Assembly (NCBI RefSeq): GCF_026151205.1
Contig: NC_087073.1
Coordinates: forward strand, 11,439,578 to 11,503,577
From: Bolinopsis microptera
Lineage: Eukaryota; Ctenophora; Tentaculata; Lobata; Bolinopsidae
DNA length: 64,000 nt
Direction: 5' to 3'
Shown: positions 1-64,000 of the stretch, piece after piece
Layout: each line of letters starts with the position of its first letter
Numbering within the stretch: the first letter of the stretch is position 1
Notes under the pieces: generated by a model
Told to the model about the DNA's origin: nothing
What the model saw: the letters and a program-made list of their open reading frames with translations, nothing else
The model's database searches: none
Made by a program: the position numbers and the translations under genes

Positions 1-165
1 AAAATGGTAGAAAATTTGTAAAAATAAAGCCCTTTGTAATATATAACACGGTCAACTAAAAATGGCATATCATAAATTGAATGATAATTAATCACTCTAC
101 ACTCGACTGTCATGTGACTTTTTTAACACGTTCTCATGGTGGCCCTGATATGAATGACTATTCGA

Positions 166-246
166 AACCCTAACCCTCTAATCTGATCCCAGCCCTAACC
201 CTAACCCAATCCCTAATTGAAGCATATGCTGAAACCCTAACCCTAA
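166..246. repeat. Degenerate CCCTAA telomere-like repeats (left)
   Basis: Several CCCTAA units in short clusters separated by non-repeat DNA. The mirror copy is at 56797-56879 in the other arm. Units are few and degenerate with unique sequence on both sides, so this is interstitial and not a chromosome end. The adjoining 247-420 resembles the flank of the right-arm MITE at 54856-55229, suggesting that both belong to one transposon family carrying these units. Confidence 0.7.
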
Positions 247-802
247 GGAGAAATTGGACCAACTTCCTTTTATGGTAATATCACGTTATCGAGACAGTTT
301 TCACTGATATCTCGCCAGGGGAGCATTTTCACCCTATGTCATCGGGTTATTTCGGAATCAGCGTCCGAAAATACATCTATTCAGGTTGGTTTCAACTGTC
401 GGGGGACCTTTTAGAAAAATCTCGAAGATCGAGTCTATATACTAAAGTTATTTAGCACGCTCGTCATAATAAATAATTAATTCACTTCACAACAATGAGC
501 AGTTCAGGCCCTCGTCCATCAAACACTCCTCAACCTTTTATGATCTCAGGATGTTGTTTTTAGTAAACTGACACAACAAAACAACATATAATATAAGCAT
601 GCCATGATTAGATATGAAACACATCTAAAACTCGAAAGTCGTTTTAATTAGTGGAATGTTGCTTTAACCCTCGCTTTTTAAATGTTATTATACAATCAAT
701 AATACGGTTTGTGTATATTTGAGAAAATATGAGCGGCATAGGTATTTATTTAGATGTGTGTAATTTGAAGGAAACATGTACAATGCAAATATAAAATACA
801 AT

Positions 803-2810
803 TATTATATTATAAAACAGGATCTTACCGACAAAAATGATTCTTAAAAATACCTTAATGCGGTAAACTGTACCCTTGAAAAAGATTTTCCCAACATCTG
901 TTGCATGCAGCTATATCTCTAATTTCGTTCAATTCATGCAAGTTGTCCATTTGCAAATTTCTACTACTTAAATCACTTCTTAAAACCGATAACAAGTTCA
1001 TTCTAGGTCTCCCCAATCTACCAATGAATAAATTGTCTGATTCAATAGCAAAAGAGAGAGCCGTTTGGGCTGGGGTGTTCTCCATACTCCTGAGAATGTG
1101 TCCAAACATCTTCCACCGCTGGTGTTCAATACGCTTGGATAACTTTTCAACTTTGCACCTTTCATACAATGCTTTGTTGCTTATCATACCTTTAGGCCAT
1201 TTGATGTTTAAAATGGACCTGAGGTGTCTACGATGGAGTGTGTCCATTTTTTCCATTGTTGCTTTCTTAGGACTCCAACTATTTGAGTTGTAAATCAATA
1301 CAGATACAACTTGAGCATCGTATAACCTCAGCTTTCTTTCAAGGGAAATTTTCTTACCGGACAACCATACTTTTCCAAAGTTCTTAAAAGCAATCTCAGC
1401 TAGGATTCTCTTTCTTTGAATGTCCTTCTCAGTACAGAGTAAGGAACCTAGTGACTTGTTACTTCGCCATGGTTCGTTATTAGCTAATGGCTGACCGTTT
1501 GTGTCTTTATCAGATTTTTTCGCCAGGTAGAAGGTACTGAATTCAGTTTTACTTTCATTTACTTTGTCAGGCTGTTGTTGAGCACAAAGAGATGTGAGAC
1601 CATAACTGTTGATGATTCTGAAATTCTTATTACTACCACCCTTGAGAGGAAAACAAAAATCAATATACCCAACTCTATCAGAGATCTGTTTGAAAGTTGT
1701 GATGAAAGGTTGCAGTTTAGGGCTAATAACAAATCCAATACCCCCATGACATTGTTCTTTCTAATCAAAAATTAACAGTCTGTAGTTGTTGTGAAGTATG
1801 ATATCCACCTGATTAATGCACTTAGTTTCTTGTAGTCCCACAATGTCCATACCGTACCTTTTGCAGTCATTACCCAGTAACTCCCTCTTTAAAAGTCGTT
1901 CAGACCGAGTTTTATCATTAACCGCAGTGTCTGGACTACCCAAGCCCCTAACATTCTAAGAACAAACAGCGAAAACAAATAGCACAGCACACAGTGTTGA
2001 TCCCATCTTGATTTTGGGCGTAGACTCTCCAGCCATAGCTGTATGTGGGTCGTCACTCCTACATTCTACCTAAAAGAGAATAGAATAGAGTAAAACAAAG
2101 TATTTTAGTAAAACAAAGTATTTTATTTATTAGCAGTGCAATCAATTCATATGATATAATTATAAGAATATAATAGTATGTCACACCTATTTAACTGTTA
2201 CGTTTGAGTAGTCGTGCCTTGGCTAAATCTAACTAGGACCAGTGGTGTCGATTAACATTTAATAGGTGAGTCTAAGTGACACAAATGGAAAATTTTAAGA
2301 AAAGACGGATCAAAACACAGATCCAAGGACAAGGAGACCCCACTGCAGGACCATACATGCTATTGGCTTGTGCATGGCCCAAAAAGGTTCCAGTTGTCCA
2401 GGAAACTGTACGTACTGGTCAACTAGTTTTGAATTTAGACTAGGCTTGATTTGTTCTGGGGTTTCTAGAGGTAAGATTTGATGGTGCCAGGTTTGTTCAG
2501 GCGGACATGGAAATTATGCGATGAATATATAGGTATATAAAAATCATATCAATATAAAAATAGATCCAAAAATAGATCCAAAGATTCACACGGCAGTCAG
2601 GGAACTTCCAGACAGGATGCTTTTGAAACAGGTATAATTAGCGCTTTTGTAATTAATTGTATGCAAGGGATGGGAATTGGGATGCTGATCAACTAAGCTG
2701 GTTCAATGCCCCAGCTATTTAGGGGGAGCCACTCAATTTCACGCCCAGGTGTTGTCAATTGCTGGGTTTCGAGAGAATAGAATAGAGAATATTAGAATAT
2801 AAAATACAAT
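803..2810 (-). mobile_element. Internally deleted LINE insertion (left arm only)
   Basis: The right arm has an uninterrupted site near 56250-56270. Here about 2 kb is inserted and flanked by a perfect 15-bp duplication AATATAAAATACAAT at 788-802 and 2796-2810. The minus strand encodes the start of an endonuclease domain and the tail of a reverse-transcriptase ORF, with the rest missing. A long, variable target duplication fits a non-LTR retrotransposon. The half at 1990-2790 shows no coding sequence that I recognise. Confidence 0.8.
855..1943 (-). pseudogene. LINE endonuclease/RT tail, internally deleted
   Basis: Read on the minus strand, the 1943-1761 piece contains an endonuclease-like stretch (GMDIVGLQETKC). 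After a frame change, 1735-855 is open for about 290 codons. It runs through GGIGFVISPK and RIINSYGL, then jumps to NESKTEF, LGSLL and a tail with RRHLRSILNIKWP and WKMFGHILR. In intact elements the first blocks belong to the endonuclease and the last lie just after the RT catalytic YADD block, so the RT core has been lost by deletion. It is a dead fragment. The exact clade (RTE, CR1 or similar) is not resolved. Confidence 0.75.
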
Positions 2811-3540
2811 GCAAATAAAAAATAAAAATGATAAAACTTGAGCTAAAACGACACATTGCATACATGCACAGTAAATAAATCGAACAAGTAAAACAAAATT
2901 TAAAGTAAAACAAAATTTAAATTTTATTGCCATAACAATGAACAATTATATCATAATAAATATACGTAGACATCCGATAATAAACTTGTTACATCCAGTA
3001 CAACCCAAGATGTCAGTAGACTAACAAAATTTTTTTTAAAAGCTAGCATGTTCATAGTTTTTCTAACGAGCATACTTAGGCTGCACGGAAATAGCTTTAA
3101 TTCTACGTCATATTAAAAACTTTACATCATTTTTGCATTGAAAATAATGTTAACTTTAAATGGATCACTATGCAATGAAACACACCAGTTGTTACAAGTA
3201 ATTATCAAACCCCACAGACAACAGGTTTGTGGCACATACTGAAATTAAATATAACACAATTAGAATATATTATATCGACTATCATAAATATATTAACCAA
3301 ATATATAGCAATTCACAATCTCCTTTTCTTTCTTAAAAAGGCTTTGAAAGATTTATAATATTAACTATAAAATAAAGGTGTCACAAGAAAGACTATAATC
3401 TTTCCAAATATAACTTCTCTCTTCATGAATACATGCACAACATGTAATAGAAAATCGTTCTAAACGAACACATTAAATAAATCATAAATACCAATATATT
3501 CACTAATTTTAACTTCTTTAAGTTTCACATTATTAAGATT
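2811..3540. other. Arm sequence with no recognised feature
   Basis: AT-rich sequence shared with the right arm (about 55535-56250, inverted). I see no coding exon, RNA gene or repeat that I can name. Confidence 0.5.
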
Positions 3541-3615
3541 ATTAAAGTCTTACATATATATATGTAAGCCTCTTGATTATATATACAATATCAAAAACTT
3601 TGATTACAATGTTTA

Positions 3616-3905
3616 TTATTGGAATACAATTCTAAACAGTTCATTGTCAAATTCTCCTGACGACAATACCTCCCGGAGCAGTGAAGTTGGAGCTCCAGCT
3701 TTGGCCAAACGGCAAACAAACTGCAAGCTGTTTCTTAACGGGTGATACTCGTAAAATATCTGTTCCATATATTGGACCGTCGACGAGTCCAACTCGGCGC
3801 GCGTCCTGGTACTGGTAGGTTGTAAACCTACAAGCTGTTTCTTGCCATCAAGTTTTCCAAATAACATGATCTCGATCTCACTCAGCTGAGCTTGCAAATG
3901 GACAT
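3616..3905 (-). pseudogene. Short ORF of unknown, probably retroelement, origin
   Basis: About 94 codons open on the minus strand, beginning MQAQLSEIEIMLFGKLDG. Only the first 18 or so residues have a counterpart in the right arm near 54790-54850. There the reading continues, around a MITE insertion, into a piece resembling a copia-type RNase H. The remaining left-arm sequence is unrelated to that and I do not recognise it. Probably a rearranged transposon remnant. Confidence 0.3.
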
Positions 3906-3937
3906 GCAGTAAATAAAATTACATTTTACATTATATT

Positions 3938-4005
3938 CTACGGTCCTCTAGCTCTGATTGGCTAATTAGCCAATCAGAGCTACATAAAAGGACCGTAGAA
4001 TATAA
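3938..4005. repeat. Short palindromic element
   Basis: TACGGTCC followed by an inverted repeat built on AGCTCTGATTGGCTAATTAG, then GGACCGTA. It can fold into a hairpin. Also present in the right arm near 54695-54770, so it predates the arm duplication. Confidence 0.55.
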
Positions 4006-4104
4006 TGTAGAATAAAATAATTTAAATATTATTTTAACCATAAACCAGAGCGAGCGTTTATCGTAATTATTAAATAAAATGACGATGAGAATCACAACGT
4101 GAGA

Positions 4105-4620
4105 CAGCATTGTATCACGTCGTAACCCCCACGGTCGTTTCACTATCGTTCGCGTTCTTACGATACACTATACAGGGGAGCCGCGCACTCGTGCGCGGCG
4201 GGTCATACAGCGTATGACAAAGACAAAAAACGTGGTAAATCACTTATTACGCTTTATTTTTATAATATTCTTCTTTATGTTTTTCTTTATCATTTATGTT
4301 TATAAACTATCAAAATTCGCGCCAAGTTACGTTCGTCGACGGTCTATTGAAATATATTTCGAATAATATTTGGAACAAATACTTCACGAGTTTCTTTACT
4401 GGGCCGCGCTCAGCCTGTCATTCCGCCAAATCTTTATTCGTTAATGAACATAATAGCCTGGGGTCCTCAGGTAAGAGTTTCTCTAACCAAAGCCCTCTCG
4501 CTTGCAGTAGCGCGCAACCGCCGTATTCTACTTGTGAAACAAGCGCGTCACGCAGTACGTAAAGACACATGGCTATGTGAACTTCACGAGTACCACCCGT
4601 TATATAATAGGATTCTTTTT
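4105..4620. mobile_element. MITE-like remnant with GC-rich hairpins
   Basis: Contains a hairpin-rich block around GCCGCGCACTCGTGCGCGGC and GTCATACAGCGTATGAC. The right-arm version at about 54106-54585 keeps both ends, with inverted CCCCCACGGTCG/CGACCGTGGGGG termini; this copy has lost most of one end. No protein that I recognise is encoded. Confidence 0.5.
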
Positions 4621-4849
4621 TAAAAGACGGCCCCGACAGTTAAAACTAATTTCAATCGATTTTGACCATTGTTAATAGTCTGGCCTGGATCGGGCCATAA
4701 TATTTCGAGAAGAAAGCGGCGCGCGCTACTTCGAAGAAATTTAAATTTATTTATTATTTGCCACATATTATCAACAAGTTTTAAAATCGCATGAAGTTAA
4801 GTTTAAAACTGATACCCTGATTACTGATAAAGTCTAAAACTGATACCTT

Positions 4850-6480
4850 GGTAAAATCATATGAATTTTGCCTGTAAAAGTTGATTATATCTTGATGTCA
4901 ATTAACATCGTAAGCTTTTGAAATTAGAATTAATTAAATGAGTCATAATACTTCACACAATATTTACACACAATATGATAATACTAATACAGGAAGTCTT
5001 TCTTGGATTCGACATTGAACTTTTCTCGGTCCCTGCACTGGAAAGTGGAACTGATCCTTTAAAGAAGTCAGCAGGTTCTGATTTAGGTACCCTGGTTTTC
5101 GGATCGCCATGTCTTCACAAGCAAGGTGTCTAATCTTCGTTGCCAAAAGGAATTTGTTGCCAGAGGAATATTTTCGTCAAGATAGGATTTAAATCAGGTC
5201 CTTATAATTTCTTTATGACTTGTCAGCTATAGGATAAGCATTGATGAGGTCCAATAATTCCTTCATAGCTCGTCACTGACAGGATCATTATCAACGATAT
5301 CCAATTATTCCTTCATAGCTCGTCACCAGTCACTGACAGGGTCACCGATCACTATTAATAAGGTCTGATGATTTCTTCGTGACTAACGAGGTACAGTAAT
5401 CTTTTACTGATACGTCAAGCCAAGTTAAGTGAATAACTATAAATATCCAAGCATTAGCTAACAAAATAGCATCTGGTTCTTATTCCTTTACCAAGTTATC
5501 TTTTCTGTAAACTGATCTTCTTAAAGCTGAAGGACTGATTCCCTCTCCAGTCTCCAAGATGGAGAATATTTGTTAAATTCTTGTAGTATTTATGAAGAGG
5601 TGACATTCTCCACGGTATGCTTGCGTTCTTCTGTATGCCATAGCTGCCATATTCCCAATACTCGAACAGCTCGTTCTCGACAGTGACAACAGCAGTATAC
5701 AAATTCACAAACTGCTCATTCATAAACATCAGTCTCCGGAATGCGACTTCATTTTAAGAGAGCTTGGAAAAGGGCAAATTCCGGGCCCAGTAATGTTTGT
5801 TTTCACTAGCATTGTAATGCAAGAAATTTTGCAACACAATGCAACCAACGAAGTTGTTCTTACCTCTCACAGTTCCAGGGTGTGAAGACGTGGAATCCAA
5901 GAAAGGTTTTCTGTATTTTTTCATATTGCGTGTAATATAAATATTGTGTGTTAAGTATTATGATTCATTTAATTAATTTTAATTTCAAAAGCTTACGATG
6001 TTAATTGACATCAAGATATCAACTTTTACAGGCAAAATTCATATGATTGTCGTTTTAAGGATGAAATAATGTGTCTAGAGCTCTGAATCTGTGCTACTCT
6101 AATATAAATGGTAGGAAAAGGTTAACTTTAGTTGAAGTCTCATGTCTCTACGACCTTTACTGAGCAATGGTTGAGACGCGACCGCGCCTTAAAATGGAGG
6201 CGCAGAGACATGTTGATGCTAAGGTCGTAGAGACATGAGACCTTGAATAAAGTTAACCTTTTTATCACATTTATATTACACTCCATTACTTTCGGGACCC
6301 TATCTAGACGTTTAAAGGTCAAAAACGGCAATTTTAAGAATTTTACCTGTATAAGGGCCTCGAAAAATATAAGGGCGTGGCCCGTTGGTCTAGATTCCGA
6401 TAGAGTTGAGCCACAAAATTTTTCAATGCAGTTTTTTAGCCAAGGCATCAACTAATAAGATTGGACCCAGAGCGATTGGA
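4850..6480. mobile_element. Foldback element with long inverted repeats
   Basis: About 120 bp near 4853-4975 recurs inverted near 5920-6045 (shared block ATGAATTTTGCCTGTAAAAG). An adjacent hairpin at about 6130-6260 is built on TCATGTCTCTACGACCTT and its complement. The interior (4980-5900) encodes nothing recognised. The same design and related sequence recur at 32542-34765, so this is a family. It lies where the two arms differ strongly, so its empty site is not clean. Confidence 0.6.
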
Positions 6481-7067
6481 TCAACTTCGGTTTTTATGAA
6501 CCAACATACTATTCAGTATACATCCCGTGTAATGTTTAATCTATACAGTATACATCCCGTGTAACTCCTTCAATTCGGTGCCAGAGAAACCCGGTGATCA
6601 GCAGTCAGATCAAGCATCGAGGCGGTGTTTTAACACATAAACTATTGTATCCGATTGTATGTTACAGTAACAATTAACGTAAATCGTAAATCGCTGGCTG
6701 TGGTGACAGATAACAGGTACAAATGTAATACTAAGCAGCGCGGCATTAACTTTCGGCAATGACAAGTTATTACTGTGAAAAAACGCAATTCAATCAACAT
6801 TCAAACGAAATCACATTGTAATATCGTCAATGTGAAATGTAAAAGTGCACACCCCATTTGCCTTGTCAACCTATATCTACATAAGTTAGCATTAGGCTTT
6901 GAATATTATATTGGATTGTTTTTATTCCAGTTTTGTTATAAATATATATTATCCAGCATAAAATTAAATCGCAATTTTTTTTAATTGAGTTTCTCTTCAT
7001 AACCCACGATATAATAGTTATGCACCTCATGATTAAATTGTTATCGGTTCTTGTCATTTTAGTTATT
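6481..7067. other. Upstream region of left ATPase gene
   Basis: Probable 5' region of the ATPase gene beginning at 7068. Arm homology runs from the gene out to about 6690. No promoter motif can be assigned. Confidence 0.3.
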
Positions 7068-8013
7068 ATGGGCAGAGGAGAATATTACAAGAACAGATAT
7101 GGTAGAGGAAGCCGAGGGGGACGTGGTCAACGATCTAACAACTCACATCATTGCAGGTTTTGTTTTTATCATGATTCTGACAGAAAATTTATCTGATTTT
7201 GTGTCATTTGATTGGAACCAGTGTAATGTGTATACAAAAAAATCTTATGTTAGTATGTCACGGTTTGAGTGTGCTTCGAAACTAAAATATAATAATTTCC
7301 GATAAGCAGTTTCTGACAGTTTCTGACATTTTCACTAACTTCACCCCAATCTTATCCCAAGGGATGAATGTGGAGATGACAAAGATAATCATGCTCATCC
7401 TAACAAAAGAGAAAACAAATTCTCTAACAGACAAGAGTTAAAAAACATACTGTTGGATTTGGATAGAAAACCCTACAACTTTTACAAGGATCTCTACGGT
7501 AATTAAAGATAACTATTAAAGATTATTTTATGACTTGAGCTTCTTTCTCCAGGTTACTTGAGCTCTTGTTAGAATCAATATAGATATGTATCACCAAAAC
7601 ATTATCATCCAAGGAGGCATAATAACAATAACATATTATTTTCAGGGTTTACCTTTGATTTTGAAAGGATCTTCAGTCTTAAGTTCGATCATGTGCAAGG
7701 AGATCCATACGCCTCTCCCTCTAGAATATGTGTCACTCTTCCCCTCCAAAATGTAAGATGTAAGACATGGCCCATTCTCAATTTTTCAGTTTATCCACCC
7801 ATTTATGATTAAGCTCTTAAATCAAGTGGCAGGTTTGTGTAATTATAATGCAGGTATATAATATATATATCTAGTGTAATATTTGCACAATATTTCAGAG
7901 TAGGTTCCCAGATTGGTCATGGTCAAACAGTACTCGCACAGTTGCCCTTGCTGACTACATTTGTCGCAGGACTGTCGGTGCTATATCTGATCAGAAGGCT
8001 GACTACAAGGCAC

Positions 8014-8378
8014 GTAAGTGACACTATAAATTATAGTCACTATAATACTGGTTTGTTTTTGTCTCCTGTAAACAGAATTCACAAGTTATGAATAACTGCA
8101 ACTGGTATTTCTCATCTTTAAATTTTGTTTACTTTACAGTTTACTTACTTTGCAAGGCTATCATGAGCAGTAATTTAGGGTCATGACTCATGATTATATC
8201 ATTCTAACAGCTATCTGAAATGATTGATTTTGCTGAATAAATCAAAATTTTACATTTTTAATTAAAATAATTCTGTCTAGGCATCGACTACTGATAAGTG
8301 AAAATATACATTATACATACTTCTAATAATCGAATCTAAAAAGTTGCTGCAGTAAGATTTAAGCTCAGTTCTATTTTA
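8014..8378. other. Intron sequence between ATPase exon 4 and MFS gene
   Basis: Starts with a GTAAGT donor. No further feature seen. Mirrored in the right arm at 46962-47326. Confidence 0.4.
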
Positions 8379-9833
8379 TCAAGTGAGTTCTACACCAACA
8401 GTTTCTCTCTTGAGTCCCATTAAACAAAACACAAACAAGAGATTTGTGGCCTGTATGGCAACAAATACCAGTCTCACACCCTCATTAAACAAGAACTCTG
8501 AACACAGGATACCTATTATCCCCCCAGTTCTGTTCGCTGTAACTAAAACACTTATCATAAACGATCTGATAACAGTTGGTGAATATTCAGCGATCAAAAT
8601 AGGAGACAACAATGCTGCTGCAGCTATAGCCATGCGCTGTAACAGGAGGAACCAGAACAACCAGGACCTATTAACACAGAAATATAGTGTCGTTGGGAGC
8701 AGAACTGCCAACAAGCCCACTCCAATTGCTGGTTTTATTCTCCCAAACTTTTCAATGGCAAGAAGCATGAGGATAACACCCAGGGGCTCTGATAAGCTGA
8801 CTATACTAATATCAAACAGTGTAGCATTGTCAAATAAACATGTTCTTTCAGCTGGAACAAGTGCTCCAGTGCAATACCCCTCATTTAAAACTCTGGGCAT
8901 CGTGTAGGTACTTATATAATATGAGAACACGCTTGTCAAGCCTGAGAGTAAAAGTAACACGGAGTTGGAAATGTTTTCAGTTTGCTGGAGCAATCTGTAG
9001 ACCATGCTGCAGCTAATGTTTAAATCGTGCACTTCCACTGGTGGAGCTCTCTTCAGTCTGAATTTCACATCCCCTTTACCATTCATCTTGTAAATTTTCC
9101 TAATAGTAATCTCAGCCTCAGTCACGTTACCCCTGTAATACTGGAACCTTGCTGACTCCCTGATCACAGCAAAAAACACTATGCACGGAGAGAAGGCAAG
9201 AGAAGTGGAAATTACCAGACCTCTCCACCCAAAGTCATTCAGAATCAAGTAAGCCATACATCCAGTAACTGAAGCTCCTATACCCCAAGGTAAGGAGAGG
9301 CCAGAGAAAGCAAGAGCACGGAATTTATTGGGTGTAACCTCTCCACTCAGAGTGACAGTTGGCCCGGTGCCCAGACCAACAAACACTCCTGTTATCAAGC
9401 GAAGGACTATAAACTGCCAGTAGTTCTGCACGAAGGCGCACAATATCGCCGCTGCTGTGACTCCGACAGCTGAGATCAGAGATATGCGTTTTCTCCCGAA
9501 TCTGTCTCCAAATGTGGAGGTTACCAGTGGTGTTATCAGCATGGTGATCATAGTGCTGATCTGGAGACCTGATAGAGCGGCAGAGGAGAGGTTCCATTCA
9601 CACCTCAGTATTGGTCCTATTATTGTGAGGAGGACTATCTCTGCACCCTCCAGCGCACAGAAGAAGAATGTTCCAATTGTGTAGAGTAAAGTGCCCCACC
9701 CACATGTTGAGCCGTCCATTGCTTCATTTATATCTAGCTCAATTTCTTCAGCCTCTTTATCAAAATCTTCTCTTAACTTTCTCTTCTCATCTTGCAAGAT
9801 CTTGGTTCTCTGATCTTGGTTCTCTGAACTCAT
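8379..9833 (-). CDS. MFS transporter, SLC22/SVOP-like (left copy)
   Basis: Uninterrupted 484-codon gene with about twelve hydrophobic segments, predicted to be a membrane transporter of the Major Facilitator Superfamily. The N-terminal 40 residues are charged and cytosolic. MFS motif A appears as GDRFGRKR (109-116), the sugar/SLC22-type linker as RESARF (225-230), and the second half has the SLC22-like EYSPTVIRSF. Substrate unknown; SLC22 organic-ion carriers and SV2/SVOP vesicle proteins are the closest families I can suggest. It lies antisense in the ATPase intron between exons 4 and 5. It differs from the right copy at about nine residues, including GIGASVTGC against GTGASVTGG. The ATG is the first in-frame one, and related copies share it. 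Confidence 0.9.
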   Translation of the reverse strand: MSSENQDQRTKILQDEKRKLREDFDKEAEEIELDINEAMDGSTCGWGTLLYTIGTFFFCALEGAEIVLLTIIGPILRCEWNLSSAALSGLQISTMITMLITPLVTSTFGDRFGRKRISLISAVGVTAAAILCAFVQNYWQFIVLRLITGVFVGLGTGPTVTLSGEVTPNKFRALAFSGLSLPWGIGASVTGCMAYLILNDFGWRGLVISTSLAFSPCIVFFAVIRESARFQYYRGNVTEAEITIRKIYKMNGKGDVKFRLKRAPPVEVHDLNISCSMVYRLLQQTENISNSVLLLLSGLTSVFSYYISTYTMPRVLNEGYCTGALVPAERTCLFDNATLFDISIVSLSEPLGVILMLLAIEKFGRIKPAIGVGLLAVLLPTTLYFCVNRSWLFWFLLLQRMAIAAAALLSPILIAEYSPTVIRSFMISVLVTANRTGGIIGILCSEFLFNEGVRLVFVAIQATNLLFVFCLMGLKRETVGVELT

Positions 9834-10264
9834 CCTGGTTAAGATAGGGAGTGGTGTAATTCAACTAGACTCAACTTTAACAAATTTTATGGGCTGGTAA
9901 AGATTAATCTACCGGATTAACAATTATCTATCTTATTGGTAAAATTTGAACGGTAAAGATGTTAGAGGTAAAAGGCACTATTGAGCCACCAGGGCGAACA
10001 AATTTGTGAGTAATTATTAAAATAAGAAGCTGCAGCTATTTTTTACAACAAAGGCATAACAAACACTGGGAAAGACTAGCTCTAATGCGGTATGCATCAT
10101 TTGAAGAATGAGTCTTGAGAACAATAGTATGTTGTATTATCAAACAAACAATGTACATTCATACTTAGTTCTTCTCAAAATTCACATTAGTTCTTCTCAA
10201 AAATGTACACTGCTGATGGTACCAATTGGTCTGTTAGTCATTGTCAAGGTTGATCTATCATTTC

Positions 10265-10440
10265 ACACTAGACTAAACTAAGATTAAACTAAGACTAAGT
10301 TTACAGGACTAAACTAAGACTGGACTAAACTAAGACTAAACTAAGACTAAGTTAAGAGTTAATACTAAACTAAGAGTTAAGGCCCAACTAAGACTAAACT
10401 AAGAGTTAAGACTAAACTAAGAATCAACTAAAACTGAACA
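10265..10440. repeat. Minisatellite, CTAAGACTAAA units
   Basis: Imperfect tandem copies of ACTAAACTAAGACTAA-like sequence within an ATPase intron. The inverted counterpart is at 44870-45075 with a different unit arrangement, as expected for independent repeat-length change. Confidence 0.75.
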
Positions 10441-10685
10441 ATTGCAGGTGGTTCGTGGCATGACGGCAAGGGTGGAGAGCTGAGGATAGAACACCCCTCT
10501 CAAAACATATTATTACGAACATCAGTCGAGGTTACTACTCACCAAACAATGCACAATTTATTATTTTGCGTTATTTAATTTACGATCTAACAGTTCTCTT
10601 GATCTAACGAAATTAATAATACAATTGTGAACTAAGCGCCACAGTTCTTATAAATCGACTATAATGTAGCTTTAGAAATGTTTAA

Positions 10686-12688
10686 AGGACCAGTTAACTG
10701 AAAAAAAAGTTATCCTCATATTTTGACAGATTGTGACAAATAGCAAACTAAGCAACGAGTCGAAATTCCTAAATCTCTAACTGCTCTCTAACGCGTGTAA
10801 TTAGCGTTTGTATTATTTTGGCGATGACGTCATAAAGTCCCTTGCGCGCACAGAGTAGCTCGTGAGACTGTATTTTACAGGTAGAAAATGGACATAATAC
10901 AATGTTTCTCCCCCAAATAACTCGAAAAGTAAGTATTTTAGGGTACATGTTGCTTCATAAGTTGTATATAAACATGGCCATTCTGCACAATTTGCACTCA
11001 TTCAAAAATCTGTAGGGCTTTCATAGCCCAATTTACGAGATGCCCATATTTTAGCATGATTTCTGGAACCGAAAATCAGTTTTTCGCCAATAACTGAAAA
11101 AGTAAGCACTTTAAGGCATATGTTTGTTCGTAAGTCATATATGAATATGCTAATTGCGGTTCTTTTGCACCCTGTCTAAAGACTCTATCACGATCCTATC
11201 GAAAATGGGCTCAGCACCACGCCCAAAATGGTTTTTGGCAAATTTCTCGAAAAGTAAGGATTTTAGGCCATGTGTTGCTCAGTAACTCCTATATAAACAT
11301 GCATATGCCGCTTGGTTTAAGCCTATTTAGAAGTCTCTACGACCTTCAGAAGCAAGGGGTCGGTTACGTTGTTGGGTCAATATGGGCGTGGCCCTCCCGG
11401 GTTTTCTCCACGGTCAAAAAATGTCTCCAAACGAAAATCGTTTATTCATACTTTCAGGAAGGTCTGTGCAAAGTTTCGTGAGTATTTGAACATTTGCAGG
11501 TTCATTTCCATAAATGTCCATAAATGACTGGACTACACAACTTTAGAGTTAACTTTAGAGAAACTCTTAAGTCATTTATCTCAAATTAAGCTGTTAGTGT
11601 CCATGATCAACCTGTGGCGACAATGTTTAACGTGAAATGTAAAAATCAGGAGTAATATAAAAAGTGTATTTTTAGATTAAAGTGCTAGCTCATAGTTTTA
11701 GAATTGTATAGATTAACGTTGGTCGTTTAGCCATCTAACAATCGATCGTGCCGTAATATATGGCCAGAGAATAATAGGGTCTTGGAAATTCTATAGTTGT
11801 TCAGTGGGTCGATTGACTGAACACGTTTGCACTTGGTATTTAAACTTACCAGTAGTTTATTTATGTTATGTACCGATGATAATGCAATTAGGATAACAAC
11901 TAGGTAAGCCGTAAGTCTAATTCAAAACGCACCGCACACCGTACACACCAATCAGTATTACTATTTGGTAGACCGGGTATTTTGGCGGGAATTCTGTTCC
12001 CACGGCACTGTTCTGATAGAAGCTACTTCTACTAATAATCCCAGAGGAACGGCCGTAAAGTAGCAAGACTTCTTGTCTCCTGTACTGGCTGACACATGTG
12101 GATTAAAGTTAGAAATTCCGCTATGATATAAATATAATTGCTCTCGGAATTGAACAAACTCCTACTTATCTAGATCCTTTCTAAATTCGTTAGAGTTTCA
12201 TGGACTGGGGAAAAATAATCGGTACAGTCTCCCTGCTTGTGTAATTAAGCAATGAAAACAATCCAAAATTATCACATTATATGACATAAGTTGTAATAGC
12301 AGAAACTTTCTAACCGTACATTCACCCGCCACTGTTCAAGAAATTATGTCACTGTTTAAAATCTTGACGTGAGCACTGTACATACAATCAGCTATTCCTT
12401 TAGTTAGGATGATAGCCAAAACTATAAGGATTTTGGAGAACTAGGGTAATAGTCATAATTATAAAATTTGAGTGAGTTACACGTGTTTTATTGACGATGA
12501 TAAACATTTGCAATGTATTACGCTATGCAAGCGCGCACTGAGGGACTTTATGACGTCACGACGCCACAGCTTATTATTGCAATAACTCGCGTTACACGTA
12601 CGCTAGAGAATTGGTTCTTTCGGCGATACGATTCTTTACCAGTTTGTCACAGCTGATTTAAATCTTAGCCAAATTGGAGACTGGTCCT
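10686..12688. mobile_element. Non-autonomous TTAA-target DNA transposon, copy 1
   Basis: A 2003-bp insertion absent from the right arm, whose empty site is a single TTAA near 44625. Target TTAA is at 10682-10685 and 12689-12692; ends are AGGACCAG and CTGGTCCT. A TTAA target suggests the piggyBac or Kolobok superfamily. No transposase is encoded. The interior has repeated lines of CGAAAAGTAAG-like sequence. A second copy in opposite orientation lies at 16120-18167. Confidence 0.85.
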
Positions 12689-13629
12689 TTAATTTATGAA
12701 TAATACATTATATACCTCATGGAACTGCGGTACCGTAATGGTCACTATAGGTTTATAGCGGATGTCTGTCGTCTGACAAGATGAAAACAAGAATAACGAC
12801 TACAGGTAAAGGAAGAGAACATTCTGCTCAGGTTCTGTGTTGGACTACCGGCTAAAGGGAGGAATATCTGCGGGCACTGGGCTGCAGATATCTGTACTAA
12901 CACCGTGCACAATATTGTCATTAGGTTTACCGTTTATCATGTTTCTTATCTTATCAATCTTCTAACGTACCATGTTGCGATATTGTACCTAACCGCGGGA
13001 AATTAAAGTTTCTTTTAATCAAGTTGCTTATAACTTAGATTGTATAATAACCCTAATCAACTGCTATTGTGGTCTCACAAAATGGTAAACAGGGCTTGCT
13101 GTGGAGAGTCAACAGACAAAACAGAATTACAGAATTGGGTGGAGAGTTACGAGGACCAGGAAGCCCTCCGTAAGCAACTGAGCGCTGCTCAACTCATTGC
13201 CTTCGTACCGGACGGTGCAATTCTGCCGCGCTCTGCTGGTCACCTTGACACTCCTCATAGTGGCAGAGGTGTTGTCTCCTTTCAGTCTCCTCCTTCTCTT
13301 AAAGTTACTGTTAGTTACTTTAGTTAATACAGTCTCCTCCTTATCTTAAAGTTAGTGACTTACTATGAAGTGTTTAATAAAGGATGATAACTTAATATTG
13401 ATCAATTACTAATTAGTTTACCATTTAAAGGTAATGACTGCGTTTCAGCTCAAATGCCCTAACAAAGGGAGCATCACTGGAATGGGAATAAAACCTGGGG
13501 TTACTCTAATTGCTGGTGGTGGTTTCCATGGTAAAACAACTTTACTCTCAGCTTTAAAGGTGCTTATTGTAATAACTCCACTTTTTACCTATATGACGGC
13601 CACTTATATTTTTCATAATCGCACCGGTT

Positions 13630-13730
13630 TTTTTTCAGGGAGTGTGATTACAAAACTAATCACACTGTTTTGAGAGAAACCGAAAACATATTGTTTGCGA
13701 TTAAAAAGCTAATCGCACTGTTCTGAAAGA
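13630..13730. repeat. Two short hairpins of GTGCGATTA family
   Basis: AGTGTGATTACAAAACTAAT with its complementary half, and TGCGATTAAAAAGCTAATCG, form two adjacent stem-loops. A third related hairpin is at about 14219-14243. Mirrored at about 43565-43670 and 43064-43090 in the right arm. Confidence 0.6.
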
Positions 13731-14162
13731 TACTGTGATATATTAATACAACACAGTTCATCTTTAAATAACTGCTTTATTTGTTTGTGAGTATACTCTA
13801 CGGCATCGTCTTAAAAATTACAGAAGTACTATTAGTATGTATTAGCTCTCTTCAATTGCTCTAAAACGCTCAGTTGTCCATTATCAGGTCGATTTGATTT
13901 TCGGGACGATATTTCCATGCACCCCTGTTAAAACTTAATACAAATGCACAACTTGACAAAAAACAATCAACTCCTGTAACAAAATATAAAACAACGACTG
14001 GGCACACTAAGCTTCATAGAGTCTCAGAGCAGTCAACGTGAACCTAACATTTCGACGGATAACGGTCACCCCGCCCCCGTAGCCCCAGCGTGTGGCTCTT
14101 TATTGACACTATATTATTGAGCTATATTGTAACTTTCTTGCAATTAATGTTAGTGTAATGTG

Positions 14163-14441
14163 TATGGGCAGCAATTTGCTAAATATGACATCATACAGTA
14201 TAGTACTTTCAGAAAATCAGTGCGATCAGTTTTGTAATCGCACTCCCTGTCCTGACTGTCCAATCACAAGTTTCATTTAGTCTGAACTCTGGAGGAGTAA
14301 AAACCAACAAAAACTCTACCAGAATCGTGGAGTTATACGCGAATCTAACTGCATGTATAATACGATTACACCAGTTATTGCACTCGGCTGCGCCTCGTGA
14401 AATAACTGCAATAATCCATGGGCAGCAATTTGCTAAATATG
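14163..14441. repeat. 24-bp direct repeat flanking about 230 bp in ATPase intron
   Basis: The sequence ATGGGCAGCAATTTGCTAAA plus TATG occurs at about 14163-14186 and 14418-14441, and inverted in the right arm. Between the copies lies a hairpin of the GTGCGATTA family. Possibly a small insertion with a long target duplication; the origin is not established. Confidence 0.5.
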
Positions 14442-14938
14442 CTGGTAACTCACTAATTTTACCAATTACAGCTGGGAATATACTCCAAGATACCTGGTGA
14501 CGGCAGAGAGTACCTTGTGACAACACCCTCGGCTACCAAGATAAGAGCTGAGGATGGGCGGCAAATAACAGGGGTCGACATCTCCAACTTTATAAACAAC
14601 TTGCCTCAGAAAAAGGACACTTCTAAGTTTTACAGTTGTGATGCAAGCGGCAGTACCTCTCAAGCAGCTGCTATCATGGAATATCTTGAACTAGGTTTGT
14701 TTTTCTGACTTTAAACTTGTCAATTCTTACCTTTCCCGGGGAAAAGTACGATCGCCAAAGAACTGGATGGAACGCGCATTACCGAATTCATTTTCTGTAA
14801 AGGCTGTAGCGCAGCGCGTTCAATTCAAAAGCGCGCGCAGCATGCATATATGCACGCGCGCGGCACAGTTCGTGCGGTCGTATATACGTTACGTGGAATT
14901 GAATGGGTTATACATATGAATGGGTTATAGATATGCTT

Positions 14939-15185
14939 ACCTAATACCTTACTCGGGAATATTATAGCGGGTTAATTGATGACTGAGAAAATTAATGACC
15001 GGGAAAAATATGGCGGAATTTTCCAAAACCCACCAAGTATCAAAATGTATTACTATTAGTTTACCTTACTCGGGAACATTATAGCGGGTTAATTTATGAC
15101 TGGGAAAATTAATGACCGGGAAAAATATGGCGGAATTTTCCAAAACCCACCACTTTATCCCAGTCATAATATTCCCGAGTAAGGT
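14939..15185. mobile_element. MITE with CCTTACTCGGG ends, partly duplicated
   Basis: Absent from the right arm, which reads straight through near 42365. Ends are CCTTACTCGGGAATATTA at 14947 and its complement ending at 15184, probably at a TA target. Two internal units of about 115 bp (14947 on and 15064 on) are in tandem. Seven extra bases at the left border suggest a second event. It adjoins the next MITE. Confidence 0.7.
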
Positions 15186-15193
15186 ATAACAAG

Positions 15194-15481
15194 CAGTGGC
15201 GTAACGTTGCCTGTTGGCGCCCCCTGCCGAAAAAAACGCCCCCCTGTTGGCGCCCCCTCCCCTTTTGGTGCCCCTCCCTAAAATTGAACAAATTAGGTGA
15301 TTTTAAAGAATACGCCGGTAAAATCTCTAAAAAAGTGTGTATCTAGAGCAAAACGCGCAGTTTTGCTAGTACTTTAGTTAAGTTTTCGAAATTGTCCCAC
15401 ATTCGAACGACGATTTGGCGCCCCCCTAAGACGGCGCCCCCCTGCACAGCGGGGTCAGCAGGGCCTTTCGTTACGCCACTG
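15194..15481. mobile_element. hAT-type MITE (left arm)
   Basis: 288 bp with CAGTGGCGTAAC and GTTACGCCACTG ends, flanked by perfect 8-bp duplications ATAACAAG (15186-15193, 15482-15489). The right arm has the empty site with one copy. GC-rich interior with GGCGCCCCC runs. The same family is at 52984-53274. Confidence 0.95.
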
Positions 15482-15560
15482 ATAACAAGTGCAATACCTT
15501 TATTTTCATATCCGAACGTTTGTGAAACAATTTAAAATCGTACAAAATGGTTTCCTCTAA

Positions 15561-16047
15561 ATGTTCAACAAAAGATCTCGCTACGAGATGACAGAAGTGG
15601 AGAGCATCAATATCGAACCAGAATTCTTTGTTTCTGCCTTATCTCCTGGCTCAACCTGTCACGAGAAAGGAAATAATTCCTTTGGTCTCCCAGGGTATGT
15701 TGTAGATGAGACTGATGTCAACTGGACAGATTCCCAGAGAATCTGAAGCTATGCCTGCTTTCAATATCCTACCCAATGGGAAACGAAAGAAAAGCTTCCG
15801 AACGAAAGCGAGGAACACTTTCATAGGAAAATTGAGCTATCGAAGAGCGGCGTACGCACTCGATAGTCGGACCTCGCTCGGAGACAGCTCCACTGCTTCC
15901 TCAAAGACACTGAAGACTTTTGTACTTGAGACCATGGAACGGCTGTGGCCATCCGAGGCTTCCTGGGCAGACTTCGACGATCTGTTCAGCGGAACTAACC
16001 AACACTTCATACCATTCATGAACATGAACCACATGACCAGAATATGA
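15561..16047 (+). CDS. Hypothetical protein, two-part ORF (left copy)
   Basis: An ATG at 15561 opens 61 codons (MFNKRSRYEMTEVESINIEP). A second frame carries about 100 codons from about 15735 to the stop at 16047, ending in FMNMNHMTRI. The parts join in phase if the 43 bases starting GTATGT and ending CCCAG (about 15693-15735) are an intron; otherwise there is a frameshift. Both parts are conserved in the right arm at 41801-42287. It lies within the ATPase intron between exons 9 and 10, on the same strand. The product is charged and non-membrane with no domain I recognise. It could be a real nested gene or an old remnant. Confidence 0.4.
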
Positions 16048-16119
16048 AGAGGTCTCCAGAGGAGGAAAATAAGTTCACCTAAAGAAGATCAAAACTGATG
16101 GACCAGCCTTGCAGGTTAA

Positions 16120-18167
16120 AGGACCAGTTAACTGAAAAATTTGTAGTCTCCAATTTGGCTAAGATTTAAATCAGCTGTGACAAACCGGTAAAGAATCGTA
16201 TCGCCGAAAGAACCAACTCTCTAGCGTACGTGTAACGCGTGTTATTGCAATAATAAGCTGTGGCCTCGTGACGTCATAAAGTCCCTCAGTGCGCGCTGGC
16301 ATAGCGTAATATACGTTGCAAATGTTTATCGTTGTCAATAAAACACCTGTAACTCACTCAAATTTTAGAATTATGACTATTTCCCTAGTTCTCCAAAATC
16401 CTTATAGTTTTGGCTATCATCCTAACTAAAGGAATAGCTGATTGGATGTACAGTGCTCACGTCATGATTTTAAACAGTGATATAGGTTCTTGAACAGTGG
16501 CGGGTGAATGTACGGTTAGAAAGTTTCTGCTATTACAATTACTTATGTCATATGTGATAATTTTGGATTGTTTTCATTGCCAGTTACACAAGCAGGGAGA
16601 CTGTACCGATTATTTTTCCCCAGTCCATGAAACTCTAACGAATTTAGAAAGGATCTAGATATAAGTAGGAGTTTGTTCAGTTCCGAGAGCAATTATATTT
16701 ATAGCATAGCGAAATTTCTAAGTTTAATCCGCATGGCATGTGTCAGCCAGTATAGGAGACAAGAAGTCTGGCTACTTTACGGCCGTTCCTCTGGGACCAT
16801 TAGTAGAAGTAGCTTCTATCAGAACAGTGCCATAGGAACAGAATTCCCGCCAAAATACCCGGTCTACCAAATAGTAATACTGATTGGAGCTGAGTGTACG
16901 GTGTGCGGTGTGTTTTGAATTAGACTTACGGCTTACCTAGTTGTTATCATAATTGCATTATCATCGGTACATAACATAAATAAACTACTGGTAAGTTTAA
17001 ATACCAAGTGCAAACGTGTTCAGTCAATCGACCCACTGAACAACTATAGAATTTCCAAGACCCTATTATTCTTTGGCCATATATTACGGCACGATCGATT
17101 GTTAGATGGCTAAACGACCAACGTTAATCTATACAATTCTAAAACTATGAGCTAGCACTTTAATCTAAAAATACACTTTTTATATTACTCCTGATTTTTA
17201 CATTTCACGTAAAACATTGTCGCCACAGGCTGATCATGGACACTAACAGCTTAAAATTTGAGATAAATGACTTATGAGTTTCTCTAAAGTTAACTCTAAA
17301 GTTGTGTAGTCCAGTCATTTATGGACATTTATGGACATTTATGGAAATGAACCCGCAAATGTTCAGATACTCACGAAACTTTGCACAGACTTTCCCGAAG
17401 GTATGAATAAACGATTTTCGTTTGGAGACATTTTTTTGACCGTGGAGAAAACCCAGGAGGGCCACGCCCATATTGACCCAATAACGTAACCGACCCCTTG
17501 CTTCTGAAGGTCGTAGAGACTTCAAAATAGGCTTAAACGAAGCCGCATATGCATGTTTATATAGGAGTTATTGAGCAACACATGGCCTAAAATCCTTACT
17601 TTTCGAGAAATTCGCCAAAAATCATTTTGGGCGTGGTGCTGAGCCCATTTTCGATAGGATTGTGATAGAGTCTTTAGACAGGGTGCAAAAGAACCGCAAT
17701 TAGCATATTAATATATGACTTACGAACAAACATATGCCTTAAAGTGCTTACTTTTTCAGTTATTGGCGAAAAAACTGATTTTCGGTTCCAGAAATCATAC
17801 AAAACTATGGGTATCTGGTAAATTGGGCTATGAAGGCCCTAAAGGTTTTTGAATGTGTGCAAATTGTGCAGAATGGCCATGTTTATATACAACTTATGAA
17901 GCAACATGTACCCTAAATTACTTACTTTTCGAGTTATTCGGGGAAAAACATTGTATTATGTCCATTTTCTACCTGTAAAATACAGTCTCACGAGCTCTTC
18001 TGCGCGCGTGAGGGACTTTATGACGTCATCGCCAAAATAATACAAACGCTATTTACACGCGTTAGAGAGCAGTTAGAGATTTAGGAATTTCGACTCGTTG
18101 CTTAGTTTGCTATTTGTCACAATCTGTCAAAATATGATGATAACTTTTTTTTCAGTTAACTGGTCCT
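16120..18167. mobile_element. Non-autonomous TTAA-target DNA transposon, copy 2
   Basis: A 2048-bp insertion with AGGACCAG/CTGGTCCT ends and TTAA at 16116-16119 and 18168-18171. The right arm has one TTAA near 41730. The sequence is that of 10686-12688 in reverse orientation with scattered differences. The short ORFs are not conserved and I do not treat them as genes. Confidence 0.85.
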
Positions 18168-18563
18168 TTAATACAAACCTCAAAAAAAGATGCTCCCTGC
18201 AAAAATCGAGACGCACTTTAGTCTCAACACTGACGACGAAGAGAAAATTGTATTACGCATTAATTACTTATTATCATTGTTATCATAAAACGTTAAAAAC
18301 TGAAAAAACCCGAATAGTACAACAACAAAAAAGAAACGTTCCATTAACACAAAAAAATTATTTTCTACTTATTTTTACCATTTTCCGAGACCCGGACCCG
18401 AATTTGTAGTTTTACTAATACCAAGAACTGACAACCTAATTATAAGCGAACTAATCGAGGATAAACAAATTTATAGCTTGGAAAGCTTTATCTACTGAGT
18501 CTGTATTACTTGAGGACAAGGACAAAAGAAAATCGCGATTATTTAGGCCGCGACAAGTCAAAC

Positions 18564-18775
18564 GGTTCACGTACTATAGTGCGACACGTACTCTAGTGCG
18601 ACATGTACCCTAGTGCGAAACCTCCAAGATCGACCATGTCGCAGTTGAGTACGTTACCTGGATCGTAGTGCGACACGTACCCTAGTGCGACAGAGAATGT
18701 TCAAGGCCGACACTGTCGCACTACAGTGCGCTACCTGGACTGTAGTGCGACACGAACTAAAGTGCGACAAAGCAC
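18564..18775. repeat. MULE left terminal repeat array
   Basis: Repeated TAGTGCGACACGTAC units in both orientations, matching in inverted form the array at 24615-24747. Candidate transposase binding sites. Confidence 0.7.
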
Positions 18776-18776
18776 T

Positions 18777-19010
18777 TTACACATTCACTAGGTCATGTTG
18801 CTGCATCTTCCTTCTCCAGCCGTCAGGATAGAGTCCGTGGATAGTCACCAGCTGCGTGAACAAGTTAGTCGAGGTGCTGTAGGTACCATCGATGACAAGA
18901 TGAGGGGCCTCAGCTAAACAATCCATATTTTCCACAGTGCCGAACAGGAAAGATCTTCTTCTCTCTGCTGAAAAGGTAGAATCCCAAACTGAGACCCTCC
19001 AAACAGACTG
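18777..19010 (-). pseudogene. MULE transposase fragment, start of DDE domain
   Basis: The minus strand reads FLFGTVENMDCLAEAPHLVI then DGTYSTSTNLFTQLVTIHG, ending at a TAA at 18777-18779. The DGTY...LFTQL..IHG pattern is the first catalytic block of MULE transposases, with the Asp of DGT as first acidic residue. The rest of the catalytic domain is missing downstream. The N-terminal part continues beyond the LINE, at 23890-24244, so LINE insertion and a 3' deletion have destroyed the gene. Confidence 0.75.
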
Positions 19011-19030
19011 TCCTATACCTTACTGACTCT

Positions 19031-19588
19031 ATGATACGTAACACCCCATCATCTTTCCCCTCTAACTTTCGTGTCATAAAGCGTGACATGTACCAACTCA
19101 CGGACTTAATGAAGTTTGAAAATTTTTTTGAAAACTGCGATTATGTGATTATATCTTCCGGTATTAATGATTTGTCGAGATATGACCATAGAAGCTATAC
19201 ACTTTCCCGTGAAATTAGGGACAATTTTAACTACTTGTTTGCTAGATACCCAAAAACAGTGTTTGTTTTCAACTCCCTTCTTAGAACGAGATTTGCATGG
19301 TTAAATAAGGAGGTTGATTTGTTTAACCGCTGCATGTTTGACTTTAGTCTGATCGAAAATCGTAACTTTTGGTTTTTCGACTCCCACCATATTTGTAGTG
19401 TGATATTTAACAAAGGGTTTGAGATTTTAGATAGATCTGGAAATGGGATTCACATTACTCAGCTGCCCAAGAGTGAGATAGCTAACTGTCTGGTGACCGG
19501 TGTTCAAAAACTCTCTATGCGAAGCGAGAAAGTTCGAAAGCACTGGCCATTAAGGCGGGAGTTTGTCTCGCTCTTGCCTGGTAACTAA
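19031..19588 (+). CDS. LINE ORF1, SGNH/GDSL esterase-like
   Basis: 185 codons from ATG. The pattern IISSGINDLSRY (about residues 41-52) resembles the SGNH block III GxND motif, and NGIHIT (about 139-144) resembles the C-terminal catalytic D-x-x-H block, here with Asn in place of the usual Asp. Such esterase domains are known in ORF1 of CR1-type LINEs, where they are thought to aid RNP formation or membrane/lipid interaction. The expected block I Gly-Asp-Ser is not visible, so the N-terminus may start upstream in the truncated 5' part, or the copy is 5'-truncated. 518 bp separate it from ORF2. Confidence 0.6.
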   Translation: MIRNTPSSFPSNFRVIKRDMYQLTDLMKFENFFENCDYVIISSGINDLSRYDHRSYTLSREIRDNFNYLFARYPKTVFVFNSLLRTRFAWLNKEVDLFNRCMFDFSLIENRNFWFFDSHHICSVIFNKGFEILDRSGNGIHITQLPKSEIANCLVTGVQKLSMRSEKVRKHWPLRREFVSLLPGN

Positions 19589-20106
19589 CGGTTAAATACA
19601 AACTCACAAAGCCGTACCCCAGCCTACTACTTATACTTGCCGCGCCAAAAAATTTTCACAAAATTTTTACAAAATCTTTAAGGGATTATACCTTACATCT
19701 TATGGTTATAATGAAAACCCTCGCATAAAAATATATAGTCATGCCCGTGCTCTTATCAGCTTATCGTAAGTTACTAGAATTCTTGCCCGAGTTTTTTAAA
19801 CACTTTAGAATAGTTCTGAAATCAGTACCGCTATCGTAATATTGTAATATTGTAGACTACGTTACGATTCTATCTACACACAGAGCTGTATAGTTCTTGA
19901 TAGGTAGGTCTAACAAGTTTTCTTTTTCTTCTTTACGCTTTCTCAGCACACAGTTTACTCCTCATTCATTCACACGCACACACATTAGCATTTTATACAT
20001 ATTCTTAGACTGTACAAGCTATTCTATACACCATACTATACACTCTTATCTATTTAATATCTTACTTAATTATTCACAGATATCTGGTATTTACACATCT
20101 TGAACA

Positions 20107-23100
20107 ATGGTTGAACCTAGTTTCAAATCACAATGCTCAAGTTGCTTCGGGTGGTCTTATGCTCCTAGAAATGTTTTCATTTGTCCTGTATGTGACAAAC
20201 CAGTTCATAAAAAATGCCTCAAAGATTATCTTGGTTGTATTACATGCTGTCTAAACCTAATACCTGGCTATAGAGTAACTTCGTACGAACTTAATGATAA
20301 CTACAATACAATAACCCCCACTTTTAACCCCTATATTCGTTCTCACGTACTGAATCAAATAGGCGAACTTACTGATGAAATAGATTCCAGCGAAATCGAT
20401 CTCAACAATTGTATATCGGAGATATTGGTTAGCTGTAAGTACCAACACCCTGATAATATCAAGACCCCTAGCAATCGCGAATTTAAGATACTTTCGTTAA
20501 ACGTTAGATCACTCGTGAAGAATATCTCAAATTTTAGAGAAGAAATAGAAACATTCTCCAAATTTGACCTCATCTGCCTCAATGAAACCAACTGTAAAAT
20601 TTCTAATCTTCCTAATGGTCTGAACGACATTGAAATCGAACAGTTTTACGAGCCCTTTATCAAAGAACCTGCACGTAAATCTGGAAAAGGAGGTGGTCTT
20701 GCGCTCTATGTTAACAAACGCGTTTGTGATTACGATAAAATACAGGAACTCGAACTCAATCTGAGTCCAGAAGAAGTTACTTGCGGAGAATTTCAATTGC
20801 TTAAAATCAACAATTTTAAAAACGGAAATAAGACAAAAATCATCGTAAATTTCTACCGCTCGCCATCCACAAGCCCTAAAAAATTCCTTGAAAAGTTTGA
20901 AAACGTGCTCAGGGGTCTTGATAGACACTCCAGAAAGCAGATAGTCTTCCTGGGTGATGCAAATATTGATCTTATAAAATACGATACCGACGCTTACAGC
21001 CAGGATCTTATAAGCTTACTAGAAAAATATGGGTTTGCCCAGACTGTCTCCAAGCCTACCAGGGTAACTGACCACAGTGCAACGCTTATTGATCACGTGT
21101 ATACTAATCACGTGACCAACGTTATTAGTTGTAATGTCGTGACGTTGGATATGTCAGATCATCTCGCGGTTAGCACGACCATTAGTTTAGGAGCCACACC
21201 TAGTTTGAACGAGCGATTCCGTAGTCAACGTGTAAAGAACAACAACACTAGCTTGAAATTAGAGGCCCGTGTATTTAACGAAGCTAATCATGCTAAATTC
21301 AAAGAGCTTATTGTAAGTGAGACCTGGGATGATGCTACCTCCTCAACGTGCGCTGATGAACAATACAATTCCATCTATCAAACGTACATGAAACACTACA
21401 ATACTGCATACCCCCTGAAGCGCAACAGTTCGAGACGAAAATTCGAAAGAGCTGACCCAAAGCCTTGGATCTTACCCTGGCTTGAGGCGGCATGCAACCG
21501 CAAGAAGTTACTTTTTTTTGAAAAAACTATAAATCCATCACAAAAAAACTGCGACGCGTATGATAAAATGAAAAAGTTTTGTCACAAACATGTGAATCTA
21601 GCCAAAGAAAAGTACTATAAAAAAATGTTTGACAAATACCAAAACTGCTCTAAAAGTCAATGGAAAATTATCAATGGCCTCCTGAACCGTAACAGAAAAA
21701 AGTTCGGACACACCCGTCTGAAGGACGACGATGGCACGATTATAAGCTCCGATCTGGCAGTCGCTGAGAAATTTAACGGCTACTTCTCCGGTATTGCAGC
21801 CAGTATCAAGAGGCAAATCGCTGCCCGTCGAACCTTTGACCCAGGTGGTTTCAAGCATTTTCTTAAGGCTTCGTGTAGTAACTCGATGTTTCTTAAGCCT
21901 ACATCACACGGTGAAGTCCAAAAGATAATATCAGGGCTTAAGAACAAGTCCACACTCGATTGTAAAATTGAGCCGTTGAAAATTGCAAACAGCTGCGAAA
22001 ACTTTACCAGGGCACTAGCTAATGTCATTAACTGTTCGTTCTCCAGTGGTACCTTCCCAAATGCTCTAAAAACTGCGAAAGTCGTTCCTATCCACAAAGG
22101 TGGTTCAAAATTGGAAGTAGCTAATTATAGGCCGATCTCTCTTTTGGGATCATTCTCGAAAATTTATGAGAAACTTATGCATGCTCGTGTTTTAGAATTT
22201 TTAGATAAGAACGATTCTCTTTTCGAAAATCAATACGGATTTCGGCCAGGAAGATCGTGCGAACATGCACTGCTCAATGCCCAAAATTCTATACTACACT
22301 CTCTGAATAAGAAACAAATTTCCCTACTGCTCCTGCTCGATTACAGTAAAGCCTTTGACGTGCTTGATCATGAGACCTTGCTTAAGAAGCTTGACCATTA
22401 TGGGATCAGGGGAGTCGCGCACGAATGGTTTAGATCTTACCTTTGTAATCGATCTCAATACGTAACTTTAAACGGAACTTGCTCTTCCAGCATGCCCATA
22501 GTTTACGGCGTACCTCAGGGTAGCATTTTAGGACCTCTCTTATTTGTAATTTATATAAACGACCTACCTGGAATTAGTGATTTTGCAAAGTTCATCCTTT
22601 ATGCCGACGACGCAAACATATTAATTAGTGGAACCACCCTAGAAGAAATACAATTAAAAGCTAATCAGCTAATTTCACGTCTTGTAGATTGGGTAGGTGT
22701 TAATGGGCTATCTTTAAATGTAAAAAAGACGTGTTACATGATTTTCACTAGAAAAAGAATCGACTTCAGCGGCTTTAATTTGTCCATTGACAACACTGTA
22801 ATCGAACGTAAGACTGAAGCAAGATTTTTAGGAGTAATCCTAGACGAAAAGCTCACTTGGCAAAAACACATTACGGCCGTTAGAATAAAGATGGGTCGCT
22901 ACCTCGGAGTTATGTATAAGCTAAAGCACCTTCTACCTATCAAAGCCCGCCTAAACATTTTCCAAAGCCTTATCCAATCCCATCTAAATTTCTGTTCTTT
23001 AGTGTGGGGATTTGCCTCAAAATGTCACATTGAATCTCTGTTCACCAAGCAAAAGCAGGGAATTAGAGCTGTTATGTCAGGATATGTAAATTATAGATAT

Positions 23101-23589
23101 AAAGACGGCAATCCCCCGGAGCACACAAAAAGTGCGTTTAGATTGCATAATATCCTAACAGTCCATAGCGTCATTGTAAAAAACGCTCTTATTCTACTAC
23201 ACAAAGTAAGGAACATGCCAAGCCTTCTCCCTAAATCCATCAAAGAACTTTTCCCTCACGATATTCCCACCTATAATTCCACATACGAACATAACCTTTC
23301 TTGGTTCACAACTTACAACGGCCCAACATTTAGAAATACTCTTTTCTTCAAAGGACCCATGCTCTCTATTACAAGACAAAGTAAGGATATAACTATTCCA
23401 AGTTCTACCTTTGCAATTGAAATCTTTAAAAATTCAGCTAAGCGCGAACTCCTCAAGCTGCAAAGCTCAGGAGACGATGAAAATTGGCCAAATTTCTTAC
23501 TTTATAGTATACCTGGGCTAAGAAAGTCTCAAAGAGAAGGGCGCTCGCAAATAGACTACAGCACCGAGTTAGTAAGCGACAACGAGTAA
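20107..23589 (+). CDS. LINE ORF2: PHD-like finger, endonuclease, reverse transcriptase
   Basis: 1160 codons, uninterrupted. Residues 10-47 form a C4HC3 finger (C10, C13, C26, C29, H34, C37, C44, C47). An APE-type endonuclease follows (about 125-360): SLNVRSLVKN, LICLNETNC, GGGLALYVN, FLGDANIDL and the SDH triad block near 350. The reverse transcriptase covers about 640-900: NYRPISLLGSFSKIYEK, LLLDYSKAFDVLDH, GVPQGSILGPLLFVIYINDL, and the catalytic YADD near 832. It nicks the target and copies its own RNA there. Domain order and sequence place it in the CR1/L2-like group; the exact clade is unsettled. The zinc finger at the head of ORF2 is less usual, since in related families it often sits in ORF1. 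Confidence 0.92.
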   Translation: MVEPSFKSQCSSCFGWSYAPRNVFICPVCDKPVHKKCLKDYLGCITCCLNLIPGYRVTSYELNDNYNTITPTFNPYIRSHVLNQIGELTDEIDSSEIDLNNCISEILVSCKYQHPDNIKTPSNREFKILSLNVRSLVKNISNFREEIETFSKFDLICLNETNCKISNLPNGLNDIEIEQFYEPFIKEPARKSGKGGGLALYVNKRVCDYDKIQELELNLSPEEVTCGEFQLLKINNFKNGNKTKIIVNFYRSPSTSPKKFLEKFENVLRGLDRHSRKQIVFLGDANIDLIKYDTDAYSQDLISLLEKYGFAQTVSKPTRVTDHSATLIDHVYTNHVTNVISCNVVTLDMSDHLAVSTTISLGATPSLNERFRSQRVKNNNTSLKLEARVFNEANHAKFKELIVSETWDDATSSTCADEQYNSIYQTYMKHYNTAYPLKRNSSRRKFERADPKPWILPWLEAACNRKKLLFFEKTINPSQKNCDAYDKMKKFCHKHVNLAKEKYYKKMFDKYQNCSKSQWKIINGLLNRNRKKFGHTRLKDDDGTIISSDLAVAEKFNGYFSGIAASIKRQIAARRTFDPGGFKHFLKASCSNSMFLKPTSHGEVQKIISGLKNKSTLDCKIEPLKIANSCENFTRALANVINCSFSSGTFPNALKTAKVVPIHKGGSKLEVANYRPISLLGSFSKIYEKLMHARVLEFLDKNDSLFENQYGFRPGRSCEHALLNAQNSILHSLNKKQISLLLLLDYSKAFDVLDHETLLKKLDHYGIRGVAHEWFRSYLCNRSQYVTLNGTCSSSMPIVYGVPQGSILGPLLFVIYINDLPGISDFAKFILYADDANILISGTTLEEIQLKANQLISRLVDWVGVNGLSLNVKKTCYMIFTRKRIDFSGFNLSIDNTVIERKTEARFLGVILDEKLTWQKHITAVRIKMGRYLGVMYKLKHLLPIKARLNIFQSLIQSHLNFCSLVWGFASKCHIESLFTKQKQGIRAVMSGYVNYRYKDGNPPEHTKSAFRLHNILTVHSVIVKNALILLHKVRNMPSLLPKSIKELFPHDIPTYNSTYEHNLSWFTTYNGPTFRNTLFFKGPMLSITRQSKDITIPSSTFAIEIFKNSAKRELLKLQSSGDDENWPNFLLYSIPGLRKSQREGRSQIDYSTELVSDNE

Positions 23590-23959
23590 AGAAAGATCAC
23601 TCGCGACAAATGACTATGATCTTTTATCACCAACATATCATTTTAATTTCACTGCCATTATGCAATGCCGAATTTACATCTGCCGCGCAAAACTTTTTAT
23701 CTATTATTATTAAATAGTAATTAGCATGTTTACAAATTGCGACTTCAACCAGTTTTGCAGACCGTTAGTTATATAGTACTTTTAGTAGGGCATTTATTTT
23801 AATATATTTATTTTACATTATTATATTTTAGTGTGACTTCTATAATTTCATTTATGTAATAACCATTGATCAATAAATTGCGGCACATGCCAACCTCCAC
23901 CGCGGGGTTTCAAAACAAACCAAAGAAGGAAGGTTCCGCCACCGTTCGTTCTGATGTAG

Positions 23960-24244
23960 TCAGGAGTTAGGAGCTGTGCGTGCCATCTTAGCGAGGGATT
24001 CCTGCTGACAGTTGAGTTTTGACATGGCTTCGAAGGAGAGGGGTCCAACAGCGTCAGCAATTAGGTGTTTCGTAGGGAGGTCAGTATCGGAGGCTTTCCG
24101 TTTCATGTTCTGCTTTGCTGTGTAGACAGAGTTTGCTGCAGGAGTAGGAGGGTGGGAATGGGTCTTCGTACTGGTCACAGTAGTGCCGTTCATCAAACTG
24201 AGAAGTCCGGAGCAGATCTTCTCAGTGCATCGCCAGTAGGTCAT
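23960..24244 (-). pseudogene. MULE transposase fragment, FLYWCH zinc finger
   Basis: The minus strand encodes TYWRCTEKICSGLLSL followed by a THSHPP block: the Cys, Cys, His, His of a FLYWCH finger, which lies at the N-terminus of animal MULE transposases. It continues into a basic stretch (NMKRKASDTDLPTKH) and stops at 23960. The continuation toward 23890 is in another frame. The DDE part is found across the LINE at 18777-19010. Confidence 0.7.
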
Positions 24245-24614
24245 GTCGTCGCGTTTCTAGGAATGAAGACATGTTGATGTTGTTCGATGCTTTGGTAGAA
24301 TCATCGTGACCTTATATATGGCCCAAGCAGATGAACTTGTTATCCCAATCGGAGATATACCTTCATACGATGCGTGATAGGAATGAGGATCATATGCTGC
24401 TTACGAGTTACCCGGTGGATCACACACTGCATACGTGGCTTGAACTGACCCGAAGGGTTGTGATCAGTGGATCACTTCGAAACACGTGATGTGAACCGAC
24501 GAATCGTATTCTCAAGATCACTTCGAAATAAGTGACGTGAACCGACCCGACGAATCACTTAATGGTCCATAAGAAGGATAGGATGTGACCTGAACTTGAA
24601 AATAAGTCAGGATA

Positions 24615-24747
24615 TTTTGTCGCACTAGAGTACGCTACCTGGATCGTAGTGCGACACGTACTGTAGTGCGACAGAGGGTGTTTTTGTCGGACTTCGCACT
24701 AGAGTACGTGTCGCACTAGAGTACGTGTCGCATTACAGTACGATTAC
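24615..24747. repeat. MULE right terminal repeat array
   Basis: Inverted partner of the left array, with GTCGCACTAGAGTACGTGTC units repeated next to the 24748 target duplication. Confidence 0.7.
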
Positions 24748-24757
24748 CAAGTCAAAC

Positions 24758-25892
24758 TAGGCAAAATCGCGGTGAATTTGCGGCGAAAGATAATGTATTT
24801 GCAGAGCTAAGTTAGATGTCATAAATTCGTTAACTAGCTTGTTAGTATAGATAGATTAGGGAGCGACAGGCCCGTCAGGCAAAACAACAGCATCTATATT
24901 AATAATCTTAAGTGTTAAGATCTAAACAGACTCTTCTTCATGATGTTGTTACACGAATTATGAATTAGGGATGCACTGGTTCATAGGATTACAGTAATGA
25001 CAATTACTAGGTGGTTTGTGTTTAGATAGTAGGTCTGTGCAGCTTCTAGTGATAATAGAAAATTATTATAATTATTACGTAAGAATTATTATAAAAGTTA
25101 TGTTTATATAGAAACAAGGAGAGTAACTTACATATTGAGGCACTTTCCTTTTACCTATCGAGAATGACTCGGACCAAAAATTTTCTTGATCGAAATTATT
25201 TTCAAAGTTTTTCTGGTCACTACTTTTGTTCATGTTTCATGCTACCCTGAGTATTATGAGCCGAAAATACTTTTTCGGTCCGTACCTACATTCTTAAGGC
25301 TGTGGATGTGATTAGTTCCATATAATTATAAAGAACGTGATATTTGGCCCTAGGATTTAAAGGAGAATGCGCAAATTTGGTCCTCATAGAACTGGAATAA
25401 TCGCAATTTGTCGCGAGGATCTGTTTGTCTCGGCAAACTAAAACGTCAAAAATCGCGATTTGTTGGGGAGAATGAGAAAAATCGCGATTCTGCACGTGCT
25501 GCGATTTCCTTTTGACCTTGCTTGAGGAAGATAAATTTGGTCCGTGATAATTTAAACATAACCAGCTCCGCTGTCGTTTTATTGACATATTTGTCCGGTT
25601 CACTGCGGACGATAAAATACACAATTAAGTTATTGTAAGTTTGATTACCAAAGAAAGCTTTGATAAACGGAAAATCATCAGAATAGATGGAAACATCTTG
25701 GAGGATTTTTGAATAGAAGCTTTTCTGTTGCGCGATAACTAATCCCTGGGATATAAAATACCTTGCTGCGAAACACTGTGCCTAACTAATGTTCTACAAT
25801 AAGCCTAATTAAATTGCCAACTAAGATGTTCTACACTGTGTCCAACTGGTTTGTCGCGTGTATTTGTCTGCTGCTAATGTGCGTTTTCCCAG
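24758..25892. other. ATPase intron sequence shared by both arms
   Basis: Matches 40221-41345 inverted. I see no gene here. The ORF at 25286-25624 has inconsistent ends between arms and is not supported. Confidence 0.4.
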
Positions 25893-26419
25893 GAGGAAAC
25901 TGTCTGATGATTGACGAGGACACTGCAGCCACCAACTTCATGATAAGAGATGACAAGATGCAGATGTTACTGAGTGCAGATAAAGAGCCTATCAAACCTT
26001 ATCTCTACAGAGCTAGGGAATTGCACGACAAGTAAGCAAATACTATATAAATACTATATATTCATATGAAATACCAATCAAATGTATAATTTACAACCAA
26101 ATATCCCATAAATATGTATGCTAATTTAAACCATAAAATATACGGAAATTACGGACCACCACGTTTTACAGATAATCGTTCAGCATACATATATATGTTT
26201 CACGACACAATTGTTACTTAAGTGTTTAGTGTTTACTAAGAATAAATGCACTAATAACGAAATTTATGTACTGTAACTTTTATTACTGATCTGTGAGTTT
26301 TTATTTCAGATGTATGTTTATGGATAGCCTATGCACGACCACCATTTGGGCTTAATACGCTCACTTTAATACTGCCTGAAGTGGAGGTCTATACCTCACT
26401 TAATCTCCCTAAATTCACG

Positions 26420-27817
26420 TTAAACTTCAGTAGTAGCGAGAGATACATTAGTAACTACAGTACTATACGATTTATTAGTCGGATTGCTCGGCTCAACTGT
26501 CCTTCTGAATTTGTTCCTCAGACTCTCTCTCAAAGTCTTACTCCTCCAGATCAAGACAATAGCGTTGAGAGAAGAGCTAATAAAAGGGAAGAGAGTGCTC
26601 GTTACGTAACACAGCTGTAAAACCACCTGATCAGTCCAATAGTCCCAATTAAAGGCCCAGGTAAGCACTATCCAGAGACTGTAAACTGTATTGCACACAG
26701 AGAATACAGTTGTGAGCAGTGCAATGGTGACTGTGATGTCCTGTTCCGCAGTCCCTGCCCCCGTCTTACTCAGCCCTCTCTTGCTAGCTCTCAGCTCTCT
26801 GTAGTTCACTACTAAGCACACTAGCGATATCAGCACTGCAATTATAAACGGAGCACAGGACGTTGCAAAAGTCACGTACTCAGGAACACTCACTACCGTC
26901 TTCTTGCCCTTGCCAGCGGTAATGGGGTTCAATGCCATGACTATATCCTTGACTGCGTAGTCTCCTACATACGGGAGGAACACATAGCGTACTTTAGTTG
27001 CGTAGAAATCCTCCTGATCCTGCCTGATCCGCACAGTGTCGTATAAGATTAGAGGGAGGAGGACAAGGAGGCATATGAGGACAGATACCCACAACGCTCT
27101 TCTGTTGATCAGGTAGAAGGGTCTGGTAATGTTGATGGTACGGACTACTATCAGTATCACGTTTACAAACACTGATACTCGCAATATCAGGGTCGTTATG
27201 GCAAATACTGCTGCCAGAAATACGACCATCTCCGGAGATTCTTCTTGATCTGTAGAGGGATAAAAGAGAGGTATGTTATTCATTGCGTAATCAAGATAAC
27301 AGTATAGATAACAGTTTAAACGTGGCTAATTGTTGGTTATTAATGTTCTCCAGCAGCTCTAAACATTTCAACTAACCTGTAACTAGCAGTATCAACGCTA
27401 CAAAATGAAGGATTGCAGTCAGAGACACCAGAAAGTCAGTACAGGATAGAGTTAGATAGAGTGAGGGAACTAGATCCTTTCTCTTTCTCCAGTAGAACAA
27501 AAAGATCTGACTGTTTGCTGCCAGTCCAAATAGTCCTGTGGAATCAATCATTTTGTCATTCATCTAGTACCAATGCGAACTTTTAGCATGCCTTGCTGCC
27601 TCTACTGGATAAACAGACAAATATCACATTTTGTGGTTATCTTAGAAGGATTTTTCCAATATTTCTTACCTACGACTAACGCAATCACAGCGATAGCAAT
27701 TCCTGCTCCATCCTGCTCCTTAAACTTGTTGTAATTGTCAGTCCAATCTTCAGTGGGCTCTAACCAGCCGTCCTCCCACGCTTCAGTTGGGTCTGTTGGC
27801 CCCGAATCATCTGACAT
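26420..27817 (-). CDS. Class A GPCR-like receptor, three exons (left copy)
   Basis: Exons 27670-27817, 27377-27535 and 26420-27249 join in phase (148+159+830 nt) to give 378 residues. The N-terminus is acidic and Trp-rich (residues 1-35), then seven hydrophobic segments. TM1 has the G-x-x-N pattern GLAANS, TM2 has LSCTDFL with the conserved Asp, and TM7 ends SSLNAIVLIW with helix 8 SKTLRESLR, a variant of NPxxY. No DRY motif follows TM3; the region reads VVRTINITRPF. Predicted plasma-membrane receptor, ligand unknown. Its stop is 389 bp past ATPase exon 10 and on the opposite strand. It differs from the right copy at two residues (V/I in exon 2, M/I in exon 3). Confidence 0.8.
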
Positions 27818-28139
27818 TTCTTACCTGCACGTGCTGGGGTAAAACAAGTGTTGAAATTGGGCTTTAGGTTTAAATGATAGCTGCCCTAGCTTAAGATAAA
27901 CGTTTTTTGTAGGACTTTTTAAGTTTTTAGAGTTGGAGAGGAGGTGGTGTTATACAGAATGTCAGATGTAATTTCGCCTAATAAATGGATTAGTGCTATA
28001 CCAAGAGAGGGGGGGGGGGTCAACCTCATTTTACCTCATGAGGCCAGCCAAAAAAGGCAAAATTGGGATGAGGTAAAATGAGGTAAATAAATCTAGTTTT
28101 CTAAGCCTTTTTTAGAGACAAAAAAGGTTTATTCAAGGT

Positions 28140-29960
28140 CATTATACTATAATTCGAGGCTGTGCATGGTCTCCCATGATATCTTATGGTTTATTAGGGG
28201 TGATGTGGTCCCTGGGAAGGGGCATTCCCAGTTTAACCTACTTACTCTCCAAACTTGGGGTAAAACAACTTCGCATTATAATTATTATTTATGAAAAGAA
28301 AATTGAACATTTCGATTTCCATGATCCATTAGGAAATTGTTAATAGGACTTGCTAAGTTTTGTAAAGGAATTAGCAATGACTTTAGTGTCACTTTGGCAC
28401 ACCCCTGCAGATTTTGTCGATTTCAGGTGCCGTCGGCACCATAAAAATTAAAAGCAAACATAAATTTTTTCCCGATCCATGACTCAAAGTGCCGAAGGCA
28501 CAAAAGAGTCAAGGACAAGGGTTAGCGAACGAGGTTTTTTTTTGTATATGGTAGCTTTCGTCCGTACCTGCGAGCGTGCGAGTGTGCGACCGTACGTGCC
28601 TGCGAGCACTGTTATCGCCCACGTGACTACCTGCGCAAAGTTATTTTGCGCGAAAATCTGAATTAAACAATTGTTTGCGCGCGGTGCTGAAATGTTCAAG
28701 TAACGTACATTGTTAATTTCACCATGTACGCATCCCGCTAGGGACTAATTGATAGCATAGTATTATTATTTTGAGTTAGTATTACTATTTTGCACAGATC
28801 CGTGTCAGGTTGCATAAACAATAAACATATAATATGGTTACATAGAAATATACACGATTTTCAAATTAAATATGGAATTATATCAACTGGGCGGCGCTCG
28901 GCCTGTCACTCCGCCATATCTGCATGCTTATAAACAGTAAATACCAGGTGGTATGGAATATGATCAAATACTCAAACACGGATCGGGAAATTGAGCGGCC
29001 ATCCACAAAAGAAAAGCGGCCGCATTTCTTGTTCCCCCTAAAATCGAACGCTTTCTGCGCAAAAAATTGACCTCAACAGAAAAAATTAAACATGGCTTCA
29101 AATCCAAATTTGAACCAGAGATTTTTCACTTCCTCTCGATAAACTTAATTTTCAACCCAAAATAAAGTCTCAAAGGGGTAAATTACTCAAGTCAGGATTG
29201 TAGGCAATGATTATTCCAAACCATACATTTTTGTAAATTCATTAAACTTTCAATTTAGCCTAAAACACCCTATTTCGAAAAATTTTTCCAGGGGGCTGCG
29301 CCCCCCTAGCCCCCGCCAATGTGGTCCGCCCCTTACCTGGACCCCGCTGGGGGCCGCGCCCCCAGACCCCTGCCAAAGCTTGCAGCTTCGCTCGCCGACA
29401 GCCCCCCCCCCCCCCAAAGAAAAATCCTGGCTACGTGCCTGAGCAAAATATAGGTTAAGGGCTTTTCAGATGATTTGGCTCCTCAACAGATACCGACGTA
29501 CATAACGGTCAATATGTAGTTTAGGTTTACCTGGCCCGTAGGTTACGAATGTGCCCGAGGAGAAAAAAAAAGCAAACTTAAGAAAATTTCTCGGGAACTT
29601 AAAAGTTCACCTCAAAACGAAATCTGCACCTAGGCATATTTCAAAACTGGTTCCACTTGGAGGAAATTTCAGAAATGCTTTTATCAATCCAATTTTGGAA
29701 ATTTTAGAATGTTTGAACTTTATACTTTGAAAATCTGCAATATTGGAGACATCAATCTACTCTATCATGCAAAAATAGCTCATTCTATCATCGACACTAA
29801 AACAATCCTCAAAAGTGTGCTCTACTTCATAACGTCTCTAGATTAGGCCTTTGCTTGAACTAAACCCAAATTTTGTGTGTTAGTATATGAGATTTCATTT
29901 TTACAGACTGATATAAAGCCCAATCAAGGAAAAAGAGCTAACATGGGGAAAATGTGGTTT
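28140..29960. other. Element interior without recognised gene
   Basis: Contains a GC-rich patch at 29290-29420 (CCCCCCTAGCCCCCGCC) and a hairpin around GTGCCGAAGGCAC near 28490. The short ORFs are not convincing. No function assigned. Confidence 0.3.
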
Positions 29961-29970
29961 AAAAAATTTT

Positions 29971-32216
29971 GTCACTCCGTAACAAAAAAGTGTCAAAAAG
30001 TTATCTATTCTCTTAACTACACGCCTATTGCATTCCATATTTTCTTAAGTATCTCAGTGACCTTACACTAAGATTTTCCAACATTTTCGATTGATAACAT
30101 TATAATTTAAGAGGAGATATGATGAGCCAAACTTTGGTCACTCCGTAACGCTTTGTTACGGAGTGACAAATTCAAGGGACATTGTCACTCCGTAACGAAT
30201 TTTTTTATTGACATTTCAAGATTTACAGTTGTTATTGATCTGGTTTGTAATATTGATGCCAGATTGCATAATACCTAGCTTGTCAGCTACACTGCTTGTG
30301 TATATTACAAAAGACGAGGACTAAGAGGGGAGAAAGCCAAATGTGCTAACTTTGGTTTGATAACTGAAGAAAACGACCACTGGGGATGTCACGTTCTGCC
30401 TGAACAAGCTCGTTAGCTGGAGAAAGTCGAAGAAATAATTCCTGGACAGATTAACTTGGTTAAGTTCTGGTCAGATGGATGTTCCTCTCAGTTTCGGTCA
30501 CAGTACACCTTCTTCATGTTATCCAAGTTTCCTCCCCACTACGACCTGGAGTGGAATTTCTTCATGGCTAACCATGGTAAGGGTGCCTGCGACGTGGTGG
30601 GTGGAACTATTAAACATGCTGTCTTCAGAAAGATACTGTCCAATCAGGTTGTCATAAATACACCAAAGGAGTTTGCAACCTATGCTGACAGTCTTCTCAA
30701 GTCAATCAATGTCGTGTATGTTGGAGATCTAGCCTCAGGTATGGAAGAGGGGTGCAGAAGGAAAGCAAGACCAGTTCCAGGAACCTTGAAAGTGCACCAC
30801 ATTGTCCGTTCTTTCAAAGATAACAGCTGCATCCTTACCTTTAGGGACACGTCAGTTGATGGATCTTTGATAAAGAAGATAGAGTATGCCGATGAATCAT
30901 CTGCTCAGACGACTTCAACAACAGTTATTGGAGAGGAGGAAACACCATCATCTTCTAACAGCTGTGAAACTTACAACATTGATCAATTCGTGATTGTTAA
31001 CTGGGAGGGTGAACTTTACCCAGGAAAAGTTATTGGCAAGCCAGACAGCAGTAACCTTACCGTTAAGTGCCTTGTACCAGCTGGAAAACCTGGATCAATC
31101 TGAAAATGGCCTGACAAAGAGGGCGTCCATGATTACGAACTTAGTGACGTGAAAGGAGCTATTGGTATGCCGAAGCTTTTGCCGGGAACAGGGAGAAGAA
31201 TAGAGTTTGAAGTACCTGAACTTGCTTATAAGTGGGGTGTAAAGGTTTGAATTTTCGTTAATCTGTGTACATTGTACAGTTTATAACTTTAAACAAATAA
31301 GCCCAGATTTTTAAACATTTCATTATGATATGTCACTCTGTAACAGATTCTTAACCGAGTAATATTTGTAGAAAGTTAAACCAATGAGACTGATTTTTAT
31401 GCAGTTGTTTATATTTTTCAAACAGTGATTTAAATGTGCTGTATTTTAAGGGAAATTTACAGAGTTGTAAGCTCCAGGGTTGATTTTTATCACATGATCG
31501 TATTTTTATTCATAATTGTGATCAAGACTAATGAATTGTACCAGATTTGATTTATTTCACATCAATAAATTTGTGTGTCTACCTTGTTTAAGTGTTATCT
31601 ATCTAATTTTGAAAAGAATTCTACTATTTAGAGCCAGGAACAGGATGAAAAATGATGAAAAATTCGAGTGGAATGAGAGACTGTTTGATGCGTCACTCCG
31701 TAACAGTCACTCCGTAACAATCCCCAAAATTTTTGAAGCCTCAAATTTTTTATTCCTTAGGCAATACACACTTTTTCTTGATTAATTATTGAAGGAAAAT
31801 GTCTGAAAAGTGCCTGGAAGCCGTCAAAATGCAACTTTCAAGAATATCTGAGATAAAAATTAGGTCAGAATATGGGTGTACCAAAATCTGAAAATTTATC
31901 TAGTCACTCTGTAACGAAATTTCGACTTTTTATTACTCAAAAACGGATTGATTTCTCACTATTTTCTTTGGCAGATATGTAAATCGTAGGTTTGAAAAGC
32001 CTTAGAAACATAATTTAACCAATAATGAACCTGTTTTCTTGGACATTTTTCGGAAAAAATGGGTAAAATTGTCACACCGTAACATTCTATAGTTTTGAAA
32101 TATGCCCACCTATGCTTTGGCAGTTGCCAATTTATGGGGATATTTACGCATTGCATGACATGGACCATTTAAATAATATCTTAGTTTGATATTGCGATTA
32201 TCGAGTCACTCTGAAA
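29971..32216. repeat. Dispersed 13-mer array GTCACTCCGTAAC
   Basis: Exact or near copies at 29971, 30137, 30155 (reverse), 30184, 31332, 31692, 31706, 31903, 32071 and 32204. Six forward copies and the reverse copy at 30155-30167 are exact; the copies at 31332, 31903 and 32071 have one change and that at 32204 has two. Two are paired as a hairpin (30137-30167), and two in direct tandem (31692-31718). They flank the SDGCSSQFRS gene remnant. Confidence 0.85.
30417..31248 (+). pseudogene. Transposon-type protein remnant with SDGCSSQFRS motif
   Basis: Open from just after a TAG at 30414 and lacking an ATG, the frame reads through VKFWSDGCSSQFRS, WNFFMANHGKGACDVVGGTI and KHAVF to a TGA at about 31101. 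It continues in the same frame with KWPDKEGVHDYELSDV to a TGA at 31248. That internal TGA stands where a Trp would fit, so it is a single nonsense change. Similar DG-x-x-x-QF-[KR] / HGKG-x-x-D-x-x-GG proteins occur in large families in invertebrate genomes, probably encoded by DNA transposons; I cannot name the superfamily. The Asp residues in these blocks could be catalytic, but that is a guess. Confidence 0.5.
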
Positions 32217-32541
32217 CAAATTGTGTCTAACTATACCAAATGTAAACAACAGTTGTGCATGGAACTAGATTGGATATCTACATGAATTTAGTCGAAATTG
32301 CATAGTGAAAGGTCATTTCATAATAAATTACTTATATAAACTCATACTTCATACAATTCTAAGTTCTTATGTACATGTTCAATGTTCATGATTCGCTGTA
32401 GAATAAAGGGCGGTTCACAAAACCACTTTTCGTTCAAATAATAAGATATCACCTCTAATTAGTTGCTCTATAGGATCAGGAACAACCAAACAATTTTTTG
32501 TGTCTACGGTTTCGTATAATACTGACTTGGGCCACGCCCAT

Positions 32542-34765
32542 ATTTTTAACAGGTAAAATTATCTAAATCGTCAATTTAGTCACGAAGGAGTTTGAAAGGA
32601 GTTCTAAATGTGTGCTCCTCTAATATAAACAGTAAGAAATGGTTAACTTTCGTCGAGGTCTCAGGTCTCTACAATGTCGGGAAGTTCCTGCAGGAATTTG
32701 CGCATTGTGCTGAAGCGCAAGATTCACTGCGCCAAAAGCGAAGGTCGTAGAGACATGAGACCTTGACTAAAGTTAACCATTTCATACCATTGCTATCAGA
32801 GTATGCCACTTTCAGAGTCCTGAACACACTCCTACAGCTCTTAATCGTCAATTATATGAATTTTACCTGTTTAAATATATCATCTTTAACTGATATCAAT
32901 TTAGTTTAAAACACTGTTAGTTTTAAAAAAGAACTTATTACTTCACACCAAACTAACGCAAGATATGATAATATAAAAAAGGAAGGTTTTCCTTGGATTC
33001 CGAATTCAACTTTGATTATATCCTGGCACTGATTATCATTTCTCGATTGTTCTCCATTTTCCAATGCTGTCAGCAAGTTCCAATTTAGGTAGACTAGGTT
33101 TTCGAATCTTCATATTATGTTCAGAAGCAGGCCAGAAGGGGTTGTTACCAGAGGAATATAATCTTCTTGGAACAAGGAATTAATGAGGTCTTCATTTATT
33201 TCTTCATAACTCGTCACTGACAGTCCGGACAGGATGAGCATTGACGAGATTCACTGATTACTTCATAGCTCGTCATTGATAGGATCAGTATTAAATGAGG
33301 TCGAATGATTACTTCATAGCTCGTCACTAACTGGATCAGCATTTAAACATGACTATCAACTAACGAGGTCTAGTGATCTCTTGCTGATACGTCAAAACAA
33401 GATCAGTAAATAGCTATAAATATCGAAAAAAATTAGCTTAGAAATTACATAGTACAAATGCCTTCTTCACAATTAACTCTTTGGCCTCATCTTTTTAAAT
33501 CACTCATTCCCTCTGAAACAAGATTTAAATGCTTAGGACTAGGAGGAACTTAGTTAACTTCTTGTATAATTCGGTAAGAGGAAAATTCCTTAGTAAGCTA
33601 ACATTCTTTTGTAGGATGTTACCACTTATCATATCTGTTATCCAGCATAATCCCACAACTAGACCCTCTTTAAATATCTAGGATCCTACATCGCTTCAAC
33701 CAGCAAAGACATCAATGTCAGGAAAGGCCTTGCATGGAAAGCACTTGAAAGTCTAGATGTTTTTTGGAAATCTGACATGTCTAGAAAGATCAAAACTAAA
33801 ATTTTCAGAACTGCAGTCGAGCCTGTTCTTTTATATGGCGCAGAAACATGGACTTTGAAGAAAGCTGACACTAAAGCACTAGACGGTGTTTACACACGAA
33901 TGCTACGAAGGGTCTTTGGTATCTCATGGAAATCCCACACACCTAATCCCGTCCTCTACGGAAATATCCCATCGGTGACTGATACCATGAAAACACGAAG
34001 ACTTCGTTTTGCAGGGCATGTCTACCGTCTACAGGACCAACCTGCTCAGCAACTCCTTTTCTGGCAACCATCTTACGGCCAAAGGTATCGAGGACGACCA
34101 CACAAGACCTTTCCGGACGTCCTTCAAGAAGATACTGGTTTAGAGCCCCACATGATACGTCTGCTCATGAGTGATAGAGATAAATGGAGACATGCGTTGA
34201 GACGAAACTCGTTCCAGATTTCATCTGGACCGACCTAGGCAGGCAGGCAGACCCTCTTATTCTTGAGTCTTGACAATGACAGCAGCAATGTACACTATTT
34301 TGATGGTCCAGGTCTCCAAGAAAACCTTCCTCTTTATATTCTCATATTGTGTGTTAGTTTGGTGTGAAGTATTATTATTATTTTTAAACTAACAGTGTTA
34401 AACTAAATTGATATCAGTAAAAGATGATATATTTTAACAGGTAAAATTCATACAATTGACGATTAAGAGATATGGGAGTGTGTTCAGGACTCTGAAAGTG
34501 GCATACTCTTATAGCAATGGTATGAAATGGTTAACTTTAGTAAAGGTCTCATGTCTCTACGACCTTCGCTTTTGGCGCTGTGAATCTTGCGCTTCAAGCG
34601 CAACGCGCAAATTCCTGCAGGAACTTTCCGACATTGTAGAGACCTGAGACCTCGATTAAAGTTAACCATTTCCTACTGTTTATATTAGAGGAGCACACAT
34701 TTAGAACTCCTTCCATACTCCTTCGTGACTAAATTGACGATTTAGAGAATTTTACCTGTTAAAAA
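32542..34765. mobile_element. Foldback element with about 430-bp inverted repeats, nested
   Basis: The first 430 bp or so recur inverted at the right end, from AACAGGTAAAATTATCTAAA to its complement. Each arm holds its own hairpin built on GGTCTCATGTCTCTACGACC. The centre contains an LINE tail fragment (33668-34238). Related to 4850-6480. No transposase is encoded, so it moves, if at all, in trans. Confidence 0.65.
33668..34238 (+). pseudogene. LINE reverse-transcriptase C-terminal fragment
   Basis: 190 codons in one frame, starting FKYLGSYI and continuing through RKIKTKIFRTAVEPVLLYGA, TLKKADTKALDGVYTRMLRR and MKTRRLRFAGHVYRL to DRDKWRHALRR. This is the tail found after the catalytic core in RTE/CR1-type LINE polyproteins. 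The core, endonuclease and 5' end are absent: a 5'-truncated copy inserted in the foldback element. Not functional. Confidence 0.8.
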
Positions 34766-34854
34766 TTTCTGCCGAAATTTACCTCATTTTACCTCATGAG
34801 GCCAGCCAAAATAGGCAAAATTGGGATGAGGTAAAATGAGGTAAAATGAGGTTG

Positions 34855-34856
<2 letters not shown>

Positions 34857-34900
<44 letters not shown>
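34857..34900. repeat. Poly-C tract at element end
   Basis: Over 40 consecutive C, against about 11 G at the other end of the same element. The length is probably unstable and may be an assembly estimate. Confidence 0.9.
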
Positions 34901-34903
<3 letters not shown>

Positions 34904-35227
34904 GAGAACTATTCAGCAAACTAATTAATGTTAATGGTTGTATATGTAATGATATATTATAATAGTACGTGATAGCTTATCATTAAAATGTATATAATAC
35001 AATTATATAATTCTTGAAAGAAAAAAACTAAACAGAAAACAACTAAACAGCGGATAAATGCCCTAACAGTGGGCATCACGAAAGGCTAAATCACACAAAA
35101 GCTGCTGTAGAGTGTAGTGGGTCAGACACACTGTTCATTAGTTGGAGGTACACTGTACACCATCACATTCCAGCTTATTCATTCCATGCGGTAGACGCAC
35201 CTTATTTAATATCGAATTTAAAACAGA

Positions 35228-35566
35228 TCAGTGTGACTTCCCGTGTTCAATAAGCACTTCTATGATCAATGGACTAAGGAAGGAGTATAGTGTTATCTGA
35301 GATGCAGTTTTTACCTCAGAAAATAGTAAACTCTCAAATAGATCTGACCTTTGGTTTAAGATAGCTAAAAAGTAACAATACAAGACTTCATTATTTTTGA
35401 TCATAGTAAAATGATTGGTTTCGTTAAAAGCATCGTAAAAATTATTTGGACGCAACAATAAGTCACAACTCATATTATGATAACTACCTACTGATGTAGT
35501 GTTAAATGAGACTGGGAACTGGGGATTAGGGAAGGCGACTGTCTGAAAGTTGTCACATTCGCACAC
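35228..35566 (-). CDS. Hypothetical exon, Cys/Asn-rich (left copy)
   Basis: An open frame of about 112 codons beginning near CECDNFQTVAFPNP with several N-x-S/T sites, ending IEVLIEHGKSH. No ATG starts it. It follows an AG acceptor (AAGGGCAG in the mirror copy), so it is probably an internal or last exon. A candidate upstream exon ends at a CCCCAG/GTAAGG donor (mirror of 37374). The right copy at 37480-37770 has lost two bases near its end and is truncated. I recognise no family; a secreted or extracellular protein is possible. Confidence 0.35.
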   Translation of the reverse strand: MCECDNFQTVAFPNPQFPVSFNTTSVGSYHNMSCDLLLRPNNFYDAFNETNHFTMIKNNEVLYCYFLAILNQRSDLFESLLFSEVKTASQITLYSFLSPLIIEVLIEHGKSH

Positions 35567-36189
35567 TGCCCTTGTTATAAAAGAGGGCTCAAGACCTAAG
35601 TGGGTGCGGCACTGTGAGCCTCATGGTAGTGGTACTGGTACATTGTATGAAATTAAAGTGTATTTCCTTACCTGGGGACCTCGAGTCTTGTTCTTTAATG
35701 GAATATCCGGCGGTGATCTCCAGTAATATATCTCATGAGGCGTGGAGTAAAGGCTAGAATACACAGGTAGAAAGTACCGCTACAAATTGCTTAAATTAGA
35801 AGTGTGAACTACGTGTGTGTTTATGTGAACAAAATATAGAGTGTGTTAACAATTTTCTAATTATCCGATCAAATAAGTATGGTACTTATTTATCATGTAA
35901 TTAGTAACGTGTCACGTACAAGTTAGATAAACTTTCAATGAATAAACAAGCTGACACAGTTCCATGTTTCTCTATTTTTAATACTACAACGTAACACGAG
36001 AGGGGACCAGTATTGCGAAAAGTTGGCCTAATTGTTAGAAACCAACAGATGCTGAACTTGGGATCCAATTGGGGCTGGATTCCTTTGTTTTCCTTTTTAA
36101 ACTCAGCCCTAATTGTGAATGTTAGTAACCAACAGATGCTTAATCATCAAAATATAAAAAGAGACTTCGGAAAATTTTTGAAGAGGAGT

Positions 36190-36298
36190 TTTTCTGCCGT
36201 CCCCGCAGTCACACGTGTAATCTTACCCGCGCAGTCACACGTGTAATCTTACCTGCGCAGTCACACGTGTAAGCTTCCTGCGCAGCTGCATATGTGTC
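36190..36298. repeat. Tandem GCGCAGTCACACGTGTAA units, inner edge of left arm
   Basis: Three to four units of about 22 bp. The inverted set is at 36748-36845. They border the spacer and are the innermost homology of the palindrome. Confidence 0.8.
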
Positions 36299-36299
36299 G

Positions 36300-36556
36300 T
36301 AGTCCAACATACCATGTAACAATAAAGTAACATACCATATATAGTCTAACATACCATGTAACAATAAAGTAACATACCATATATAGTCTAACATACCATG
36401 TAACAATAAAGTAACATACCATATAGTCTAACATACCATGTAACAATAAAGTAACATACCATATAGTCCAACATACCATGTAACAATAAAGTAACATACC
36501 ATATAGTCCAACATACCATGTTACAATAAAGTAACATACCATGTAGTCTAACATAC
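36300..36556. repeat. 40-42 bp minisatellite in spacer
   Basis: About six units of AACATACCATGTAACAATAA plus AGTAACATACCATATAGTCT. On the minus strand each unit carries two ATGGTATGTTA sequences, the same as the donor-like sequence at the end of the adjoining ATPase exon. An apparent long ORF through it is only repeat translation. Confidence 0.9.
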
Positions 36557-36719
36557 CATAGGCGGAAGAGAGGGAATGTGAGCGGGGTGGCTAGCAGCTA
36601 TCTCCTTAGCTCTACTAGTCACATCAACCACAGTGTAGTTATCCAGTAGGAGGACAGTATCCGCTACATCCAGATAGTCTCCAGCCCCTCCCACCACCAA
36701 TATACTGCTTACTCCCATC
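36548..36719 (-). CDS. C-terminal exon of ATPase (single copy, in spacer)
   Basis: Acceptor TTTACCCCAG precedes the exon, which supplies the last base of a split Lys codon after exon 10 and reads MGVSSILVVGGAGDYLDVAD then a TV..DNY..VDVTSRAKEIA block. This matches the GVStIlVvGGsGDYfdvADtVi segment directly after Walker B in COG3044 ATPases. It ends at a TAG (36548-36550), or at a donor ATG/GTATGT seven bases earlier; bacterial relatives continue for some 50-60 residues, so a further exon may be missing. It serves only the right-arm gene. Confidence 0.8.
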
Positions 36720-39700
36720 CTGGGGTAAACACTTGTTATCTTACACGACACACGTGCAGCTGCGCAGGTAATATTACACGTGTGACTGCGCAGGTAAGAT
36801 TACACGTGTGACTGCGCGGGTAAGATTACACGTGTGACTGCGGGGACAGCAGAAAAACTCCTCTTCAAAAATCTTCCGAAGTCTCTTTTTATATTTTGAT
36901 GATTAAGGATCTGTTGGTTACTAACATTCACAATTAGGGCTGAGTTTAAAAAGGAAAACAAAGGAATCCAGCCCCAATTGGATCCCAAGTTCAGCATCTG
37001 TTGGTTTCTAACAATTAGGCCAACTTTTCGCAATACTGGTCCCCTCTCGTGTTACGTTGTAGTATTAAAAATAGAGAAACATGGAACTCTGTCAGCTTGT
37101 TTATTCATTGAAAGTTTATCTAACTTGTACGTGACACGTTACTAATTACATGATAAATAAGTACCATAATTATTTGATCGGATAATTAGAAAATTGTTAA
37201 CATACTCTATATTTTGTTCACATAAACACACACGTAGTTGACACTTCTAATTCAAGCAATTTGTAGCGGTACCTTCTACCTGTGTATTCTAGCTTTTACT
37301 CCACGCCTCATGAGATATATTACTGGAGATCACCGCCGGATATTCCATTAAAGAACAAGACTCGAGGTCCCCAGGTAAGGAAATACACTTTAATTTCATA
37401 CAATGTACCAGTACCACTACCATGAGGCTCACAGTGCCACACCCACTTAGGTCTTGAGCCCTCTTTTATAACAAGGGCAGTGTGCGAATGTGACAACTTT
37501 CAGACAGTCGCCTTCCCTAATCCCCAGTTCCCAGTCTCATTTAACACTACATCAGTAGGTAGTTATCATAATATGAGTTGTGACTTATTGTTGCGTCCAA
37601 ATAATTTTTACGATGCTTTTAACGAAACCAATCATTTTACTATGATCAAAAATAATGAAGTCTTGTATTGTTTCTTTTTAGCTATCTTAAACCAAAGGTC
37701 AGATCTATTTGAGAGTTTACTATTTTCTGAGTTAAAAACTGCATCTCAGATAACACTACTCCTTCCTTAGTCCATTGATCATAGAAGTGCTTATAGTACA
37801 CGGGAAGTCACACTGATCTGTTTTAAATTCGATATTAAATAAGGTGCGTCTACCGCATGGAATGAATAAGCTGGAATGTGATGGTGTACAGTGTACCTCC
37901 AACTAATGAACAGCGTGTCTGACCCACTAGAGCAGCTTTTGTGTGATTTAGCCTTTCGTGATGCCCACTGTTCGTGCATTTATCCGCTGTTGTTTTCTTT
38001 CAAGAATTTAATTGTATTATATAAATTTTAATGATAAGCTATCACGTACTATTATAATATATCATTACATATACAACCATTAACATTAATTAGTTTGCTG
38101 AACAGTTCTCTTGGTATAGCACTAATCCATTTATTAGGCGAAATTACATCTGACATTCTGTATTTAAACACCGCCTCCTCTCCAACTCTAAAAAGTCCTA
38201 CAAAAAACGTTTATCTTAAGCTAGGGCAGCTATCATTTAAACCTAAAGCCCAATTTCAACACTTGTTTTACCCCAGCACGTGCAGGTAAGAAATGTCAGA
38301 TGATTCGGGGCCAACAGACCCAACTGAAGCGTGGGAGGACGGCTGGTTAGAGCCCACTGAAGATTGGACTGACAATTACAACAAGTTCAAGGAGCAGGAT
38401 GGAGCAGGAATTGCTATCGCTGTGATTGCGTTAGTCGTAGGTAAGAAATATTGGAAAAATCCTTCTAAGATAACCACAAAATGTGATATTTGTCTGTTTA
38501 TCCAGTAGAGGCAGCAAGGCATGCTAAAAGTTCGCATTGGTACTAGATGAATGACAAAATGATTGATTCCACAGGACTATTTGGACTGGCAGCAAACAGT
38601 CAGATCTTTTTGTTCTACTGGAGAAAGAGAAAGGATCTAGTTCCCTCACTCTATCTTACTCTATCCTGTACTGACTTTCTGGTGTCTCTGACTGCAATCC
38701 TTCATTTTATAGCGTTGATACTGCTAGTTACAGGTTAGTTGAAATGTTTAGAGCTGCTGGAGAACATTAATAACCAACAATTAGCCACGTTTAAACTGTT
38801 ATCTATACTGTTATCTTGATTACGCAATGAATAACATACCTCTCTTTTATCCCTCTACAGATCAAGAAGAATCTCCGGAGATAGTCGTATTTCTGGCAGC
38901 AGTATTTGCCATAACGACCCTGATATTGCGAGTATCAGTGTTTGTAAACGTGATACTGATAGTAGTCCGTACCATCAACATTACCAGACCCTTCTACCTG
39001 ATCAACAGAAGAGCGTTGTGGGTATCTGTCCTCATATGCCTCCTTGTCCTCCTCCCTCTAATCTTATACGACACTGTGCGGATCAGGCAGGATCAGGAGG
39101 ATTTCTACGCAACTAAAGTACGCTATGTGTTCCTCCCGTATGTAGGAGACTACGCAGTCAAGGATATAGTCATGGCATTGAACCCCATTACCGCTGGAAA
39201 GGGCAAGAAGACGGTAGTGAGTGTTCCTGAGTACGTGACTTTTGCAACGTCCTGTGCTCCGTTTATAATTGCAGTGCTGATATCGCTAGTGTGCTTAGTA
39301 GTGAACTACAGAGAGCTGAGAGCTAGCAAGAGAGGGCTGAGTAAGACGGGGGCAGGGACTGCGGAACAGGACATCACAGTCACCATTGCACTGCTCACAA
39401 CTGTATTCTCTGTGTGCAATACAGTTTACAGTCTCTGGATAGTGCTTACCTGGGCCTTTAATTGGGACTATTGGACTGATCAGGTGGTTTTACAGCTGTG
39501 TTACGTAACGAGCACTCTCTTCCCTTTTATCAGCTCTTCTCTCAACGCTATTGTCTTGATCTGGAGGAGTAAGACTTTGAGAGAGAGTCTGAGGAACAAA
39601 TTCAGGAGGACAGTTGAGCCGAGCAATCCGACTAATAAATCTTATAGTACTGTAGTTACTAATGTATCTCTCGCTACTACTGAAGTTTAACGTGAATTTA

Positions 39701-42700
39701 GGGAGATTAAGTGAGGTATAGACCTCCACTTCAGGCAGTATTAAAGTGAGCGTATTAAGCCCAAATGGTGGTCGTGCATAGGCTATCCATAAACATACAT
39801 CTGAAAAAAAAAACTCACAGATCAGTAATAAAAGTTATGTAGTACATAAATTTCGTTATTAGTGCATTTATTCTTAGTAAACACTAAACACTTAAGTAAC
39901 AATTGTGTCGTGAAACATATATATGTATGCTGAACGATTATCTGTAAAACGTGGTGGTCCGTAATTTCCGTATATTTTATGGTTTAAATTAGCATACATA
40001 TTTATGGGATATTTGGTTGTAAATTATACATTTGATTGGTATTTCATATGAATATATAGTATTTATATAGTATTTGCTTACTTGTCGTGCAATTCCCTAG
40101 CTCTGTAGAGATAAGGTTTGATAGGCTCCTTATCTGCACTCAGTAACATCTGCATCTTGTCATCTCTTATCATGAAGTTGGTGGCTGCAGTGTCCTCGTC
40201 AATCATCAGACAGTTTCCTCCTGGGAAAACGCACATTAGCAGCAGACAAATACACGCGACAAACCAGTTGGACACAGTGTAGAACATCTTAGTTGGCAAT
40301 TTAGTTAGGCTTATTGTAGAACATTAGTTAGGCACAGTGTTTCGCAGCAAGGTATTTTATATCCCAGGGATTAGTTATCGCGCAACAGAAAAGCTTCTAT
40401 TCAAAAATCCTCCAAGATGTTTCCATCTATTCTGATGATTTTCCGTTCATCAAAGCTTTCTTTGGTAATCAAACTTACAATAACTTAATTGTGTATTTTA
40501 TCGTCCGCAGTGAACCGGACAAATATGTTAATAAAACGACAGCGGAGCTGGTTATGTTTAAATTATCACAGACCAAATTTATCTTCCTCAAGCAAGGTCA
40601 AAAGGAAATCGCATCACGTGCAGAATCGCGATTTTTCTCATTCTCCCCGACAAATCGCGATTTTTGACGTTTGCCGAGACAAACAGATCCTCGCGACAAA
40701 TTGCGATTATTCCAGTTCTCTGAGGACCAAATTTGCGCATTCTCCTTTAAATCCTAGGGCCAAATATCACGTTATTTATAACTATATGGAACTAATCACA
40801 TCCACAGCCTTCAGAATGTAGGTACGGACCGAAAAAGTATTTTCGGCTCATAATGCTCAGGGTAGCATGAAACATGAACAAAAGTAGTTTCCAGAAAAAC
40901 TTTGAAAATAATTTCGATTAAGAAAATTGTTGGTCCGAGTCATTCTCGATAGGTAAAAGGAAAGTGCCTCAATATGTAAGTTACTCTCCTTGTTTCTATA
41001 TAAAGATAACTTTTATAATAATTCTTACGTAGTAATTATAAGAATTTTCTATTATCACTAGAAGCCGCACAGACCTACTATCTGAACACAAACCACCTAG
41101 TAATTGTCATTACTGTAATCCTATGAACCAGTGCATCCCTAATTCATAATTCGTGTAACAACATCATGAAGAAGAGTCTGTTTAGATCTTAACACTTAAG
41201 ATTATTAATATAGATGCTGCTGTTTTGCCTGACGGGCCTGTCGCTCCCTAATCTATCTATACTAACAAGCTAGTTAACGAATTTATGACATCTAACTTAG
41301 CTCTGCAAATACATTATCTTTCGCCGCAAATTCACCGCGATTTTGCCTAGTTTGACTTGTCGCGGCCTAAATAATCGCGATTTTCTTTTGTCCTTGTAAT
41401 ACAGACTCAGTAGATAAAGCTTTCCAAGCTATAAATTTGTTTATCCTCGATTAGTTCGCTTATAATTAGGTTGTCAGTTCTTGGTATTAGTAAAACTACA
41501 AATTCGGGTCCGGGTCTCGGAAAATGGTAAAAATAAGTAGAAAATAATTTTGTTGTGTTAATGGAAAAAAATTGTCTTTTCTCTTTTTTGTTGTTGTACT
41601 TTTCGGGTTTTTTCAGTTTTTAACGTTTTATGATAACAATGATAATAAGTAATTAATGCGTAATACAATTTTCTCTTCGTCGTCAGTGTTGAGATTTTTG
41701 CAGGGAGCATCTTTTTTTGAGGTTTGTATTAACCTACAAGGCTGGTCAATCAGTTTTGATCTTCTTTAGGTGAACTTATTTTCCTCCTCTGGAGACCTCT
41801 TCATATTCTGGTCATGTGGTTCATGTTCATGAATGGTATGAAGTGTTGGTTAGTTCCGCTGAACAGATCGTCGAAGTCTGCCCAGGAAGCCTCGGATGGC
41901 CTCAGCCGTTCCATGGTCTCAAGTACAAAAGTCTTCAGTGTCTTTGAGGAAGCAGTGGAGCTGTCTCCGAGCGAGGTCCGACTATCGAGTGCGTACGCCG
42001 CTCTTCGATAGCTCAATTTTCCTATGAAGGTGTTCCTCGCTTTCGTTCGGAAGCTTTTCTTTCGTTTCCCATTGGGTAGGATATTGAAAGCAGGCTTAGC
42101 TTCAGATTCTCTGGGAATCTGTCCAGTTGACATCAGTCTCATCTACAACATACCCTGGGAGACCAAAGGAATTATTTCTTTTCTCGTGACAGGTTGAGCC
42201 AGGAGATAAGGCAGAAACAAAGAATTCTGGTTCGATATTGATGCTCTCCACTTCTGTCATCTCGTAGCGAGATCTTTTGTTGAACATATAGAGGAAACCA
42301 TTTTGTACGATTTTAAATTGTTTCACAAACGTTCGGATATGAAAATAACGGAATTGCACTTGTTATAAGCATATCTATAACCCATTCATATGTATAACCC
42401 ATTCAATTCCACGTAACGTACGACCGCACGCGCGAACTGTGCCACGCGCGTACGTGCATGCATGCATGCGCGCGCGCTTTTAATTGAACGCGCTGCGCTA
42501 CAGCCTTTACAGAAAATGAATTCGGTGATGCGCGTTCCATCCAGTTCTTTGGCGATCGTACTTTTCCCCGGGAAAGGTAAGAATTGACAAGTTTAAAGTC
42601 AGAAAAACAAACCTAGTTCAAGATATTCCATGATAGCAGCTGCTTGAGAGGTACTGCCGCTTGCATCACAACTGTAAAACTTAGAAGTGTCCTTTTTCTG

Positions 42701-45700
42701 AGGCAAGTTGTTTATAAAGTTGGAGATGTCGACCCCTGTTATTTGCCGCCCATCCTCAGCTCTTATCTTGGTAGCCGAGGGTGTTGTCACAAGGTACTCT
42801 CTGCCGTCACCAGGTATCTTGGAGTATATTCCCAGCTGTAATTGGTAAAATTAGTGAGTTACCAGCATATTTAGCAAATTGCTGCCCATGGATTATTGCA
42901 GTTATTTCACGAGGCGCAGCCGAGTGCAATAACTGGTGTAATCGTATTATACATGCAGTTAGATTCGCGTATAACTCCACGATTCTGGTAGAGTTTTTGT
43001 TGGTTTTTACTCCTCCAGAGTTCAGACTAAATGAAACTTGAGATTGGACACAGGAGTCAGGACAGGGAGTGCGATTACAAAACTGATCGCACTGATTTTC
43101 TGAAAGTACTATACTGTATGATGTCATATTTAGCAAATTGCTGCCCATACACTAACATTAGTTGCAAGAAAGTTACAATATAGCTCAATAATATAGTGTC
43201 AATAAAGAGCCACACGCTGGGGCTACGGTGGCGGGGTGACCGTTATCCGTCGAAATGTTAGGTTCACGATGACTGCTCTGAGACTTTATGAGGCTTAGTG
43301 TGCCCAGTCGTTGTTTTATATTTTGTTACAGGAGTTGATTGTTTGTTGTCAAGTTGTGCATTTGTATTAAGTTTTAACAGGTGGATGGAAATATCGTCCC
43401 GAAAATCAAATCGACCTGATATTGGACAACTGAGCGTTTTAGAGCAATTGAAGAGAGCTAATACATACTAATAGTACTTCTGTAATTTTTAAGACGATGC
43501 CGTAGAGTATACTCACAAACAAATAAAACAGTTATTTAAAGATAAACTGTGTTGTATTAATATATCACAGTATCTTTCAGAAAATCAGTGCGATTAGCTT
43601 TTTAATCGCAAACAATATGTTTTCGGTTTCTCTCAAAACAGTGTGATTAGTTTTGTAATCACACTCCCTGAAAAAAAAACGGAAAAAAAAACGGTGCGAT
43701 TATGAAAAATATAAGTGGCCGTCAAATAGGTAAAAAGTGGAGTTATTACAATAAGCACCTTTAAAGCTGAGAGTAAAGTTGTTTTACCATGGAAACCACC
43801 ACCAGCAATTAGAGTAACCCCAGGTTTTATTCCCATTCCAGTGATGCTCCCTTTGTTAGGGCATTTGAGCTGAAACGCAGTCATTACCTTTAAATGGTAA
43901 ACTAATTAGTAATTCATCAATATTAAGTTATCATCCTTTATTAAACACTTCATAGTAAGTCACTAACTTTAAGATAAGGAGGAGAATGTATTAACTAAAG
44001 TAACTAACAGTAACTTTAAGAGAAGGAGGAGACTGAAAGGAGACAACACCTCTGCCACTATGAGGAGTGTCAAGGTGACCAGCAGAGCGCGGCAGAATTG
44101 CACCGTCCGGTACGAAGGCAATGAGTTGAGCAGCGCTCAGTTGCTTGCGGAGGGCTTCCTGGTCCTCGTAACTCTCCACCCAATTCTGTAATTCTGTTTT
44201 GTCTGTTGACTCTCCACAGCAAGCCCTGATTACCATTTTGTGAGACCACGATAGCAGTTGATTAGGGTTATTATACAATCTAAGTTATAAGCAACTTGAT
44301 TAAAAGAAACTTAAATTTCCCGCGGTTAGGTACAATATCGCAACATGGTACGTTAGAAGATTGATAAGATAAGAAACATGATAAACGGTAAACCTAATGA
44401 CAATATTGTGCACAGTGTTTGTACAGATATCAGCAGCCCAGTGTCCGCAGATATTCCTCCCTTTAGCCGGGAGTCCAACACAGAACCTGAGCAGAATGTT
44501 CTCTTCCTTTACCTGTAGTCGTTATTCTTGTTTTCATCTTGTCAGACGACAGACATCCGCTATAAACCTATAGTGACCATTACGGTACCGCAGTTCCATG
44601 AGGTATATAATGTATTATTCATAAATTAAGCATTTTTAAAGCTACATTATAATCGATTTATAAGAACTGTGGCGCTTAGTTCACAATTGTATTATTAATT
44701 TCGTTAGATCAAAAGAACTGTTAGATAAATTAAATAACGCAAAATAATAAATTGTGCATTGTTTGGTGAGTAGTAACCTCGACTGATGTTCGTAATAACA
44801 TGTTTTGAGAGGGGTGTTCTATCCTCAGCTCTCCACCCTTGCCATCATGCCACGAACCCCCTGAAATTGTTGAGTCTTAGTTGATTCTTAGTTTAGTCTT
44901 AACTCTTAGTTTAGTCTTAGTTTAGTTTTTAGTTTAATCTTAGTTTAGTCTTAGTTTAGCCTTAACTCTTAGTTTAGTCTTAATTCTTAACTTAGTCTTA
45001 GTTTAGTCTTAGTTTAGTCCAGTCTTAGTTTAGTCTTAACTTAGTCTTAGTTTAATCTTAGTTTAGTCTAGTGTGAAATGATAGATCAACCTTGACAATG
45101 ACTAACAGACCAAGTGGTACCATCAGCAGTGTACATTTTTGAGAAGAACTAATGTGAATTTTGAGAAGAACTAAGTATGAATGTACACTGTTTGTTTGAT
45201 AATACAACATACTATTGTTCTCAAGACTCATTCTTCAAATGATGCATACCGCATTAGAGCTAGTCTTTCCCAGTGTTTGTTGTGCCTTTGTTGTAAAAAA
45301 TAGCTGCAGCTTCTTATTTTAATAATTACTCACAAATTTGTTCGCCCTGGTGGCTCAATAGTGCTTTTGACCTCTAACATCTTTACCGTTCAAATTTTAC
45401 CAATAAGATAGATAATTGTTAATCCGGTAGATTAATCTTTACCAGCCCATAGTATTTGTTAAAAGTTGAGTCTAGTTGAATTACACCACTCCCTATCTTA
45501 ACCAGGATGAGTTCAGAGAACCAAGATCAGAGAACCAAGATCTTGCAAGATGAGAAGAGAAAGTTAAGAGAAGATTTTGATAAAGAGGCTGAAGAAATTG
45601 AGCTAGATATAAATGAAGCAATGGACGGCTCAACATGTGGGTGGGGCACTTTACTCTACACAATTGGAACATTCTTCTTCTGTGCGCTGGAGGGTGCAGA

Positions 45701-48271
45701 GATAGTCCTCCTCACAATAATAGGACCAATACTGAGGTGTGAATGGAACCTCTCCTCTGCCGCTCTATCAGGTCTCCAGATCAGCACTATGATCACCATG
45801 CTGATAACACCACTGGTAACCTCCACATTTGGAGACAGATTCGGGAGAAAACGCATATCTCTGATCTCAGCTGTCGGAGTCACAGCAGCGGCGATATTGT
45901 GCGCCTTCGTGCAGAACTACTGGCAGTTTATAGTCCTTCGCTTGATAACAGGAGTGTTTGTTGGTCTGGGCACCGGGCCAACTGTAACTCTGAGTGGAGA
46001 GGTTACACCCAATAAATTCCGTGCTCTTGCTTTCTCTGGCCTCTCCTTACCTTGGGGTACAGGAGCTTCAGTTACTGGAGGTATGGCTTACTTGATTCTG
46101 AATGACTTTGGGTGGAGAGGTCTGGTAATTTGCACTTCTCTTGCCTTCTCTCCGTGCATTGTGTTTTTTGCTGTGATCAGGGAGTCAGCAAGGTTCCAGT
46201 ATTACAGGGGTAACGTGACTGAGGCTGAGATCACTATTAGGAAAATTTACAAGATGAATGGTAAAGGGGATGTGAAATTCAGACTGAAGAGAGCTCCACC
46301 AGTGGAAGAGCAAGATAGAAACATTAGCTGCAGCATGGTCTACAGATTGCTCCAGCAAACTGAAAACATTTCCAACTCCGCGTTACTTTTACTCTCAGGC
46401 TTGACAAGCGTGTTCTCATATTATATAAGTACCTACACGATGCCCAGAGTTTTAAATGAGGGGTATTGCACTGGAGCACTTGTTCCAGCTGAAAGAACAT
46501 GTTTATTTGACAATGCTACACTGTTTGATATTAGTATAGTCAGCTTATCAGAGCCCCTGGGTGTTATCCTCATGCTTCTTGCCATTGAAAAGTTTGGGAG
46601 AATAAAACCAGCAATTGGAGTGGGCTTGTTGGCAGTTCTGCTCCCAACGACACTATATTTCTGTGTTAATAGGTCCTGGTTGTTCTGGTTCCTCCTGTTA
46701 CAGCGCATGGCTATAGCTGCAGCAGCATTGTTGTCTCCTATTTTGATCGCTGAATATTCACCAACTGTTATCAGATCGTTTATGATAAGTGTTTTAGTTA
46801 CAGCGAACAGAACTGGGGGGATAATAGGTATCTTGTGTTCAGAGTTCTTGTTTAATGAGGGTGTGAGACTGGTATTTGTTGCCATACAGGCCACAAATCT
46901 CTTGTTTGTGTTTTGTTTAATGGGACTCAAGAGAGAAACTGTTGGTGTAGAACTCACTTGATAAAATAGAACTGAGCTTAAATCTTACTGCAGCAACTTT
47001 TTAGATTCGATTATTAGAAGTATGTATAATGTATATTTTCACTTATCAGTAGTCGATGCCTAGACAGGATTATTTTAATTAAAAATGTAAAATTTTGATT
47101 TATTCAGCAAAATCAATCATTTCAGATAGCTGTTAGAATGATATAATCATGAGTCATGACCCTAAATTACTGCTCATGATAGCCTTGCAAAGTAAGTAAA
47201 CTGTAAAGTAAACAAAATTTAAAGATGAGAAATACCAGTTGCAGTTATTCATAACTTGTGAATTCTGTTTACAGGTGACAAAAACAAACCAGTATTATAG
47301 TGACTATAATTTATAGTGTCACTTACGTGCTTTGTAGTCAGCCTTCTGATCAGATATAGCACCCACAGTCCTGCGACAAATGTAGTCAGCAAGGGCAACT
47401 GTGCGAGTACTGTTTGACCATGACCAATCTGGGAACCTACTCTGAAATATTGTGCAAATATTACACTAGATATATATATTATATACCTGCATTATAATTA
47501 CACAAACCTGCCACTTGATTTAAGAGCTAAATCATAAATGGGTGGATAAACTGAAAAATTGAGAATGGGCCATGTCTTACATCTTACATTTTGGAGGGGA
47601 AGAGTGACACATATTCTAGAGGGAGAGGCGTATGGATCTCCTTGCACATGATCGAACTTAAGACTGAAGATCCTTTCAAAATCAAAGGTAAACCCTGAAA
47701 ATAATATGTTATTGTTATTATGCCTCCTTGGATGATAATGTTTCGGTGATACATATCTATATTGATTCTAACAAGAGCTCAAGTAACCTGGAGAAAGAAG
47801 CTCAAGTCATAAAATAATCTTTAATAGTTATCTTTAATTACCGTAGAGATCCTTGTAAAAGTTGTAGGGTTTTCTATCCAAATCCAACAGTATGTATTTT
47901 AACTCTTGTCTGTTGGAGAATTTGTTTTCTCTTTTGTTAGGATGAGCATGATTATCTTTGTCATCTCCACATTCATCCCTTGGGATAAGATTGGGGTGAA
48001 GTTAGTGAAAATGTCAGAAACTGTCAGAAACTGCTTATCGGAAATTATTATATTTTAGTTTCGAAGCACACTCAAACCGTGATATACTAACATAAGATTT
48101 TTTGTATACACATTACACTGGTTCCAATCAAATGACACAAAATCAGATAGATTTTCTGTCAGAATCATGATAAAAACAAAACCTGCAATGATGTGAGTTG
48201 TTAGATCGTTGACCACGTCCCCCTCGGCTTCCTCTACCATATCTGTTCTTGTAATACTCTCCTCTGCCCAT
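36548..48271 (-). CDS. Predicted ABC-class ATPase, complete set of exons (right copy)
   Basis: Eleven exons: 48183-48271, 47842-47978, 47588-47694, 47327-47441, 44778-44860, 44394-44512, 44009-44225, 43759-43869, 42613-42835, 40082-40220, 36548-36719. Phases agree throughout, giving 503 residues. Family: predicted ATPases of the ABC class (COG3044/PF09818), cytosolic P-loop proteins of unknown role, common in bacteria. Visible: Gly-Arg-rich start, HVQGDPYASPSR, VGLPAKGR, Walker A GGGFHGKT (312-319), SGSTSQAA signature-like loop, Walker B LMIDED, and GGAGDY. The bacterial N-terminal GSGKSG block is here GGSWHDGKGG, so that loop is degenerate. Introns contain the antisense MFS and GPCR genes. 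Its C-terminus is shorter than that of bacterial relatives. Confidence 0.85.
37480..37770 (+). pseudogene. Hypothetical exon, Cys/Asn-rich (right copy, frameshifted)
   Basis: Mirror of 35228-35566. Same start, but two bases are missing after TASQIT, so the frame ends early at LLLP. A possible preceding exon ends at 37374 (CCCCAG/GTAAGG) and the acceptor GGGCAG ends at 37480. The product is unknown. Confidence 0.35.
38293..39690 (+). CDS. Class A GPCR-like receptor, three exons (right copy)
   Basis: Exons 38293-38440, 38575-38733 and 38861-39690; introns of 134 and 127 bp with GTAAG/CACAG and GTTAG/TACAG borders. 378 residues with seven membrane segments. The Asn of TM1 is formed just after the first splice junction (VVG/LFGLAANS) and the TM2 Asp is in exon 2. 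Intracellular loops are rich in Arg/Lys, as expected for G-protein coupling, but DRY is absent. The gene lies in the ATPase intron between exons 10 and 11 on the opposite strand. The upstream CCCAGCACGTGCAGGTAAG contains a possible 5' UTR donor just before the ATG. Confidence 0.85.
39755..40081. other. Intergenic/intronic spacer between GPCR and ATPase exon 10
   Basis: AT-rich; no gene supported. Mirrors 26032-26355. Confidence 0.4.
41801..42287 (-). CDS. Hypothetical protein, two-part ORF (right copy)
   Basis: Mirror of 15561-16047, with the same ATG (MFNKRSRY) and the same frame change at the possible 43-bp intron. Differences such as M/K and W/R are few. Conservation of both frames in both arms reflects the recent duplication and is not independent support for coding. 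Confidence 0.4.
44870..45075. repeat. Minisatellite, TTAGTTTAGTCTTAG units
   Basis: Inverted counterpart of 10265-10440, in the ATPase intron between exons 4 and 5. Confidence 0.75.
45507..46961 (+). CDS. MFS transporter, SLC22/SVOP-like (right copy)
   Basis: 484 codons, intact, with the same motifs as the left copy: GDRFGRKR (109-116), RESARF (225-230), EYSPTVIRSF in the second half. Around residues 185-191 it reads WGTGASVTGG, as does the decayed third copy (WGLGASATGG), so the left-arm Cys and Ile look like later changes. It lies antisense in the ATPase intron between exons 4 and 5. The ATG follows CTTAACCAGG, which resembles a splice acceptor, so a 5' UTR intron is possible. Confidence 0.9.
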   Translation: MSSENQDQRTKILQDEKRKLREDFDKEAEEIELDINEAMDGSTCGWGTLLYTIGTFFFCALEGAEIVLLTIIGPILRCEWNLSSAALSGLQISTMITMLITPLVTSTFGDRFGRKRISLISAVGVTAAAILCAFVQNYWQFIVLRLITGVFVGLGTGPTVTLSGEVTPNKFRALAFSGLSLPWGTGASVTGGMAYLILNDFGWRGLVICTSLAFSPCIVFFAVIRESARFQYYRGNVTEAEITIRKIYKMNGKGDVKFRLKRAPPVEEQDRNISCSMVYRLLQQTENISNSALLLLSGLTSVFSYYISTYTMPRVLNEGYCTGALVPAERTCLFDNATLFDISIVSLSEPLGVILMLLAIEKFGRIKPAIGVGLLAVLLPTTLYFCVNRSWLFWFLLLQRMAIAAAALLSPILIAEYSPTVIRSFMISVLVTANRTGGIIGILCSEFLFNEGVRLVFVAIQATNLLFVFCLMGLKRETVGVELT

Positions 48272-48665
48272 AATAACTAAAATGACAAGAACCGATAATA
48301 ATTTAATCATGAGGTGCATAACTATCGTGGGTTATGAAGAGAAACTCAATCAAACAAAATTGCGATTTAATTTTATGCCATAATATATATTTATAACAAA
48401 ACTGGAATAAAAACAATCCAATATAATATTCAAAGCTAACTTATGTAGATATAGGTTGACAAGGCAAATGGGGTGTGCACTTTTACATTTCACATTGACG
48501 ATATTACAATGTGATTTCGTTTGAATGTTGATTGAATTGCGTTTTTTCACGGTAATTACTTGTCATTGCCGAAAGTTGATGCCGTGCTGCTTAGCATTAC
48601 ATTTGTACCTGTTATCCGTCACCACAGCCAGCGATTTGCGATTTACGTTAATTGTTACTTTACTA

Positions 48666-50700
48666 TTTGATAATTTATTAGATACGTAGTTTAGTTTATT
48701 TGATATTCATATTTAGTACAGACAGATCCGTATGAAAAAATCGATATACAGACACAAGAAGCTTCCTACGGATTTTTGACGTTTTTGAGTCCCATTATCT
48801 GCCCTTTATGGCTAACCAACTTTTCAAAACTTTTCCGTGTGTGGAACCACTTTTTACCACCTTTCCTGTTTGTCAAATATCACATTAATTCCGAGCTGAT
48901 CATCATGACCCCCAAAAAGATCCTGCGGCAAGAACCTGTCTTTTTGCTTCACAACATCCCAATTCCAAATCAACTTTCTTAATAAAAATTAGTTAGGATT
49001 TCTTGGAAATTGCTTAGATGCTAAGCAATTTCAAAGAAATCCTAACTCTCCTGGAACTGATTTAACTGAATTGATTATTACCGTTTCTTTACTCCCCCTT
49101 GCCCGTATCTAAATCTTACTTTTGCCTGTATCTTACCTTTGCCACTTTAGGGATGATTTGAGGTATCTCACATAGCAAATGAAGCGGCATGCAGTGCAAT
49201 AAAAAATAAGTCACAGTAGATGTTGGAAGGTATGTTTACACTTGCTTCCTAGCTGTTTCTTTTTTTCGCTGGTCTTTTCTTGCCTTCTTCGAGCTTTCAA
49301 TGAGTCATTAGGCCAAGTAGACGTTTTCACGATACTGTTAAATCTCTCTATATCGGGCCTCTCGCGGAGAACGAAAAGTGTACGGTATTAAGGGGACATA
49401 CACCAAAACCTATTTTGCCGGAACCGCGATTTGACTCCATATTATGAAAGTATAGATAAAAACAATAAGATTTGATACATTGAAAAATTTTTTTGAGAGT
49501 ATGCACTTTCAATTTTGAGAAGTCTGTCACTGAATTGGCTGATTTTTTTACTGAACATTATTAACAATCCGTACAAGAAGCCCTCTAAAAGATTATATAA
49601 TTGAACAATAGATGACGAACTTACAAACCGAACAAGGTCGACGAAGCAAAATTGAAATTTTTGCCTACTATTGAAATGAAACGAAAAGTTTCAAAAATTC
49701 TTGTGAGTGTAGCTGATAATCATATCCAACTTTTTGCTGCAGGATTTCTCATAATTTTGAGTTTTAAGGTATGAATTCTGGCCTCAAAGGTCTTAGTAAA
49801 ATTCATGTAAAAAAGGGCCAGAAATGGCAGATTTAAGGCTTAAAATGTCTATATCTCAAAAAGTGTCAGTTTTTTTTAATCAATGTGATAAGACGAAACT
49901 TTTAGTAGGTCAAATAGATGATTTTAGAAGAAAAATAGTCTTAAATAATTTTCTAGCTCAAACACAAATTTTGTGTCTTTAAATATTATAAATTTGGAAC
50001 TAAAAGTTCGTATAAATGTCTATGTGTTTTGTCTGTGTTTGTTTGTCCGTAGTAGGAATTTACTGTAACTTTGGAGACTGGGCGCAGTAATGTCCCAGAG
50101 GGTTTGTAACATCATGGATGCTGACTAAGCTTACCTGATCCTCTCCAACTTGTATTAGTACACTACTTCATTCACACCAGTCATTTCACTACATTAAACT
50201 GATTGAGGTTATGCCCTTTGTACATGCTGAAGCGATATGCTATGATGAGTGGAATATGAGTTAGGATCAGTTTGGTCCGTTTCATGGCAAAAACATTTAT
50301 TGATTGTCTATCCAACCAAAAATTCAGGGTGGGTTTTCTTGAAATTGTTGTTTTGTTGATGAGAGTGGGCGAGAGTTAATGAACAATGTTCTTATCCTTC
50401 GGCAGTCTCCTTCATTTGTGCCGGGGCTGCGGTGGGTTGGGAGTCGTCCATCACCTATTGGATGGTGAGAGGTTTTTATAACTAGCAACTTATGACCACT
50501 GGCTAGCAATGGCTGGAAACAAATTGATCAATGTCAAATTAACTGAGGGCTGAAGGTAGTACTACTGGCCACGCAGCATCCTGCTTATTCTTAATTGTGT
50601 AATTGCATTACATTGTGTGATATGTGGTGTTTATTCATTGAATGTAAACAAAGTTTTTGTTTTATTAGATAATTGATAACCTGGTGGATTACTATTTACC
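48666..50700. other. Right-arm private sequence, no recognised gene
   Basis: Homology to the left arm stops near 48665. A hairpin of about 55 bp built on GTTAGGATTTCTT and its complement lies at 48990-49045. The remainder is AT-rich with only short ORFs that I cannot identify. Confidence 0.4.
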
Positions 50701-50825
50701 ACCCCATAGTATTTGTTGATAGTTCAGTAGATTTGTATTTTGATCATTGACAGGATGAGTTCAGAGAACCAAGATGAGAAGACAAAGTTAAGAGAAGATT
50801 TTGATAAAGAGGCTGAAGAAATTGA

Positions 50826-51293
50826 TTCATCAAAATTCTCTCGAAATTGACTTTGTAGTTGTTTCTGATGGAGGGGAGTGATATCTATCAGCTGTTTTTG
50901 GTCCCATGGAAAAATATTGTTCCTAGCCGAAATTATTGCCGGTCAAAGGTCAGCGCTTATGTGTAATTGTATTGCGCGAGCGATTTTCAATCGCGCGCCC
51001 TGAAAATCGAGTCTAAAAATCTATCTTCTCCTACATTTTTTGAGTAATCACCCTGAAACTTTCAGGATATGTTCTTAGGACCATTTAGAAGAGATTGTCA
51101 GGCCAGAATTTTGAGATAGGCCTTAGAAAATTTTTTATTCAATTTTGAAAATCTTGGACCTGAAAAAATCGTCAAAATACGAGGTCCAAGATTTTCAAAA
51201 TCGAATACAAAATTTTCTAAGGCCTATCTCAAAATTCTGGCCCAACAATCTCTTCTAAATGGTCCTTAGAATATATCCTGAAAGTTTCAGGGT
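50826..51293. mobile_element. Foldback element with 29-bp flanking duplication
   Basis: Two arms of about 125 bp (51037-51162 and 51180-51303) are inverted copies meeting near CGTCAAAATACG. The host sequence GATTTTGATAAAGAGGCTGA plus GAAATTGA is present on both sides (50797-50825, 51294-51322). Such a long duplication is unusual for a cut-and-paste element. Confidence 0.75.
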
Positions 51294-52044
51294 GATTTTG
51301 ATAAAGAGGCTGAAGAAATTGAGCTAGATATAAATGAAGCAATGGACGGCTCAACATGTGGGTGGGGCACTTTACTCTACACAATTGGAAAATTCTTCTT
51401 CTGTGCGCTGGAGGGTGCAGAGATAGTCCTACTCACAATAATAGGACCAATACTGAGGTGTGAATGGAACCTCTCCTCTGCCGCTCTATCAGGTCTCCAG
51501 ATCAGTACTGTGATCACCATGCTGATAACACCACTGGTAACCTCCACATTTGGAGACAGATTCGGGAGAAAACGCATATCTCTGATCTCAGCTGTCGGAG
51601 TCACAGCAGCGGCCACTTTGTGTGCCTTCGTGCAGAGCTACTGGCAGTTTATAGTCCTTCGCTTGATAACGGGAGTGTTTGTTGGTCTGGGCACCGCGCC
51701 ATCTGTCAAGTTGAGTGGAGAGGTTACACCCACTAAATTCCGTGCTCTTGCTTTCTCTGGCCTCTCCTTACCTTGGGGTTTAGGAGCTTCAGCTACTGGA
51801 GGTATGGCTTACTTGATTCTGAATGACTTTGGGTGGAGAGGTCTGGTAATTTGCACTTCTCTTGCCTTCTCTCCGTCGCGTGCATAGTGTTTTTTGCTGC
51901 GATCAGGGAGTCAGCAAGGTTCCAGTATTACAGGGGTAACATGACTGAGGCTGAGACCACTATTAGGAAAATTTACAAGATGAATGGTAAAGGGGATGTG
52001 AAATTCAGACTGAAGAGAGCTCCACCAGTGGAAGTGCACAATAG

Positions 52045-52640
52045 CAGAGGCGGCTATTGAGGGCGTCCAGGCGTCCGTGGACGCCTTAAAATTATTATCT
52101 GGTGGCTGGTGCTTAAAATAGAAATAATAATTAGTAATAGTGTTAGGAAATAACAAATCGCAATATAAAGGTCTTCATTTACTATCATACGTTTTAATGT
52201 AAGCGCACGCATGATCTTCGTGAAATTTTGTGTTGTAGGGAGTCCAATCCTACCTCTGGACTACTCAGCCGCGCAGTTTTAACTCATAGTTAATTGTAAA
52301 CGTTACAAAGCACATCGTGCGCATCCCACTACAGGTAATCTATTATGATTTGCCTCGATTTGGGGGTCCAGGACCCTTTGCAATTCGACTGTTATGATAC
52401 TGCGCGGCTGAGATCGTACACGTGTGGTGTCTTGTTTCACCCATATTATAAGTTTTTGTTTTTGTTTGCTGTCGCCTGTAAAGTGTTACACATTACATTT
52501 ACAAGGCCCTGTAGCTGTGTGTAATGTAATCGGTAGTTTGGAGGGATCAGCTTGAGCCGGCTCCCAAGCCCCCCCTCCCCCCAGGTCCATCGATTGGACC
52601 CCCAACAAAACTGCCAGCCAGCTCCCACGAGCCGCCTCTG
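52045..52640. mobile_element. hAT-type non-autonomous element, CAGAGGCGG ends
   Basis: 596 bp, ends CAGAGGCGGCT/AGCCGCCTCTG, flanked by the 8-bp CACAATAG/CACGATAG (one difference). No transposase. Confidence 0.85.
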
Positions 52641-52983
52641 CACGATAGAAACATTAGCTGCAGCATGGTCTACAGATTGCTGCAGCAAACTGAAAATATT
52701 GCCAACTCTGTGTTACTTTTACTCTTAGGCATGACAAACATGTTCTCATATTATATAAGTACCTACACAATGCCCAGAGTTTTAAATGAGGGGTATTGCA
52801 CTGGAGCACTTGTTCCAGCTGAAAGAACATGTTTATTTGACAATGCTACACTGTTTGATATTAGTATAGTCAGCTTATCAGAGCCCCTGGGTGTTATCCT
52901 CATGCTTCTTGCCATTGAAAAGTTTGGGAGAATAAAACCAGCAATTGGAGTGGGCTTGTTGGCAGTTCTGCTCCCAACGACAC

Positions 52984-53274
52984 CAGTGGCGTAACAAAGG
53001 GCCCTGCTGACCCCGCTGTGCAGGGGGGCGCCGTCTTAGGGGGGGGCGCCAAATCGTCGTTTGAATGTGGGACAATTTTGAAAACTTAACTAAAGTACTA
53101 GCAAAACTGTGCGTTTTGCTCTAGATACACACTTTTTTAGAGATTTTACCGGCGTATCCTCTAAAATCACCTAATTTGTTCAATTTTAGGGAGGGGCACC
53201 AAAAGGGGAAGGGGCGCCAACAGGGGGGGCGCCTTTTCGGCAGGGGGGCGCCAACAGGCAACGTTACGCCACTG
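52984..53274. mobile_element. hAT-type MITE, CAGTGGCGTAAC ends
   Basis: 291 bp with perfect 8-bp duplications AACGACAC (52976-52983, 53275-53282). Same family as 15194-15481 but in opposite orientation. Confidence 0.95.
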
Positions 53275-53734
53275 AACGACACTATATTTCTGTGTTAATA
53301 GGTCCTGGTTGTTCTGGTTCCTCCTGTTACAGCGCATCACTGTCTCTGCAGCAGGATTGATGCCTCCTATTTTGATCGTTGAATATTCACCGACTGTTAT
53401 CAGATCGTTTATGATAAGTGTTTTATTGTTATCAAACAGAACTGGGGCGATAACAGGTATCCTGTGTTCAGAGTTCTCGTTTAATGAGGGTGTGAGACTG
53501 GTATTTGTTGCCATACAGGCCACAAATCTCTTGTTTGTGTTTTGTTTAATGGGACTCTAGAGAGCAACTGTTGGTGTAGAACTCACTTGATGAAATAGCT
53601 CTGAGCTTAAATCTTACTGAAGCATCTTTTTAAAATTGATTGTTATATTAAAGATATACTGTGCATTTTCAATAATGTAATATTTTAGATTTTACCAAGG
53701 TATCAGTTTTAGACTTTATCAGGGTATCAGTTTT

Positions 53735-53851
53735 TTGATTCACGATGTCAATCCTTCGCAGCTCGGTGAGGCACAGTGGTGCATCTCGCCGATCTACCGA
53801 AGAGAAGCATTATTTGATGCGCGCGCGACCCAGTATTGCATCGCGCTACAA
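53735..53851. mobile_element. 117-bp repeat with 9-bp duplication
   Basis: Flanked by ATCAGTTTT (53726-53734, 53852-53860); the left arm has one copy of that target and no insert, near 4800. A second, near-identical copy is at about 55405-55530. The segment GCAGCTCGGTGAGGCACAGT gives a weakly tRNA-like impression but no tRNA fold could be confirmed. SINE fragment or MITE. Confidence 0.7.
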
Positions 53852-54105
53852 ATCAGTTTTAAACTTAACTTCATGCGATTTTAAAACTTGTTGATAATAT
53901 GTGGCAAATAATAAATAAATTAAAATTTCTTCGAAGTAGCGCGCGCCGCTTTCTTCTCGAAATATTATGGCCCGATCCAGGCCAGACTATTAACAATGGT
54001 CAAAATTGATTGAAATTAGTTTTAACTGTCGGGGCCGTCTTTTAAAAAAGAATCCTTATATACAATATATAACGGGTGGTATTCGTGAAGTTCACTTGTA
54101 TCACG

Positions 54106-54585
54106 TGGTGACCCCCACGGTCGCTTCACTATAGTGAAGCGTCTTCGACGCTACAGGGGGAGCCGCGCACTTCGTGCGCGGCGGGTCATACAACGTATGA
54201 CAAAAGTTCACATAGCCATGTGTCTTCGCGTACTGCGTGACGCGCTTGTTTCACAAGTAGAATACGGCGGTCGCGCGCTACTGCAAGCGAGAGGGCTCTG
54301 GTTAGAGAAACTCTTGAAGTATTTGTTCCAAATATTATTCCAAATATATTTCAATAGACCGTCGACCAACCTATTTTGGCGTGCGTTTTGATAGTTTATA
54401 AACATAAAGAAAAACATGAACATAAAGAAGAATATTAAAAATAAAGCGTAATAAGTGATTTACCACGTTTTTTGTCTTTGTCATACGCTGTACGACCCGC
54501 CGCGCACGAGTGCGCGGCTCCCCTGTATCGTTAGAACGCGAACGATAGTGAAACGACCGTGGGGGTTACGACGTGATACAATGTT
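54106..54585. mobile_element. MITE-like foldback, CCCCCACGGTCG ends
   Basis: Inverted ends GACCCCCACGGTCG and CGACCGTGGGGG with inner GC-rich hairpins. The left-arm version (4105-4620) is incomplete. It contains no gene. Confidence 0.55.
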
Positions 54586-54855
54586 GTCTCACGTTGTGAT
54601 CCTCATCGTCATTTTATTTAATAATTACGATATACGCTCGCTCTGGTTTATGGTTAAAATAATATTTAAATTATTTTATTCTACATTATATTCTACGGTC
54701 CTTTTATCTAGCTCTGATTGTCTAATTAGCCAATCAGAGCTAGAGGACCGTAGAATATAATGTAAAATGTAATTTTATTTACTGTATGTCCATTTGCAAG
54801 CTCAACTGGGTAAGATCGAGATCATGTTATTTGGAAAACTTGATGTCATTGTTAT

Positions 54856-55229
54856 CGCTCCTACTAAATCGCTCGCCCAAATTTGAAGAAAATTCTTGTG
54901 AAAAGGCCCTTTGAGTATAAAATTAATCAAAATCGGTGTATTTTTGGACGCTGATTCCGAATCACCCCCATGACGTAGGGTAAAAATGCTTCCCTGGTGA
55001 GTTATGGGCAAAAAACCGTTTTGGTCACGTGACAGGCTAGTAAAACATGAATTCGATTGTTTAGGGCTCGGGTTAGGGTTAGGGTTGTATTAAGGGTTAT
55101 GGATAGCTTCGGGGTTATGGTTAGGGTTAGGGTTGGGATTAGGGTTTATGTAAAACCGTTTTGTACGGGTGCAAAACCATAAAAACCAAAGTCACGTGAA
55201 ATTTTTGGGCGAGCGAATTAGTAAAAGCC
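54856..55229. mobile_element. MITE carrying TTAGGG-like repeats
   Basis: 374 bp, inverted ends around TACTAAATCGCTCGCCCAAA, flanked by the perfect 9-bp CATTGTTAT (54847-54855, 55230-55238). About five GGGTTAGGGTTAGGG-type clusters lie inside at 55064-55146. Without the insert the host reads on through a retroelement frame. Confidence 0.8.
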
Positions 55230-55238
55230 CATTGTTAT

Positions 55239-55330
55239 GACTGATTGTAAGTCTCTACATGATGCTATCCAAACCTCGAAAAATGATGATGACAAGGGAT
55301 TGAGGATACCAATAGCTTGCCTGAAACAGT
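55239..55330 (+). pseudogene. Retroelement RNase H fragment
   Basis: After removing the MITE, the frame reads KLDVIVMTDCKSLHDAIQTS then DDDKGLRIPIACLKQ and stops. This resembles the TDNKSL...KRLRIDIA block of copia-type RNase H. Short remnant, not functional. Confidence 0.45.
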
Positions 55331-55404
55331 GAGTGAACAATAGTGAAATGACAGTTCGTTGGATTTTTAATTGACGATGTCAATTCATGGCAGCTCGGTG
55401 CGGC

Positions 55405-55530
55405 ATTGATTCACGATGTCAATCCTTCGCAGCTCGGTGAGGCACAGTGGTGCATTTCGCCGATCTACCGAAGTGGTTGCGAGAAGCATTATTTGATGCG
55501 CGCGCGACCCAGTAGTGCATCGCGCTACAA
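55405..55530. repeat. Second copy of 117-bp repeat
   Basis: Same sequence and orientation as 53735-53851 with a few differences, including an extra GGTTGC-like insertion. Preceded by a partial further copy (GATGTCAATTCATGGCAGCT). Confidence 0.65.
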
Positions 55531-56796
55531 CTTAATAATAATGTGAAACTTAAAGAAGTTGAAAGAGTGAATATATTGGTATTTGTGATTTATTTAATGT
55601 GTTCGTTTAAAACGATTTTCTATTACATGTTGTGCATGTATTCATGAAGAGGGAAGTTATATTTTGACAGATTATAGTCTTTCTTGTGACACCTTTATTT
55701 TATAGTTAATATTATAAATCTTTCAAAGCCTTTTTAAGAAAGAACGGGAGATTGTGAATTGCTATATATTCGGTTAATATATTTATGATAGTCGATATAA
55801 TATATAATAATTGTGTTATATTTCAGTATGGGGTTTGATAATTACTTGTAACAACTGGTGTGTTTCATTGCATAGTGATCCATTTAAAGTTATTTTTACA
55901 TTATTTTCAATGCAAAAATGATGTAAAGTTTTTAATATGACGTAGAATTAAAGCTATTTCCGTACAGCCTAAGTATGCTCGTTAGAAAAACTATGAACAT
56001 GCTAGCTTTAAAAAATATTTTGTTAGTCTGCTGACATCTTGGGTTGTACTGGATGTATAGTAACAAGTTTATTATCGGATGTCTACGTATATTTATTATG
56101 ATATAATTATTCATTGTAATGGCAATAAAATTTAAATTTTGTTTTACTTAAAATTTTGTTTTACTTGTTCGATTTATTTACTGTGCATGTATGCAATGTG
56201 TCGTTTTAGCTCAAGTTTTATCATTTTTATTTTTTATTTGCATTGTATTTTATATTTGCATTGTACATGTTTCCTTCAAATTACACACATCTAAATAAAT
56301 ACCTATGCCGCTCATATTTTCTCAAATATACACAAACCGTATTATTGATTATATAATAACATTTAAAAAGCGAGGGTTAAAACAACATTCCACTAATTAA
56401 AACGACTTTCGAGTTTAGATGTGTTTCATATCTAATCATGGCATGCTTATATTATATGTTGTTTTGTTGTGTCAGTTTACTAAAAACAACATCCTTAGAT
56501 CATAAAAGGTTGAGGAGTGTTTGATGGACGAGGGCCTGAACTGCTCATTGTTGTGAAGTGAATTAATTATTTATTATGACAAGCGTGCTAAATAACTTTA
56601 GTATATAGACTCAATCTTCGAGATTTTTCTAAAAGGTCCCCCGAAAGTTGAAACCGACCTGAATAGATGTATTTTCGGACGCTGATTCCGAATTAACCCG
56701 ATGACATAGGGTGAAAATGCTCCCCTGGCGAGATATCAGTGAAAACTGTCTCGATAACGTGATATTACCATAAAAGGAAGTTGGTCCAATTTCTCC

Positions 56797-56879
56797 TTAG
56801 GGTTAGGGTTTCAGCATATGCTTCAATTAGGGATTGGGTTAGGGTTAGGGTTGGGATCAGATTAGAGGGTTAGGGTTTC
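56797..56879. repeat. Degenerate TTAGGG telomere-like repeats (right)
   Basis: Inverted counterpart of 166-246. Interstitial and degenerate. Confidence 0.75.
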
Positions 56880-57049
56880 GAATAGTCATTCATATCAGGG
56901 CCACCGTGAGAACGTGTTAACTGTTAAAGAAGTCACATGACAGTTGAGTGTAGAGTGATTAATCATCATTCAATTTATGAAATGTCATTTTTAGTTGACC
57001 GTGTTATATATTACAAAGGGCTTTATTTTTACAAATTTTCTACCATTTT

Positions 57050-57855
57050 TATTAAATTCAATTTATTGTATTGGTTTATTCATTTTCGAGGGTGTCTAAC
57101 CTTAAAGCTAGACAATTACCATTGTTGAAATTATTAGTGTATATTGTTTGATTAAACCAGAAACAATTGTTCACTAAAAACTTGCCAACATGGAACATTG
57201 CGCCACTGAACAAACCCCTAATGCAATCAGTTTTATAAGGAGAAGGATGAGATTTGATCCTGTTAAAACAATTTCCAACACTTTAATGGGTTTTAGGATC
57301 CTGTAGGCTGCATAATACCTTAATAAAGAAAATTAAGAAACCCCCTGGCCTCTCTCTTAATGACGATTACAGGTATGGTTTGGGTTTCCTAATTCGATGC
57401 TTACTAATTTTATGCATATTAATTATTTGATTTCTTAATTTTCTGTACTAAAGTAGATACTCAGAGACCTTGAAAGCTTTAATTTACACGAAAATGTGCA
57501 TGAGCACCTACATTGTATTGTAGTTTTTTATTAACAATATGTAATACCTGGTTAACAGACATTTATAATCCATGGAGCAACTCAGCCCATTGTCTATCGA
57601 TTCAAAGAATATTCATGTTAATTTTTCGAATGTGGGTTCATTTATCGCATTTATTTGATAGTTTTATGTATTGCATTGTGTTTGGCCATTCAAATTAGTT
57701 TGCTCTGAAAAAATGAGAGTTCTAGCTTCACAGATGACAGAGATGTGAAGCATAACGATTTTATTGATTACTTGGGATCAGGTAATTGGGACACTAGATC
57801 CGTACTATGGGAAACAAGACTCAAATATGAAACATGGCGGTGGTATAAGGGGTAT
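57050..57855. other. Unannotated sequence outside palindrome
   Basis: AT-rich. No exon, RNA gene or repeat that I can support. Confidence 0.4.
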
Positions 57856-58423
57856 AATCTAAGTAAACTATAGGTAAAAATATAATATTAATCATAAGCT
57901 AAAATGTACTAATCTTTGTATTCTAAATGGGGAAAAAGAAGAAACATTGTCAGTCAGTCGAGAAAATTGTCAGTCAGGCTATATGGCAGCTTTGTAGATG
58001 TTGTGACTATGCTAGTAGTGGTCCCAGGCTTGCGACTGGAATTGCGGTGTTAAATCGATTTAATGGTACCAACGATCCACCTCCCACTTGTTGTTTGGTA
58101 CTTAGCATTAATAGTGTTAGCTGTAGCCATTTATAGCAAGAATCTTAAAACTAAAGGGGATGACAAGGAAAAGAGGAAGGAAAAAGAATAACGGGACAAA
58201 CAATTAATTAAAGTATTTATAGGAGCATTAGATATTGTAATTACAAGCTACAATAATAAATCACTGACTAAAACTTCTAATTAAAATGACACTTGGTACG
58301 CTCGCCCATTTTCACTGGTCAGTCTGAACTTCGGTTTAGCACGTTGTACACTTATTCACCTAAGTTTCAGAATTTGTTCAGTTTAGCAGAGTTAGTACCC
58401 GTGTTTCAATAAATCAAAAGGTA

Positions 58424-61165
58424 TCAGGGGAGTTCTTTAATAATGTTACGGTCATCTAGAATACCGAACTTCCTGAAAACGTTATCATATTTCCTCAGAC
58501 AACGTTTAATGCATTTAATCAGTCTATCACGGCTATATCCTCTATCAATTAGAATTTTGAATATTTTGTGAAGATGTGAGGTAAAGATATCCAATCTAGT
58601 GCAAACATTACCATATCTAAGAACTTGACTTGAAAAAACGTTGTAGCCAACCTCGGTTGGGATGTTACTGTGAGGAAATGTAAGGGATACAACATGAAAA
58701 TTAAAATCATCAGTTTTGTTATACACTGATATTTCTAGTCCTTCTGTGGAAATATTAATATTTAAATCAAGGTAGTTAATGATTTTATTATTGGAACCAG
58801 CTCGCTCCATCTCCAATGAATTAGGATAAATATCTTTAATCAATTTATGAAAGTAAAGGTAGTTAATAATAGATAAATCGTCAACATATCGTTTATTATT
58901 GGATAATATCTTTGCTAATCCCATTTTCTTTTCCTGAAGTAAACGTTTCATATAATTAAATTCCTTTTTGCCAACAGTGAGATCAGCTATAGGGGAACTT
59001 GAATTTCCACCCATAGGAATACCCTTGGTTTGTATGAATACAATCCCACCGAAGACGACATAAGTGTTATAAATAATAAATTTAACAGCCTCTTTTAGGT
59101 CATCTTGACTAAAGCAGGCATGACAATCATAGGTTTTATTGGAAAAGAAACATGTATTACTGTCTCTTTTAGAAATACAAATATATCTATTACGGTCTGA
59201 AAATATTAAATCAACAACTTCATTAATCATATTCTCTACTTCAATCAAGTCTAATCTGGTATAAAGAGTAGTAAAATCATATACTTGTATATTATAAACA
59301 TCGCTATTTTTGATAGCTTCAAGGAATTCACTTGAGGAATCTATGCTCCAAAACATGTTTATACCGCTGTTGTTGTAGATTGCCTCGCAGTATTTCTTGA
59401 AGTATTTCCTCAAAAGTTTCAGACAACAGTTAACTTGGACGTTAAGTTGTTTCGTAACGCAAAAACGGGCACCTGCAATGAACCTCGCCTTGTAAGGGTT
59501 CTTATGAAGCTTAGGGTTCCAGAAGATGCGTGCTAGTCGCAAGTTTTTATCTTCAACTTGTACATTAAATCTCTCCTTTAGACTCTCAGATATATTATTG
59601 ACATAATGAGTCTCGTCTTCGCTACAGGGTTTATATGTATCATTACCTATACATTCTAGAGTATTAGGATCAAAACCCATTTCATTGACAAGAGTTTTTA
59701 CATAAAACCTTTTACAAATAAATGAAAAATTACCAGAAGCTTTGTCGATACTACAAATAATGTATTTACTTTTCAGCAATTTAAGACTTCTTTTAACATC
59801 ATCTTTTTCCAGTGTGTTTTCTTTTATTTCAAATGTTTCAGGAAAGTTTTTCTTGTAATATTCAATACGATTGGAAACTATTGATAACACTTTTTCCTTC
59901 CAATCGCTGAACTTTACTTCTTTTTGACAGTACTTTCTACTTTTTGATTTTATAAATTTATCGACAGCTTCGGTAACTGACATATATATCTCATCTGGAG
60001 ATTTAAATGTGGGAATTCTGTATTTACAACCGTAGGAAAGTACTTCCCTAAGTTCAACATTATCAACAATATCTAAATTACCAGTAACTACATGTCCATG
60101 AGGAGGATAATTGAAAGGGGAGGAGTGACAATCGCATGGACTACCTAAAATAGATTTAATATCAGAAATAGAAAGTTTCTTTAAGAATGAAGCATAGTTA
60201 CAAATAGAAAGACTTATAGGATCATTATACTCATAATAAATCTGTAATGGTGTAAAAGACTGAATCAAAATGGGAAGCAAATCAATGACTGAAGTGTCAG
60301 AGAAAATAGATTTTAGGTTAAGATTATCAATGAATTTGCAATTAAATGGAACAATTATAAATTCTCTATTACTGGATTCAGATTTGTTCTGATGGTATTT
60401 GGGGGAAAATGTTGAACAGAAAGAGGAACATACGTTGTAAATCAATCCTGAATTATTTTGACTCAAAGAGTAGAGAGTGTCTAAATCTGATAAGCTATAA
60501 CATTTTAATGTTTTGTATATGGAATGTTCTGAAGAGATGTTATCTTTCAGCCTGTTAATATCAGACTCTATGGTATCCAGAGACTTCTTAGGCTGAACTT
60601 TCTTCTTTCCATTCCCTCTGCCACGTTTGTATCGAGCAATCTGTCCACTAAAATAATTCATAACCCGATCTTGGGAGATGTTGCCCGTTCCTTTCTTCTT
60701 GTCATTAAGACCAAGAGGGAATGCTGTCCCAAGCTTCTCTATCCAGTAATCCTCCAGGAGAAGTAAATCATTTTTGACATCGGTGGACATGTCAGAATCA
60801 ACATAATCTACAATCTGTATGGAAGCATCTGAGAAGACGTGACCAGGAATATTAAAATGTTCATATAAAAATGTGGATGATTTGGCTTTGACACAATTTC
60901 TGTGGCCATTGACTCTTTTATGAAGTGGTTGAGTTGTTTCTCCAACATATTGTTTTTTACAGGTAGAACAGGTAATAACATAAATAACATTATTAGTTTT
61001 ACAATTAAATATAAAATTTGTATGTCCAAAGATAAAATCATTATTAAAAGTACTGCTCCTAAATGTATTAACAGGATTAAAACTGTTGCAAGTGAGACAA
61101 CCTCTACCATTGCAACATCTAAAAGTGCTAGAAAAGACATTACTAGGGGTTACCCATTTATTCAA
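58424..61165 (-). CDS. Naiad PLE protein: N-terminal GIY-YIG nuclease and RT
   Basis: 913 codons open. Order: GIY-YIG endonuclease at about residues 58-165 (VIYVITCSTCKKQYVGETTQ, the Cys-Cys-His-His set, and the acidic LLLLEDYWIEKLGTAFP end); a CxC motif as SPCDCHSS near 345; then an RT related to telomerase RT, with LHKNPYKARFIAGA, VYDFTTLYTRLD (motif A), GIPMGGNSSSPIADL and NNKRYVDDLS (motif C, near 760). A nuclease at the N-terminus with a CxC linker defines the Naiad/Chlamys group, in contrast to the usual C-terminal nuclease. The frame is also open upstream to about 61200 and no ATG precedes the nuclease; the first codon given is TTG, so the true start is unknown and may need splicing or another start. 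No stops or frameshifts seen. Confidence 0.88.
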   Translation of the reverse strand: MNKWVTPSNVFSSTFRCCNGRGCLTCNSFNPVNTFRSSTFNNDFIFGHTNFIFNCKTNNVIYVITCSTCKKQYVGETTQPLHKRVNGHRNCVKAKSSTFLYEHFNIPGHVFSDASIQIVDYVDSDMSTDVKNDLLLLEDYWIEKLGTAFPLGLNDKKKGTGNISQDRVMNYFSGQIARYKRGRGNGKKKVQPKKSLDTIESDINRLKDNISSEHSIYKTLKCYSLSDLDTLYSLSQNNSGLIYNVCSSFCSTFSPKYHQNKSESSNREFIIVPFNCKFIDNLNLKSIFSDTSVIDLLPILIQSFTPLQIYYEYNDPISLSICNYASFLKKLSISDIKSILGSPCDCHSSPFNYPPHGHVVTGNLDIVDNVELREVLSYGCKYRIPTFKSPDEIYMSVTEAVDKFIKSKSRKYCQKEVKFSDWKEKVLSIVSNRIEYYKKNFPETFEIKENTLEKDDVKRSLKLLKSKYIICSIDKASGNFSFICKRFYVKTLVNEMGFDPNTLECIGNDTYKPCSEDETHYVNNISESLKERFNVQVEDKNLRLARIFWNPKLHKNPYKARFIAGARFCVTKQLNVQVNCCLKLLRKYFKKYCEAIYNNSGINMFWSIDSSSEFLEAIKNSDVYNIQVYDFTTLYTRLDLIEVENMINEVVDLIFSDRNRYICISKRDSNTCFFSNKTYDCHACFSQDDLKEAVKFIIYNTYVVFGGIVFIQTKGIPMGGNSSSPIADLTVGKKEFNYMKRLLQEKKMGLAKILSNNKRYVDDLSIINYLYFHKLIKDIYPNSLEMERAGSNNKIINYLDLNINISTEGLEISVYNKTDDFNFHVVSLTFPHSNIPTEVGYNVFSSQVLRYGNVCTRLDIFTSHLHKIFKILIDRGYSRDRLIKCIKRCLRKYDNVFRKFGILDDRNIIKELP

Positions 61166-61199
61166 GGATTTTGAGAAAAATTTACCATTACGTTTAAGT

Positions 61200-61683
61200 C
61201 AAGAAGGTAACATCATCCCTTTCGGCGTTTCCGCCTAGACCCAACGACTCGAGATAGGCCAAGGACAACGGGTCGGACATCAACCTATTGTCATGGGGCT
61301 GCCATGATTGGGCGGGCGTTAGATGTCATGAACCTAAATAGTTCTCCCACCGACGCAGTGTAGCCTGGCGAGATTCTTCGCGACCATAAAAATCTCTTAG
61401 AACCGGATCTTGCACTGCCGCTGTTTCTCGTACCGTAGCATGGCGGACAGCTCACGCCAGAAAATGAAATAAACAGGTAAATACAGGATAAATCAGGAGA
61501 TGTATGTACAACAACAAGACTTCAAGGAGGGCGCCCAAGAAAACAAAGATCAACCAAATCTCGGAACAAATGGCCGGGAGAGATATAAATGTAATTATAG
61601 AGCAATATCAAGAAAAGCTATCAATTATGTATCCAACGGGGCGGAAGAACCGACCACCAGTACTTGATACCATGATACGGACG
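61200..61683 (-). other. 5' region of full-length Naiad unit
   Basis: Lies between the truncated copy and the ORF; GC-richer than the flanks. Presumed leader. No promoter or ribozyme fold could be verified by eye. Confidence 0.4.
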
Positions 61684-62252
61684 TAATCTAAGTAAACTAT
61701 AGGTAAAAATATAATATTAATCATAAGCTAAAATGTACTAATCTTTGTATTCTAAATGGGGAAAAAGAAGAAACATTGTCAGTCAGTCGAGAAAATTGTC
61801 AGTCAGGCTATATGGCAGCTTTGTAGATGTTGTGACTATGCTAGTAGTGGTCCCAGGCTTGCGACTGGAATTGCGGTGTTAAATCGATTTAATGGTACCA
61901 ACGATCCACCTCCCACTTGTTGTTTGGTACTTAGCATTAATAGTGTTAGCTGTAGCCATTTATAGCAAGAATCTTAAAACTAAAGGGGATGACAAGGAAA
62001 AGAGGAAGGAAAAAGAATAACGGGACAAACAATTAATTAAAGTATTTATAGGAGCATTAGATATTGTAATTACAAGCTACAATAATAAATCACTGACTAA
62101 AACTTCTAATTAAAATGACACTTGGTACGCTCGCCCATTTTCACTGGTCAGTCTGAACTTCGGTTTAGCACGTTGTACACTTATTCACCTAAGTTTCAGA
62201 ATTTGTTCAGTTTAGCAGAGTTAGTACCCGTGTTTCAATAAATCAAAAGGTA

Positions 62253-62771
62253 TCAGGGGAGTTCTTTAATAATGTTACGGTCATCTAGAATACCGAACTT
62301 CCTGAAAACGTTATCATATTTCCTCAGACAACGTTTAATGCCTTTAATCAGTCTATCACGGCTATATCCTCTATCAATTAGAATTTTGAATATTTTGTGA
62401 AGATGTGAGGTAAAGATATCCAATCTAGTGCAAACATTACCATATCTAAGAACTTGACTTGAAAAAACGTTGTAGCCAACCTCGGTTGGGATGTTACTGT
62501 GAGGAAATGTAAGGGATACAACATGAAAATTAAAATCATCAGTTTTGTTATACATTGATATTTCTAGTCCTTCTGTGGAAATATTAATATTTAAATCAAG
62601 GTAGTTAATGATTTTATTATTGGAACCAGCTCGCTCCATCTCCAATGAATTAGGATAAATATCTTTAATCAATTTATGAAAGTAAAGGAAGTTAATAATA
62701 GATAAATCGTCAACATATCGTTTATTATTGGATAATATCTTTGCTTTGGATAATATCTTTGCTAATCCCAT
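62253..62771 (-). pseudogene. Truncated Naiad RT C-terminus (upstream copy)
   Basis: 172 codons, the last part of the same RT from YVDD onward, almost identical to 58424-58930 with a few changes (C/G, Y/F, V/M) and an inserted SKAKI duplication near its start. 5'-truncated. Confidence 0.85.
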
Positions 62772-62789
62772 AAGACATAACGTAAATAT

Positions 62790-63076
62790 AATGAATTTTG
62801 CCCCCCTTCCCGCATCCCTGTATAAGAAGTAAAATCATATTGACTTCACTATACTACAAGGTCCTATCCGTACCTCAAAATTTGGTAATCTGCTGTAAAC
62901 CAAGCGACCAGTATGGAGTAACCCACCATGAACTCCATATTTATTCTTTCTCCCTTAATAAAATGTGATCAATTAACAACACTGAAAGCTTTGCTGCTAC
63001 ATTGCAGTTATATAAATTTCATTCTATCATCATACCGTTATCTGCTTAATAAGAATTGATCCTTTATAGCTGGGAT
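62790..63076. other. Sequence downstream of Naiad insertion
   Basis: No feature recognised. Ends with CCTTTATAG, a possible splice acceptor before the next entry. Confidence 0.3.
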
Positions 63077-63232
63077 ATGCCACGCCCAGAAGAGCTGAGA
63101 TTAACAGAGTACGGTTCAGAAGACAGTGATTACGATGAGGACATCTTCAACAACTCTATCATACACAGCTATGAGAAAAAGGTTCCTTTTTTTAAATCTC
63201 GTAGCAACAAAATTGATTTGAACATTTATTAA
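63077..63232 (+). CDS. Possible 5' exon or small ORF, acidic
   Basis: ATG followed by PRPEELRLTEYGSEDSDYDE and on to SYEKK, where AAAAAG/GTTCCT could be a donor after 35 codons; without splicing it stops at 63230-63232 (51 residues). The acidic, charged composition suggests the disordered start of a larger gene running beyond the window. I do not recognise it. Confidence 0.3.
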   Translation: MPRPEELRLTEYGSEDSDYDEDIFNNSIIHSYEKKVPFFKSRSNKIDLNIY

Positions 63233-64000
63233 CAGAATCCTTTTGGCTCATTCCGCTCTCACAGGTGTGAATTGCAGACAAAATTGTAAATCATAAAAAT
63301 TTATTTTTATATTACACGACATTTTAATCTGCTGTCCGCTGAGGTTAAAATTCTATATTTGTATGCATTAGTGCATATATATTTGATAATTTACCTGTTG
63401 CGAGAAAGAAATGGTTAAAGTTTAAATGGTTTTCTCCACTTCTCCACTGTTTGACGATTTAACTATTAATCTAGTGCTCAGTACAAAATAAGTTTAAATA
63501 ACAGATCTGGTCAACTTCACTATACAATCTACATTCACATCATGACCAGAGGGCAATTAGGTGATGAAACACTCGCCCGTTACCAGGCCTGCAGTAATTG
63601 GGTAAATGTATATGCAAGGTGGCTCTTGCACAACCTATCTCCATATATGGTATAATTAGTTAAATAGTCTCGCTAATCGACCGTAAGACGGACGCAGCTT
63701 CTTACCCCGATCTTGCTACGTAATAAGGTAGAGTCTGTGTGTGTGTGTACTGTGTGAGGCATCAGTCAGTGTACACATGAACATAGTACACACAGTACAG
63801 CTTATTTTATCTATAATGATAAAAGACTAATCACTGTTGGGGTACAATTCTTGCTAACTACCCCCGTACTACCTTTGTACAATGTACCTACAAGTCCTAC
63901 ATTGTAGTACCTGTGATAACATTATATGGTTTGGTACAAGCTATTGTACCGATAACCTAACGGCACACATTTAGGTATTTGGAATGTGGAATATCAATAC
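63233..64000. other. Unannotated right end
   Basis: Contains a short GT run near 63738-63750 and several GTACA/TGTAC inverted pairs near 63870-63960. No gene seen. Confidence 0.35.

Follow-up and report, generated by a model that had tools for sequence, protein, structure and literature searches.

Introduction

Palindromes and large inverted duplications consist of two long arms in reverse orientation around a short spacer. The locus described here lies in the window (the whole stretch of Bolinopsis microptera DNA that was analysed, 64,000 nucleotides in length). It is like a palindrome in having two long reverse arms and a short spacer; it is unlike one in its divergence of about 1.5%, its many private insertions, an outer end that falls at a run of N, and a next block that is duplicated in direct orientation.

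False heterotype (haplotypic) duplications, or retained haplotigs, offer another comparison. In the excerpts of PMC9516828 consulted, these appear as two allele-like copies on one scaffold, with gaps at the edges and genes doubled or cut. The present locus shares the allele-like copies and the doubled or cut genes, and has N runs at some of its edges that may be such gaps; unlike them, one of its two blocks is inverted and meets its partner with no N in between. The same excerpts describe false duplications elsewhere as mostly separated by a gap, and at times joined through incorrect gap filling. Haplotigs were present in the Canu assemblies of Beroe ovata, according to its authors (PMC11184263, excerpt). 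The heterozygous inversions of Hormiphora californensis (PMC8527503, excerpt) are, like this locus, a structural difference between two haplotypes, whereas here the two alleles share a scaffold and only one of the two blocks is inverted.

The B. microptera assembly was made with wtdbg, HiRise, TGS-GapCloser and Purge Haplotigs, and its k-mer genome size is ~254 Mb (PMC10232365, excerpt); a table in the part of PMC11797021 consulted gives 265 Mb in 346 scaffolds, with only 21.1 kb of N, and 13 chromosomes of which the largest has 26.2 Mb. The genome searched in this work comprised 264652675 bases in 232 contigs, the smallest of 10124 bases; shorter ones may lie outside it. Contigs C1-C13, of 15.2-26.2 Mb each, together make up 258070895 bases (97.5%, compared with a figure of 97.23% in a legend within the excerpt of PMC10232365), and C14 is 198 kb.

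Results

Two arms in reverse orientation

Comparing the window with itself, we found that the dominant set of inverted matches pairs the left arm (B) in reverse with the right arm (B'), far beyond chance (Table 1). The chained alignment holds 11 collinear blocks and 14525 columns, with 220 mismatches (1.54% substitutions) and 251 gap columns, in agreement with the initial annotation, which had paired more than 20 kb of right arm with 36 kb of left arm. Single blocks of this chain range from 0.81 to 4.76% substitutions: the inner ones fall within 0.81-1.83% (1.83% in the 1.4-kb block adjoining the join), and the outer ones (1-4813) within 1.27-4.76%, including values of 2.53% and 4.76%. Unchained blocks of at least 500 columns gave 1.64% over 14297 bases, one of these blocks being the extra transporter copy. 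tRNA and Rfam matches within the window numbered none.

Table 1. Features of the two arms and of their join. Positions are those of the window; I1 to I6 are the left-arm inserts whose edges were read, and a point in the strand column means that no strand applies.
Feature	Position	Strand	Remarks
Arm B	1..36300	-	very probably the second allele (haplotype 2), placed reversed; base 1 directly after the 5000-N run
Arm B'	36745..57049	+	very probably an allele of the same locus; its contig runs on into right flank A
40-bp tandem repeat array, 6.4 copies	36300..36559	.	at the join; from trf and spacer alignment
ABC_ATPase exon, PF09818 positions 222-268	36554..36718	-	E 3e-13; the join adjoins it, inside the gene
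ABC_ATPase exons in B'	44284-44063, 43869-43756, 42832-42611 (span 42611..44284)	-	
Exon-like stretch in B'	40206-40081		put with the ABC_ATPase gene by eye only
ABC_ATPase exons in B	13034-13255, 13449-13562, 14475-14696 (span 13034..14696)	+	
Exon-like stretch in B	25907-26032		put with the ABC_ATPase gene by eye only
MFS transporter ORF in B, 484 aa	8379..9833	-	
MFS transporter ORF in B', 484 aa	45507..46961	+	
Receptor ORF in B, 287 aa	26420..27283	-	
Receptor ORF in B', rhodopsin type	38827..39690	+	Pfam 7tm_1
Interrupted partial extra transporter copy	51294..53645	+	B' only
I1 in B	803..2795	.	15-bp duplication
I2 in B	10686..12688	.	TTAA duplication, matching inverted ends; presumably piggyBac-like
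I3 in B, 539 bp	14940..15478	.	target-site duplication doubtful
I4 in B	16120..18167	.	TTAA duplication, inverted ends; I2 family, reversed (94.8%)
I5 in B	18564..24747	.	DNA transposon, 17-bp repeat-rich inverted ends, 10-bp duplication; nested LINE-type element
I6 in B	28009..34899	.	G/C-run inverted ends, 8-bp duplication

A direct duplicate in the left flank

The comparison was extended to 80 kb on either side of the window, negative coordinates being those to the left of window base 1. The left flank contains a 67-kb block, A' (-72499 to -5000), in direct orientation to the right flank A (64897-102465), of which it forms a second copy. It is enclosed by a 100-N run (-72599 to -72500) and by the 5000-N run whose last N stands directly before window base 1, and its homology with A extends from ~750 bp past the first run to the edge of the second. 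Runs of N thus flank A' and precede B, and none lies where B meets B'. The duplication therefore continues past the window, and position 57049, near which the outer border had been placed, is no border but the counterpart of base 1.

The chained alignment of A' with A (22 blocks, 23169 columns) gave 1.68% substitutions, a low divergence close to that of the arms (1.54%) and such as is looked for between alleles of one locus. The first block (-71747 to -68773 against 64897-67815, 95.5% identity), where a tandem repeat overlaps, is not part of this chain; unchained blocks of at least 500 columns gave 2.69% over 30380 bases, a figure that includes internal repeats of A' differing by up to 18%. 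Single blocks of the two pairs taken together range from 0 to 4.76%. The alignment of A' with A is broken by gaps of the same kind as the insert gaps of the arms, judged without reading their edges, and the first 752 bases of A' have no partner within 57050-66000. The longest run free of substitutions, taken as a test for gene conversion, was 531 bases between the arms and 569 between A' and A; the pattern in the arms does not resemble that of strong homogenisation about the centre, although this test is a weak one.

When B is reversed and followed by A', the order of B'-A is restored, and to judge from their sequence the two together are one second version of B'-A. Copy numbers in the genome were then compared for parts of these blocks and for controls. 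The receptor region, the transporter gene and the 67.7-69.7 kb part of A each have two near-identical full copies, all candidates having been scored. The control at 63000-64000, from the piece between B' and A, had 1 match; the control at 116.0-121.0 kb, beyond A, had 1 full-length match and many partial repeat matches among the best 40 of 213 candidates, in which the best other match was 80% over ~505 bases. These copy numbers are the pattern of two alleles in pieces.

Within A', positions -56103 to -50171 are occupied by a tandem array whose 331-bp units lie in both orientations; the corresponding place in A is without this array.

Genes of the arms and the interrupted ABC_ATPase gene

The MFS transporter differs between the arms at 7 of its 484 residues (98.6% identity) and the receptor at 1 of 287 (99.7%), close to the 98-99.5% first estimated for the proteins. 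The B' receptor matched its Pfam family with E 2.3e-05 and 24.5 bits, below the curated cut-off of 30.5. A PDB search with protein P0004 returned 0 matches.

Homology of B with B' ends at 36300, which is the edge of the 40-bp array; there follow the ABC_ATPase exon and then B', and the edge is sharp. ABC_ATPase exons for PF09818 positions 2-65, 62-100 and 99-175 are present in both arms. Arm B lacks the exon for positions 222-268, which was found once in the genome, both in a DNA search (best 40 of 177 candidates) and in a protein search, in which it was the only candidate. Since this exon lies beside the join and was found once, the join interrupts a gene, and, contrary to the initial annotation, the gene set is not complete in both arms; the broken extra transporter, too, is found only on the right. 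Inspection by eye of the end of the left contig (-80.0 to -72.6 kb) showed only a Rab-like gene and not the C-terminal part of the ABC_ATPase gene.

Private insertions

Between several blocks of the arm alignment an insert lies on one side and a few shared bases on the other, as expected for transposon insertions. Of the six left-arm inserts whose edges were read, five are flanked by target-site duplications, namely of 15 bp, of TTAA (two inserts), of 10 bp and of 8 bp, and have an empty site in B', as allelic insertions would. On the right, private stretches were recognised from alignment lengths with their edges unread, as from 48662 to 53852, where 5189 bases stand against 1849 in the left arm. 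The claim that both arms carry private insertions is thus confirmed for the left arm at the level of target sites and for the right arm at the level of alignment.

The element nested in I5 has an open 1160-aa ORF (20107-23589) with EEP and RT domains, and the whole of I5 was considered as an odd LINE with inverted ends. This was rejected because a relative on C10 is without the middle (I5 positions 426-5356), from which it follows that I5 is a 1.25-kb DNA transposon with the LINE nested inside. The search for its family gave 52 rows from the best 40 of 505 candidates, of which 13 (among them the present copy) span 302-467 bases of the end and 27 span 220-228.

The piece between B' and A (57050 to ~64.1 kb) holds a retroelement at 57855-62745. 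Its 913-aa frame (58424-61165, minus strand) has an N-terminal GIY-YIG domain at residues 59-105, lies between two direct repeats of 1062 bp that are 99.7% alike, and had no RT match at E 0.001. We take the element to resemble the N-terminal GIY-YIG kind of Penelope-like element; a literature search found no paper joining three of the terms Naiad, Penelope-like, GIY-YIG and ctenophore.

Discussion

Retained allelic contigs, misplaced and one of them reversed, very probably explain this locus, which would then be an ordinary assembly artefact and not a real chromosome structure. The main evidence comes from the flanks, where a direct copy of A stands between N runs and has diverged about as far as the arms have. 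In a diploid outbred animal the two alleles of the locus, ~1.5% substitutions apart and differing by many transposon insertions, would have been built by the assembler as separate contigs, and these allelic contigs would have escaped purging. Scaffolding would have set them beside their partner, A' in direct and B in reversed orientation, and the join without N at ~36.3 kb would stem from a later gap-filling step or from a chimeric contig; that scaffolding and gap filling were the cause we infer. Several points speak against retained alleles, namely the join without N, the uneven divergence of the arms, the 2.69% of the unchained A'/A blocks, and the first 752 bases of A' without a partner. 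A further point is that the 5000-N run may not be a true assembly gap, the published total for the assembly being only 21.1 kb of N. The reading does not hang on this run alone, for it is independently carried by the orientation of A', by divergences that are alike, by the 100-N gap and by the gene cut at the join.

A palindrome would be a real inverted duplication that had become fixed in the animal, its two arms sharing a chromosome and aged to ~1.5% with independent insertions. In its favour, the join has a sharp edge and no N, and both arms keep open frames for the transporter and the receptor. A palindrome alone, however, leaves A' unexplained, a duplicate that is not inverted, stands between N runs and differs from its partner about as much as the arms do. 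Moreover, the left arm has its outer end at an N run, though perhaps one that is no assembly gap, and not in continuous sequence, and the join falls in a gene of which one exon was found once. We regard the palindrome as very improbable. Of the two options first offered, the natural palindrome therefore finds no support, and a wrong tail-to-tail join of two haplotypes is favoured by the direct copy, the N runs and the similar divergence. A real complex rearrangement, in which one chromosome would carry, side by side, the 67-kb duplicate in direct orientation, the inverted one of 36 kb and the partner of the latter, with the ABC_ATPase gene broken at a minisatellite, is very improbable. Much the same holds for a heterozygous structural variant, in which one haplotype is truly inverted or rearranged here and the assembly mixes both: large heterozygous inversions have been reported in the ctenophore H. 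californensis (in the excerpt of PMC8527503), but a simple inversion would not bring both alleles onto one scaffold, and A' is not inverted, so that we consider this highly unlikely.

The artefact could also have begun with a fold-back (missed-adapter) read that seeded the join, each side then being extended by the assembler with reads of a different allele. Such a start would account for a contig join without N, but the 1.83% substitutions in the 1.4 kb beside the join would not arise from one molecule unless consensus or polishing had replaced the sequence, and we allow this route a small share of the probability given to retained alleles. A simple fold-back of one molecule was rejected on the same substitutions together with the private inserts; the early remark that private insertions exclude it was sound.

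Retained alleles thus remain the preferred reading, and the locus is a worked example of two alleles mimicking a palindrome. Users of the assembly should be warned that the transporter, the receptor and the ABC_ATPase exons are here counted twice or cut. The k-mer size of ~254 Mb (PMC10232365, excerpt), set against the 264.65 Mb assembled, suggests that there are more such stretches.

Two relatives of the transporter (83%) were found on contig C11, near 806 kb and 965 kb, and on this contig ~805300-808700 and 963700-967100 form a near-identical direct pair 158 kb apart. This pair is a second candidate for retained alleles, with a divergence like that of the alleles here, and could be a true duplication. 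Its 3401-base stretches align over 2499 columns with 33 mismatches and 30 gap columns, the first ~900 bases being unmatched.
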